A DNA stretch of 64,000 nucleotides from Anaspis maculata (lineage: Eukaryota > Arthropoda > Insecta > Coleoptera > Scraptiidae): contig OX421961.1 of assembly GCA_949128115.1 (NCBI GenBank), positions 51,322,171-51,386,170 of the forward strand, read 5' to 3'. Below, piece after piece: positions 1 through 64,000 of this stretch. The notes below the pieces were generated by a model that was given only the letters and a program-made list of their open reading frames with translations, was not told where the DNA came from and searched no databases. The translations under genes were made by a program, and so were the position numbers. The number at the start of each line of letters is the position of its first letter. Position 1 is the stretch's first letter.

Positions 1-647
1 CCGTTCTAGATACATGCATACATGCAGCGAACGAAATATGCACAAATTAATGAAGACATTTCAAGTGAATGAATCATTTTTATTCCTTTATTGCAACAGA
101 AGATATAATTTTTTTTAAGAAAAGGTTTCGCCCCGCGATTTCACATTTGTCGGTTTTTAACGCTACACTGTGAACTTCTACATCGAGGAATCTTGCAAAC
201 TGTTCTAGATACATGTATACATCCAGCAAACGAAAGATGCAGAAAAATATGAAGAAATTGTTCGTGAAAAAATCAACCTGATTGATTCATTCTCAAGGAA
301 GATATCTCTATTTTTATGCGGAATCTATACTTATGTACTTATATGCGGATGCGATTTTCAAGTCGCGGCGCTGTGGTTCTAAATACAAGCTGCTTCTGGT
401 TCCGTGCTTGTGATCGATATATGGTATAATTCTCACCCATTCAGGATATTTTCTAGTTGTAGTTGATGTCATTCTGTTGTTTCAATTTATTATTGACTAC
501 TCGTGTTTTCATAAAGATTGATGATTTCTTGTGGTAGTTTTGAGACAATCTGTTTACAGGTTACAGTGAACAGTGTACTCATCTGCACTCCAAAAATGCG
601 CTCATGAGACTCACCCCCGTGAGGACTTTGCTACTTGTTTCAGGTAT
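1..647. repeat. Two diverged copies of a ~199-bp unit, otherwise unassigned DNA
   Basis: A stretch beginning TTCTAGATACATG at position 4 recurs at 203 and is followed in both places by related CAGC(G/A)AACGAAA and ATGAAG segments. This suggests two diverged units with a period near 199 bases. The first unit starts at the window edge, so a longer array may continue upstream. Bases 340-647 hold no gene I can support. The segment near 600-632 (GAGACTCACCCCCGTGAGGA) resembles short motifs at 27.72, 38.24 and 45.71 kb and is probably a dispersed repeat end. Confidence 0.45.
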
Positions 648-738
648 TAGTCCGGACGTTAATGGCTCCAACCTTGCGAATCGTGATGCCGGTATGCCAC
701 TTGGCAAAAATGTTGTACATGCCCTATGGTTCATTTTA

Positions 739-2345
739 AGCGGTACACACCTAAAAACACATCGATACTGCATTTTGGAGTGCAGTAACGAGATTTGGTA
801 TGAGCATACTTTATACCAAGACAAGCGATTTGACCCGCAGCACTCGATATTTCGTCCCTTAGGGGGCCAATGGGGGCCCTCCAAATTTTCAAGATGCAAG
901 AACTTTCACATGACGATCATTGAGGCCGCGTTCCACTAAACGACCGCAACGCTCACGACCACGATGAAACTTCAACGTTTGTAGGAGTTGCTAGGGAAAA
1001 TTTGCCTAGCAACTCCTCTAAAATTGAAGTACTATCGTGGTCGTGGGCGATGCGGTCGTTTAGTGGAACGCGGCCTGAGTATCGTCATGTATGTCATAAA
1101 TGAAGCTTACGGGTCTATGGAAAATATTTTCATCAATTGTCGTTGTGTCCGATTCATTCTTCACACTTGAAAAAAAAATTCTTTGGCAGAGGTCAAAAAA
1201 ACTGTTTTTATTTTTTCTTCTATGCAAGGAGACGATAAATTCATATGTTCTGTTGCGTTCCCAACTAAATCGCATTCCTTGAACCTAATTATAAAGAAAT
1301 TTTTCTTGAATTGGTATTTTGCAAAGAAGTGGTGACCTCTTCAGTACCCCTTTTCCAAGAGCATTTCTTTCTATGTCCCCACTGGATATCACTCGTAATT
1401 TTTGCAGGAATGGAGACCTCGAACTCTTTACCTGGTGGTTGCGAAGCAACATGACTCTAAAACGCCCAAAGGAGCCAAAAAAAAATATTTTCTGCTGGGC
1501 CGTCCAACTTTCGATATTTTGATTTTATAGTAGGAGAGACGCGGACCAGTATTCAATCCAGGCTGCAGGCGCAGGCGATTTGGTTTCAACGGAAAATATT
1601 CTTCCATGCCGTGTTTTATTGCAGTACAACAAAACGCAGAGTCGTTAGGTGTAAGTAGGTATATTTTCCGGTAGAACTTATTCGCCTAGACTAGATCTTA
1701 TTTATTTGCGCGTCTCCCCTACTACAAAATCAACATGCCAAAAATTTGACGGTCCAGCAGAAAAAAAAAGTTTTAGGGCTCTCTTGTATGTTTTGAAGCC
1801 ATGTTGCATGGAAATTACTAAGAAAAGAGTTCAAGCTTCTCATATCAGCGAAAATTGACAGTCTTATCCACTAAGAACATTGAAAAAAATGCTGTTGAAA
1901 AAAGTGTACTGAAGAGGTCACCTCTTCTTGGGAAAATGATATTGCGAAAAAATTGTCTTCATATTTGGGCTTACGGAACGCGATTTAGTTGGGAACGCAA
2001 CAAAACATATGCATTTATCGTTTCCTTGCACAGCAAAAAAAATAAAAACAGTTTTTTTGACCTCTGCCAAAGAATTTTTTTTTCAAGTGTGAAGAATGAA
2101 TTGGACACGACGACATTTGATTAAAACATTTTCAATAGACCCGGAAGCTTCACTTATGACATACATAACGATACTCAATGATCATTTTGTGAAAGTTCTT
2201 GCATCTTGAAAATTTGGAGGGCCCCCATTGGCCCCCTAAGGGACGAAATATCGAGTGCTGCGGGTCAAATCGCTTGTCTTGGTATAAAGTACGCCCATGC
2301 AATATCTCGTTGCTGCACTCCAAAATGCGGTATGCTTTTGCGTAC
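739..2345. mobile_element. Large inverted-repeat (foldback) element nested in the left arm of A
   Basis: Bases about 739-1540 are an imperfect inverse of about 1715-2345, with a spacer near 180 bases. Matching landmarks are CATTTTGGAGTGCAG near 771 against CTGCACTCCAAAATG near 2314, the GGGGGCCAATGGGGGCCC block near 855 against 2218-2240, and the AGTAG.GGAGACGCG block near 1530 against 1715. Outer edges near GCGGTAC / GTACCGC are approximate. It interrupts an otherwise continuous match between the left and right arms of element A, so it inserted after A. No coding capacity is recognisable; the open frames inside are short and appear in both arms. The target duplication is not clear. Confidence 0.65.
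924..1075. mobile_element. 152-bp MITE, Harbinger-like ends, TSD TGA
   Basis: Near-perfect foldback: starts GGCCGCGTTCCACTAAACGA and ends with the inverse. It is flanked by TGA on both sides (921-923, 1076-1078). A GGCC start and a 3-bp TNA target fit non-autonomous PIF/Harbinger elements (inference). It sits in the left arm of the 739-2345 element and is absent from the matching place in its right arm (near 2180), so it is the youngest of three nested layers. Confidence 0.8.
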
Positions 2346-3499
2346 CGCTCCCACTACATCTACTGCCACTCCCGGCAGATCCTCAATATTGTGGGTTACA
2401 TATCTCCCAGGGGCAGATTTATAAAATCTACGTTTTCTTGGTTATTCGATCGAAAATCGAGCTGATTTTTGGTAGGTAGGCATGAATCATGATTACACGT
2501 GATGTCCACTATGTCATGACGACCCAAGGTGACGTTTTGCGAGTTGCCACCTTTCAGAGGAGAAGAAATCCGGAATCTCGGATTTGACGAATAATGGCTT
2601 TTTCAATTCCATTTCTGATCATCGAAGTAGGGTTTACAACGGGATAGGGTAAAATATTTCACCTTGATGTGACATTGGTAACTTGCTGTTGCCTGGTACG
2701 TATATAATCCATGATAGAAATGCACTCGGAAATGCAAAATTTCAATCCAACCTAGAATGAATTGAGAAGAGCTGAAAATTTGAGGATCGCTTCAGAATTC
2801 GATGGCTAACCACATATTAAGTATATTTTTCCAAGGTCGAGAAACACAATGCAATATGCAATAAGTTTCCAGAAAGTGTAATGCACCAGTTGCGTACCAG
2901 ACGGTTTATTGCGAAGTAGCCGAGGAAGTAGCCAAGGTGCGATTTTTCACAAAGTCTTACATATTAAATCGTGACTAACAGCTTTTGTGACATGTTTGAC
3001 ATCATTTTTAACCAAATCGTACATTTTGACTCCAAAAATTAGTGAGGAATGTTGATAGAGACGTGTTCTATCTAACCGGTTTTTTGTGACGAAAACATGA
3101 TTTTTTTTATCCTCAAATTTGATGTTTTGTAATTCTAGTTCCATCATTGTCATTGTCCAATGTATGACTATGATAATAACTATGATTTTGACTTGGACAG
3201 TTGGTTTGAATTATTCCAGACACAAATATCGTTTGCTAAAGTTCTTTTCCCGTTTTAATAAAGTCACGGAGTAATCTAGTTTCTTGAGAATATGTATCAT
3301 GTCAAAGCTTGATCTGATGAAAAGTGCTATTTATTTCATAGGAAAAAATATGCTAGGGTTAGAATGTAGCTTTGATTTGGTCCTTTATTCATTTTAATGC
3401 ACGAGAATAGTTTTTTCTATAAAAGAAAGCAAAGAAAACTGAAATCAGAGCCGTATTTTAGTCCGCATGACAGCATTTTTCTTCCGATTGAAGGACGAT

Positions 3500-4480
3500 A
3501 AATTGCTGTAAGTCAGGAAATGCCGGAAAGGCATCTAGTTACTTGAAACGAAAAGTGGAACAATGATTTGAATCAACGTCTGGTTTCATTAATAATCAAC
3601 TTTACAGATTAATGAAACAATCCAACAATCTTGGAAGCAAATGGGAGGCGGCGGTTTGGTCATGGTCATCTGGTTCTGAAAAGATAAAACGGGTGTGAGC
3701 ATTACACTACTCTCATGAATTGATCTCAGGTCAGTTTAGTGTTGAATTCAACTCAACTCAGTCTTGAATCATTCCGACTTTAAAACACTTTCACTCAGCC
3801 TTACTAAATACGCGACTTGGCCTTCTATAAGCATTACGGAAACATCACGTGAATACCAACCAGAGTCAAAGTAAACAGCGTGATAATGAAACGTACAATG
3901 GCACCCCCAACGAGCACCTGTTTCCAATACCACATCACGTGTATCAAGCGTGATTATTTCATTCCTGGTCTGTCTACAACGGGTGATCACCACCGATACA
4001 AGCAACCTGGTCCTGTGCCGATTCGTGCAATGGAGCCGCATAAGGGTCCTGTCCAGCCACACAGGACCACTCTAATACCGACCGTGCAATGGAGCCACCA
4101 GAAAGGCCCCCGACCGCATATTAGCGCAGACAACCTCCAATCTACTTTGTATAAGCAATGCTGAGGTTATCATGTTCGATTGTTTACATAATATGGATAG
4201 TCAATTACAGTAAATAAGTAGGTATATGCTCGTGAGAAGACTCACCGTTCAGATGCTGACAGCTTCGTAAATTTGTCACAGGGAGAAATGCACCTTGCCA
4301 TCAGTAACTATGCATAATTTCACATACAAAGGTAAACAAAGTACAACCAACTGTTGTTGCCAATTGTTTTAAAAAATAGGTGTCTTACACGATAATGCAA
4401 ATTTTTGAAATAAAACTCCTGCATGATGCATCTTTTGGAACAAAACTACCGTGTGACTCTGTAGCAGCGGAAGAAACTCC
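3500..4480. other. Interior of element A, no gene recognised
   Basis: This is the non-repeated centre of element A before the duplicated block. A short motif GTGCAATGGAGCC occurs twice 60 bases apart (about 4027 and 4087) beside CCTGTCC / GGACC hairpin-like segments. Open frames of fewer than 100 codons occur on both strands, but none shows a motif I recognise. Confidence 0.4.
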
Positions 4481-5474
4481 TAGTGTATCAAATTCTTCTA
4501 TAAAACAGTTCAGTTGAGCAATGTAGGTATTTCAAAATTGTGATCGTGACTGTTTTGGACCATGATGAAAACTATTAATGCATAGGTCGAAACTTCGCGT
4601 TTTTTTCACGAAATTTATTCCGCATTGTCGGAATAAAAGCGATGTCAAGACAAAAATACGGCCCCGATCTCAAATCCCTTTGTTTTATATTATAGAGAAA
4701 ACTATTTTCATGCATAAGAATGAATAAATTATCAAATGAAAGGTACATTGTAACTCTAGTATAGTTCTTCCTGCGAATAGCACGCTTTGTCCCATCAAGC
4801 TGTTGACATGAGATATCTCTAAAAACAATATTTCTCTTTGACCTCATAAAAACAGGGAGAAATTTCATCAAATAATATTTGTGTGTAAAATAGCCAAGCC
4901 AACTGTTCAAGTCAAAATCAGTTACAAATACTTTGGGTCACGATGGAACTCGAATTACAAAACATCAAATTTGAGGGTGAAAAAATCAAGTTTTTTTCCT
5001 GATAAAACCGGATCCAACACGTCTCTATCGACATTTCACACTAATTTTTGAAATCAGAATGTGCGATTTGGTTAGAAATGATGCCAAGCATGTTAAAAAA
5101 GGTGTTAGTCACGGTTTAATACAGGACTTTGTGAAAAATCGTACCCCGGCTCCTTCGCAGCCGTCTGGTACGCCATTGGTGCATTACACTTTCTGGAAAC
5201 TTATTGCATTGTGTTCCTCCACCTTGAAATTATATAGTCCAATGAAAAAAGTACAAAAAAAGCAAAGATTTCAAAAATGGTAACTTCTTGGACCTTCGAC
5301 CACCAATATCAAGGATCTGCCAGAGGTGAGAGGTGGGCTCCATTTCTTAAAATGAACCATAGGGTATATACAACATTTCTGCCAAGTGGCATCACGGCAT
5401 CACGGATTTGCAAGGTTGGACCCAAATATGGCGCTTAGCATCCGGACTATATGAGTCATCTACATAGATACAGT

Positions 5475-5630
5475 TATAATAATAATAATAATAATAATAA
5501 TAAACTGTCTTTATTGATTTTCCAGAATTAAGGATAAGAAATAAAAATTGAAGTAAAATAAACAATAAAAAATCAAAAGCGAAGTTCAGATGGGTGCACC
5601 ATCACACCTCCTGATGCTCTACCCTAACCT
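5475..5630 (-). mobile_element. LINE 3'-end fragment with (TTA)n tail
   Basis: On the minus strand an AT-rich segment with an AATAAA-type signal (ATCAATAAAGACAG) runs into a (TTA)n microsatellite at about 5475-5503. This is the layout of a non-LTR retrotransposon 3' end. No coding part remains. An identical copy lies at 9672-9827 within the duplicated block. Confidence 0.5.
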
Positions 5631-5947
5631 CAGTTCAATTCTTAAAAGATGCACCTTACGTCACGACTTTATTTTCGAGTTATGCGCAACGTTATTGTCA
5701 TGTATCACCGTGTTGAGAAGAAACAGCATGGGCTATCATGTCTTTAACACACTTTATTGGTGAGAGCGTGACGATGACAAAGACAACTGCATAAATCCAG
5801 TCGTAGCGCATACCGCTTATTGTCTCGTCCTGTTGGTGCCAGTACCAGAGCATCTCTACAAACTGCATAAACTGCGACTTACGTCCTGGTCTTAATTCAT
5901 ACGCATACGATCGATGACGTAAGGTGCATCTTTTAAAAATTGAACTG
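5631..5947. mobile_element. 317-bp MITE with CAGTTCAATT termini
   Basis: TIRs of about 33 bases: CAGTTCAATTCTTAAAAGAT at the left and its inverse ending AATTGAACTG at the right, followed by TA. CAGT termini next to TA suggest a Tc1/mariner-type non-autonomous element, but the left flank reads CT rather than TA, so the target site is not certain. A duplicate lies at 9828-10144. Confidence 0.65.
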
Positions 5948-6068
5948 TACCTACGCATGATCATTGTCATTATTCATTCTCATTATAGCCACTTACCGGT
6001 ATCAAGTACTTTGGGAAATTAGAAAATTGTTAATATTACTTACAAATATTTTGTATCGTGGAGAATAG

Positions 6069-8677
6069 ATAGATAGATAGATAGATAAGTTTATTGTTCC
6101 TTAATACAAAAGCAGTATTTTAACAAATTTAACATAAAAGAAATCCGCTTACACAATAAAAATGGGTTATTCATTGCTCACTGAGTATTAATACTATAGT
6201 AAAAGTAAGACGTATGATCACAGTGTAATTCAGGGTTAAAGTACAAACATTTCAGTGGTGGTCGTCTCCTCAACTCCAAGGCGGGGCAGGAGAGTGAGTT
6301 GTTCTGAGTCACTCGAATTCGTCGTGTATTAGGGAACGAGTCCTAAAGGCCGCAATACAGAAGAGATAGATATGATCTATTTTTTGGGGGGTTAGTTGTG
6401 TCATGAGATCTCTGTAGAAGGTCTCGGGTGTGGCAGTCTCTGAAAGGTATTGGCTCAACCATTTTTGACGGTAGCCCTGGTATAGTGGACAGACGCAGAG
6501 GACATGAAACAGATCTTCCTGAACGAGATGATTACACAGGTTACAATTAATGGCTGCATCAAACATGCATTTTGATCCATTTACATAAAATCTGTAGAAT
6601 TTCTTACTAGCTAGTCTGAGCTGGGTGATAAGTCTAATCTTATGGATGTTCAAGTTGTACCTAAAATAAGGTAGGTCATTTCTAGATTGATCGTAGATTT
6701 CAGTATACATGGGATTGTAGGAGGATTCTCTCATTCTGATGACGTCTGCTGTTAACAATTTGGTTCTGCAGGACTTTATTATTTCTTCCAGTCTTCCCTC
6801 TGTGTACAAAAAGCTGTGTTTTTCCCAGATATCACCCAGCTCAAACTCGTTCAGAAGTACCTTGAATTGGGTCACCCAGTTGTAACTTGGTAATGACGTG
6901 TTGTTGTAATTTTCGTCTAATGATTTTAGTTTATCGTAGCAAGTTTTTGGGAGCCTATATGAGGGCATTCTCAGGATTTTAGTCCACCATTTAACACTTC
7001 TTTCGAGTATATTCAGTCTCAGTTTTGATAAGCCTGTTTCCAATCGTATGAAGTAGTTAGGTGTGCTATTAGGCAAATACAGCAAAGACTTTACAAATTT
7101 CATCTGGGTTTTCTCCAGGATGTTCTCGTACCTTAGTGCCCAGATTTCTGCTGAATACATTAATGTTGCCAGAATGATTGTACGGTAAAGATGCAGCTTG
7201 GTTTCCCAACTCTTCGATCTGCAGTTGCGCAGCGTTTGTAAAGTTGTGCCTATTGCAATATTTGCCTTACTGGCGAAATGCTCTGCCGTTTTTTGGAATA
7301 AGCACGAACTGGTAAATGGGATTCCTAAGTATACATATTTGTTAACGGTTTTTACGTGGCTTTCTGCATATTTAAATCTGTATGAGCATCGAGTTGGGCC
7401 TTTGCTGAATATAAGTACTTGCGTTTTGTCGGTATTCACAATCAATTTGTTTTTGGTGCAATATTTGTGAAGTAAACAAAGTTTTTTTTGGAGTTCTACT
7501 GGTGAGTTGGAAAGTAGCACCAAGTCATCTGCGTACATTAGGACCGTTACTTCTGTGGAGCTATCTATACTGACGCCTCTGCAGTCATTTTCTTTGAAAA
7601 AAGCTTCTAGGTCGCTGATGAATAATGAGAATAAGAGAGGGCTAAGAGTGTCTCCCTGAAGAACGCCCTTGGTTACCCCAACTGGTTCACTGTAAAGCCC
7701 TACCTCTGCTTTGATTCGAACTGTAGCGTCACTGTACATTTTCCCAATGATTCGGACCATTTTGCCACTGATTCCCATATTATAGAGCTTCTCGTACAAT
7801 ACTTGATGAGATACCGAATCGAATGCGGCCTTGAAATCAACAAAGCAGGCGTACACTTTTCCCTTAGGTACCCTTAAATGTAAATGTACAATGCTAGTTA
7901 GCACAAAAATATTATCACTGCAGCCCCTTCCCCTGCGGAACCCTGCCTGTGCTTCTGGAATCAGCTTTTTGCTTTCTGCCCATTTTGTGATTCTGCCAGT
8001 GAGGATACGTGTGAAAAGCTTGAAGAGAGCGTTACACAGTGCAATACGGCGATAATTTTCCGGGTTGTTCGTTTCTCCCTTTTTATAAATCATTAGCAAG
8101 TTGGCACCTCCCCACTCACTAGGCGGTTTTTCTTCCATTATTATGATGTTGAACAATTTTAAAAGAACATATTTGAAGTTAACTGGAAGGTTTTTATAAA
8201 ATTCGTTCACTAAACTGTCTGGTCCCGGTGCCTTTTGTTTCTTAAGGGCGCGGAGGTGATTTTCTAATTCTGTTATTGTTATTAAATCGTCTAGGACTGG
8301 ATGAGATGAATCAAAATATGTTTCTTTGTTTGTTGTTGATAATAATTGTTGATCGTAGTACGCCTTCAAATACCTCTCCCATTGCAGATGACTAACTTTA
8401 CTGTGTTTATTGATGTTTTTCTTTCTAGGTCTAAATTTTTGAATCGTGGCCCAGAATTCATTTGGGTTTTTTACTTTCGCTAGTGATTCTTGGCAAAGGT
8501 CGTAGTGGTCTTTTTTTGTTTTAATTAGGAGTTTTCTGTATGAAATTTTTGCCTGGTGGTATTTATTGATATATTCGTGTCGAAAACTATGTGTCCTACA
8601 ATCTCGTAAGCACGCTCTGATTTCCTTTTTTTGCCATTCGACATTGGGAGTTGTACCACGGTTTGGATTTGGCTATA
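6069..8677 (-). mobile_element. 5'-truncated LINE with (CTAT)n tail between duplicated flanks
   Basis: A non-LTR retrotransposon read on the minus strand. The 5' end is cut at about 8677, inside the region before the RT domain, so the endonuclease part is missing. The 3' UTR is 6069-6308 and ends in a (TATC)n run (GATA on the plus strand, about 6064-6087). Both flanks are copies of the same 1588-bp sequence. If these are target duplications from target-primed reverse transcription, they are extraordinarily long. Confidence 0.85.
6309..8672 (-). CDS. LINE reverse transcriptase, 5'-truncated open frame
   Basis: An uninterrupted frame of 787 codons that enters from the truncated 5' side; a TAG at 8673-8675 marks the junction. 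No convincing start codon exists because the N-terminal endonuclease part is lost. Visible RT motifs are RRGRGCSDN, KAAFDSV (about 7812-7832), GVLQGDTLSPLLFS and the catalytic YADD (7524-7535). A C-terminal cysteine/histidine cluster (CNLCNH...FHVLCVC, about 6481-6546) is the type found at the end of many LINE proteins. The family's role is to copy its own RNA into DNA at a nicked target. The clade is uncertain. Lack of stops over 2.3 kb suggests a recent insertion. It cannot be autonomous without an endonuclease. Confidence 0.88.
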   Translation of the reverse strand, partial: PNPNRGTTPNVEWQKKEIRACLRDCRTHSFRHEYINKYHQAKISYRKLLIKTKKDHYDLCQESLAKVKNPNEFWATIQKFRPRKKNINKHSKVSHLQWERYLKAYYDQQLLSTTNKETYFDSSHPVLDDLITITELENHLRALKKQKAPGPDSLVNEFYKNLPVNFKYVLLKLFNIIIMEEKPPSEWGGANLLMIYKKGETNNPENYRRIALCNALFKLFTRILTGRITKWAESKKLIPEAQAGFRRGRGCSDNIFVLTSIVHLHLRVPKGKVYACFVDFKAAFDSVSHQVLYEKLYNMGISGKMVRIIGKMYSDATVRIKAEVGLYSEPVGVTKGVLQGDTLSPLLFSLFISDLEAFFKENDCRGVSIDSSTEVTVLMYADDLVLLSNSPVELQKKLCLLHKYCTKNKLIVNTDKTQVLIFSKGPTRCSYRFKYAESHVKTVNKYVYLGIPFTSSCLFQKTAEHFASKANIAIGTTLQTLRNCRSKSWETKLHLYRTIILATLMYSAEIWALRYENILEKTQMKFVKSLLYLPNSTPNYFIRLETGLSKLRLNILERSVKWWTKILRMPSYRLPKTCYDKLKSLDENYNNTSLPSYNWVTQFKVLLNEFELGDIWEKHSFLYTEGRLEEIIKSCRTKLLTADVIRMRESSYNPMYTEIYDQSRNDLPYFRYNLNIHKIRLITQLRLASKKFYRFYVNGSKCMFDAAINCNLCNHLVQEDLFHVLCVCPLYQGYRQKWLSQYLSETATPETFYRDLMTQLTPQKIDHIYLFCIAAFRTRSLIHDEFE

Positions 8678-10265
8678 TAGTGTATCAAATTCTTCTATAA
8701 AACAGTTCAGTTGAGCAATGTAGGTATTTCAAAATTGTGATCGTGACTGTTTTGGACCATGATGAAAACTATTAATGCATAGGTCGAAACTTCGCGTTTT
8801 TTTCACGAAATTTATTCCGCATTGTCGGAATAAAAGCGATGTCAAGACAAAAATACGGCCCCGATCTCAAATCCCTTTGTTTTATATTATAGAGAAAACT
8901 ATTTTCATGCATAAGAATGAATAAATTATCAAATGAAAGGTACATTGTAACTCTAGTATAGTTCTTCCTGCGAATAGCACGCTTTGTCCCATCAAGCTGT
9001 TGACATGAGATATCTCTAAAAACAATATTTCTCTTTGACCTCATAAAAACAGGGAGAAATTTCATCAAATAATATTTGTGTGTAAAATAGCCAAGCCAAC
9101 TGTTCAAGTCAAAATCAGTTACAAATACTTTGGGTCACGATGGAACTCGAATTACAAAACATCAAATTTGAGGGTGAAAAAATCAAGTTTTTTTCCTGAT
9201 AAAACCGGATCCAACACGTCTCTATCGACATTTCACACTAATTTTTGAAATCAGAATGTGCGATTTGGTTAGAAATGATGCCAAGCATGTTAAAAAAGGT
9301 GTTAGTCACGGTTTAATACAGGACTTTGTGAAAAATCGTACCCCGGCTCCTTCGCAGCCGTCTGGTACGCCATTGGTGCATTACACTTTCTGGAAACTTA
9401 TTGCATTGTGTTCCTCCACCTTGAAATTATATAGTCCAATGAAAAAAGTACAAAAAAAGCAAAGATTTCAAAAATGGTAACTTCTTGGACCTTCGACCAC
9501 CAATATCAAGGATCTGCCAGAGGTGAGAGGTGGGCTCCATTTCTTAAAATGAACCATAGGGTATATACAACATTTCTGCCAAGTGGCATCACGGCATCAC
9601 GGATTTGCAAGGTTGGACCCAAATATGGCGCTTAGCATCCGGACTATATGAGTCATCTACATAGATACAGTTATAATAATAATAATAATAATAATAATAA
9701 ACTGTCTTTATTGATTTTCCAGAATTAAGGATAAGAAATAAAAATTGAAGTAAAATAAACAATAAAAAATCAAAAGCGAAGTTCAGATGGGTGCACCATC
9801 ACACCTCCTGATGCTCTACCCTAACCTCAGTTCAATTCTTAAAAGATGCACCTTACGTCACGACTTTATTTTCGAGTTATGCGCAACGTTATTGTCATGT
9901 ATCACCGTGTTGAGAAGAAACAGCATGGGCTATCATGTCTTTAACACACTTTATTGGTGAGAGCGTGACGATGACAAAGACAACTGCATAAATCCAGTCG
10001 TAGCGCATACCGCTTATTGTCTCGTCCTGTTGGTGCCAGTACCAGAGCATCTCTACAAACTGCATAAACTGCGACTTACGTCCTGGTCTTAATTCATACG
10101 CATACGATCGATGACGTAAGGTGCATCTTTTAAAAATTGAACTGTACCTACGCATGATCATTGTCATTATTCATTCTCATTATAGCCACTTACCGGTATC
10201 AAGTACTTTGGGAAATTAGAAAATTGTTAATATTACTTACAAATATTTTGTATCGTGGAGAATAG
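8678..10265. repeat. 1588-bp direct duplication, copy 2
   Basis: Second copy of 4481-6068. It carries an orphan right end of element A (ending at 9656), the LINE tail fragment (9672-9827) and the CAGTTCAATT MITE (9828-10144). After 10265 the sequence continues as TATATTATC, whereas copy 1 is followed by the LINE tail. The copies therefore flank the LINE exactly. Confidence 0.9.
9828..10144. mobile_element. Duplicate of the CAGTTCAATT MITE
   Basis: Identical to 5631-5947 by virtue of lying inside duplication copy 2; not an independent insertion. Confidence 0.65.
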
Positions 10266-10611
10266 TATATTATCTATTCCGCCTCAAATTTTTGAAAGAA
10301 ATGGGAAAATTCTAGAGGTATTATAACTTTTCAGTGTCATCAAAGTCAAGCGCTAGTACGATACGCTTCTGCGTGTCGAAAAGTGGCCACTACGATACGG
10401 GAGTAGATAAGACGTTTTGTCGCACTCCTTCCTTTGGGATCCTCCTCATTGCGTTCGTCGTGCCCCAAAAACAGTCGTGCGACAAACTTCGTCTTACTAA
10501 ACTCGTATAATAATATACTATTTTGTAACAAGGCGCGAGGGACAGTTTCATAGATAAGAGAGATAATAAATCTATGTAGATTTCTACACGATATTTGCTA
10601 AAGATGCCGAC
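10266..10611. other. No feature recognised
   Basis: Single-copy-looking AT-rich sequence between the duplicated block and a hAT-type MITE. Short open frames on the minus strand have no recognisable motifs. Confidence 0.4.
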
Positions 10612-10969
10612 CAGCGGCGGCGCCAGCATTTTTTGACCGGGTGGGCATCAAAAGGCACACTATTCAGGGAGGTGGGCACTCATCTAGCTAGATGTTTAAC
10701 CCCCATCCTCTAAACAACTTTTTTTATATAGAAAAACAGTTGAGCGCAAAAATTTTAATTAAAAAATGACTAAAGAAACAACGGAAAACATTCTCATTTT
10801 AGGTTGTTTTTATTAGTATCTACTTAGTTATGCAATTTAGGTAGTGTGGTTTTTTCATTTTGACATTTTCCGAGACATTTTTCGAGAAATCGGGTGGGCA
10901 CGCAGGTGGGCACCTATGATTTTAGGGGAGGCACGTGCCCACCCTGGCCACCCCCTGGTGCCGTCGCTG
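10612..10969. mobile_element. 358-bp hAT-type MITE with 8-bp TSD
   Basis: Starts CAGCGGCGGCGCCAG and ends TGGTGCCGTCGCTG, the CAGxGGCG pattern of hAT ends. Flanks are ATGCCGAC (10604-10611) and ATACCGAC (10970-10977), an 8-bp target duplication with one mismatch. Internal GGTGGGCA / TGCCCACC segments near each end form the subterminal repeats. No transposase. Confidence 0.85.
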
Positions 10970-13834
10970 ATACCGACTAGGGTAGAAGCCACGAACCTGT
11001 ATAATTGGCGAAGGAGACGTTCCAGGGTTCGCCGGGCTCATCGAATTTCACCAAAACCTCATAAGGGTTGGGGGATGGAAATACTGGGCTCAATAAGTGT
11101 CTCTTATACCTTCTTGATTGTAAGGGACAAACGTAAATCTGAACAATCAGCAAAAAAGATCCCACTGGTCATCGAAATGATTTCCCCTATGTTCAATGTT
11201 CAAAAGCCGGGCCTATAACCCTAAAATGACCTTCTAACGCTTACACTACACTTAAGTATTTCAGCTCGCAGTGTGCAAATAGGACTAGGAGTAGGATCGA
11301 GATATTATTCAACCACTTTGACACGTAACATGGAGGTCCAATAAAGTGATATTGTATTAAAACTTATACTGTTCCATTGCATTCAAACTCTTGGTCAAGT
11401 ATGGGGAGGTTCCACAATATCACATGTATAAAAGAAATGAACGACTCAGGACCGAGGCAGGCAGACTCAGTTCAGCGATAAGTGATATAATAAGGTGTGA
11501 AATAACACGATAGGTTAAATATTTTATATTATGTTTCTTACCTCGAAAGTTACCATCAGGATTGTTTGGCTTCAAAAAACGCATTGAAAGTATGGCTGGT
11601 GTAAGCAGTGTGGAAGGTTTGGGAGTCGCTGCCTCTCAATTTGACTCTGGCAAATTTGCAGCTCTGACCCATTGCCATTTAGAGTGTGCGTTTTGTCAGA
11701 TTTTTTAACCAGATCGACAGAGTTGTTATCCTGTGTTTTTAGGGGGTGTCGCGTTTGATGTGTTTGCTGCAATTTGCATCTAATTCGAATCTGATGGGTT
11801 TTGTTGTGCATTCAATATGGCCACTCCGTTAATTCATGACTGAATTGATCATTATTCATTATCGGTGACATGATGAACGAAAACAATGCAACGTAGCAGA
11901 TGCAACAGGCAAAAATAATAAGTAACAGTGACTGCAGGCCACTGGACGCGAAGCAAGATGTCGATGGCAGTAAATAAGAAGTTCCATATAAGTAGCGTAC
12001 TTTGAGTGAGCAAGAGGAAACTCCTGCAGCCTGCAGCAGTCAGTGAACAAATTGATGCAGAAATAGAAAAATTTCATTTTGATACTACACTAACACCAAA
12101 CCGTCATTCATGTCGGCAAGACGGCAAGGAGTAGCGACATTAGCAGAATGACTTATGAGAATTGTAAAAATGAAAGTCCCTAGATTGCTACAATGTCAGC
12201 CTTTTACTCGGGTTCCTGGCAATGTCCAGTCTAGGTACATGTCCATATAGTTCCCAACCCATCTCAGCGATAATGACATCCACTTTACTCTCGAAATGAT
12301 TCACGTGTTATGTGAATTTTTTACACACAATGCATTATTGCTCGTTATATTATGTATTAAGGATTCCGACTAAACATATACGTTGTGTGATTGTGAAGGC
12401 AATTTAACAAAGCGTAAATTATTGCGTTCATCCGAATAGAAACCAATAAACAGCAAAACCAGCAGGACAACTGTACTAAGGGACGCATCCGCCACTTTCA
12501 GCTTCCAGCACCGCAGAGTGCAATCTGGTCGTGTGCATCGAGGATCACAGGAGATGCCGCACAATACGTTTGCCTTTTCAGCGCCCAGCAGTTCAGCGAA
12601 ATTCAGGGAAAATTACATCTGAATTCACATGAAATCGAATGAAAAGCCGAGTTTCTGGTTTTAGTGGGTGCCTGTTGTTTTTTATACTCCACTTATACGG
12701 AACATTATGCGGTTGTAGGGCACTAATAATTCTTCCGGTATTTTCACCCGCTCCGCATGCAAATCGAATTCGGAGTCATGCCTGCATTTTTCAACAGCGA
12801 AGCAGGCATCTCCATTTCCAGGCATTTTCGACTTCTCCCTAAATACCTGCCTCCCAGTTTTAGATCAGATGCGAAGCACCAGACATCCTGGGCAGAGACG
12901 CATAGTTTAATAGAATATATAGCGTCAGCTCCTTCTCCTTCCGCTGCTCATTCTGACAGCCAGTTTTCAATTACAATAGATTAAAAAAAATAGCTATTTA
13001 TATACCAAGGCCGCAAAGGTGATCTTCTTTGGCCGATTCTGAAGTTTGCCGAGGCTGCAGATCAGGTGAAGTCAAAAAAGGACCTTTGGCCGAGGTCCAT
13101 ACAATATTTTTTAGGCGATTCGCAAAAAAAATCATGAAAAAGATACGTTTTTACCTCTCATCCATCTATTGCTGATTTTATGATTTGCATGTTTATAAAA
13201 ACAATAGTTACCCATGACAAACAAACTTAAAGCAATCCTGTCAATTTGTTTTGTTCGTGTCACTCTCTGAAATCATTGTATGAAGAGAAAACGAGTCATC
13301 CAGACAATTCTGAAACTTCGCCGGAAATAAGCATAGCGCAAATGCGCCAATGGGCGGCAACTTTGCGTCTGCTGCCGGTCAAATTTCGCCAAACCTACTT
13401 TATTAAAAAAAAAAAAACGAACTTTTAGTCGAATGGGCCAGATCGAAGGTAATTAAATGGACCGATCATCGAACCTGTTTCTCTTGCCTTGTTCTCCGAC
13501 AAATCTATACGACTCATAAGGCATCTTCCTACCTTGGAACTTTCCTCCGAGATTTCCAGGCTGGCGTTCTTTTGTGTGTACAATGTGCATCTCGCATGTT
13601 GCACGTCATAGACAATGCACGTGCATTTTCTAGAAACCGTCACGGCGTAGGCGACGGGAGACGCCACGGTAAATTCATTGTAAATTGTGACAATCAGAGA
13701 ATGTGACAATAATAATTATTGACATTGACAGTCACAGTTTTAAAAACAAGACTCATGGTACTAGCCTGCATTACACAGTTTTATTCCACTGTTATTCGCG
13801 ATTTACATTTAAATTTAAAAAGCGCCACCTGGTG
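10970..13834. other. Gene-free stretch, no supported feature
   Basis: Nearly 3 kb without a recognisable gene or repeat end. Several frames of 60-124 codons are open, but none has a familiar motif. A TATAAAAG (11427) followed by TCAGT (11467) resembles core-promoter parts, but the spacing is longer than usual and no gene follows. Confidence 0.4.
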
Positions 13835-13995
13835 TGTAGAGCTCGGTACTTGATCGTGCAGCGATTTTTTGAGAGGAACACATACTCGGACGTCTAGTAG
13901 CCTAACAACGTAACAGACGACGTTGCCAGGCGGCAACTTACATTTCTTCTATTAATTCCCTAAATTTTCCTGCACGAATGGGCCATTTTCCCCAA
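13835..13995 (-). repeat. Dispersed repeat family R, copy 1, interrupted by element C
   Basis: On the minus strand this reads GGCCCATTCGTG(C/T)AGG, then GCCTGGCAACGTCG, then CTCTCAAAAA..CTGCACGATCAAGTACCGAG and CCAGGTGGCG. The same blocks occur in part at 25.66-25.80, 27.88-27.96 and 38.71-38.85 kb. Family unknown; a MITE or SINE body is possible. Element C inserted at its edge. Confidence 0.6.
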
Positions 13996-15375
13996 TAGTC
14001 CAGTCACTATGTTCAAAAAGTAGTATCAATTTCGGAAAAATTAGTAGAGGGTTGAAATTTCGTACACATAATCCTTTGATAGTCTTGAATGACCTATAAA
14101 AAGTCCCCTATAATCCGAGCTTAGAAACTTTGGCTAATCGCCATCAAGTGTTAAAAAGGCGTTTTTTTGGCGAAGAAGCCATTTCTTTATAGCAAGATTG
14201 TTCTTTTTGTAATTGAATGATTGCGTATTACCATCTTGACAATCACCATACCCTATTTCTACTTTTGCGCGAGTGGCGGACCCAAGATGGCGGCCAAGAA
14301 GTAAAAACAGTTGACTGTCTTATTTCCAATAGTAGCAGACTTAAAAAATGTCGGATGATCGCATTTTTTTTCTGATATAATTCATCATGAAAATACCAAG
14401 TTATACTTCAATATCTGAAGAAATCACTGATTTATTGAAAAAAGTTGAATTGTGAAAAATTTTCAGATTTTTTAGAATATTTCAAAAACAGTCGAAGATA
14501 TTTCGGAACCGTCCACAAAATCTTTGTAAGCATAAAATTACGAATATATATTGAGATTTAAATGTCTCCAGCTGTTTCGGTTCCTGAGGTATTTTTTTAT
14601 ATATTTCACTTCCCCCAACCTGCTGAATATGACGTTTGCATGGGTATAGCTGATATTTACCCTGCAACTACATTAACAATTAATCAAAATTAGTAAAAAC
14701 ATGATGTGCAAATAATTTTTGCACTGTGACAATTTCTTCAGACTAAATAACGGTAGCATACCAAACCCGTCGAGAAAAGAAATGAAGAAACAATCTTCAA
14801 GAACCAAAATAGCTGAACACATAAAAATCACCCTATATATTCGTTAATTTATGCTCACGAAGATATTGTGACCGGTTTCGAAATTTCGATTGTTTTTGAA
14901 ATATTCTGAATGAACTGAAAATTTTTCATAAGTCAACTTTTCTCAATAAATGAGTGATTTTTCGAGATATTGAAGTAAAACTTGGTATTTCCATGATAAA
15001 TCATGTTAGAAACAAAATGCAGTCATCAGACTTTTTTTAGGTCTTATACTAATGGAAATAAAACAGTCAACTGTTTTTCCTTCTTGGCCGCCATCTTGGA
15101 TCCGCCATCTACGCAAAAAGAGAAATAGTGTATGGCAATTGTCAAGATGGTGATACGCAATCATTCAATTACATAAAGGACCATCTTGCAATGAGGAAAT
15201 GACTTCTTCGCCGAAAAAACGACTTTTTGACACTTGATGGCAATTATCCAAAGTTCCTAAGCTCGGATTTTAGGGGACTTTTTACAGGCCGTTCATGACA
15301 ATCAAAGGAATGCGTGTACAAAATTTCAACCCTCTCCTAATTTTTCCGAAGAAGAAAGACATAGTGACTGGACTA
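13996..15375. mobile_element. Element C: foldback transposon, TAGTCC termini, TSD CAA
   Basis: Begins TAGTCCAGTCACTATG and ends with the inverse CATAGTGACTGGACTA. Flanked by CAA on both sides (13993-13995, 15376-15378). The arms are about 0.6 kb each (to about 14610, and from about 14750), so almost the whole 1380 bp folds back on itself. Both arms contain a GGCGGCCAAGAAG-type segment and a TTTTTCAGATTT/ATATTTCAAAAAC segment. It has no coding capacity and is presumably mobilised by a relative such as B or D (inference). Confidence 0.8.
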
Positions 15376-15378
15376 CAA

Positions 15379-16248
15379 TAGGAATAGGGCCAATTGCCTA
15401 TAGTGATGCTTGGATACTGCGATTTATGTCTCTGGTTGGTATTAATAAAATTCCTACTATGCCTAATTCGACCCACTGAGGCTTATTATTGTGGTAATTT
15501 ATTTAATTGACTTATTTTATTTTGACTTATTTTACGAGGCGACATTCAGCTATTAGCTGCTCTACCATGTAACCTCGGGAGCATTTCGTAATTCAATATG
15601 AACTTGATAAATTACAACTTCGTGAATTAGCAGGAAATACCTTCGAATCCTAGTTATGCAACCCGTGCCGCAGCGGATAAACAAAAATGAAGCCGAGAGG
15701 ACGTAAAGTGATTTTGACATTTTAACTTAGGGGCCGCCACAGAGCACTCTAAACAACGTATTTTTGGTTGATCGCCTGAAAAATTATTTATGAGCTTGAA
15801 ATTAGTCGACAAACAATCCAAGGGTGGGCATATTACATACGAGTGTAGCCGCGGGTTCGAGCGCAGGTTTCAATAAAAAAAGTTAATTAAGGAGAAGCTA
15901 ATTTGAGAACTTTTTGAGTAGATTCTGGCCAATTGACCAATGTAAATTTTGGTTTCAAATAAATTTTAATATACAAATTATCGGGTTTCTTTGAAGCTTA
16001 CGCACTTTCCGCATGGTCAATCAACTAGCAGCGGTCAGAACAAAATCCATTTAACAGCGTGTTAGAGTTAGTTAACACTGCGTTAACTTTTTGGTGGAGC
16101 CCGCAGTAAGTGATAAGTGTTCAGAAACTGAAATCACCGTGAAGACAGTAATGGTCAATACTCGAAGTATTAATACTTGTTCAAGTTCAAATGGGTTTAT
16201 TTTTTCTATTTCTTGCAACGTATACTATGGTTGTTTTTGACGTACCTA
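15379..16248. other. No feature recognised
   Basis: AT-rich sequence without a supportable gene, between element C and a palindromic MITE. Confidence 0.4.
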
Positions 16249-16457
16249 CAGTTGGGAGCGAAATGATTCATACGGCACCGCTAGAAAGTCGGCTGGATTT
16301 CAGAAATGTTAGCTGCTTGGATTGTTTTTGAATGTCAGTTTTGATCAGAGATTGATCGTAATCAAAACTGGCATTCAAGAACGAACCAAGCAGCTAACAT
16401 TTCTGAAATCCAGCCGACTTTCTAGCGGTGCCGTATGAATCATTTCGCTTCCAACTG
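16249..16457. mobile_element. 209-bp palindromic MITE, TA target
   Basis: Starts CAGTTGGGAGCGAAATGATT and ends with the near-perfect inverse, flanked by TA (16247-16248, 16458-16459). Each arm is close to 95 bases with very few mismatches around a short AT-rich loop (GATCAGAGATTGATC). CAGT ends and a TA target suggest a Tc1/mariner-derived MITE. A transcript through it would form a long hairpin. Confidence 0.85.
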
Positions 16458-16472
16458 TACCATATCCTGACC

Positions 16473-17113
16473 CAGGGGCGGCGACTTATAGGGTGCATCG
16501 GGGCACATGCACCCATGTAAAGTGATTGTACGAGTGCATTACACCCATGCATGCAAGCTTAAGAAATTGAAATATACGTTCTTCAAGCCTAAATTTTTAG
16601 TGTTATACTATAAAATTTCCAGGCGGTTTATTTCATTAACCTACTTTGTTTATTTTGCACCGTACGGTACGTGGTACGCTCATATAATCAATTCAATAAT
16701 TGCAATATAATAATGAATAAGTTTGTGACAGAAACTCCATGATGTCCTTCTATACCTCGGCTTCTACTGGCCTTGTTGCCATGAACAATGTTGTCAATAA
16801 CTCGGGCAAAATCTCCAGAAAAAAAATCCCACCGGCAAGCAGCTCGAATTCGTCTACAGGTTTGATTTTTATAAATACTGATCGACCAAATAAGGCCTAA
16901 ATAATTAGTAATAAAACCCATAGTAGGTAATTACCTTGTCTTTGTTCAATTTCTAATGGTTTTATATCCATAGAATTGTTGACCACGCCCCTTTTCTCGA
17001 AAAATCTCCGCCTGCTGCGCTATTGCTCGCTTCGCTCGCTATTTTCATTGCTTTCTCTGTAGGTTGGTTTCATCTTTTGCACCCATGCAAGATGACAAAA
17101 CCCGCCGCCCCTA
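16473..17113. mobile_element. Degenerate hAT-type element
   Basis: Left end CAGGGGCGGCG, right end CGCCGCCCCTA, with flanks TCCTGACC and AACTGACC that look like a decayed 8-bp target duplication. Subterminal GCACCCATG motifs occur near both ends (about 16509 and 17081). The terminal base at the right is mutated relative to the hAT pattern. No transposase seen. Confidence 0.6.
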
Positions 17114-18489
17114 ACTGACCGATATCTTCAGCAGCGGTGTTTATTTTGATTGCCATCTCCTGCTACAATAAGAACATGAAAGTTTAATTTATTCCTGCAC
17201 TCTACTTGTTTAATTAGCGCGAATATGATGTATTCTCTCATTGATATGATATTAATGCGTCTACTGCAATTTACAATAGATAAAGCAACCAGGACAACGA
17301 AGGAAAACTAACGTGCCATCATGCAGGAAACCTACGACAGAAGCCAAGTTGTGATAGTTATAGGTTATAGGTAGGTACCAACATACCTATAGTTTCCTTT
17401 TGCCTCCAACATTCGTCTGTGTCGTAAGTACGAGCTTGGCAGATCGGAAAACACAGTGGAATTCTATACTGTCCGGTCCCACAGAACAATGGTTCGAAAG
17501 AGCCGAAGTGTTTTTCTCCATTTTCATTATTCTTTCACTGTCATGCCACAACCATCACCCTTACCATTACCTCCCCGAATTGTTGGCGCATGCAGTGCGC
17601 CTAAATGACGTTCTCTGCTACTCAAACTGCACCAGAGAGCTATTCGGCACATTCCCGGCGGCATTTTCCTCGACTTTCCCGGCGCAATTTTCAGTCATTA
17701 CGCTTAGGAAGTCGTCATTACAACTCGCGACTTTTTCATCGGAAGTTTCGCCACGCTGCCAGACACACCACCCCCAGACACCGTCAAACCACCGACGAAC
17801 GGTTCTTCGGGGCAAAATTATATTTTGCCATTTCCTCGACGGCCTGTTTTTTACGTATCAAGAATGCCGGGGCATCGGATGTTCGATGATATCGGAAATG
17901 CGAAATTCCGGCATGATGTCTCACGACTTGAATTAATTGCTGCGCAACTTGCTGAAGACAAATCGCCTAAATTTATTATCGACCATCCCAATTAGGCCTA
18001 GAGCGTCGCTTAGTGTTGTTACGGAACACAGAAGCAACCAAGAAATGAAATTTGAATTTCAATGTGCGTTACGTTGTGAAATCTACTCCAATTTGAAGTA
18101 GACTTAGGTACCTATATGTCTATTTTGAAATTATTAAATCAACAAAACTTTTCACTTTTGTTGTTACTAAGTCTGTATGTTCATGGGCGGCTGTGAAAAC
18201 TAAACGTATGCCTGGGACTTAGGGCTTCGTGACGGCTTTGTATTAGTATACTCACCAAGATTTATTTTTTTTTTCTGGTCAATGCTGATAGATTCATCAT
18301 GGAAAATACGTTGAATCGCAAGTATACCACCCTTTCGTTAATTACTCCGCGTGAAACCTGAATTTACAATGATCATTTGACCAAAATCCATCAAAAGAAA
18401 CCTCGACTTAGCTATCAACTGGTTAAAAATGTTGGTGGAACCCAAAGTCAGAGATATAAATAAAATAATAATGAATGTTTCCAACTTTA
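17114..18489. other. No supported gene
   Basis: The longest frame is 178 codons on the plus strand (17400-17936). It has no recognisable domain, no clear codon bias and overlapping frames on both strands, so I do not call it a gene. The rest is AT-rich and unassigned. Confidence 0.4.
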
Positions 18490-18655
18490 TCAGCACGCAC
18501 CAGCCGCGGCCATGGGAGTTTTTGCCTTTATTAACTGATACATATCATTTGGAAAAATTGCAAATTGGACAATACAAACAGCCAGACTTTTTCCGGGAAT
18601 CGGACCCGGAGCTCTAGCGGCTGCAAGCACACAACCACCTGCGCCACGAGGCCGT
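18490..18655 (-). mobile_element. tRNA-derived SINE, copy 1
   Basis: On the minus strand it begins near GACGGCCTCGTGGCGCAGGT and continues through a B-box-like GGGTCCGATTCCCGG, then AAGTCTGG..GTTTGTATTGTCC and ..CAAAAACTCCCATGG. The same head and body recur on the plus strand at about 45522-45670, which supports one SINE family with a tRNA-like head. Target duplications were not resolved. Confidence 0.75.
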
Positions 18656-19647
18656 CTAGTGGCTCACCTCATCCTCCTCCTTCCTCACTATAGTCCAGTA
18701 AAATAAGGATTTAACTTGGAACAAATTTGGGGCAGGATGAAAAAAATATGGCGATGTAGAGAATGGAAAACTGAATAAGAAAAACCAATGTATCATTTCC
18801 AGTCATCTCGGGAACTATGGAAAAAAATGGAGAAGATGGAAAATCATGCGCCGCGATCTTTCTTTTGAAACGGTGAGAGAACGGTGAGAGATGTGTGAAA
18901 ACTGTCAGGAACAAAGTTGTAGGGAATTCAATAATCTATAAAAAAGTTCCTGGGGGCATATGTCTAACTTTTCCAGTTTAGCCGTTTATTGCAGTCAGAG
19001 TTGCGCGCCGGTCAAGTGAAGTGGAAAAACTGTCCCCGTGACCTTCCTTCTTGGATGCTGTGAGAACGACAAGAGATATCAAAAAATTGTGGGCGACGAA
19101 GTTGTAGAGAATTGAATGCTCTGCTAGAAAATCTTCAAGGCCAATCAGTATCTTATCTAGTTTAGCTGTTAGCCACGTTTGAAGTTGCGCAACAATCCTG
19201 TTGATAAAGTGCTTCTTCTGGAAAACTTACAAAACCCCTAAACTCGATGAAAAGACTATGACAATGTAGAGGATGAAAAACTGGATCTGAAAAACCAAAG
19301 TTTCATTTCACACCGTTTCGGGAAACTTGAGGAAAAAAAGAAAAACTTGAAAAATAGTGATTTGCACTCGCAGCTTCCTCATTGAATACTGAAATAAACG
19401 TATTAAATATGGAAAATCTGAACAAACTAGCTTGTAGAGGATTAAATGATCTATAGAAAATTCCGTGATGTCATGTATGCATCTTTGTCGACTTAGCTGC
19501 GGAGCGCTATCAAAGTTGGGGTACATGACTAATGACACGTCGCATATGTGGTGAAACTGGCACGACGTTGCGGTCATTGTTTAATTGATTATAAAACATG
19601 ATTGAATGATTTGAAAAAATTGCGTGCTTTGTTTAACGTCTGGGTAG

Positions 19648-19771
19648 CTACTTATTGTTAGAATTATCATTGTAGTCATCATCATCGTCTTCCGAAACGA
19701 CAATGCAGGAAGCGTGAGAACAGGTGGCTCCACGGCAATGGTGGCAAAACTTGGTACACTTGAGGTCAGCT
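19648..19771 (-). pseudogene. C-terminal CXC cysteine cluster and acidic tail, 3' part
   Basis: Read on the minus strand directly below the hAT insertion, the frame continues the upstream fragment as L-K-C-T-K-F-C-H-H-C-R-G-x2-C-x4-C. It then has an acidic run (SEDDDDD) and a TAG stop at 19648-19650. This is the second half of a tesmin/TSO1-like CXC domain, a zinc-binding DNA-binding fold. If the hAT element and one copy of its 8-bp duplication are disregarded, the two halves are in frame. The gene's N-terminal two thirds are not recognisable in element B, so this is a relic. Confidence 0.65.
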
Positions 19772-20746
19772 CAGTGGCGGCTGGTGAGGGAGGGCTCAAG
19801 GGCGGCGCCCCCCCAACGCTAAAGGCGGCAAGAGATTTTTATCGGTAGGAAGACATGGAATGCATTTTATTAATTATACTTATTCCAAAGATTTGGTTTA
19901 ACTAGTGCAAAAACGTTCAGTCATTAGTCATTTAATATTTTAACAAAATAATTCTAGGCGATCGCACGGTCGAAGAAGTTCGTCTTGGGCTCCGCATTCG
20001 GCGCCCATCGCCGATGCGGTGATGCCGGGGTGCACCCGCGCAAAACATGTACCGTAACCATGGCAACGCGAGACGCGGCTCCCGCTCTATATTGCAGGTG
20101 ATGGGCTCCGTCACCCGAGCCCCCAGCCGATTGAAATAATCGATATAATTATTTATGCACTCTTCGATTAGTTAACAGTTTGCAAACATGAAGATAACTG
20201 ACCTAAAAAAGGTACATTTAGGTCATCAAGCCTACAAAAAGAAATAAATGCAAAAAAACAACGGACGTCCGATTACAGCATTGATTTACTGGATATAAAG
20301 CAAATCGAACCCGCAAGATTAAATTCGTGATGCAATAACTCACACGTAATTTTGACAAAACAGTAAATGCTAAAACTCCATTATGGTTGTGATGGTTTTG
20401 GATACGACAAAAAAGTTTTTGTCTCGAGTTTCGTCATTTCGCGAACTGAGAACTGTTCTATCTGCACTCTTCGTAGAAAATGTTTTTCGAACTTCGAACC
20501 AACAAAACATGGACGAAATGTTTCATGATTTGAACAATTAAATCAGAAACGGGAAAGGAATAAAAGCCTATTTTTCTAGTTTCTGATCTAATTGTTTATA
20601 TCAGGAAACATTTTATCCATGTTTTGCTGGTTCGAAGTTCGAAAAACATTTTCTACAAGAAGTGCAGATAGAATATTATAGTTCTCAGCTCGCGAATTTG
20701 TTATTAACTTGAGCCCTCCTTGCAAAAAACTCACGAGCCGCCACTG
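19772..20746. mobile_element. 975-bp hAT-type element inserted in element B, perfect 8-bp TSD
   Basis: Starts CAGTGGCGGCT and ends AGCCGCCACTG. Flanked on both sides by GGTCAGCT (19764-19771, 20747-20754). No transposase frame is visible. It contains a nested foldback (20423-20712). It interrupts the CXC reading frame of element B, so it is younger than that element. Confidence 0.92.
20423..20712. mobile_element. Foldback element nested in the hAT element
   Basis: The inverted arms run from CTCGAGTTTCG..GCGAACTGAGAAC through GTAGAAAATGTTTTTCGAAC and AACATGGACGAAATGTTTC to the loop, and back again. A partial single arm of the same family is at about 30150-30262. The symmetry could yield a hairpin transcript. 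Confidence 0.75.
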
Positions 20747-20933
20747 GGTCAGCTTTTCTGCATCCACAAAGCTTCTCGCAGTTTTCCAAGCATCTGCAGG
20801 AAATCAGCTGTAGCAGATTTTCGAGAGCTACGTTATCCTGGGTTCTAATTGGCATCAACAGAGAAATGTTTAATCTCCAACCCCATTGTTCAGGTGAACA
20901 GTTGTTTATTATCTCCGAGCTATTGTTGAATGA
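20747..20933 (-). pseudogene. WGW block and first half of a CXC domain, transposon relic
   Basis: The minus-strand frame is open from 20933 to the hAT junction. It reads a SPEQWGW block (WGW at 20877-20885) followed by LLQLISCRC, then C-x3-C-x3-C-G-C-R-K-A-D. From memory, a proline-rich WGW segment followed by L-I-x-C-x-C-K and a CXC cysteine cluster is the C-terminal layout of a family of uncharacterised proteins common in insect and cnidarian genomes. The same family is suggested by the remnant in element D. In-frame stops lie upstream (TGA at 20934-20936), so the gene is broken. Confidence 0.62.
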
Positions 20934-21092
20934 TCATTGTTCATCAGAAATCAGTTGAAAAATATCTCATTATCTAACGTGAATCACGTTTTTCAATTAT
21001 TATACATATTGTGTTACAAAATTCGAGTACTTTCTCAGTTTTAAGCCCGAGTGTCACGATACTATTTTTGTACTATTTTGATGCTATAAATA

Positions 21093-21839
21093 CAGGGTGT
21101 CCCGAAAATACACCGACAACGTTCTAGGGCAGCTTCCTCTCATCAAAACAAGAAAAAAAGTTTCCATGAACATGGATCCGGAAACGCTTCCTAAGGGAGC
21201 TACAGGCTCCTAAAGGTGGGACCCTGAAGATGGTTTTTATTCAATATATCCGAAACTGTTGAAGGAAAATCAATCACACTTGACACTTACACTAACCTTC
21301 TTATGCCCAACAAAATGAGGCAAGATTGATTCCAAAATAATTCACCAGGGGTGGGTCAGGCTGAGGTGTGAGGGTAAAAATAACCCTAACTTTTTTTAAT
21401 GTGAATTGTTTCCAAATTTAACAAGAAATTATGGAATATTGGAGTTTTTTACCAAAAAAAGGTCCCTCTGTTCAACCTCGATAGATGCACCGTTTACGAG
21501 ATATTTGAGATCGAGTGTATGAAAACGTGGTCAGAAATGATGATTTTTCAATTACGATATTCAAGGCGAAAGAAAAACTATTTCAAAGTAACTTCATTTC
21601 TGTTAGGCATTCAAATTTTGTTGAGCATAAGAAGGTAAATAAATGTGTCAAGTTTGATTGATTTTCCTTGAACGGTTTCGGAAATATTAAATAAACAACC
21701 ATCTTCAGGGTCCCACCTTTAGGGGCCTGTAGCTCCCTTATAAAGCATTTTCGGACCCATGTTCATGGGAACTTTTCTTCTTATTTTGATGCAAGGAAGC
21801 TGTCCTAGAACGTTGTCGGTGTATTTTTAGGACACCCTG
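21093..21839. mobile_element. 747-bp MITE with CAGGGTGTCCC termini, TA target
   Basis: Starts CAGGGTGTCCCGAAAATAC and ends with the inverse ..TTTTAGGACACCCTG, with TA on both sides (21091-21092, 21840-21841). The inverted arms extend over GACAACGTTCTAGG and further in (GGTGGGACCCTGAAGATGG against CCATCTTCAGGGTCCCACC). Tc1/mariner-type ends. Nested in element B. Confidence 0.85.
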
Positions 21840-23047
21840 TATATGATTAGAAACGACAAATTTAGAAATCCCCCAGCAACCTAGTCTCTCGTCCTAGATT
21901 TCTAGAATGAAAATATGACGAAATAAGTACAGTGACACTCGACACGACTTTAATTTTGCCAAACAAGAAACTTTATACATAACAAAGCGTTTATCCGCGG
22001 AGTTACATTTCCAACAATAGTTACCAGACGTTCAACAAGGCACGCAATTTTTTCAAATCATTCAATCATGTTTTATAATGAATTGAACAATGACCGCAAC
22101 GTCGTGCCAGTTTGACCACATATGCGACGCGTCACTAGTCATGTACCCCAACTTTGATAGCGCTCCGCAGCTAAGTCGACAAAGATGCATACATGTCATC
22201 ACGGCATTTTCTATAGATCATTTAATCCTCTACAAGCTAGTTTGTTCAGATTTTCCATATTTAATACGTTTATTTCAGTATTCAATGAGGAAGCTGCGAG
22301 TGCAAATCACTATTTTTCAAGTTTTTCTTTTTTTTCTCAAGTTTTCCGAAACGGTGTGAAATGAAACTTTCGTTTTCTAGATCCAGTTTTTTATCTTCTA
22401 CATTGTCATAGTCTTTTCATCGAGTTTAGGGTTTTGTAAGTTTTCCAGAAGAAGCACTTTATCAACAGGATTGTTGCGCAACTTCAAACGTGGTTAACGG
22501 CTAAACTAGATAAGATAATAATTGACCTTGAAAATTTTTTAGTGGAGCATTCAATTCTCTACAACTATGTCCCTCACAATTTTTTGATATCTTTTGTCGT
22601 TCTCACAGCATCCAAGAAGGAAGGTCACGCGGACAGTTTTTCCACTTCACTAGACCGGCGCGCAACTTTGACTGCAATAAACGGCTAAACCGAAGAAGTT
22701 AGACATATGCCTTCAGGGACTTTTTTGTAGATTAATAAATTCCCTACAATTTTGTCCCTGACAGTTTTCACACATCTCTCACCGTTCTCTTACCGTTTTA
22801 AAAGAAAGATCGCGGCGCATGTTTTTCTATTTTCTCCATTTTTTTCCATGGTTGACGGGATGACTGGAAATGAAAGTTTGGTTTTTCTTATTCAGTTTTT
22901 CATTCTCTACATCGCCATATTTTTTTCATCCTGCCCCTAATTAGTTCCAACTTTGGCCTAAAAATCGCCTCATTTTACTGGACTACTAGCCGTTCAGTTC
23001 TAGTGACTTGAAAACGCTATACCCTCGGCTCGAGCCTCGGCTATACC

Positions 23048-23892
23048 CAGGGCTGGACAAAATACTCCGAAAAATGTATTTTAACACAAAATACAAAATA
23101 CACGATCCAAGATAGTCGAAATACAAAATACAAACTACTCCTTCAAAAGTCTTTGAAATACAAAATACGTATTTTGGAAAACTAAGAAATTCCAAAATAC
23201 AAAATACAACCTAGAGTATTCCAAATACAAAATACATTCTTATTGCGTATTTCAACCATTTTATTGGAAAAACCGTAAAATGCAAGTCTCAAGTCATGGG
23301 AACACTTCATTGATTCAGTCGCAACAATAAGTAAATTATTATGAACTATGAAAAGACAAATAAAATACACATAAAGTGAAGAAAACTTCATATTCAAACC
23401 TATTCATTCCTTACTTCATTCATCAATTCTTCAAAATAACAAATGTTGATTTCCTTTGGGGACAACCTGCTTTTCGAAAATATTGTCCGACATCCGACAT
23501 GGAACCTCCCGTGGCTGACAGTAGGATGCACTTACCAGTAAAACGTAGAACGTAAAAGATGCAATCGAACTCATTATCGATCCCAGATAGTGTGCAAAAG
23601 CAAGAAATGTCAATGGGGTGAATATAGTATCACCAGAACAATTTCGGCCCGAACAGACTAAAAGAGCATGGGAAACAAATGTATTTTGTATTTTCTATTT
23701 TGAAAATCAAAATACTTTTCCGAAAAATGTATTTAAAATACAAAATACGAAATACTAGCTGCCTGAACTATTCCAAAATACAAAATACAAATACTTCCCA
23801 ATCAAATGTATTTAAATACAAAATACAAAATACTTAAATGTATTTCAAATACGTATTTCAAATACTTGTATTTGAAATACCGCCCAGCCCTG
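23048..23892. mobile_element. 845-bp hAT-type element, perfect 8-bp TSD, AAATAC-rich ends
   Basis: Starts CAGGGCTGGAC and ends GCCCAGCCCTG. Flanked by GCTATACC on both sides (23040-23047, 23893-23900). The outer ~200 bases at each end are made of reiterated AAATACAAAATAC motifs in inverted orientation, probably subterminal repeats. No transposase. Confidence 0.92.
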
Positions 23893-23900
23893 GCTATACC

Positions 23901-24439
23901 TAACACATACCATAAAGGTAAGAACCTATATGTGTACAAATAAAGACGTTCCTTTTAAAAATTTTAATGCAGCTTCAGCTCTTCCAACGAACCAGTAAAT
24001 TTATCGTGAATGAACACCGTGGCCGTGGGATATAATAAAAGTATCCATCTGGGAGTAAGACTCGGTGCAGTTCTTGCATCTGCTATAAATGCAAGTCCAT
24101 GAATTCCTGATGATAAAACGATGAAATATGGCATTTTCATCGGAGTTCTGCATAGCATACAGGAAAGAAAATTTCCGAGGCTGCACCCGTACTTCCCAGC
24201 CTGCCAAGGAAATGAATTGAAATAATGCAGTTTTTGTTCCTACTACTGCTGCAAAGCGGTCGCCGAATAGAGCTCGGGTCGCTGCCGGTGATGCGGGGGA
24301 CGCGGGCAACATTTTTATGAAAAGGAACTCAATCGTTTATATAAGAAGCCATTACTCCTCCAGACGTGCTCATTCTTCCCCCTTGATAGATTACACTTTC
24401 AATACAGGGAGATGGGGGACCTTAGATGGTAATTTATTC
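23901..24439. other. No feature recognised
   Basis: Unassigned sequence between the hAT element and the CpG-richer island at 24.4 kb. Minus-strand frames near 24000-24312 lack recognisable motifs. Confidence 0.35.
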
Positions 24440-25110
24440 GTTCCGACTCCTCCGACGGGCTGTAAAACTTAACCTCTAAGGTTTTAATCGGCGCCATTTT
24501 TTCAGCAGCTTACTTTAATTAAAATAAACGGCGAGAGGGCGCGCGCGGGACGACCGGGTTTTATTATGATGTGAGTGAGTATTGGGAGTTACGAGTTTCA
24601 ATTTCGAAATTTCCGATCGCCGCCGCCCTCTCTTTCGCCCCTTAATCCAATCAATTTTTTACAACAGCGACAATCCTAGTGCCGCCGCCAGTCATCGGCC
24701 GATTTAGTTTCCATTTTTATAGAATCCAACTCGACTACATTACGGGGTATTTCAAAGAGGAATGTGCCATAGCTTAATGTCCGATACAGGGCAAATGATA
24801 TGGGACCATCGATATGATATGGACTTCATCGACCATTCTATGGTTTCCATTTTTCAAATTCTTCTGATGTGCGTCTGGCGCTGGCATAATGACGACGGGA
24901 GCGAGGGCGGTAATGGTGGCAGGGTGGCGCGCGGGCTCTAATTATCAAAACGGCCGTGTTGTTGCGATAAATTCACGTTAAACGAATAATACTTAAAACT
25001 ACAAGTGTTATTAAGGCAAATTGCGCATTAAACAAGGCTCAAATCGCTGCAAATCCTCTTCCGCGCTCGCAATTAATATGCGCGTAAGGATCCTTAGCGA
25101 ATAATTTCTA
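24440..25110. other. Island not obviously repetitive, CpG-richer; candidate conserved non-coding DNA
   Basis: CpG-containing words are dense here (GGCGCGCGGG, CGATCGCCGCCGCC, AACGGCCGTG, ATGCGCGTAAGG), mixed with TAAT-core motifs (CTAATTATC, TTAATTAAAATAAA, CGTTAAACGAATAATAC). It contrasts with the TE-derived surroundings and shows no transposon ends or long frame. Such composition is typical of arthropod regulatory blocks, but that is an inference without an alignment. Confidence 0.3.
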
Positions 25111-25241
25111 GATTTCAAGATGTGAAGTGGGACGCACAGGACAAACAATGAACACAGCACAAAAAAATGAGTCGAGGAGGATGAAAGAGAAAAGCGGACG
25201 AAAAAAAACAGTCGGATAATTAGGTATGTATACAATTTTAT

Positions 25242-25420
25242 GTGTATAGACAATACAAATAGAAAAGACCATAATTATGTCGTCACGGATTTCCACGGTT
25301 GCGTAGGAACCAGACGAGTCCAACATTCAAAAAAAAAGGTTGGCTGATTTTTGATGCCCCAATATCCGTGACGACGGTGGTGATAACGTATGGTCTTCTC
25401 TATTTGTATTGTCTATATGT
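25242..25420. mobile_element. Small foldback (MITE-like)
   Basis: ATAGACAATACAAATAGAAA at the left matches, inverted, TCTATTTGTATTGTCTAT at the right. The match continues through GACCATAA..ACG and GTCGTCACGGAT / ATCCGTGACGAC. Loop about 70 bases. Target duplication unclear. Confidence 0.65.
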
Positions 25421-25654
25421 TCATTCTCTTTAGTTAATTTTCTTGGTGGTGTGATGGTTTTCGATGCTCTGTGCTGATGCATGCCTCCACTGCTTCCTAC
25501 CTCCTACATATAGATAGAGATACATGCCGAAACCTAACAGCTATGGGAAAATTGGAAATTTATTACTTATTAGTTTCCTACCCACACAGTTTTAGTGTGT
25601 TTGAACGTTTGTCTAAAAGCACTAAACGCAAATTTGTAACAATACAGGCGATTG

Positions 25655-25830
25655 ACCTAATTGGAGAAAATGGCCCATTCGTGTAGAAAGATTTAGGGAA
25701 TTAATTGTTTGAAGAGGTCTAAGTTGCCGTCAGGCAACGTCGGCTGTCACGTGAAGTCACGTCAGTTGAAGACACGTCAAAACTGTCACACTGTTGTCTT
25801 GTCAATGCACTGCCGCAAATTTTTAGCGCA
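25655..25830 (+). repeat. Dispersed repeat family R, copy 2
   Basis: Contains GGAGAAAATGGCCCATTCGTG, GATTTAGGGAATTAA and GTCAGGCAACGTCGGCTGTCACG, as in the copies at 13.8 and 38.7 kb. Ends in sequence with repeated CACGTCA motifs. Confidence 0.6.
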
Positions 25831-25867
25831 CTTCTCCAAACGGGAAGGCGCTTTTGTCCTCGCTTTG

Positions 25868-25891
25868 TCCGTCCGTCCGTCCGTCCGTCCC
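25868..25891. repeat. (GTCC)n microsatellite
   Basis: A run of GTCC repeats. Related (GTCT)n and (GGAC)n runs occur at 26950, 37692 and 46819, each next to members of the same complex repeat family. Confidence 0.85.
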
Positions 25892-25924
25892 CGCATCTAG
25901 TCCTAGACGAAAAGGTTTTTGCGA

Positions 25925-26670
25925 AAAAATTTTACTCCATTGGGTAGCTCATGACCTTGTATCCCGAACCAAGAAAAATCTTGACGAAATAATAATAAAC
26001 AATGACAATAATAACAATTTAGTGTGACGCGGCATCGCCGTTGAATGCTGCATTTCAGAAGCCGGCCTGATCTCGAAAGTTATCACATGCGAGGAAGTAC
26101 CCGATCTTATCATTTTACCATAATACATATGCGGAGTTATATTTAGAGAATGATTTGAACTTTATTTTAATGAAAATTTCACATCGGTGCGAGGTGCCGA
26201 TTAGTAGTTATTAATTTTTGAAAATGACTCCGAAACTACGGCTCGGCCGCAAATGATTTATTCGTTGCTTGCTGGTGCTTGATATCCTTTCCTCCGAACA
26301 AAACGAAATTCAATACAGAAAATATTTCAACTCGAATGGGTAGCTCATGGCCTTGGTACGCGAATCAAGGAAAATTTTGCCGAAATAATCATGAACAATT
26401 ACAAAAATAACATTTTGGTGTAGGGCGGCTTCGCCGATCAAGTGCTGGCATTCGCGGTAAGATGTAGAAAGTTGCGATATGCAGGCAACTACAATTTCTT
26501 AATGAAATACATCACTGCATGTACGGCATTATATTTAGAGAACAATTTGAACTTTCTTTTGACAAAAACCCCACTTCGATCCGACCGTTGGGTCAATTGT
26601 TATCAATTTTTGAAAACGACCGCAAAGCCACGGCTCGGCGCATATTACACGACCCTACAAATTTAAAATC
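25925..26670. repeat. Two ~395-bp diverged tandem units
   Basis: The segment GGGTAGCTCATG.CCTTG (25941) recurs at 26337. Downstream landmarks are shared in order: AATAATNATGAACAAT, GCGGC.TCGCCG, TTATATTTAGAGAA..ATTTGAACTTT and AATTTTTGAAAA.GAC..CGGCTCGG. The units are clearly diverged and have no coding capacity. Confidence 0.65.
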
Positions 26671-26779
26671 AGACGTGCCGAAATAGTAATTGAACATTTT
26701 GAAATAGTCAATACTAGGTACCTGAAGGATAATGGCACTCAAATTACGAAAGATGTTCGCTCAATAACAAAAAAAAAGT

Positions 26780-27770
26780 AGGTAGGTATCACTAAAAATC
26801 ATGTGACAAGGCTACCATTTTTTCGGTTTTTCGATAAAAAAGAAATGTTCCAATTCAAAAGTGAACCCGATATCAGTGTTCAGGAGGTCGAAATCAGTTG
26901 GAGAACATTTTTTTATATAAGTAACAGAATGACGCTTATGTGGCCGGTTTGTCTGTCTGTCTGTCTGTCTGTCCGAGTCCGTGCAGAAATTAAGACGCTG
27001 TACTCCTTCTCGAGAATTGAAACAAGAGTCTTGGAACTTTTTTCCGATTAATAGCTGATGTCCCCAAGGGTGGCCAATGGGCACTATTTTTGTTATCCAT
27101 ACATCGTTATCATTATTCTCAAAAAACAGAGATCTCCTGTGCACTTCGATGAAGTTGAACTTCTCCTCGGGAAATAAAGCTACAGCCCTTGAAGATTGAA
27201 CTTTATCCGGTGGATAGCTTAGGTCCTCAAGGACCAAATAGGCAGGTTGGCTTTCATAATTCGGCCGCCATCTTGGCTGCCATATTGAAATTTCTTATTA
27301 GTGGAACGATTGTCATGAAACTTGAAACTTACCCTTGTCTAGTACGATCATTCTTATTTTCAAGCCAAATTTCATGATTGCCCCACCATCTTGGCCGCCA
27401 TATTGAAATCTCTTATAAGTGGAAGGATTTTCATGAAACTTGAGAGTTACGCTTGTCTCGTACGATCATTCCTATTTTCAAGCTGAGTTTCATAGTTCTG
27501 CCGCCATCTTGGCTGCCATATTGAAATCTCTTGTTAGTGGAACGATTTTCATGAAACTTGGAACTTACCCTTGTCTAGTACGATCATTTTGATTTTCAAG
27601 CCGAATTTCATGATTCTGTCGATATTTTGGCCGCCATATTGCAATTTTTTGCCCAAGACGGTAGAACCCTATAATCACTTAACATCTTGCGTTCACTAAT
27701 CCTCCAAAAAGGAAGTGCGCTACTGAGCCTCATGCCCATGAGGCATATTCGCTTGTTTGTTCCTGTGAAC
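26780..27770 (+). repeat. Complex repeat family K, copy 1, with four 118-bp units
   Basis: Contains (GTCT)n at about 26950-26974, a TCCTCAAG..TGGCCA(A/G)TGGGCA stretch, and about four units with a 118-bp period (27264, 27382, 27500, 27618). The units share CGCCATCTTGGC(T/C)GCCATATTGAA, GTGGAACGATT.TCATGAAACTT and CTTGTCT.GTACGATCATT. It ends at GTGCGCTACTGAGCCTCATG. Related copies are at 37.66-38.24 kb and, inverted, at 45.70-46.07 kb. Family unknown. Confidence 0.75.
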
Positions 27771-27965
27771 CCTTGGGACCCCGCAGGCTCTTTATTGGGT
27801 TTTACATCGATGACCAGCGTCGTCGCAGACCTGTCTCTGCATCATCCCTAGCTTTCACCCACGGAACAGCAACAGTGACTGTGGAGCGAGTCCTCGGCAC
27901 ACAATTCCTCTCAAAAATTCCTGCACGATCAAGTACCGAGCTTCACACCAGGTGGCGTTTTTGAA
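27771..27965 (+). repeat. Dispersed repeat family R, copy 3 (3' half)
   Basis: Contains CGATGACCAGCGTCGTCGCAG, related to CGATGATCAGGGTCATCGCAG at 38.86 kb. It also holds CTCTCAAAAATTCCTGCACG..CCGAGC..CACACCAGGTGGCG, the inverse of 13.84-13.90 kb. Confidence 0.55.
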
Positions 27966-28007
27966 ATGTATATCGCCCATAGTTATTGTAGCGGGCTATA
28001 TTCCAAG

Positions 28008-28261
28008 TCCAACTTGCAACTTTTTTTATTAGGTGTTTATGGGCGCATCGAGTACTAACTCATTAGCGCCCTTGCGGTGATCTCCTCCGTTTCATCCTTT
28101 TTCCCTTGACGTGACCGTGACCGCTCGGTTAGTACACGCCAAAGTACTTGAGAGCGCATAGAAAAGCCACCTGCCCCAGCGGGATTTGAACTCCGGACCT
28201 CTGGATTTGAAGCCAGAGACGGAGCCCACCCGGAGCTACCGCCGGGATCCAACTTGCAACT
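28008..28261 (-). mobile_element. tRNA-derived SINE with perfect 14-bp TSDs
   Basis: The insert 28022-28247 is flanked by TCCAACTTGCAACT at 28008-28021 and 28248-28261. On the minus strand it starts with a tRNA-like head: CCCGGCG and CGCTGGG can pair as an acceptor stem, there is an A-box-like TAGCTCCGGGTGG, an anticodon arm CTCTGG..CCAGAG whose loop CTTCAAA reads TCA, and a B-box-like GAGTTCAAATCCC. A body follows and a short A tail (T run at 28021-28027). The variable arm is short, so it is not a true selenocysteine tRNA despite the TCA. Different family from the SINE at 18.5 and 45.5 kb. Confidence 0.88.
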
Positions 28262-29392
28262 GATGCATCAAAATTGCGCCGTCAATAGTCAAAGAAATGT
28301 CAAACTTTCACGTCAATATGCAGCCTCCTCCTGGGTCTAAACATGAATCAGATCTATGGAAAATGGAAGACGAAAATGGGTGTGAATAAGACCTTCTCCG
28401 CATTTGTCTAAGATTTGGAGCTCACAGGTGATACATTGAAAACAAAAATTCAATTTTTTGACCGCGTGCATCTTTGTATCGATTGTCTTGAGCGGAAAAA
28501 TATTACCCCTGTGATCCCCTAATTGTTTTGAGATGTTAGTTTTTCCCAGATGCATTGTGGAAAAGTATTATTATTAATATTCTCTTGGGTTTAGGTTCGT
28601 ACCCCTTGCACTGAAACCACAGTTTATTGTGCCCCTTGGAAATAAGTATCCGATATGTTATTTTATTGGCATGGACGAGGACACGGACGTCGGACAACCA
28701 AACGCTTATTGTTAGATGAATGAGACATGCATTGTCATCATGATTGTATATACAATTCAGGAGAGGTAACTAATCATTCTTCCCTGTGCTTTCACCCGCT
28801 TCCTGCTCTGCATTATGGAAATTAATTGGTGGGCATGCTTGCGTTTTCCAGTATTGTCACTGCCAGACACAAAGAATACTTTCATAGCTTCCTCCCAAAT
28901 ACCTTCTGTGACTGTGAGGCGTGCATGGACATTGAATCGACTCGAGACAATTCCTTCAGTGATGGTGTTTTTTTGTAAAATTTGGAAAAGTTTAAAGGAG
29001 TGTTCTGAAGCTTTTCCCGCCCGCCGCCGTGAAGTTAATTTGAATGTGAAAGCCAATAAGCCGGCCGACCGTCACGTCAAGAATTTGTAATTCCAATATT
29101 AAAAGTTTTATTGTAGAAAAAACACAATTATGCACGGGGTGACGACAGCTATCAAACAATGCGCGAAATTTAGGACGAGAAATGATTCTCAACTCAAGTT
29201 CTGACTGTTGAAGAACGGCAAACTCGGCAGACCCGGCTTTATCGTCATTTCAGGCTTTATAGGCTATGCAGAATTCACGGAGTTGCTTGACGTGAAGTTG
29301 GAGTTAATGAGAAAATGAGAGTTGTTTTGTGTGGAACGGTTCTTGAGATGGATGAAACAACATTTGAGAAAAAATGAGCTCGGGCATTTACA
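28262..29392. other. No feature recognised
   Basis: Unassigned sequence. Overlapping frames of about 90-100 codons on both strands at 28757-29090 mirror each other and carry no recognisable motif. Confidence 0.4.
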
Positions 29393-30091
29393 CACAGAGA
29401 AAAGAGGTTATTTGATTTAAGAAATTGAAGTTGTTTGAAACTGATTTCTTCAGAACAAACAAAATTTTTTCAAATCAACAAAAAAAATTTTGCTTCAAGA
29501 AAATGCGGTTTCTTGGAGATTTTTTTGGATTTATTTGATTTGAGACATTTTGCGCTCTTCGTCTTGAACATATACTGTCTTAGAACAAAGAAATATTCAG
29601 AAAAATAAACCAAATAAACCAATATGTTTCAATCAAATCATTCTTGTTTCCATTTAGCTACTAAACAATGTTTCTTTGCTGTAAAAGCGGAAGTATTTGC
29701 ATCAAATAAATATTTCTTTGGCTCAAAGCTCCGATCGCTGTGAACAAAGCTCCGTCGCTTGACTTGTCACGACCTGCAAAATCATTCTATTGTTTGAGAT
29801 GAGGTTGTGCACTTATCAAAAAAATTAGGATTCAATTGAATATATGAATTCTCAAATCAAATTAATGGATCTTTCCAATTGAATAAATAGTTCAGTAACC
29901 CAAACAAATTGCCAAGGTCCAAGTCCATCCTGCTAATAAATCAATGTGTTGTAATAAAAAAATGTTTATTTGCAAGTTTCAAAGAAATCATTCTGATGTA
30001 CCAAACAAATATTTCCTTCGCCATATAGAAACAACAAATTTATTTGAAATAAAGAAGATTTATTTGGTCTAAATAAAGTCTTTTCTCTGTG
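29393..30091. mobile_element. 699-bp TIR element with CACAGAGAAAAGA termini
   Basis: Starts CACAGAGAAAAGAGGTTATTTG and ends with ..GTCTTTTCTCTGTG. The sequence between is rich in AAATAAA.ATTTCTTTG motifs in both orientations, so the arms are loosely symmetric. Non-coding. The target duplication is not clear (the left flank has an extra CA), so the superfamily is not assigned. Confidence 0.6.
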
Positions 30092-30144
30092 CAAACGTGG
30101 ACATAACATAGCTGTAATTCCAAATTTTTATCGAAAACTTAAAT

Positions 30145-30262
30145 ACATCTCGCGAGCTGAGAACTATCTGTTCCATCTGCACTTTTTGTAGAAAATGTTT
30201 TTTTGAACTTCGATCCAGCAAAAAATGGACGAAATGTTTCATGATATGTTCATGTTTCATGT
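30145..30262. repeat. Single arm of the foldback family seen at 20423-20712
   Basis: Contains CGCGAGCTGAGAAC, TGTAGAAAATGTTTTTTTGAAC and ATGGACGAAATGTTTCATGAT in the same order as the nested foldback. The second arm is missing. Confidence 0.65.
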
Positions 30263-31338
30263 TGTTTAATAGAAATGTGAATTTTTTCCACAATCATTTT
30301 TACAGTTGTGAAGACCTTGATTGCCTGATGCCAATAATATTTTAGCCGAACGTTCCATCCAAGTATCGAGTTTCAACTAAATCTATAGAAATTTTTCATA
30401 GATGTAGAGAAAAAGCCTACGTTCTTATTCAATTATTTTGTAGTACACCTGACTAACATTTCGGAGCCAAATCTACAAATTTATATCACAATGGATTCAG
30501 ACACACGGAAAAAGCCAAAAAAAAAGTTGACCTGTTTTCCGCTGAAAATTTAATAATTTTACAAACTGCATGCCTGATTTTTATCAGAGCAGCACATGTT
30601 CTATCAAGTCAAAATCGTTGCATAAAAATCTTCTGTCTCTCTTTGACAGTGACATTTCCGTCTGACAGATCACGGTGAGAGCTTATTTTAACCTTTTTAC
30701 CAGAGCCCATTAAATCTAACAAATGATATTGTTATAAATACCTAACACAATTTTTGTTGAGAACTGATACCTCGGTTCGGTTGATACCGTCGTAGAGATT
30801 GCGAGAGAAAAGCGTTTATTATTAAATTCAATACATTGTTGATATCTAATGAAAAACAGGGCATGCACTTTAACGTAGTGCTTGAAGAGCTTTTACTATA
30901 GGAATTACTATCATCACAGGATCTCTTGTATATTCACATCACGTCCGGCGTATCTGAAAGCTAGGAGGCTCCATGATGCATTATAAATTTATTACGCGCC
31001 ATGTCCATGTGTAAACAATGTTCTAAATTGAATTAAATGTTTAATAAAATTACGAGAATCCGCGTTTGTCGGATTATACACACTTGGTGATCCCTAATAT
31101 GGACTCTAAACAGAGAGACCTCAACCTAGAACAATTTATCCAGGCTACGGCTAAGACTGATGACACCTGCAAAGTTTTGGAGCGAAACTATCAGTGGCCA
31201 TCAGCCGTCTTTCCCTAGCGATCCAGCTTGTCACTTTATTTTTGCTTCAAAAGTCATTCTACTGCATCTAAAACGTGAACGGCATACACTTACCGCATTA
31301 GAGAAACAGCAGCGATTTCATGTAGGTAAATAAAATAA
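30263..31338. other. Mostly unassigned; one dispersed repeat segment
   Basis: No gene. The segment about 31165-31290 (AAGTTTTGGAGC..CCATCAG, CTTGTCACTTTATTTTTG, AAAACGTGAACGGCATAC) recurs at about 35940-36055, so it is part of a dispersed repeat. Confidence 0.45.
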
Positions 31339-31340
31339 TA

Positions 31341-31471
31341 CGGGGTGTTTATAAGAAACTGTGATCGCGGCAGGCATAGGTTAGGCCGAAAAACGCAGTA
31401 ACAGGCGTGATTGTAGTGATCGAAAGCGGATTCCAAAGGCGATGCGATCACAAACGTTTATAAACACCCGG
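31341..31471. mobile_element. 131-bp MITE with CGGGGTGTTTATAA termini, TA target
   Basis: Starts CGGGGTGTTTATAAGAAACTGTGATCGC and ends with the near inverse, flanked by TA (31339-31340, 31472-31473). Hairpin-forming and non-coding. Confidence 0.75.
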
Positions 31472-31507
31472 TATATTGTAAGAAAATGAATCTATTTCTC
31501 TATTTGC

Positions 31508-31782
31508 AATTCAAGTTATTTTCTCGTAACAAAATGGCTGCCAAAGGCTGGTTATAGTGACAGCTGACAATTACATTAAAAGGGGAGAGAGCTTCATTTT
31601 CTGAATTATTTGAAGATATTACCTCGGATATTGCTAATAATAATCTGAGCTCAGCTGAAGGCAAGTTACAGTATAGACAAAGCCATAAAATTGAGTTATG
31701 TTATTCAAATCTAATAGCTGTCACCTGCTGTCACCACAATCCGCCTTTGGCAGCCATCTTGTGGCGGGAAAATAATTTGAAT
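31508..31782. mobile_element. 275-bp foldback, ATTCAA..ATGGCTGCCAAAGGC arms
   Basis: Left arm ATTCAAGTTATTTTCTCGTAAC then AAATGGCTGCCAAAGGC; the right arm is the near inverse (GCCTTTGGCAGCCATCTTGTGGCGGG..). The arms are about 50 bases and continue with CAGCTGACA / TGTCACC segments. Family unknown. Confidence 0.65.
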
Positions 31783-32459
31783 CGTGAATTCTCCTTTTGT
31801 TTTTGTATACTTGATATGTTTGGAAGATAAAAACAAGTTGGCTAAAGTATTTTACCCAGGTAGATGCAGTATTCCGAAGTTGACACATACCTGAAACAAG
31901 AGGAAAAATCCAATTAATTTAACAATCAACTGAAAAAATTCGAGCGAAAAAAAGCAGGTGGAAAATGTAGGATAGATAGCCATGCAAATGAATTTCAGAT
32001 CAGTAACTTTTCGATTCTGTACCTGAACTGAACGTGTAAAATAAATATTTATGGAAGTTGATCCTGTCAAGTTGGGACGTGCCAGGTTTAAATTTCAATA
32101 TAAATAACATCGCTATAAACATCGAACGAATTCCCAATTGCAATTCGGAAAAGCTTTCGTTTATCTCAAATTACATGACAACACAGGCGGGTAGACATTC
32201 CCAACATGAGCCTTTTTAAACTGATACTGATGTTTATAAAACAGGGAAGTGAAAAAGAGTAGGGATATATGATATTTAGATCAATGTAGAACCGATATGT
32301 ATGTATCAACAGTGATTCGCCCCAATCAACTTATCAGGTAGTACGTCTTTTTATTTATAACGGGTGATCATTTGAAAACTATCAACCCGTCATAACTCCC
32401 GATTATTGGTAAATAGTTCATCGGGCAAAAATGGATGGATTTTTTAATCGAAGGACGTC
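31783..32459. other. No feature recognised
   Basis: AT-rich, unassigned. Confidence 0.35.
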
Positions 32460-33070
32460 TAAAACATTGGTAGGTACCTACATTGGCAAATTTCTACCTT
32501 CAACCCCTTTGCCCTGATACACCTCAGCTCAGCTTTGAAATTTCAAATGACACCATCAACTTTATGATACATCAAACTAAAAAGAATTGGATTTTTTTCT
32601 GAAAAAAATATTTTCAAACTTTTTTAACCCCATCCCATTTGTTCCCCAAAATTTCCTGATTGTTTAATATAATGTTTTCGACGTCATCCTGCATAGCATT
32701 GAAGAAGAACATTTTCGGCAGAATCAAGTGCCACCCGAATTCACCCCCTCGCTACCCCCACCTCAACTTCACAATATTACACATGGCACATGGCACTACC
32801 TACCTACCTACTTTATGATTTAGCAAATTCCAAGACATTTCAATTCTTTGTGAAAAAAATATTTTTTCAAAACTCCCCTTTGTCTCCCAAAATTCTCAGA
32901 ATTTATTGAGGGGAGAGCTTCAACATTTTGGGAATATTGTTTTCAGAAAAAGATTGAGTTTGCTTTGATCTGATGCATCACAAAGTAGGTAGTGTCTTTT
33001 TTAAGTTTCAAAGTTGGGGTGAGGGCAGCGAAGAAATGAGTTTGGGTAGCACTTTTTCCACTTGAAATTC
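32460..33070. repeat. Cluster of inverted and direct ~240-bp repeat units
   Basis: The order CACCTCA..TTTGAAATTT..CATCAA.TTTATGAT..AAAAAGAATTGGATTTTTTTCTG (32515-32600) is echoed at 32755-32860. It is echoed again in inverse at 32945-33060, together with TCCCCAAAATT / AATTTTGGGAG blocks. Diverged, non-coding. Confidence 0.5.
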
Positions 33071-33869
33071 CCTCTCTTGATGTTATACAAAATTACGGTT
33101 ACTGCACTGCAGACAATTATTAAGGGATCGAGAATATTAAATATGTAGAATACCTACTACTGTGATTTGCCTGGATGGATAGGTATAGAGACCAAATCGT
33201 TCTTGCTCTCATCTCATTCAATCTCAGTGCTTTTCTGTTCGTAAATTGTTAGCAAGGCTCCTTGCAATGGCAACTTCTTCGTTAGCAAGATTGCTAGCAA
33301 ACAATCCACAGGCAGAATAGGGCTGGATGGCCATTTGAAGGAAACAGGCCTTCTCCTTCACCTTTACCAAATTGTCTTTTACAAGAAAAAAACAATGATA
33401 CACGACAAACTATCCCTAAAATTAGCTGGCATTTCGCGAAACACCATACATTTCTACACGGATGCCTCAGAGTAACTTTGATTTAAATCCGCCAGTTGGG
33501 CCTTTATATTAAATTAGAACGTTACTTGTTTCCTCGTAAAATTCGTATTTTTATTAGGCAGATTCCCAACACACTTCAACTCTTGCGTCTCTACATGAAG
33601 AATATGATGTGCTCGCCTGTGAGGAAAGGGCAATAAAATTCCGTTATTGACGCAAGCGGCAATGGTAGACATAATTTTACGGTTCATCTCCACTTTTCAT
33701 GCAGAGACTATGTCGTATAAAAACTTGTAATAAAAGACATGCAGGATGTGTGGGTGTATATGTAGTACAACACATATAGTTTTTTGTGGTTTCCCTTGAA
33801 TTGTAAGTAGGTATATAGGTATTTGTAATAGGTACATAGGGTAAAGTATAAGTCGAGGTATGTTGTCTG
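33071..33869. other. No feature recognised
   Basis: Unassigned. Overlapping minus-strand frames at 33677-33908 are short and rich in TATA-like and TGTA-like words. Confidence 0.35.
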
Positions 33870-34325
33870 ATGCATGGCTTCCAAAGGGCTTTTGACTCCG
33901 TCAAGCACCCTCTACTGTAGCAGAAACTTCATCAGGAGTAGCCTAAGCGGTAGATTGATTCGGATTATCCAAAGAATTCATGAAGCTTGCAGTCTGAAAG
34001 TTGAACATAATGGATCATTTTCACGGCCCTCTAACGTAACAAAAGGCGTTTTGCGTTTTGTTGTCTTCCATTTTTCTGGCAGACATTATTAGAAGTTTTT
34101 CAGGGGGAAGGGTATGTAGGGGGGACTCAATGTGGATGGTAGCACTGATGTTTTGATGTTGCTCTATGTTGATGATTTAGTCATACTCTTGATGATTTAG
34201 TCATACTCTCGGATCAACTGCGGACCTAAAAAAAAACTCATGCCCTATAACTGTACTGTGAGGGCAACTTGTCGAATGTCAATTTGAGTGAAACCAATCC
34301 AAGGAAGTTGTCTTTAGCTACAGGT
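33870..34325 (+). pseudogene. LINE reverse transcriptase pseudogene fragment
   Basis: Fragments in shifting frames resemble the RT at 6309-8672: AFDSVK near 33883, SGRLIRIIQRIHE near 33945, SNVTKGVL near 34033, then LLYVDDLVILSD near 34160. The segment between KGVL and the catalytic box is shortened and out of frame, and a 20-bp tandem duplication (TTGATGATTTAGTCATACTC twice, from 34173) sits in the catalytic box. Non-functional. It may be a relative of, but is not the same family as, the 6-8.7 kb LINE. Confidence 0.75.
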
Positions 34326-35384
34326 ATTTGGATATTATTCACTAGGACATTATCTTTTCATAAAACGTGATGCCAGAGCAGTATTTCAAATGCATGGCAG
34401 GCATCGCCGTCGTCGTCGCGTCGTAGCGGTGTTCTCTATCATGATTATAAGGATGCAATTCAATTGGTGACATAAGGCGTTGCGGAATCAATCGCTGTGG
34501 GCTTATAGTAGGTACAGGCCAGTTAGAATAAAAATGGACCAAACCTGGGAATTTCAAACAACAATAAGCTAAAATTTTGGGAATATGTTCAGGAAACTAT
34601 ACTAGAAACAAATCCTGGAAAGTCCCTAAAAATCCCACTTTAGAAAACGCCGCCATCTTGATTTTTAACATGACCCCTCAAGTTTTGCCTAGTTTTTTTA
34701 GGTTATATTTTTTTTTTCGTTACAACTAAGCATACATATAGTTAAATAGGGCAAAAAAGAGATATAAACACCTTTCAGCAAGAATAATAGGGAAAATATG
34801 ACGAACATCAAGGAGCACATTGAAGGGGCAGCGTTTTTATCTCTGACTTTCCAAGAATGTTTGTGTTGAAATTTGAGCTTGTAATCAAAACATCCATTTA
34901 GCTGATTAATAATTACCCTTCGGCGAAAAGAAGCTGCACTCCAGCAAAATATCCTACTTAGGTTTGAATTTAAAAACAAAGATTTACTCTCATGAGGACC
35001 CCGCAAAAATTGGTTTTGTTAAATTTGGCTGAATCTGTTGTTGTAGATCTGGGTTGAGAAATATATTCCTAAAAAGTTGGATTCCTCCGAAGATACCTTC
35101 TATGAACAGTTTTTTCCCTAAACTTCTAATAAGGTCCAAATTAGGAACTAACTTGAAAATTTGAAAATTCACTAAAGTGGTTCAAAATAAAAGTTGTGAT
35201 CATGGGGAAAATAATTCAGACAAATTAGGTTGTACATTGGGGTAGTTATCGAGGAAGTTGAGGGGAGGGGGGGAGATCAAAGAAACAAAGTGAAGCTCCA
35301 GAACTTTTGATTTTTATAAAAACTGATATAAGGAATGACGAAGAAATGATCTGGCAAAATCTGGATTAATGAATTGGAGGTGGT
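34326..35384. other. No feature recognised
   Basis: Unassigned AT-rich sequence; frames of 60-102 codons on the minus strand have no familiar motif. Confidence 0.35.
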
Positions 35385-35530
35385 AATAATAATAATAATT
35401 TCGTCTTTGTTACGGCAAAGTCTAGCCAATGGCTACTCTACTTAACCGTGGACCGACAGCTTAACGTGCTCTCCGAGGCACGGTATAAGCGAGCTGATAG
35501 TTAAATTTCTGGTAGGTCACCCATCCAGAT
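35385..35530 (-). mobile_element. LINE or SINE 3'-end fragment with (ATT)n tail
   Basis: On the minus strand GATGGGTGACCTACCAG, then CTCGGAGAGCACGTTAAGC.GTCGGTCC, then ACTTTGCCGTAACAAAGACG run into (ATT)n. The GAGAGCACGTTAAGC-GTCGGTCC block is, from memory, a recurring piece of arthropod retroposon tails. No coding part. Confidence 0.5.
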
Positions 35531-36814
35531 AGGACTTGGATTCAAAGTCAAGGAAACAAAATAAAATTCTGAAACTCCAGATTCCCATAGGATCTGATCT
35601 TACGGGCGCAGTAGAGAAATAATCTAGAAAAAAATCCGAACCAATAATGAATTGAGGTATTCTTTTTTAGAGGTTGAGGGAAAACATCGAGAAAACAGAG
35701 TAAAATTCTGGAACTTCGAATTCATCTAGAACTTGATCTGGGTGAATGGCAGAATGATAATAGAAATCAACTGAATAAGGATGAGCTTTCCATTTCTAGA
35801 CCAGCTTCCACCAGTCTTACCCACACATCATGATATCTATATCCCATTCACTTTTTTTTTCAGTAGGATAACTTTTTTGGAGCAAAAATAAAGTGACATG
35901 CTGGAGCGCTGGGAGGATATGAATACTGATAGTTTTGCTCCAAAACTTCGCAGGTGCCATCAGTCGTAGCACTTGTAGCCATAGCCCTCCAACTTGTCAC
36001 TTTATTTTTAATTCAAAAAGTAATTCTACTGAATTTAAAACGTGAACGGCATACCCACAACCATTATGGGGGCTAAGGAACTAAAATCAAGATTTCGGAC
36101 TTTTCAAGTTGTCAAAAGATTATTGTTCCTTTTTTGTTACCTACAGAATGGTTTTTGTTATACGAACATCAACGGTTCTAAGAAGATCTTCAATTTTTAT
36201 ATTCTGTAATTTTTTTTGTTATAGATATTGTGATTTCAAGTTGAATTCATTATTTATAAATTCTGAGCTACGCTTATCCACCCTAAAATATCTCTAGAGA
36301 AGCAAAAAATAATACGAAGCAGGTCGCTGTGATGTTTTGTTGATGAATAGGCGGCTAAAAACAGAAAAAAAGAAAGAAGTATGAAAAATCAAGATATCGC
36401 GGCGTTTGCCCAAATGGGATTTCTGGGGACTTATGAGGGTTTGTTTCTACTGAGTCTATGAAGATACCCTCCAAATTTTAGCTCGTTATTTGAAATTTGC
36501 GGGTAATGGGGTAATTATCTTACTAGCCTGTGCTATTATTCCTTGACAGAGATCAATCATCCAGGTCTCTTCAAAAAAAAAAAACTGAAATTTTGGAATT
36601 TAAAAGAATTGGTTTTGGATTTTGGAAATGCCAATGGGCTCAAACCAAAGTGGTGCCATCCAAAACCTCAGGATGAAACCAGCTGCTTTCAGTATGCGGG
36701 AAAAAGTAACGAAACAAAATACAGACCATAATTAAAATAATTTCTGTGCAAAAATAAAGTTATAGGACACTATCGATTCATAATAAGGGTACTTGCGTTA
36801 CTGGAAGCTAGAGA
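35531..36814. other. Mostly unassigned; contains a dispersed repeat copy
   Basis: About 35870-36055 resembles 31165-31290 and contains a local inverted pair (GCAAAAATAAAGTGACATG..CTCCAACTTGTCACTTTATTTTTA). Two TTCTGGAACT/TTCTGAAACT..GATCTG segments near 35560 and 35705 look like a weak tandem unit. No gene. Confidence 0.4.
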
Positions 36815-36887
36815 GCGCTTGGGCGCCCTCCCAAAATTTGGCGCCCGAGGCGGTAGCCTCGCTTACCACACCCTAAAGCCGGCCCTG
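36815..36887. mobile_element. Orphan hAT end
   Basis: GGGCGCCCTCCC..TTGGCGCCCGAGGCGG..ACCACACCCTAAAGCCGGCCCTG is a typical hAT right end (CAGGGCCGGC in inverse). No partner end or 8-bp duplication was found, so it is a truncated element. Confidence 0.55.
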
Positions 36888-37659
36888 TCTGGCTTCTAAA
36901 CGATTTCGATGACAATTCGATTAATCTTCGCTACTTTGTGTTAAATCGAAATAGTTCGGTCCGAGCGAAATTAGATCGCATCTGAAGATAAAATCTGCCC
37001 TTGTTCAATGTTCCTCCATCTATCGATATGCTCCGCTTTGTAGAGAAAACATGAAAACAAGCAGATAAACAGAAAGTTACTCAAAAGACAAGATTCATTT
37101 CAAGGACTATAGTATACAGACACAGAACAGAACTAACTGATATTGTATTAGCAAATCATCAATGCTCAAGGAACAGGTGCGTCCAACTCTGGAGCCTTGG
37201 GACAATTCTCTCAAATGAATAACGATCTGGTAAGGAAACCGGCCGTTCGGCTCCAACGGTCAATAGAAAAATCCTGGGAACAAAATCAAAAAATAACAAA
37301 AACCTGTCGTCTAAATTAGGTACTTGACAAGTAGGAATGAGTGTGCGCATCCGGCTATCTATGAGACCTGGGACTGGTAGACAATTCGTAGATCGTACCT
37401 ATAATACTGGGTGAGTAATTGATATGGAAAAGCTCGATTACACCTACGCCGTTGATTAGGTACAAGAAAAACGAGGCTTAAAAATCATTGTGAATAGGAG
37501 GCCAAATTGCAGTTGGTAAAATTATTTTGCCCTATACATGGTCCCCATTTTCGCTCTAGAACCAAAAGAGAGATTTTTTTTAATGAAATGCCCTAATTTT
37601 GATTCAATTTTTTCATCCAGATTTCTAAGCTCTATTAAAAGTGTACTTTTGTTTTTAGC
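36888..37659. other. No feature recognised
   Basis: Unassigned sequence without transposon ends or supportable frames. Confidence 0.35.
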
Positions 37660-38240
37660 GCATTTTTGTAAGGAACTGGCGCTCATACGCCGGTTTGTCT
37701 GTCTGTCTGTGTAGAAATTAGGAAGTTGTAGGTACTCCTCCTTGGGAAATGAAGATAGAGTCTTGGAATTTTTTTTGAATGATAGCTAATGTCCTCAAGG
37801 GTGGCTAAGAGTCATAATTTTCTTATCCATACATAGTTATCATTATTATTATCAAAAGAACAAAGATTTACTGTGCATTTCTAAAAAGTTGAACTCCTCC
37901 TCGGCGAATGAAGCTAGAGCCATGGAACTTTTTCCGATGGATAACCTAAGTCCTCAAGAGTGGCCAGTGGGCAGATTGGATTCCATGGTTGCGCCGCCAT
38001 ATTGAAATTTCTTGATAGTGGAACGATTTTTATGAAATTTGGAGCTTACCCTTGTCTCGTATGATCATTATTTTTTTCAAGTTGAGTTTCATGATTCTAT
38101 CGCCATCTTGGCCGCCATATTGAAATTTCTTATTAGTGGAACGATTGTCATGAAACGTGAAACTTGCACTTGTCTCGTATGAACATTTCATTTTCAAGCC
38201 GGACTTCATTTCTATCAATGACAGATCTGTACTTGGAAAA
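37660..38240 (+). repeat. Complex repeat family K, copy 2
   Basis: (GTCT)n near 37692, TCCTTGGGAAATGAAGA..AGAGTCTTGGAA, TGATAGCTAATGTCCTCAAG, then about two of the 118-bp GCCGCCATATTGAAATTTCTT units (37990-38210). The order is the same as at 26.8-27.7 kb. Confidence 0.7.
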
Positions 38241-38714
38241 TGCGCTATTGAGACTCACGCACGTAAGAAGATATTCACTTGCTTCAGTTAGTGGTTGGTT
38301 ATTTCTGTTTGTGGTGGTGCCATCAACTAGAAATTGGAAATTGAAAATTTAAGTGATTTTGAGGTTCACTTTGAAAAATCGTGGGGACCTTCTTTTTCAT
38401 ATTTTAGAAATGAAATCTGACGTAACAATAGTCGAATAGATGATGAATAACTTCATGACAGAAGAGTTGAGATTTAAAAAAAAATAATTAAAAACTCTTT
38501 GTTTTTGTTATAGCGCAGAAATGGGACACCTGTATAGTTGAATATAATTTTCCAAACCGCAACTTAACCTCCCATTCACAGTGACTTTTGGTTAATTTCG
38601 GTTTCATCAATGGCGTAGGTACAATCAAGCGTTCCCATATCAATGACTCGTATAGCAAATTCTGACACGGCAAAATATTTTGGTCATATTTTGATGTTGG
38701 GATAGGCGACTTAT
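38241..38714. other. No feature recognised
   Basis: Starts with a GAGACTCACGCACGTAAGAAG motif related to 600-632; the remainder is unassigned. Confidence 0.35.
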
Positions 38715-38945
38715 CTCATTGGAGAAAAGGACCCATTCGTGTAGGAAGCTCCAGAAAATTGATTATTTTAGAAGGTTCCAGTTGCCGCCAGGAAATGTCG
38801 GCTGTCACGTCAGTTGGAAGGCACGTTAAAACTGTAATTTTTTGGTCTTACGTCGATGATCAGGGTCATCGCAGACCTTTCTCTACGTCATCCATAATTT
38901 TCACTCAAGGAACAGCAATTTACTGCATCCAGCCAAGAAAAGAAA
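38715..38945 (+). repeat. Dispersed repeat family R, copy 4
   Basis: GGAGAAAAGGACCCATTCGTG, GTTGCCGCCAGGAAATGTCGG, GCTGTCACGTCAGTTGGAAG and CGATGATCAGGGTCATCGCAG join segments that are separate in the copies at 25.7 and 27.8 kb. This suggests the fuller order of the family. Confidence 0.6.
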
Positions 38946-39419
38946 GGCCACTTCGGGCGGCATGACCCGCAGTCAAACACAACCATTTTCAAGATCTTCT
39001 GCTTGGACTTCACTTGGAGATGCGCATTTCACATTGTGCAGTTTGCCGTAGCCTATCTTTGTATTTGGGGTGCAAATGTTTTTCGTTTTTCTCCCACCGC
39101 AACCGCATCGCCGGTAGCGTAGTCTTTCAGCTGCTCACCTCTGAACCTAGATCTACTAGTAGCCTGCTAAATACGCTAAGCATAACATCGAAGAGGAGAC
39201 ACAAAAACAAACCCTCTTCTACATTATTTCTACTCTTGTCAAAGGACCTCACACGATTCTTATGGAAAATGGCTTTCGGTTAAATTCTGTGAATTTTCGA
39301 TATGTTGTAGCTCATGAGATAGGTACCAATCAAATACCGTGAACCCAAAATTTGAATAATGGACAGTTATTCACCCACAGGGGGCTGAAGTTGGAGGTTT
39401 TGACGGCTTAAAAAAGATA

Positions 39420-40105
39420 TTATGACGTAAATGAAAGTTTTTGATTTGGTTTCTCAAGTTGTGTTTCATGTCAATTGTATCCATTTAAGAGAAAAATATG
39501 AGCCTCCTCCTTCACCCCCCCCCCCAACTCCTATCTATCTAGCATCACAAAAATTCGAGATTACTCTCAAAAGCCATGCAGATGCCTTCTGTGATTCAAT
39601 ATGAATTTTGACATCAAAATTATTATCCACTCCTAATGTCGGGCTGACGATTTTATAATTTTTCTCGGTTAACTGAGCTAAATTTTTGGTATCGTGTACT
39701 TCAAAGTCTGATAAACAAAAAGTTCTCATACCAAAACTTATTCCTATGGACAGTTTTTGTTCTATAGGGGGCTGAAGTTGAACATTTGAGAGCACTTCAC
39801 CCCAACATTAGGGGTTGAAAATATTTTTCATTCAAAATTCATAATTCAAATCACAGAAGCCATCTGCATGGCTCTTGAGAGTAATCTCGAATTCTATGAT
39901 GCTAGATAGGAGTTGGGGGTGAATAAGGGGGTTGATATAGGCTGTCTGATTTCTACATGATTCTAGGGCTGTGTCCCTGGTCGCCATCGGCCGATCGCGG
40001 CCTGAATCGCAGCCCCTAGAATCATGTATAAATCAGACAGCCTATATTTTTCTCTTAAATTAATGCAATTGGCATGAAACACAACTTGAAGAGAAAAAAA
40101 AATGA
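39420..40105. mobile_element. Imperfect foldback element, right arm carries a nested MITE
   Basis: The left arm (about 39440-39640) reads CAAGTTGTGTTTCATG, TTTAAGAGAAAAATAT, AACTCCTATCTA and TCGAGATTACTCTCAA..GCCATGCAGATG. All recur in inverse at about 39800-40100. The two arms lie around a roughly 160-base centre. Outer ends and target duplication are not resolved. Confidence 0.65.
39935..40047. mobile_element. 113-bp palindromic MITE nested in the right arm
   Basis: ATATAGGCTGTCTGATTT.TACATGATTCTAGGG against its inverse CCCTAGAATCATGTA.AAATCAGACAGCCTATAT. It splits the right arm exactly where the left arm is continuous (after GAGAAAAATAT), so it is a later insertion. Confidence 0.75.
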
Positions 40106-41229
40106 GAATTCAACCGCGCGGGATCCATTTTCCATAACAATAGAGTATTATACTAAAAAAAAATTTTGATTGAAATGGAAAGTACATTGAAAAAAAATTG
40201 ACCCATGTTTCTTTATTCAGTCAAAAACCGTATTAGTGCAAGCGTAATAAATGAATAACATCAACTAGTTCTGACGTCACAGCGAGTCACCGCCTATACT
40301 GCCTGTGTAAATGACGTCAGATATAGGCAGAATATAGGAATTTCGTTTATTTATTGCGGCCAAACGATACGGTTCTTGGCTAAATAAAAAAATACGGGTC
40401 AGTTATTTTTTTATATAGTTTCTGTTTCCATCGAAAACAAAATATTTTTTTAAAAGTATAACACAATGGTATAACACTCCATCAGGCGGAGTCCTTTCTA
40501 TGTCAATGGTGTAGGTATTGCAGGTATCTACTAGTGCCTACCAGGCTACCAGACGTCCCAGTATGGATTCTCCTCGAAAAATTCCTGCACCGGTAAAGTA
40601 CTGATGTATGGAATGCAAATCGCCTACAGAATTCAGAAGACAGAATGTTACACGCCTATAGCATCAACGGTTTGAGCAATAAGGCAATTTTCCCAGGGTA
40701 GGAAACCGAATGCGAATGCCTAGGTAAAATACAAATCATGACGCACGCAGGGTCTGAGAATGCATCAAGAAGGCTGTGACGAGTCCTGTCTTGAAGACCC
40801 AGGTCTGCGGAACATATGCGTTGTGCGAGCGATTTCATCCATATGAGGATCCATCGGGGACCTTTGGCCCAGCGTAAGCTGTTAGCAAACTACTGGGATG
40901 AGTCTAGTTCATCTCGTAGAGTGAATTAGCTATATTATTGAATTGTATAATGCATATCGAAGAGGTATAGCCTTCCAGAATCCATAAACTTTGTGAAAAA
41001 AGTTCTGCTTTCGGTTCTGCTATTGATTCAAGCAGTATGGACACCAGTAAACTTGGCATAGGTAATCTAAACGCGTCTGCAAAGTGCGAATTGCGATTTT
41101 ATGATGGAGTGGTAGTTAAACACGACCACAGCTCACAAGTAAGTACTTACTCCAGCAAATTAATATTAGCTTAAGCTCATAAAGTAAGGCTATGTTCTCA
41201 ACGCATTAATAAACGTTTGGAATTCGGAT
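40106..41229. other. No feature recognised
   Basis: Unassigned. A short motif near 40566 (CGAAAAATTCCTGCAC..TAAAGTACTGA) resembles a piece of repeat family R. Confidence 0.35.
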
Positions 41230-42080
41230 CAACAAAAAATCACTACTAATTGACCCGAAAACTCCAGCGCGCTCTGCGTTCTAATAAAAAAAGCTCGCGT
41301 CCCCGTGCACCCTCTGAACCATTCTCCGAAACACGAATTTGGTTTTTTTACCTCAACCCTTCCATAAATATTTGTTCCAGAACGTTCCAATTATCTTTTG
41401 TTTTTCCTGACGAAGTGCGCGCTTCTATTGAGTTTTCGGCTTGCATATTAGCGCAAAAAGGACAGATGGCGGCACCACCGCCCCCGCCGGAACAATGTCG
41501 GCGAATTTTCTTATATTGACATTCTTTGCGAACAACAACAATAATGCCTCGTCGTCGCAGTCATACCAACCATCACCTTCGTCTGATGCCTATACCTATA
41601 CCAAATCGGGTAAAATTTAATTTTCTTTTGGCGGCGTCTTCCCGCTCATCCTTTCTCGTCCTTAGGATTATTATTACGACGACGGCAGAGGAAGCGCAAA
41701 AAAGTGGCGGTGTAAGCAACCAGTTCAATTCTTACCCGGGTTAGCCAGAGAAGCGAAATGTGCAAAAGGGAAGTAAACATGGCCTAACGAGGATAATAAC
41801 CTTTTTTATTGATCAAACGGAATCCAGCGACCATAATTCGCTTCTCCGCCTAATTTAGTTGTTTGTATTTTTCGGGGTTGCCCATCATCCTCCCTGATGG
41901 GACGTAAACTGTGCATGAAAGTGAAAAAAGAACTGGGCCAGTGTAATAAATTACACTAATTATTGCGCTTAATTGCGAATCGAGCGCCCAGTCCGGCATT
42001 CGGAATTTCATTTCGAGTTTTTCGTTGCGTCAGACGCGAACGATAGCTGGAATGGGAAACATCTTTCTGCGATGCGATGG
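41230..42080. other. Island not obviously repetitive; candidate conserved non-coding DNA
   Basis: CpG-containing words are common (CCAGCGCGCTCTGCG, CCTCGTCGTCGCAG, TTGCGTCAGACGCGAACG), with homeodomain-like AT cores (CTAATTATTGCGCTTAATTGCG, CGCCTAATTTAG). No transposon ends and no domain in the open frames. The inference of conservation is untested. Confidence 0.28.
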
Positions 42081-43199
42081 CGTGAAAAATAAAATATGTA
42101 CAATTTATCACCTCTTGCCGATGGACGAACCAAATTAAAAACTTAGCTTGGAAAACGGTAGAGCCAGAACAAACGCAGCAAAAGAAGATGTAATTGGAAA
42201 AAGTGGAAGCAAGAGTTGACTCTTTTATTTGAGCTTAGATTTATGTGGTACTTGATTGAGTGCGAAGACTCAGGAAATAAATTAAAAAGTGTCGCAAGGA
42301 GAAGAGGGTATCGGATTGAGGGGATGGCATACTGGGGATGGTAACTAAATAGGGGATTTGGAGATCCATGGGGTTTGTCACTTTTCTGCAGCAGAGAAGA
42401 TTCAAATAATCATTTATTTCATTAGTTTATGTCTATTTATTTAGTTATAGTCTTTTTTACAGAAAACAAAGAAATATTGCGCTCCAACGCTTCAACTTCA
42501 AGCGACTTATTGTAATTTTTCATGCATAATAACTTCTCTTCTCAGGTACGACTTAAACGTTTAGAAAGTGAATCCAACCCAAAACAGCAATGCTGAACAT
42601 GATTTCTTACGCTCGTTGAACTCTGATGCTGTTTCAAGACTTCGGTGGAGATAAACTTTATTCACGACATGCTCTTTACTGTGGAATGTAAGATCGCTCG
42701 AGGTAACTCATCAATTAATCACTTAAATGTAAACCAATCTAACCTCCTCGCAAAAAATTGGAACAACTGGTGATCCAGACGTTGAAAAAATCAACCTTGG
42801 CACTTGGCTCCAGCCGTGATGAAGGTCCTTCGCGCAAAAAAATCGTTGCTAACGCAATTATTGTAACGTCTGGATGGTCTGAAACAGCAATTCCAGTGCC
42901 TGATGAAAATCAAGATAAAGACAGATACCGAGGGCACTACAAGCACAGCTTACTGTGGACAATGGTGACACCCAGTCCACTTTTCCGCTCGGTTTCTGCG
43001 GCAATGTAGCGTCGCTCCCCTCGAATGCCTTTGAACTAAATCGTGCTTCTTGTGAATACACAAAACGCCCTTTCTTTTTGGCGCAAAGTTTCCTGACCAT
43101 CAGCAGCTATGCTGCACTACTGCTACGTGCTAACTACAGGGCGAGTTTGCAACTACACTCACACCTCAAAACACAGCGGCAGCTCTTAATTAGTTAAAC
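42081..43199. other. No supported gene
   Basis: Overlapping frames of about 80 codons on both strands at 42758-43197 mirror each other and show no motif. Otherwise unassigned. Confidence 0.35.
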
Positions 43200-43620
43200 T
43201 GTTCCAGATGAGATTAATGGCAACGATTCCTTATCCTCGGGCTTCGCTCGTGTTTACGGTTAACAACAGAGCTAACAAGAAGAGAAGCCCCCATGCGGTG
43301 AGGGTGAATTTGGGGAACAACAACAACAACGCCAATGGCGGCGTTACGGAGAAGGTATGGGTTGTTTTTTTTTTATACTGCGCGCGGAACAGGGGGTGAT
43401 CGAGGGCCTTCGATGCTCTAATAAATACCATCGTGTCGATATCGTCACGCCATTTAATTTTTCACGTTGTTTGCGGCCACGCAAGCTCTGTTTCTGATTT
43501 TCGGCGATAAATTATCGTGTTCCAGAGCGGCACAGATAGCCATTAACGATGGACACAAGCGGGTCAAATAAACAATTCGATATCGCTCGATAGCTAACTA
43601 CTTTTTTGTTAAATGGGCCA
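43200..43620. other. Island not obviously repetitive, with AT-core and CpG words
   Basis: AAAGTCCG-like repeats are absent. The block includes GAACAACAACAACAACGCCAATGGCGGCG, ATCGTGTCGATATCGTCACG, GGCGATAAATTATCG and AGCCATTAACGATGG. Composition and lack of repeat signatures resemble the other candidate regulatory islands. Confidence 0.25.
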
Positions 43621-43736
43621 CTGCCGTAAATCTCTTACAGTTTTTTTTTCCAATTGGTAAAAAATGTGCTCTCAGTGTTAGCCGAGTCTGCTCAGTATGT
43701 GTAAACTGCCATGATTGTCAGTATCAATAATAGGAA

Positions 43737-43763
43737 ATATTATTATTATTATTATTATTATTT
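43737..43763. repeat. (ATT)n microsatellite
   Basis: Simple trinucleotide run; it could be the tail of an unrecognised LINE fragment. Confidence 0.85.
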
Positions 43764-44037
43764 ACTGTGAAGTACATGATTTTATTTTCGGGATGTAGAA
43801 TTTGATAACTTGAGCAAGCGTTCAGAAACTGAAGATGAAACTGCTAAGTTGCAGTGAGTGATAAAAAAGAAAACAATTCAAGACAGTAAATCACGAATAA
43901 AGAACATGATTGTTTAAACTTATACCAGAAAACAAAGGATAATGTTGGTATAAGTATAAGCAATAGAAATATCACCACAAGTACCTACTTGGAAGGTTTC
44001 AATAATTTTTACAAAATATATGTCTCTTTGTCTGTAT

Positions 44038-44560
44038 TGTTACAAGCGGCGATTCCCGTGCATTCTGGTGAACCCGCGATCTTTCTAGACTCTTCCATTC
44101 GGTCGTAGTGTACAAGTGCGGAGCTCTGGACATTTCCAGAATAATACGCGATGGCTTAGTGATTAAAATACATGGAGCCTTGAACGGTGGGTCAAGACAC
44201 ATCTGTCCATTTTGGCGGAGGTACCGTAGTCACCGCACGCTGGTGGTGCCCGCGAAATGTGTAGAATTTTTCGGGAGTCGCATGGAAACCGTATGCCGGG
44301 TCACTGTGGAATTTGCTGAAGAACATAATATGGAACATTCGCGATGAATTAGTCGGACCTTTATAAAGCATCAATAGTCGGTTTATGGGCAGTTATGCAT
44401 GGGAAGTGATCGAGTGCGATAAAAGCGAAGTAGTTTCAGCGATATTTCCAAGCGTAAATAATTGTTTGCGTGTATTTATTGTAGTACGCAGTAATAAACA
44501 GTGTGTGTTTCAAAACGATCGTCTCAATTATAAACGAACCCGTACGTGAAATACGTAACA
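44038..44560 (+). mobile_element. Solo LTR of a Ty3/gypsy family, TSD GTAT
   Basis: Starts TGTTACAAGCGGCGAT and ends ATACGTAACA. Flanked by GTAT on both sides (44034-44037, 44561-44564), a 4-bp target duplication as expected for Ty3/gypsy integrases. It aligns with the LTR at 55258-55767 over TCTGGA..TTCCAGA, TTGAACG..CAAG.CACATC.GTCCA.TTTGGCGGAGG, AATAAACAGTGTGTGTTT and TCTCAATTATA..CGAACCCGTACG. TATAAAG at 44362 and AATAAA at 44493 would serve as promoter and polyadenylation signals. No internal region follows, so it arose by LTR-LTR recombination (inference). Confidence 0.9.
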
Positions 44561-45515
44561 GTATCTTGTAGATGTGAACATTTCTGACTACATGCATGAT
44601 GTGGGTACTTTCATTTGGATGTTTTTCACTCGTCGATTCTAGAAAGCGTGGAGAGTTAATTTTGTCATGGCGTAGGACCTATTCAAAGGTAAGTTTTCGT
44701 ATTATTCTACGACTACACCTTGACATCCTGCGGTGTCTTCATGCAACATTCGGTAGCGAGTATAATGTATAGTATTATAGTAGTATCGGCACCGCCTGGA
44801 ACATTCCATCCATGGGCGATTTCGACGAATATCTTATTTCACCTTGATTTTACCCTAGATAGAGAGTGGTAAGTTGGAAAGAATGGTTTTTTGGATTCGC
44901 AATCCTCGACTTCGTGGGCAAGAGCACGAGAGGGCAAACAAGCTTCAATTTCTAATGTTTGAATTCAGGTTCAATCCGACAAGCGCGTGACATGACAATC
45001 ATGACCGTCATGATTGAAATGACGGCAATGAAATTTCGCTGTTTTGTGAATCTCGCGTTTTGAGTTTCGACTGATTGTATGACAAATGGGAAAATTTGAA
45101 AAATTTCCCAGTTGGTGAGCGGGTAAAAGAAAGAATTCTATATTAGAAAATGAATTTTTTCACTGGTACACCTTCACCTCCACAATAGTATCTCCAATAA
45201 ACTTACAAAAGATAACAAGGGAAAAAGCGATTATAATTCATAATTTGGACTTCCATGTAGGTTTTTCACCAATCCAAAGAGACATGGGGTAGAAAATTGT
45301 TCACAATATTTTTTGTGCAGTCAACGTTTTGTCGGCTCGAAAAACTGACATCGAAATCCAAATACAAACCAAGGGAGTTAATATGAAGAAGAATAATTCA
45401 TGAAATATAAATACTTGGCAGGTGCAATGAAACTCAGGGCTTTGCTCGTAATGAATACAGTTTTTAATTTGGGTTACTTTGATGCATATTCATTTGGCAA
45501 CGACCATACCACGTT
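44561..45515. other. No feature recognised
   Basis: Unassigned sequence between the solo LTR and a SINE. Confidence 0.35.
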
Positions 45516-45521
45516 GAAAAC

Positions 45522-45690
45522 ACGCTTGTGGCGCAGGTGGTCAAGTGGCTGCCTGCGACGCGAAAGTCCCGGGTCCGATTCCCGGTGAAAAGTCTGGGTG
45601 TTGTGTTGTCCGAAATTTGTACTTTTCTGAATTTGTAAACCTGATAAATAAACGGGCAAACTCCCATGGCGAGAAAAAGCCGATAAGGAG
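45522..45690 (+). mobile_element. tRNA-derived SINE, copy 2
   Basis: GCTTGTGGCGCAGGTGGTCA..GGCTGCC, then GGGTCCGATTCCCGG (A- and B-box-like), then AAAGTCTGGGTGTTGTGTTG and GATAAATAAACGGGCAAACTCCCATGG. Same family as 18490-18655 in the opposite orientation. It abuts the end of repeat family K. Confidence 0.75.
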
Positions 45691-45699
45691 AAAACAAGC

Positions 45700-46870
45700 G
45701 AATATGCCTCATGGGCATGAGGCTCAGTAGCGCACTTCCTTTTTGAAGGATTAGTGAACGCAAGATGTTAATTAGGGTTCAACTGTTATTTGGGCAGAAA
45801 TTTCAATATGGCGGCCAAAATAGCGTCAGAAACATGGAATTTGACCTAAAAATCGAAATGATCGTATCTACTATAGACTAGGATGAGTTCCAAGTTCCAT
45901 GAAAATCATTCCACTAATAAGAGATTTCAATTTGGCGGCCAAGATGGCGACAGAATGTTGGAATTTGGCTAGAGAATAAGAATGATCATATGAAACAAAG
46001 ATAAGTCCCAAGCTCCATGAAAATCGTTGAGTGATAAGAAATTTCAATATGGTGGCAGAGCATCATTTGTCCAAAATCGGATGTATTTTGATGAAGTTCA
46101 CATCGCCTGTAAATTTCACTCAAATCGGACCACTTTCAGAGAAATTCAAAATGGCGGATCAAAGATGGCGGCCAAGTGACAAAAATAATTCGTCAACTTT
46201 ATATTGTGGACACGTTTGCATTCGATTGGCGTTTGCATCACAACGATATCTCTTTTCGTTGAGGCATAATTCTTCTAGTTCTATCACTTCGAAACATGTT
46301 CAACAGTAAGAATACAAGATGGCGGCGGGGTATCAATTGTCAAAAATTAGATGTATCCTGATGAAGTTCACATCGCCTGCAAATTTCACTCAAATCGGAC
46401 CACTTTCAAAGATATTCAAAATGGCGGATCAAAGATGGCGGTCAAGTGACAAAAATTATTGATCAACTTTATATGGTGGTCACGTACGCATTCGATTGGC
46501 GTTTGCACCATATCGATATCTCTTTTCGTTGAGGAATAATTCTCTCAGTTCTATCACTTCGAAGCATGTTCAATAGTGAGAATACAAGATGGCGGCGGGG
46601 CATCAATTGTCGAAAATTGGATAGATCTTGATGTGGCTCACATTGCCTGCAAATTTCATTCCAATCGGATCACTTTTAGAGAAATTCAAAATGGCGGATC
46701 AAAGATGGCGGCAGAATCACAAAAACCAAAAGTCAACTTGACATCCTGGACATATGTACTATTGATCAGCGTTTACACCACATCGATATCTTTCTTCCCT
46801 GAGGAGTTATCCCGGGTACGGACGGACGGACGGACGGACGGACGAACGGACAAAGTGAAGCTAAAAGCGC
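45700..46870 (-). repeat. Complex repeat family K, copy 3, plus three ~268-bp units and (GGAC)n
   Basis: Begins with the inverse of the 27.7 kb end (ATGCCTCATGGGCATGAGGC). It then carries about three inverted 118-bp units (45790-46070) and three units of about 268 bp starting near 46060, 46320 and 46590. The 268-bp units share GATGAAGTTCACATCGCCTG, TTTCACTCAAATCGGACCAC, AAATGGCGGATCAAAGATGG and CGATATCTCTTTTCGTTGAGG. It ends in (GGAC)n at 46819-46850. Open frames inside are by-products of repetition. Confidence 0.78.
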
Positions 46871-48624
46871 CTTTTCCCCAGTTTTTGGGAAAGTGCGCTC
46901 AAAAAACAAAAAAACAACATTTGTATGTGTAAAATTATTTATTTAGTTTTATAAAGCATATGTCAGCACCTTTTTAGTTCTTTACGTATTTTTATATATT
47001 CATACATATTGTTGAGTTATTTGCATTTTATTATCCTTAGTTTATGTAGTGAAATGTAATACGTACTGGAGAAACAATAAATCATTTGTATTTGTATAAT
47101 CCCAAACTGGTTTTTGAATTTCCCGATTTCTTCTTCAACAACCAGGGTGATTTTGGAAATGCAACTTTTTGGTATTTTGGCCATCACAACTTTCTGTCTT
47201 CTTGACCGATTTTGAAAATCTAAGGCTCATGTTGAAGCTAAAGCTTCACGAAACAGGAAGAGGAGCTCAAAATTGATACAAGAGACAAATTAAAAATTTG
47301 GGGCTGCCCAAATATATCTGAATTAACTCCAAAATCAGACTTAGAGATAGAACTTGCCGGAAAGCAACTTGCTTTTAAATAAAATATCCAACATTTCAAT
47401 ATGAACCTCGTTTGTATCAGACGATATTTTTTTGAGATCTAAATAAATTACGGCCGCATGTTTTAAGCGGAAATTTAGCGTCACCTGAAAATGATAAAAC
47501 CTAAGTTATGAATTTCACAGCTGGTACTTCAACAACGTAAAAATTCAACTCCACCAGATATGATAATCGTAACTTAGGTTTGGAATCATTCACAAGTGAG
47601 CAAGTAATTTCTTCTGTAAACCATGCAGTCATAATTTCTCTCGCCAAAAAATCTTACCTATAAAAACAAGGTACATCGTAAATCTTGAAATGGTAGACAA
47701 GACAAGACTCAATTTTACTTTCAATCGTAATTTAATGACCCGGTTGTCTCCAGAGGTGCTCCAAATTTTTGGAAAAAAAAACCAGCAAAACTTGATTTTT
47801 ATCAAAGGTCAGTAAAACAACGCCCAAAGAATGAAACAACAACAACCAGTGAAACAAATCACGTAAATCGGACAATCGGTTCAGGAAAATTTTGACTTCA
47901 AACTTATAGGGTAAAAATTTGGTGATACCTACCTACGTCAATTTTTCAGGTCAGTGTGATAAATATCGTATGATCAAATAATGAGTTCTCAATTTAGGCA
48001 GGCCGTGCTCTAGCCAGACGTTGCTTCGCATCCCTGAATTTGAGTGGGCCACCGCCTTAGTTAGGAAATCATTTGATTTTACTTCATAATAAAACAAAAT
48101 AGTTCCAGATTTTTTTCAAAGACAATAATTATCAAGTATGTCATTTCAAGTCAGGTCAGGTCCAAAGAGGGAGCCGTATGCATTAGGCGCCTATACTCAA
48201 CGCGTGGACAAATAGCTACAGCCACTGCCTTTGTATTATGCCAAATAACACGAAGGTATTGGATGTTTTCTTTTTCTCGCACTTACTTCCCCGGAACGTA
48301 TAAATTCCGTGTTGATTTGTTTCGTGCCGGCGTGTGCTGAATTAATGGCGCTGAACGTTTGCAAAGCGACGATAGTGCAACCCAACTACTGTTGCTTAAA
48401 GCTTAAACCACCCAACATTAATTCAAAGTTGACTCTATTTATGTAAACGTGACCGAGCTTCGCGTGTGCATCGAACTTTGATTGGGTGAAAGTGCAATGT
48501 TTATTTACCTACCTACCTATGTTATGTTTGTTATGACAGGCAGGTATTTCCAATTTCCATCCATCTGTATTTCCACCGGAACAGGGAACGCTCAATTGGG
48601 TATACCTATAGTTGCACTCCATGG
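46871..48624. other. No feature recognised
   Basis: AT-rich, 1.7 kb, with no transposon ends, RNA gene or frame I can support. A CCTACCTACCTA run lies near 48508. Confidence 0.4.
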
Positions 48625-49415
48625 TATAGTATGTCCACTTGTACTGTGATTCTAGTCGACTGTGAGATTTTGTTTCTAAGTTTCCAAATCTGAAATATAG
48701 AAAATCCCCCAAACTTTGCGGTTGGCTGCTTTGACTGCATTTGGCACAATAACTCACGAAAAGACACGAATTCATTCGGACCACTTTTGGAACACATTTT
48801 TCACGCATTTCCTCTGCAGATAGACGGAATATTTTTGCGGGACGTGATGTCTGGCGCATTTTTCAATTTTATTGGAAAATGTAGTAATTTTTTGACTTGT
48901 TTTAAATGTTCGCCAATGAAAAAATAAATCAAAGTAGCTTTGACATTTGACAGGTGTCGAAAATATTTCTAACCTCTTGAAGCCGGTTCAACTTCACGAT
49001 GATTCAAACTAAAAATGTACTAGCCCTTCGTCAAAAAAAAGGGGGTCTCATGGAATCATCAATACAAAATTGATGTTGGTACCTTCAAATTGCAATTTGC
49101 TTTCCTTTTGGGGCTCGTCGGGACGAGTTTTTGTCGGCCCTGAATGAGCTGCCGTCAAGATGACTTGGATTGGCGGCGGCCCCGTTCTGTTTTTGTATCC
49201 AAATGACGGTAACACAGCTCCGCGTCCCCCTAGTCGCATTCCCACGTGAAACAAGGTCAGTTTTCCAAGAAGTTAATATCAATTTGATAATAAATATAAC
49301 TTTACTTCCAGAGAAGTCAGTTTCACACCAGGTAAAAAGCGGCGGTAAGCCTACAATGTTGAAATAGAAAATTTTCCCAGCGAACTAGAATCACAGTAGA
49401 AGTGAACTTACTATA
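48625..49415. mobile_element. TIR element T, copy 1 (791 bp)
   Basis: Ends TATAGTATGTCCACTTGTACTGTGATTCTAGTCG and ..CTAGAATCACAGTAGAAGTGAACTTACTATA. The interior is shared, in inverse, with 50660-51568, for example CACACCAGGTAAAAAGCGGCGG, GGGGCTCGTCGGGACGAGTTTTTGTCG and GAAGCCGGTTCAACTT. No transposase; open frames on either strand appear in both copies but have stops and no motifs. Non-autonomous, possibly Tc1/mariner-like. Confidence 0.75.
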
Positions 49416-50659
49416 GTGGTAGCCACCAACTACATATCCAACATCTAGGAGTGCATAACAGAAATCCGCATACATTATTCCTAAAACTCAAACTGACAAC
49501 GTGAACTTTCATGACGCGCTGGACAACATTTCCGGCATAAATTAGTGAACAACATTTACGTTATCATTTCGTTAGATACATAATGTATAAAGTGGCACAA
49601 AGACTAAAATATCAATATATTGGAAAGACTATGAAAATCAATGGTAGTACTTTGTGGAGTCGTTAGTGAGAAAGCGGCAAGGAAAGTTTGAACGTTTTAG
49701 AATGCAAGAAATCGAAGGCTCGTGTGGGAGCAAACAAGCATTGTGCATTTGGTGGTTGTTTCAGTGAGTCGCGATACGTTTTTGTCGACACAAGCGCCAT
49801 CTACTGAGATATGCGCAAACTAAACTTCACTTTTGTCATTTGTCCGAGGATTTTTGACAGTCGGCAGTCGACAGTCGCCGGATCCCAGACTGCCGGCCAG
49901 CTGGGTGGTCTGAACATGCGCCCTAGCGTGCGACAGTGGACGGGAACATTCCTATTCAGCAGACACGTGTTTCGACCTGTTCGAATCTCATCAGTGCCAA
50001 GGCATTCAGGGCGGAAGTCCAGCCGGTCTGACAATCGAGATTCCAAGAGCTGATGAATTATTAAGATCTGGATTATTACCTAGTTGATGGGAGGTCCTGT
50101 TCAATAATTTGTTAACGCCACAGAATTTTTTCAGTTTAAACTGATGTTCTCAGAAAGGACTGGAAACTATTTTTATGAATTAGGACGAGCTAGATGTTCC
50201 GATTGAATCAAGGACAAACTTGTTTCGTCTTTTTGGACCGCACTAGATCAGCTAACAAGTTAGCACGAGCGAGCTGGATTCGACTTCCGGTAGTATTTAG
50301 CCATAGCCTTCTTCATAATGTCATAACGTCAACGAAACATAACGTCATAACGAAAATAATTCCTTGTTCTTCCTGAAAACATCAGGCCAAACTGAACATT
50401 TAATCTTGAAAACTGATTATTCCTAAAGTGATCGGTCACTTCGCATTCGAAGCTTCGCATTTGGCCTAGTCTAAGCCGAAATAGCCGGATTTTGGATTTG
50501 TCCGGTATAACATATCCACATAATTAGATTCCACGGCATCGCATCATTGATTTCATCTAATTTAGTTTAATAATTAACACTTTTAGATACTGGAAGTGGT
50601 GGTCAAAAAGGAGCATATTGCTAAACCGCTTTCATTCATCAATAGAAAAAATTTATTGC
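49416..50659. other. Spacer between the two T elements, no gene
   Basis: Contains a GC-rich segment at 49850-50040 (GTCGGCAGTCGACAGTCGCCGG, TTCGACCTGTTCGAATCTCATCAG) that looks like a retroposon fragment but cannot be assigned. Mirror-image frames of about 80 codons there are not supported. Confidence 0.35.
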
Positions 50660-51568
50660 TATAGTAGGTTCACTTGTATACTGTGACTCTAGTTGGCTAA
50701 GCAAATTTTCTACTTTAGCATTGTAGGCTTGCCGCCTTTTCACCTGGTGTGAAACTGACTTCTCTGGAAGTAAAATTATATTTCTTATCAAATTGATATT
50801 GAAATCTTGGAGAACTGACCTGGTCATAAGTGGAAGTGCGACTAGGGGGACGCAGAGCTGTGTTACCGTCATGTAGACACCAAAAGAGCACGGGGCGGCC
50901 GCAAATCTAAGTCATCTTGACGGCGGCCCATTCAGGGTCGACAAAAACTCGTCCCGGGAAGCCCCAAAACGAAAGCAAATTGCAAATTGAAGGTACCTAC
51001 ATCCATTTCGGTCCAATACGCAACTTTGAGCGGCTGGGTTTTTTGAAATTTAGTTTAATTTACTTTTTACACGTAAATTCTTTTGCCAATGGCAGACTGC
51101 ACGGCGATCCTTGTATCGCCTATAATTCTTCAGGGTTTGGCTTGTATTTTTGACTGGAAGAGGCGAAAGGGTTGATGATTGCATGGGGCCTTCTTTTTTG
51201 GACGAAGGGCATTGTATACTCTTCAATTTGAACCATAGAAAGTTGAACCGGCTTCGAGAGGTTATAAATATTTTTGACAACTGTCAAATGTCAAGACTCT
51301 TTTGATTTATTTGTTCATTGGCGAAAATTGACAACAGGTCGAAAAATCGCTACATTTTCCAATAAAATGGAAAAAAGCGTCAGACATCACGTGCCGCAAA
51401 AATGTTCCGGCTATCTGCAGAGGAAATACGCAAAAAATGTGTTTCAAAACTGGTCCGGCCAGAGCAGCCAACTGCAAAGTTCTGGGGATTTTCTATATTT
51501 CACATTTGGAAACTTAGAAACAAAATCTTACAGCCGACTAGAATCACGGTACAAGTGAACCTACTATA
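50660..51568. mobile_element. TIR element T, copy 2 (909 bp), inverted
   Basis: Starts TATAGTAGGTTCACTTGTATACTGTGACTCTAG and ends ..CTAGAATCACGGTACAAGTGAACCTACTATA. Inverted relative to copy 1 and about 1.24 kb away. Slightly longer than copy 1 and with better preserved ends. Confidence 0.8.
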
Positions 51569-51751
51569 CTAAAAGGTGGGCGACTGTCAGTCGTGAAGTC
51601 TCATTTGTCAAACATTTCTATTTTTAGCAGCTAGAATTTTGAATTTCCAAGCGATTCGCAAGCTCGTTTAGCCCAGTCAGTCTAGACTTCATATCATAAA
51701 TACCGGGGTCGAATTCGCCCAGAGCTGATTTTTGGTCCAGTGAGTCCTTAG

Positions 51752-51888
51752 GGCTCGATACCAAGTTGCAGGCGCAAAGTTTGGGACGGCGTTACTCGCC
51801 AAATACAGCGGTCTGATTGGTTGATATTCGCCGTTGCTATATGGTAACCGCACTTATGGCGGTCTCAGCCCCAACTTGGTATCGAGCC
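51752..51888. mobile_element. 137-bp MITE, GGCTCGATACCAAGTTG termini
   Basis: 17-base perfect TIRs (GGCTCGATACCAAGTTG / CAACTTGGTATCGAGCC). The interior includes GGACGGCG..TACTCGCC and GGTAACCGC. Target duplication not evident. Non-coding. Confidence 0.75.
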
Positions 51889-52274
51889 GTGAGACCATAA
51901 GAACTCACAAGTCAACTTTCTCGGACTTTCTGGTGTGTGCTTCATGGTCTTCCAGCTCTTCGAATGTTTTGAGTCTGTGTAAATTTCAGTACTAGCCTGA
52001 AATTCGCCCCACGGCCGCAAAAATGATCCGATTAAGTCGTAATTCTACCCATCATATCCCGTTGATACCATTTTGGCACAAAAAGTATCGATCATTGTTG
52101 AAGGGGGGTCGTGGGGGGGCGAAGCCAGGTGGTTCTTTTTGTTGTCCTGGCCATATGAAACTCATCCCGACAAGTTTGGTATCCTTTCTGAATAGATTCA
52201 ATCTTTTGAACTCTAATCCGATGTGTTGATTTGGATAAAAACAAGTTCGAACATTATTAGGCTCTACCGAACCA

Positions 52275-53999
52275 CCCAACAAACAATCAAAGTCGGCGTT
52301 ACGTTCCGGCTACTATAATAATGCCATTTGAAGTTATCGCCACTAGTAGCGGCTACTTAATGGCTACGTTGTCGTTACGTAATAGGAACCAAAATGGGGA
52401 ACAATTTCGCGGTCGCTACTACGTGGTAACGACTACCCCGGAACGTGTCGGCTACTTCAATCGCGACGTGGCCGCTACGTAGCCGCGACTTTGATGGGAA
52501 CTTAGAAGTGGCATCTTATATACGCAAGTGATAGAGAAAACGATACGCTCGTTTTCTACTTTGTGTTAGTTCCGACTTCCTCATGTAGTTGGTGGTTGGC
52601 GTTGGTGGCAGTAGAGCTCGTCTTCTCAAACTGATTAGTAACTTACTTAATGTCTGCAATGATTATTATCATACTGTCTTTTGTGACATTTTTCGATTTG
52701 CCTACGTGAAAATTTTACAACCAAGGCAAGTTTACTGTTAGATGATATGATGATTCTTCGAAAACCATCGACGCGCTTCAAAAATATGCGTTTTTTTATA
52801 AAAAAACAAAATATAGAAGTAATTTTTTTTTTTCAATCGTCTGTTTTCTACAGATACATCCCGGAAAAGGTAGCTGTTTGACATTGATCTGCCTGACATT
52901 AATTCACAATGTTTTTTGAGTTGTATTGAGCGACGTAGTACCATTTTTTGCAATGTTAATTTCATTTATTGCAAAATGGAGATCCATAATTGTATAGTAA
53001 ATATGGCGACTCAAGACAAAAACGACTTTCAAGTAATATTTACTGAAAATTGGGTGTTTGAAGTTGCTACCACTTTGAAGTAAATATAATTAGTTATGGA
53101 AACTACAGTGTTACCCTTAAAGTTATTGTTACTACAAAGTGGCAGATGGAACCAGTCACAAATCGCATTTCTACAATGAAGTAGCAAAAACTACCACAAA
53201 GTCGCAAAACACTGTTCGTTCAAAGTTCCCGCCGTAACCCTTGACATTGACCGATTTCAAACGGTTTGTGTTTCAGCACGAGATGTATTTCAAAGTAGTA
53301 GCCACCAAAAAGAAACGCGGGGTGATGTTCGCGGTGGTCCCTTGCAAATGGGAGAAAGCCAAAACCCTTTACTGGGCCAGCCATCTAGCATCTAGCCATC
53401 AGCCAAGCATGTCGTTTTCAATGTTTTCATCACTGTCGTACTGTCGCATACTACTTAAACAACATCCAACACCTCAAAATCACTGTCTGGTAAAAATTAC
53501 TTTATAGTAGCAAATGAGAGTAACTGCCACTATGTAGTAACTCTTAATTCAGATTGCCAGTCAAAATTACTTTGTATGATCTATTGAAAGTAGCAGAAAC
53601 GTAGCCGTTACTTCGTTTTCTACCAAAACGCTGATGGTGTACTTTTGTAGTTCCCACGACGTGGTAGAAACTTCAATTACTACTTAATAGTAATTGCGAC
53701 TACAAAGTCGTCTATTGGTAATTGAACATCGACGTTGCTACTAAGAACTACTACTTAAAAGTTTCAATAACTTCGAAGTAATTTTTACAGGTAACGCCGA
53801 CTTACAAAATTACCAGTAGGCTACTAGTGAGTTACGGAACGATACAGAACCCTTTTATGGTGGGGACTACGTAACAGCTACTAAATTGTGGAACCTAAAA
53901 GTAATTTTTACTGCAAAGTGACAAATTGAGTCGCAGTTCCGTAACGGCGACTTCGTTCAAGTTCCGGTCACCGTCGCCGTCACTTTGATGCTAGTTGGG
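52275..53999. mobile_element. TIR element with reiterated CTAC/GTAG subterminal motifs
   Basis: Left end CCCAACAAACAATCAAAGTCGGCG, right end in inverse CCCAACTAGCATCAAAGTGACGGCG. Both terminal regions (52290-52500 and 53500-53990), and 53050-53230, are packed with short CTAC, GTAGC, ACTAC and AAGTAG words separated by 10-20 bases, in both orientations. The middle (52600-53000) is AT-rich without a recognisable gene. The motif spacing suggests repeated protein-binding sites, as subterminal repeats of transposons often are (inference). Target duplication unresolved. Confidence 0.6.
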
Positions 54000-54219
54000 C
54001 AGAAACCTCTTACAGTAAAGTATCCCCCCGTATGATAATTTTACTGATTTTAGTAGTTCGACATTTCCTAAATTACTTCGCGTCGGTGCCCAAGTCCTTT
54101 TTAGTTTATAGTTGTAGTTTTAATCCAATTAAATTAGCAGCGAATGTTAATGAAATATAAAATCGTCGAATTCCAACTCTGAATCTATTGGCAAAGTTTC
54201 GAGCCATAATAAAAACAAA

Positions 54220-54720
54220 TGGATGGTAGCCGGTTACAATATAAAACGGAATCGGGTCATCATCTCGCTGAAAAATGTCCGCGTGCGAAATGCAGTGAAA
54301 CGGAGCCGCGTCTCGCATCACCCTCGCCGAAAGTCGCAAAACATTGCAATATGGCTTATTAAATACCCAGGACCTCACTCAAATTTTCTTTTTTTTCCTC
54401 GGCAAGGCAAGGAAAGAAGACGCAAGGGCGCAAAGTGCGCCATTTTGTAGCGGCATTCGCATCAATTTGCCGGGCGAGGTCCTTTTGACGCGCTCTCTTT
54501 TCCGAAAAAGGTTTTCACGCATTCGCCTGAATTAGGGATAAGGGATCGCGTTGATGGGGCAGGTAACACGCGATAAAATGCACAGACACGGGAACGTGTG
54601 AGAGTAACGTGATTTGCGTCTTTATTTTCCGAATCAGCGCTGGGGTATTGCTTTTTCCACTTCAAATGGAATTTATTACTGTCGAACAAAGCGCTTTGAG
54701 CCGATATTCGAGCGCACGAA
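54220..54720. other. Island not obviously repetitive, CpG-richer; candidate non-coding regulatory DNA
   Basis: Words such as GTCCGCGTGCGAAATGCAG, GGAGCCGCGTCTCGCATCACC, TTTGACGCGCTCTCTTTTCCG and GATAAGGGATCGCGTTGATGG recall the other islands. No transposon ends. Overlapping frames on both strands argue against coding. Confidence 0.28.
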
Positions 54721-55257
54721 AAGCAAGCAACTCTGAGGGCGCGCGTCGTATCAGTATTCATGTTTTCGCCTCCTTTTTTCCTTGGTCTCTGCCTGCTCTC
54801 TCGTGTTCCCTCCCATTATCATGTTCATTTCTTCACAAATATTCCTTTATTAATAACACTTCAAGAATTACTCGTAGATGAGTTGTAGCCCACCCTCAAT
54901 TCATCTTCATCCATCAAAAGCGCCGGTGATTATGAAGCGATCCGGGACTGGAAGTAACTAATCGCACTTCAAAGGATGTCTATTATGAAGAATTCTTAAA
55001 CTGAAACACCGCCACTATGCAATACTGATGCAAAGAAAATCAGAGACGTTATAACTCTGTTTGAAAGAGTATGAACCTGTTTCGAAAGAATGGTGTTGTG
55101 TATTGTGGAATTTCGTATAACGCAATAAAATGAAGTGCCGTTGAAAGTATAGGTATGGGAAGAAATGAACATTGCATATCCAGCACTCATATAGGCGTCC
55201 ATTATTGTTTTTAAGGGGATCTCTATACAGGGTGATTTGGATTCAGAAGCATAATAA

Positions 55258-55767
55258 TGTTACGAGCGGCGATCTTGTACATATAGGTAAACACTCGATG
55301 TTTCTCGATCTTTCCACCATTAGATCGCAGTGTAGGAGTCTGGAGCGATCTCGTGCATTCCAGAGCGTTATTGTATGTGAACCCAATGGGGACTTGAACG
55401 TTTGATCAAGGCACATCAGTCCACTTTGGCGGAGGCGCAGATTTCAGAACACATGGAAAGCATACAGGTAACGTGTGCGATTATTCAGGAATGATCTAGA
55501 AACCGCATATGCCAGACCCTCATGGAATTTGCTGGAAGCAGACAGAAACTTCGGGAACATTATTCGGAGGCCTTATATAAGGCGTCAGCCGGGAGCTCGC
55601 GGCAGTAATGAATTAGATAGCGAGTGTTAACAAGCGAAGTACCTGCGACATAATTCCAAGCGATAATTGTTGGCATTTATTGTAGTAGTAGTACGCAGAA
55701 ATAAACAGTGTGTGTTTTAAAAGTTTGTCTCAATTATATTCGAACCCGTACGCGAAATATCGTAACA
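55258..55767 (+). repeat. 5' long terminal repeat
   Basis: 510 bp. Starts TGTTACGA and ends TCGTAACA, a perfect 8-base inverted terminus of the TG..CA type. TATATAAG at 55574 is a likely promoter and AATAAA at 55700 a polyadenylation signal. Related to the solo LTR at 44038-44560 but clearly diverged from it, so the two derive from different insertions or subfamilies. Confidence 0.92.
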
Positions 55768-55769
55768 GT

Positions 55770-55785
55770 TGGTGTCAGAAAGCGG
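55770..55785 (+). promoter_or_regulatory. Primer-binding site
   Basis: TGGTGTCAGAAAGCGG begins two bases after the LTR. A TGGTGTCAGAAG-type start is common in Ty3/gypsy elements. It should be complementary to the CCA end of a host tRNA, perhaps tRNA-Leu, judged from memory. One extra A compared with the usual form may be a mutation. Confidence 0.75.
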
Positions 55786-56599
55786 TATAGTCCGGCGGCA
55801 AGGTGTAACAATTGTGCACAATGGGCTAAAAGCAATTTTATTTTTTCAAGTTAATATTTGGACCCTAAAGAATATTTCCAGATAGAGACCCCAACCGATT
55901 AGGCCCTGTTTAGCGACCCTTAGCAACGCCAACTTCGATCAATATTTTTCATCCATTTTTGTACATTACTTTTATGATAATTGACGTATACCATCTAATA
56001 AGGTGTCGATTCTAATGTTTTTGAAGACAAGGAACTCAAATATGATGGTCTTGAAGCTTTTGAAGTTGAAATTGCGAACCTGATGGATGGTTACTGGTAC
56101 CTTATTGATTAAAACATTTGAAAAAGTTGGCTGACAATCTTCAAGAATAATTGAAATGAGAAGTCTATAATGAGAGATCGAGGGTCATGATTTGACGTTC
56201 TACAACTTACCTTCGAGCTTACCTTAGTTCATCGAGAATACGTGCTTGGGTTTTTCTCTTCGCGAGATCGAAATCAAAGCAGTCGCAATTTTCCAAATAG
56301 TCAATAGTTACGATTATTCCTAAAATTTCTGTTTTTAATTTTAAGTAAAACATAGTTTAAGTATAGTAAAAAAAACACGTGATTGCATTCACTCGCCATG
56401 CCACCTTAGTTTTTATTGGTAATAACAATAACTAATAGGCGCTGATAGGCAAGATAAGGTTTGAAGGCTCAATGATGAACTTCAAAATGACGTTCCTTGA
56501 TTATTTCCAAAGGATAAATCGAGACGTAAATAATGTAAGCAGATTTTGACCATCATTCCATCTTGGTTCTACCTCAAACAATAACTTACTTCCCTTTTT

Positions 56600-58110
56600 T
56601 CAGCGCTTCGGAGTTAAGACAAACATTCGGTGTGGTGTGTGCGATGCAGTTCCGCTGACGTCTTGCAACTGCATGAAATGATTTCGTGCCAAGCTTTCTT
56701 TGGTGATGGCCCATCAGCTAGTCCATTGGATTTAAGATGAAAAAAAAATCCATTTCTTGATAAGAAAAAGCTTCACATGTTAGGTAGCAGGTAGTTTTTT
56801 CACCTGTCATCGGGATTTACTGTCTTTTGCCGTCCAAAATTAGAAAGATCCGGTGGGGTGCAGTTTTAAACTGAAACTCTGAGCCCATATATGCCCTGCT
56901 TGAAGATCGTAGAGACGTGAAGCATTTTGAGTGAGAGGAATAATTTCTATATTTCGTCCCTTCTGAGATAAAAAGACGGAAACGAGAAACATCAACTTCT
57001 TTGTCTTTTGAGCATCTGTCATACACGAGGTCACGAGGATAACAAATTTCTCAAGCGCAGGCATAGCTTGATCTGCCTCTTCTACTAATAATGTATTTGA
57101 CAAATTGTGAAAAACTCCATCGACAAAAGGCTTTTCCCCAAGCACTAAAGGTCGTACGTTTGCCTTTGGTCCTGAAACTCAAAGTTATATAGCTCCAAGT
57201 AAAGGCATGAAAAAACAGGCCGAAGCATTCATCTGATCCTACAACTTGCTGAATCAAAGCTACATCAAGCACACGATAGGGTTTTTTCACCACCAAAGCA
57301 ATCCTCAGACTTTAGACCCTCGTAGAGTCCAAAAACGCTGTTGCCAGAACGACCACATCCATATCTACTGTGCGGATGATGATGATTAGCTTCAAGCCTC
57401 CAGCAGAGCACATTCGTCTGCGCATGAAGTATCATTCCAATACCATAATTTGCTTCTTCGTGATAACAGGGCATAAAGTTATTCAGATTCGCTGGAATAG
57501 AACAGAGTAGGTACTTAAGTACTGCATCATTTTGTGTAGCAACAACTTCTTCTGGGTAAGTCTCTGGTGCCAATTAGATCACTCAGGGATCAGAACATCT
57601 CCCGTTTATTGTCATCGTCCATCCCTAAGAAACTCTGCCCAGTTCTTGGGTAGGGTATGTATCACTTTTACTGCTTCAATTCCATGTCTGGCGTCGGTTT
57701 TCCCTTTCGCAAGTAAAATGCAGCTTTCAGTCAATCCTGATGATATTTATCAAACGCTACGCCAATGCGCCGAATTGTTCCAACAAACTGACTGGCTACC
57801 TGCTACGTAGGCGACAAATCTTGTCCCGTACGCACTGAATTTTCAGCCCAGCTGCAGCACCATCGATTATAATAACATTTCGGCAGTAGAAGACAGAGAA
57901 TCTTTGGAAGAATTTTCTTCTCTTGGAAAACTCCAAAAGATTGAATTTTTTACAAAAACAAAGTTTACCAATACCTATCTGATAGAGCTGGTGGGAAAGG
58001 CTGGTTCCTGTGACGGAGAAAATCTCCCTAATTACCTTTACGCACTTGGTCAGAGACATAATTATGCAACTTCAAAAAGAAGTTCCCTTCTTTGCGCCTC
58101 CAGAGACGCA
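56600..58110 (-). pseudogene. Element D protein relic: FEN/XPG-like motif series plus decayed C-terminal cysteine region
   Basis: Broken by stops and frameshifts, but ordered fragments are readable on the minus strand. They are IIIDGAAAG (about 57850-57880), YHEEANYGIGMILHA (about 57423-57470), IIRTVDMDVVVLATAFLD (about 57320-57385), FFHAFTWSYIT...KGKRTTFSAW (about 57130-57220), and ALEKFVILV...KGRNIEIIPLTQNA...QAGHIWAQS (about 56870-57060). Near 56650 an ISCSCK start of a CXC-like cluster follows. From memory, intact relatives read HEEADTR, VDTDVVVL and HA(L/F)TGCDT. DG, EEAD, DxD and GCD parallel the acidic clusters of FEN1/XPG nucleases. In D the GCD is replaced by WSY, so the copy is dead. 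The nuclease reading is an inference. Confidence 0.6.
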
Positions 58111-58254
58111 ACTTGAAGTTTCTGGTGGGATTTGAGGCATTTGACGACTCGATGCTGAACGAGAGAACTTTTTTTTTCAAAGAAAGACTAAATTATTATC
58201 GGGAAAGAATTACCGCACTTCGTTAATAGTCTCAATGGGGAACTATAGGCAAGA

Positions 58255-58435
58255 TGGCCGGAATATTGGTCAAAAAACACAGTTTTGAAAATTATTTTTC
58301 AAAAATTTAAAATTGGAGCTCGTTAAGTTGAAGACCATTCTTGTAGTTTTCAAAAAATCCGAAAGAATTTTCTTCCAGAGAAGAAGGTTACTAGAACTGA
58401 AAGAAAACTGTGTTATTTGACCAATATTCCGGCCA
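58255..58435. mobile_element. Small foldback inside element D
   Basis: TGGCCGGAATATTGGTCAAA.AACACAGTT and its inverse AACTGTGTTATTTGACCAAT..CCGGCCA bound 181 bases. Non-coding. The target duplication is not evident. Confidence 0.7.
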
Positions 58436-58673
58436 ACTTTCGGGGCAGAATAAGTCTCAACGAGTCAAGCCATTTTATGTCTCGCTACCTGAAAAGCGCT
58501 GGGGGACCTTCGGTCAGGCTAATTGCGCTAAGCGCTACCATCACCTTTTATCATTTCATTATTGTGTTCAATGGCCTTTATGATCGGTATTTTTGGAATT
58601 GATCGACTTGTTGGTTATTCTTATTGCAATATTGCCAAAGGTCGCATTGTGTTAGTTTAGTTGACGCAAAAAC

Positions 58674-58809
58674 AATGAGTGACTATTTGGAAAACTTCTT
58701 GGATTTTGAACTCGCGAAGAGAAAAACCCGAGCACGTATTTTCGATGAACTAATCAGTTGTACAACGTCAGATTATGACCCTAGATCACTAATTAGACTT
58801 TCAATCTGA
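58674..58809 (+). other. Short open frame in the right TIR of element D
   Basis: ATG at 58674 opens a frame of 44 codons reading MSDYLENFLDFELAKRKTRAR.., charged and possibly helical, ending TGA. Its inverse in the left TIR is partly conserved (GGGTTTTTCTCTTCGCGAG against the AKRKTRA segment). I do not recognise it. It may be the 5' end of a small protein or an exon, or a chance frame. Confidence 0.25.
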
Positions 58810-59245
58810 ATTATTTTTGAAGATTGTCAGGCAGCTTTTTTAATCTTCTTGAACCAATAAGGTACCAGTGACCATCTGAAAGCTCACTTACTGATCACTT
58901 TGAAAGCTTCAGGACAATCATATTTGAATTCCTCGTCCTCAAAAACATGGGAATCGACACCTCAACAGCTATAATACGTCAATTATCATAAAACTGGTGT
59001 ACAAAAATGGATCAGATATTGGTCGAAGTTGGCGTCGCCTTGGGGGGCCAAATAAGGTCTAACCGGTTGGGGTCTCTATCTAGAAATACTCTTTAGGGTA
59101 CAAATAACAACTTAAAGAAATAAAATTGCTTTTAGCCCATTTTGCACAATTGTTATAGAATTCTACATTAAGCCGCCGGACTAGTATAATTGAGAGTAAT
59201 TGGGCCTGCGACTACAGGACGTTCGGAACATTCGTGATTTGGTAA

Positions 59246-62200
59246 ATGCCGGAGACGAGAAGCATGTCGAAGACAGGAGTCAAAGACGCTTTGGCAAACA
59301 TCATGGCGATGATGCAGCAGCAGAAAAGTCTTCAAGAAGAACAGGAGAAGAAGCGTCTTGAAGAGAAAGAAGAGGACAAGAAGCGACAAGACGAATTAAA
59401 AAAGCTTCTAGAAGAACAGGAAAAGAAACGCATCGTAGAGCGTTTAGAGGACAAGGCGGAACTGAAGAATCTTCTAGAAGGGCAAGAACAGGAATTGAGA
59501 AACCTGCTAGAGGAACAGGAAAGGGAACACCTAGAGGAAAAGGAAGAAATTCTAGCCGTTGTAGAACAACAGACGCGGTATTTCGACGGCAGTGTGAACA
59601 AGTTAGAAGAGAAAATGGCTGCGATGGAAGCCAACATGACGAAGCTGGAGCAAAAGGTTCAGAAAACCGCCGCCAGTGCTGCGATGGTCAGTTCAGCGGG
59701 TGTTCATCGTGTGAAGCTGCCGAACTTCGATGGGAAAAGCCCATGGACTACCTATAAGAGGCAGTTCGATGCCGCTGCCGAAGCAAACGGATGGAGCGAC
59801 GATGAGAGAGCTACAGCTTTAGTCCTGGCTCTCAGAGGTCCAGCGTTGGAGCTGCTCCAGACGATTCCTGAAAGTGAGCAGAAGGACTTTGCCAAGCTGA
59901 CGAGGGTCCTTGAGCTTCGGTATGGGGACAATCATGTGCGGCAGATCCATCAAACCCAGCTGAAGGCCAGAACACAAAAGAGCGGAGAAAGCCTTCAGGA
60001 ATTCGAATCCGAAGTCCTGAGGCTGGTTCACCTGGCCTATCCAGCTCATCCAGCGGATGTTTTGGCCGACATCGCCAAAGAAACTTTCATGGGCGGAATA
60101 AAAGATCCAGAATTGCGTCAGATGGTCATGATCAGCAATCCAGCCAACATCAGCGACGCACTCATCCAAGCTATTCGCATCGCGGCTGCTAAGGATGCTT
60201 CGCGCCCTCATCGTCTTAGGGAGGTGAACTTTGACGAATCCGGAGCATCACATACTTCCGAGAAATCTGTGAAGGAGATGTTTGAGGAACTCAAACAGAA
60301 ACTTCTCAGCGCTATGTCTCGGAACAGACCCCAAGGCGAGCCACGAGCTGGAGGAAGACCGCGTTGCTTCGGCTGTAGAAAACCGGGACATCTGCTTCGG
60401 GACTGCAGACAAAGGTCGAGTTCAAGTGACTGGTCCACACCGGGATGGAGAACTATCAGCCCAGGAAAACTAATTCCAGCTAGCGCTAAGGGGCGCACGC
60501 TGGCTGGCAGTCCTCAATGCCCCAGGAGTTACTCCGTCTCACTGCTGCAGAAGTCACCCAATAGCCTTCTTCTCAGTGGAAAGCTTGACGAGGACAATTG
60601 CGTGTTCGTAATCGATACGGGAGCCACGAAGTCAACCGTTCGACGAGGAATTCTTCGACAGCAACACATTGTGCCACTGAGGGACGGCGCTCGTTTGACT
60701 ACAGCTACCGGAGAGTCTGCTACATTGCACGGAGAAGCTGAAGTAAGCATTCGCTTCGGACGATTTCTTCTGCGAGAAAAGTTCCTGGTCGCTGACATTG
60801 TTGACGACTTCATACTTGGCCTGGACTTGATGGATAAGTACGGATTCATCCTGGATGTTGGACAGCGGACGTTGAAAATCGGGAACGAGGAATTGGCGCT
60901 TAGAACATCCATGAAGGCCGCTGAAGAAATCCGCCTACTTTCGGCTGAAACCGTTCGTGTAGCCGCTAACTCCGAGAAAATCGTGTGGGCAACATTAAGC
61001 GGACAACCTGGAGGACATGTCGCCGGCATTGCTGAACCCGACACAGCTGCCAGCTGCATCATGGCTAAGACATTAATCAACATGGACAAGACAAAAATCC
61101 CGATCAGAGTCATTAACCCGAACAAGACGAGCAAAACAATCAAGGAAGGAGAGACCCTGGGCAAGTGTGAACCCGTAGAGTGGATCTCACGTTGTGAAGA
61201 CATATCGACAAAGGCTGCGACTCCCAAGCTCTTAGAGAAAAAGCTAGTGGAGATGTTCTCGCCTGACTGGAAACATCTGAGTGGCAAGGAGAAGGAGCTT
61301 GCGACGCAATTCATCCAGAAAGAAGCTGCAGCCTTTGCCATGGAAGGTAACCCTACCGGAAGGACCAACGTGATCCAACATCGGATTAACACTGAGAACG
61401 CCGCACCGATCCGACAGGCTCCCCGGCGCCTACCATTGGCGAAGCAAGAAGAGGTGTCGAAGCTCTTGAAAAACATGTTGGATGAAGGCGTGATCGAAGA
61501 ATCGACGAGCCCATGGTCTTCACCGGTTGTTTTGGTCACGAAAAAAGACTGTAGTACACGATTTTGCGTAGACTACCGCAAACTCAATGATGTGACGAAG
61601 AAAGACAGCTATCCACTTCTTCGGATTGACGACACTTTGAGCACGCTGTCTGGATCGAGATGGTTTTCGACGCTTGACCTGAAGAGTGGTTACTGGCAAG
61701 TGGGACTCCACAACGACGACAAAGAGAAGACGGCGTTTTCCGCTGGGAGCGGCCTTTATCAGTTTACTGTGATGCCGTTTGGACTTTGCAACGCACCTGC
61801 CACGTTTGAACGTCTAATGGAGTGCGTCTTGCGAGGTCTTACGTGGGAAACTTGCCTAGTCTACCTCGACGACGTAATGGTCATCGGTCGAACCTTCGAG
61901 GAGCACCTGAAGAATCTCCGGGAGGTAATTCGACGTCTTCGAGGTGCACATTTCAAGCTCAACCCAAAGAAATGCGTGCTCTTCCAGAAGCAAGTCAAAT
62001 TTTTGGGGCATGTTGTGTCGTCCGAAGGAATCGAAACCGATCCAGCGAAATTGGATGCTGTACGAGAATGGCCACGACCGAAAAATCAGCATGAAGTCAG
62101 AAGTTTCTTGGGCTTATGCACCTACTACAGACGATTTGTGGAGAAGTTCGCTGACATTGCTAAGCCCTTGCACAAACTGACTGAAGACCGTGCGCCATTC

Positions 62201-64000
62201 CTGTGGACCAAGGAGTGTGAAAACTCATTCAAGACTCTGAAGATTGCATTGTGCTCGAGTCCTATTCTGGCATACCCTCTTCCTCAAGGACAGTACATCC
62301 TGGACACTGATGCCAGCAACAGCGAAATTGGAGCAGTGCTGTCACAACACCAGCAGGGCCAAGAGCGAGTAGTGGAGTACTACAGCAAGGTGTTGTCCAA
62401 GCCTGAAAGAAACTACTGCGTGACGCGTAGGGAGCTACTGGCCATAGTGAAAGCTGTCGATCACTTTCACCAGTATCTGTATGGCCGGAAATTTTTGGTG
62501 AGGACCGACCACGCTGCCTTGAAATGGCTACTGCAGTTGAAGGATCCCGAGGGACAGTTGGCACGGTGGATCGAGAAACTGCAACAATATGACTTCAAAG
62601 TCCAACACCGCCCTGGAAGAAGTCATGGCAACGCGGATGCTCTTTCTCGAAGACCATGCAACGAAGACTGTAAGCACTGCAAGAGGGTAGACCAGCAGAA
62701 TGGGAACGTCGAAGTCAAGGCTATCGTTTTCGACACCCCGAGAAATTGGACTACGGCTGAGCTCAAGAAGGAGCAGCGTGAGGACCCAGCCATCGGTACG
62801 CTAGCTGAAAGGAAAGAACTTGGCCAGGACAGACCGGAATGGGCCGAGATATCTGGTGAAGGGCCCGAATTCAAGGCTCTTTGGGCTCAGTGGAATTCTC
62901 TGAGGATAGAGAATGGGCTGCTGAAGAGAGTCTGGGAGAGTCCTGATGGAAAAAAGGAGATGGTTCAACTGGTGCTTCCCAAGAAGAGAGTGAGAGAGGT
63001 CCTGAAGGAGATGCACGATGGCGTCACTGGAGGGCACCTTGGTGTGAACAAGACGTTGGCCAAGGTGCGCGAGCGGTTCTACTGGGTGAACTGCCGGAAC
63101 GACGTGGAAACATGGTGTCGCCAGTGCGAGGTTTGTGCGGCCAGCAAAGGACCAAGAACTCGCAGCCGAGGGGAGCTGAAGACGTACAATGTTGGAGCGC
63201 CTTTTGAACGCATCGCGATCGATGTGGCTGGCCCGTTCCCGACAACGGAAGATGGCAACAAATACATCCTGGTTGCCATGGACTACTTCAGCAAGTGGCC
63301 GGAAGCGTACGCCCTGCCCAACCAAGAGGCTTCTACAGTAGCAAGGGTGCTGGTGGACAATCTGATAAGCCGCTTCGGAGTACCTCTGGAGCTACACTCA
63401 GACCAAGGACGAAACTTCGAGTCCAACGTGTTCCAAGGTATCTGTACTCTACTCGGAATACAGAAGACCAGGACGACGCCCCTTCACCCACGGTCCGACG
63501 GAATGGTTGAACGGTTCAACCGGACGATGGAGCAGCACCTGTCAAACGTCGTCGACGAGCATCAGCGAGACTGGGATCGTCATCTGCCGATTTTCCTGAT
63601 GGCGTATCGCGCTGCCATTCACGACACCACAGGGGAAACACCAGCACGTGTTCTTTTTGGCCGAGAGCTTCGCCTCCCCTGCGATTTGCAATTTGGCACG
63701 CCGGAGAATGATCCAAAAGACATCCCCGGATACGTCGACGACCTGAGGCAAAGAATGTGTGACATCCACGAGTTGATTCGAAACCGGATTCGAATCGCGA
63801 CCGACCGAATGAAGACCCGTTACGACTTGAAGGCGAACTCCACGGGATTTCAGGCTGGTGACCTGGTCTGGTTGTACAATCCTCAACGCAAGAAGGGAAG
63901 GTCTCCGAAGTTGCATCCGTCGTGGGAAGGACCGTACACGGTAGTCAAGAGGATCAATGACGTCGTGTACAGAATCCAGCGAGCCCCGAGAGCCAAGATG
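59246..64000 (+). CDS. Ty3/gypsy Gag-Pol polyprotein, uninterrupted, 3' end beyond the window
   Basis: One frame of 1585 codons without a stop. ATG at 59246 is the first in frame after the leader; a second lies at 59264. In order: a charged Q/E/K/R coiled coil (about 27-150); a capsid-like region starting VKLPNFDGKSPW (about 158-330); a zinc knuckle CFGCRKPGHLLRDC (374-387); an aspartic protease VIDTGA (D457); RT from about 740 with SPWSSP, DLKSGYWQ and catalytic YLDDV (873-877); RNase H starting DTDAS (D1020/D1022); an integrase zinc finger (H1257, H1264, C1294, C1297); a DD35E core (D1326, D1386, E1422); and a GPY motif (1562-1564). Gag and Pol are in the same frame with no visible stop or shift between them. 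All catalytic residues are present. Function: reverse transcription and integration of the element. Expression is doubtful because a 3.4-kb transposon splits the leader. Confidence 0.96.
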   Translation, partial: MPETRSMSKTGVKDALANIMAMMQQQKSLQEEQEKKRLEEKEEDKKRQDELKKLLEEQEKKRIVERLEDKAELKNLLEGQEQELRNLLEEQEREHLEEKEEILAVVEQQTRYFDGSVNKLEEKMAAMEANMTKLEQKVQKTAASAAMVSSAGVHRVKLPNFDGKSPWTTYKRQFDAAAEANGWSDDERATALVLALRGPALELLQTIPESEQKDFAKLTRVLELRYGDNHVRQIHQTQLKARTQKSGESLQEFESEVLRLVHLAYPAHPADVLADIAKETFMGGIKDPELRQMVMISNPANISDALIQAIRIAAAKDASRPHRLREVNFDESGASHTSEKSVKEMFEELKQKLLSAMSRNRPQGEPRAGGRPRCFGCRKPGHLLRDCRQRSSSSDWSTPGWRTISPGKLIPASAKGRTLAGSPQCPRSYSVSLLQKSPNSLLLSGKLDEDNCVFVIDTGATKSTVRRGILRQQHIVPLRDGARLTTATGESATLHGEAEVSIRFGRFLLREKFLVADIVDDFILGLDLMDKYGFILDVGQRTLKIGNEELALRTSMKAAEEIRLLSAETVRVAANSEKIVWATLSGQPGGHVAGIAEPDTAASCIMAKTLINMDKTKIPIRVINPNKTSKTIKEGETLGKCEPVEWISRCEDISTKAATPKLLEKKLVEMFSPDWKHLSGKEKELATQFIQKEAAAFAMEGNPTGRTNVIQHRINTENAAPIRQAPRRLPLAKQEEVSKLLKNMLDEGVIEESTSPWSSPVVLVTKKDCSTRFCVDYRKLNDVTKKDSYPLLRIDDTLSTLSGSRWFSTLDLKSGYWQVGLHNDDKEKTAFSAGSGLYQFTVMPFGLCNAPATFERLMECVLRGLTWETCLVYLDDVMVIGRTFEEHLKNLREVIRRLRGAHFKLNPKKCVLFQKQVKFLGHVVSSEGIETDPAKLDAVREWPRPKNQHEVRSFLGLCTYYRRFVEKFADIAKPLHKLTEDRAPFLWTKECENSFKTLKIALCSSPILAYPLPQGQYILDTDASNSEIGAVLSQHQQGQERVVEYYSKVLSKPERNYCVTRRELLAIVKAVDHFHQYLYGRKFLVRTDHAALKWLLQLKDPEGQLARWIEKLQQYDFKVQHRPGRSHGNADALSRRPCNEDCKHCKRVDQQNGNVEVKAIVFDTPRNWTTAELKKEQREDPAIGTLAERKELGQDRPEWAEISGEGPEFKALWAQWNSLRIENGLLKRVWESPDGKKEMVQLVLPKKRVREVLKEMHDGVTGGHLGVNKTLAKVRERFYWVNCRNDVETWCRQCEVCAASKGPRTRSRGELKTYNVGAPFERIAIDVAGPFPTTEDGNKYILVAMDYFSKWPEAYALPNQEASTVARVLVDNLISRFGVPLELHSDQGRNFESNVFQGICTLLGIQKTRTTPLHPRSDGMVERFNRTMEQHLSNVVDEHQRDWDRHLPIFLMAYRAAIHDTTGETPARVLFGRELRLPCDLQFGTPENDPKDIPGYVDDLRQRMCDIHELIRNRIRIATDRMKTRYDLKANSTGFQAGDLVWLYNPQRKKGRSPKLHPSWEGPYTVVKRINDVVYRIQRAPRAKM

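Follow-up and report, generated by a model that had tools for sequence, protein, structure and literature searches.

Several superfamilies of DNA transposons produce target duplications of 3 bp, among them PIF/Harbinger, in which the duplication is TWA or CWG, CACTA, whose ends read CACT(A/G), and Zator, with the Zator transposase; hAT elements duplicate 8 bp. The nuclease of the AcademX elements is of the XPG type. Academ is counted among 17 DDE/D superfamilies in the accessible part of PMC10294476, and that of PMC10045372 describes AcademX as encoding a nuclease and having target duplications of 3 or 4 bp, and AcademH as having duplications of 9 or 10 bp and a helicase. The window analyzed here is a whole stretch of 64,000 nt from Anaspis maculata (GCA_949128115.1, contig OX421961.1, 51,322,171-51,386,170, forward strand), in which four elements, named A to D, were delimited (Table 1).

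Boundaries of the four elements

The motif TAGTCCRG occurs four times on the + strand of the window (at 648, 13996, 18691 and 55788) and five times inverted (ending at 5449, 9646, 15375, 22985 and 59183). The inverted site at 9646 was rejected as an independent end, because it is part of an exact 1588-bp duplicate (4481-6068 = 8678-10265). Five end pairs with equal 3-bp flanks were seen, or four without this duplicate, while 0.01 are expected per window in Markov sequences of the same composition. The flank check bore out the initial annotation in that the four elements have common TAGTCC(A/G)G ends and perfect, differing 3-bp duplications. The right end of A had been placed wrongly at 5459 and was corrected to 5449, where the inverted TAGTCCRG site puts it. 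Terminal inverted repeats (TIRs) of 0.5-1 kb, claimed for all four, were confirmed in B (905 of 967 aligned columns identical), C (513/600) and D (416/489), but not in A, where the outer TIR comprises only 663-740 versus 5346-5424 (71 of 78 identical), the several further inverted repeats of A being all internal. No intact gene was found within A, B, C or D.

Table 1. Positions and flanks of the elements in the window and of the features inside them
Feature	Positions	Strand	Flanks	Remarks
Element A	648..5449		TAT/TAT	ends TAGTCCGGAC / TAGTCCGGAT
Element C	13996..15375		CAA/CAA	1380 bp; TIRs of about 600 bp
Element B	18691..22985		CTA/CTA	TIRs 18691-19643 and 22024-22985
Foreign insert in B	19772..20746		GGTCAGCT (8 bp) on either side	ends CAGTGGCGG
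CXC remnant in B	20736..20933	-		C-terminal part of the group's protein
Foreign insert in B	21093..21839		TA	ends CAGGGTGTCC
Element D	55788..59183		GTA/GTA	3396 bp; TIRs 55788-56303 and 58680-59183
Broken gene in D	56617..57873	-		XPG-like and CXC pieces in several frames

The length of B, 4.3 kb, was rejected as typical, since typical copies, without the two foreign inserts, measure about 2.55 kb. We take the insert with 8-bp flanks to be hAT-like and the one with TA flanks to be Tc1/mariner-like. Concerning C, the genome contains 36 further matches, each covering at least 98% of the element. One C copy, adjoining a C fragment, has the unequal flanks AAA/GTT.

Target duplications in the genome and empty sites

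The boundaries were the same in other copies of B, C and D, a perfect 3-bp duplication being present in 14 of 16 other copies of B, 10 of 10 of D and 8 of 10 of C. A sample of 21 end pairs was drawn from 100 TAGTCCRG sites among the matches listed; TIRs (at least 13 of 16 bases) were present in 13 of these pairs, 11 of them with the duplication, which appeared in none of the eight pairs without TIRs. Over the pooled elements of the genome, the perfect 3-bp duplication was found in 39 of 43, versus 73 of 1806 mispaired flanks (4%), and a 4-bp duplication in 0 of 43. The 39 duplicated triplets were of 21 different kinds, with TTA or TAA in nine.

Element D sits in a repeat. Joining its flanks around a single GTA gives a sequence to which 40 copies of this repeat, all uninterrupted, correspond, and the junction is spanned in 40 of 40 scored matches. 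So, the comparison of occupied and empty sites gives for D a duplication of exactly 3 bp. The two sampled TIR pairs and the two C copies in which the duplication is missing could be taken as a sign of chance or misread boundaries, but this is hardly credible in view of the small number of pairs expected per window and of the 39 duplications in 43 elements, and it is refuted for D by the exact empty sites. The earlier view of A-D as one transposon group with credible boundaries is upheld: of the outcomes named there as speaking against it, neither shifted boundaries (looked for in copies of B, C and D) nor an empty site lacking the 3-bp duplication (looked for with D) was observed. No empty sites were obtained from interrupted copies of B, C or D. 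The insert in one interrupted copy (L149) is tRNA-derived by its appearance.

For A and C, solely the ends and the duplication length would speak for inclusion in the group. It can be considered rather improbable that A and C lie outside the group of B and D, with their like eight-base ends and 3-bp duplications being separate or convergent on one transposase. Neither element carries a protein remnant, and the similarity of the ends runs out at base 8-10, both points agreeing with a separate position; but many end families in the genome have the same eight bases and the same duplication length, and B and C agree by eye in 10 of their first 11 bases, which conforms to the Repbase rule as quoted in the accessible part of PMC4455052.

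The protein of the group

An element of 6782 bp whose ends are TAGTAGAGG (locus L123) contains an intact frame of 1525 aa. In the family of this type the ends are shared and the 3-bp duplication is present in 7 of 7 copies, one copy having been read with an intact frame. The inner TCGTCCAG motif was rejected as the end of the intact element, the duplications there being false in 6 of 6 cases and the TIR extending to TAGTAGAGG. A second intact frame, of 1608 aa (L146), encodes a protein homologous to that of L123. The read-through of the D gene and the CXC remnant of B match the proteins of these intact relatives. The proposal that what is left in B and D comes from a single protein family, in which nuclease-like motifs and a CXC cluster occur, proved right. 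The remnant of B was present in 27 of the 30 loci recovered in a genome search for B; the remaining three loci are insert copies. The disablements of the broken gene of D are common to D copies, so that D must have spread with the help of an enzyme provided in trans. The protein of L147, by eye the nearest relative of that of D, matches D only at E 0.13.

The motif HEEADTR was located at 35 genomic sites, of which the surroundings were read for 12, plus the ends of 6. The L123 and L146 proteins contain the motifs ILDG, VFD..SIK, HEEADTR, DTDVLV and GCD..GxGK in collinear order and have conserved D, D and E positions. In both, a series of XPG/FEN1-like motifs comes after a possible DDE-type core. 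The FEN1 profile score was 23.5, a value reached by 0 of 200 shuffles (best shuffle, 23.29), with an hhalign probability of 2.8%; the order of the motifs and this one weak profile score hint at an XPG assignment. The likeness to FEN1/XPG nucleases lies in the order of acidic motifs and in the GCD..GxGK stretch, while the differences are that no PDB chain matched significantly and that the motifs are here in a transposon protein. The group's protein also has N-terminal Cys/His clusters. The L123 family, like fragments of relatives, has the CXC cluster after the nuclease-like part, while the L146 frame has none.

In searches of Pfam, NCBIfam and PDB the intact protein was not recognized as a nuclease or a transposase, and PDB gave no significant match to the D read-through, the L123 protein or profile A2. 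Pfam scans of the window ORFs and the D read-through gave no family for the group's protein, the only matches of the ORFs being the reverse transcriptase in a LINE and one weak match, and the L123 and L146 frames showed no helicase family when scanned against Pfam. An Rfam scan of the window gave 0 matches, and an IMG/VR scan with a protein query gave nothing.

Relationship to known superfamilies

Elements A-D are probably cut-and-paste DNA transposons that are non-autonomous and form part of one large group, for which the AcademX lineage of Academ is the most likely place. Their assignment to another known 3-bp superfamily, such as Zator, PIF/Harbinger or CACTA, would fit the duplication length, but is very unlikely: the triplets are mixed and do not follow the TWA or CWG of Harbinger, the ends are not CACT(A/G), the protein differs from those of PIF/Harbinger and CACTA, and the Pfam transposase models did not match the intact proteins. 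The 3-bp duplication of the group also differs from that of hAT, the length of which is seen in the insert inside B.

The suggestion of Academ as the closest idea is sustained. The intact relatives appear to have the plan reported for AcademX in the accessible part of PMC10045372. The likeness, judged by that description only, includes the 3-bp duplication, which falls within the reported lengths both in the pooled elements and in the L123-type family, the TIRs, the putative nuclease part and the possible DDE core; TAGTCCRG ends, foldback derivatives and a CXC tail are features of the elements studied here. AcademH would belong to the same superfamily if the Academ assignment is right, but differs in its duplications of 9 or 10 bp and its helicase, as described in the same part of PMC10045372, from the 3 bp found here and the proteins without a Pfam helicase match. 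Against the AcademX assignment counts the fact that the ends of the intact family are TAGTAGAGG, not TAGTCCRG. No autonomous element with TAGTCCRG ends was found.

The initial annotation had also considered an undescribed superfamily. An undescribed superfamily or deep lineage, with a protein (DDE-like core, XPG-like nuclease and CXC tail) only distantly related to Academ transposases, seems unlikely. No family-library match was above threshold, and the TAGTCCRG signature did not appear in the best 10 of 401 matches of a literature search; but absence from the libraries means little, because neither Pfam nor NCBIfam is a catalogue of transposons, and the combination of nuclease and 3-bp duplication, together with the plan, is already reported for AcademX in what is accessible of PMC10045372, which leaves an undescribed superfamily unsupported. 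It is likewise doubtful that there is a non-Academ superfamily or deep lineage in whose transposase a DDE-like core is fused to a flap nuclease resembling FEN1/XPG and to a CXC tail. There is little likelihood that, jointly, such a lineage has radiated here into at least eight end families and perhaps thousands of TAGTCCRG elements and that some of these are foldback palindromes over their whole length. If this were true, the nuclease part may open the hairpins formed by such palindromes.

Proposed mechanism and significance

Returning to the AcademX assignment, the DDE core would act on the TAGT ends and join them to the target DNA at a 3-bp stagger, and the XPG-like part, active in excision or in the processing of the ends, may trim or nick a flap, a hairpin or the second strand. 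DNA binding would fall to the CXC cluster and the N-terminal clusters. The enzyme that mobilized A-D would be a relative with specificity for TAGTCCRG ends; no such relative was found.

The large protein appears to combine a transposase with a nuclease of the repair type, and to be most like the little-studied Academ group. To our knowledge, the role of a repair-type nuclease in a cut-and-paste transposase is an open question. The presence in one genome of a family of seven copies with common ends and perfect duplications, one of them read with an intact 1525-aa frame, and of many foldback derivatives makes both presumed catalytic parts testable, and TAGTCCRG plus a 3-bp duplication provides a simple key for sorting many unclassified elements of this genome.

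Ends and flanks of the elements in the window

The initial annotation had described A–D as transposons with common TAGTCC(A/G)G (TAGTCCRG) ends, perfect 3-bp duplications and long terminal inverted repeats (TIRs). Ends and flanks were found as described, except that the right end of A lies at 5449 (flanks TAT/TAT). Long TIRs were retained for B, C and D; A has a short outer TIR (71/78 columns), its longer inverted repeats being internal. Within the window, TAGTCCRG occurs solely at A–D, apart from one inverted site at 9646, which lies in a 1588-bp stretch that is duplicated exactly. Composition-matched Markov sequences are expected to hold 0.01 end pairs with equal 3-bp flanks, 0.2–10 kb apart, per window, versus five seen (four without the duplicate). 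The duplicate itself could stem from an assembly error or from an insertion that created long duplicated flanks.

Location of the elements and neighboring features (C1 and C3, contigs of the host genome; other positions refer to the window)
Feature	Location	Description
A	648–5449	
C	13996–15375	
B	18691–22985	
D	55788–59183	
Foreign insert in B	19772–20746	975 bp; 8-bp flanks GGTCAGCT
Direct duplicate	4481–6068 and 8678–10265	1588 bp, 100%; flanks LINE-like ORF on both sides
LINE-like ORF	6309–8672, minus strand	RVT_1 match (Pfam)
Inverted-repeat structure	48624–51569	Arms 440 and 350 bp; ends GTATAGTA, other than TAGTCC type
Repeat flanking D	55255–55787 and 59184 onward	LTR-retroelement-like; at least 40 near-identical genome places
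Relative of repeat flanking D	44035–44562	68%
L123 element	C1:31147963–31154744	6782 bp; TIR 581 columns at 93%; 1525-aa open frame
Element with ends L055, L056	C1:1805848–1806023	176 bp, TAGTCCGGACACYAACTGCT; near-perfect TIR, without 3-bp duplication
Insert in a D copy (L101)	C3:43386271–43389210, about 545–777	Palindromic, ~230 bp; another inverted-repeat family

Genome-wide occurrence of the ends and duplications

In the host genome (757.8 Mb, 50 contigs), TAGTCCRG was found 38,532 times on both strands, versus 31,247 for the backward-read pattern. If the excess of 7,285 sites represented element ends, it would correspond roughly to 3,600 elements. Among 21 end pairs sampled from 100 listed sites, the termini matched at 13 or more of 16 bases in 13, and a perfect 3-bp duplication was present in 11 of these 13 and in none of the remaining eight. 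Judged by eye, the 11 duplication-bearing pairs represent eight end families, whose agreement is limited to about the first eight bases.

Considering a pool of 43 elements, which includes the four of the window, 16 further B copies, 10 further D copies and sampled pairs, the duplication was perfect in 39, versus 73 of 1806 mispaired flanks; as the elements were selected by their ends, end conservation is partly built in, while the duplications are independent of the selection. The genome-wide association of inverted TAGTCCRG pairs with identical 3-bp flanks, which the initial annotation had put forward for checking, was in this way corroborated. Of the four exceptions, the loci L010 and L012 mismatch at one of three bases, and L055 and L059 are unmatched. 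Repeat reads of one copy had been excluded before pooling, as had those B loci (L011, L026–L028, L030) that did not match a 14-base motif with at most two mismatches at each end. L003, L004 and L006 were rejected as B copies, being copies of an insert. C copies, counted separately, showed the duplication in 8 of 10. An end resembling that of the 176-bp element is also present in loci L125 and L146.

Copies of B, C and D and the empty site of D

Family counts are lower bounds, no more than 40 candidates being scored per search. B of the window holds two nested inserts, one flanked by 8 bp and the other by TA; the other 16 copies with both ends measure 2537–2576 bp. The 975-bp insert has three matches elsewhere (L003, L004, L006) at 99–100% and has thus been mobile recently. 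For C (1380 bp), at least 36 further matches reach a coverage of 98% or more. Seven of them, at 89% and nearly alike, lie 61–113 kb apart on contig C43, as if a long unit containing C were repeated. D has at least 22 further matches spanning all 3396 bases at 92–97% identity. Among four sampled relatives read whole, L093 and L094 have full-length inverted repeats at 83–85%; the TIR measures 690 columns in L091 (82%) but only 149 in L092 (70%).

The host repeat of D resembles by eye the start of an LTR retroelement, with primer-site-like and gag-like sequence. When the 150-base flanks of D were joined with a single GTA (300 bases), the junction was spanned in all 40 matches scored out of 2,645 candidates, at 95–100% identity; 39 of the 40 covered the full query and 33 showed, by coordinates, no net length difference. 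These are uninterrupted copies with one GTA, the empty sites that the initial annotation had asked for. Three were fetched (L155, in opposite orientation, L156 and L157), and TAGTCCGG was absent from all of them; the alignment covers L156 and L157, each with an ungapped junction and four mismatches away from it. Interrupted copies tried as a source yielded no empty sites, and none was obtained for A, B or C.

Protein remnants and intact relatives

A degenerate HEEADTR pattern was found at 35 sites of the genome, while its backward control gave no site. Inspection of the neighborhoods of 12 of these sites, and of the ends at 6 more, revealed no autonomous element with TAGTCCRG ends. An intact open frame was found at locus L123, whose family comprises seven sites with its 20-base motif and ends starting TAGTAGAGGAAAA. 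The duplications (TAA, TAT, TTA, TAT, ATA, TAA, ATA) are perfect in all seven; the open frame was read in L123 alone. Downstream of it, in another frame and past an apparent short intron, there would be further cysteines of a CXC cluster. A second locus, L146, has a 1608-aa open frame, which terminates ahead of any CXC part and is 25% identical to that of L123 over 1407 columns (E 7e-72, one-locus search).

Both frames keep DNxD, F/YD, LGxFH and a later E, possibly a DDE-type core, over which L146 (residues 765–961) gave a sub-threshold match to DUF6589 (Pfam, E 0.03), a domain that may be related to the transposase studied here. They then keep I(L/I)DG, (V/I)FD..SIK, HEEADTR, DTDVLV and FHAxTGCD..S.F.G.GK, which we take to be the XPG/FEN1 metal-binding series. 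The nuclease part was unrecognised in Pfam, NCBIfam and PDB sequence searches. A six-sequence family profile scored 23.5 against FEN1 (best stretch GSDY..GIGPK), a value reached by none of 200 shuffles, though nearly so by the top one (23.29), and by none of 20 decoys (maximum 20.66); the hhalign probability for FEN1 was only 2.8%. We regard an XPG/FEN1-like nuclease as likely, though not proven.

D carries protein pieces in several frames on the minus strand, and B retains solely the CXC part (present in 27 of the 30 loci from the search with B, the remaining three being copies of the insert). In searches of 13 loci, the D read-through, whose frames were chosen with the motifs known and thus biased toward a match, matched the frame of L123 (E 8e-9; 353 columns that begin at ILDG and reach the IW preceding the CXC region) and L146 (E 7e-8). 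The CXC part of B matched two other loci, L147 (E 2e-6) and L124 (E 2e-5). The best E of three shuffled-query controls (one each) was 0.27; contrary to expectation, L147 matched D only at E 0.13. The proposal that B and D hold remnants of the same protein agrees with these matches. Two disablements of D, a stop before LKAAF and stops in LKQ*K*YI (by eye), are common to all seven fetched copies or parts, and a third, STRV*SLRI, to six. D thus multiplied after its gene broke, with the enzyme supplied in trans.

Grouping and placement

The L123 family and the TAGTCCRG elements have TAGT and the duplication length in common and differ at CC. Since no autonomous TAGTCCRG element was found and the intact family lacks the CC, we infer, rather than observe, that A–D were moved by a protein of the L123/L146 type. 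According to PMC4455052, the Repbase rule for non-autonomous elements calls for equal duplication length and positions 1–11 aligned with at most one mismatch; by eye, B and C agree to this extent, and A and D differ at two positions. A and C would belong to the same group by their ends and duplication length alone. According to PMC10045372, duplications are of 3 or 4 bp in the AcademX lineage of Academ transposons and of 9 or 10 bp in AcademH, a difference that seems tied to the nuclease and helicase encoded. Set against both of these published descriptions, A–D fit AcademX and not AcademH.
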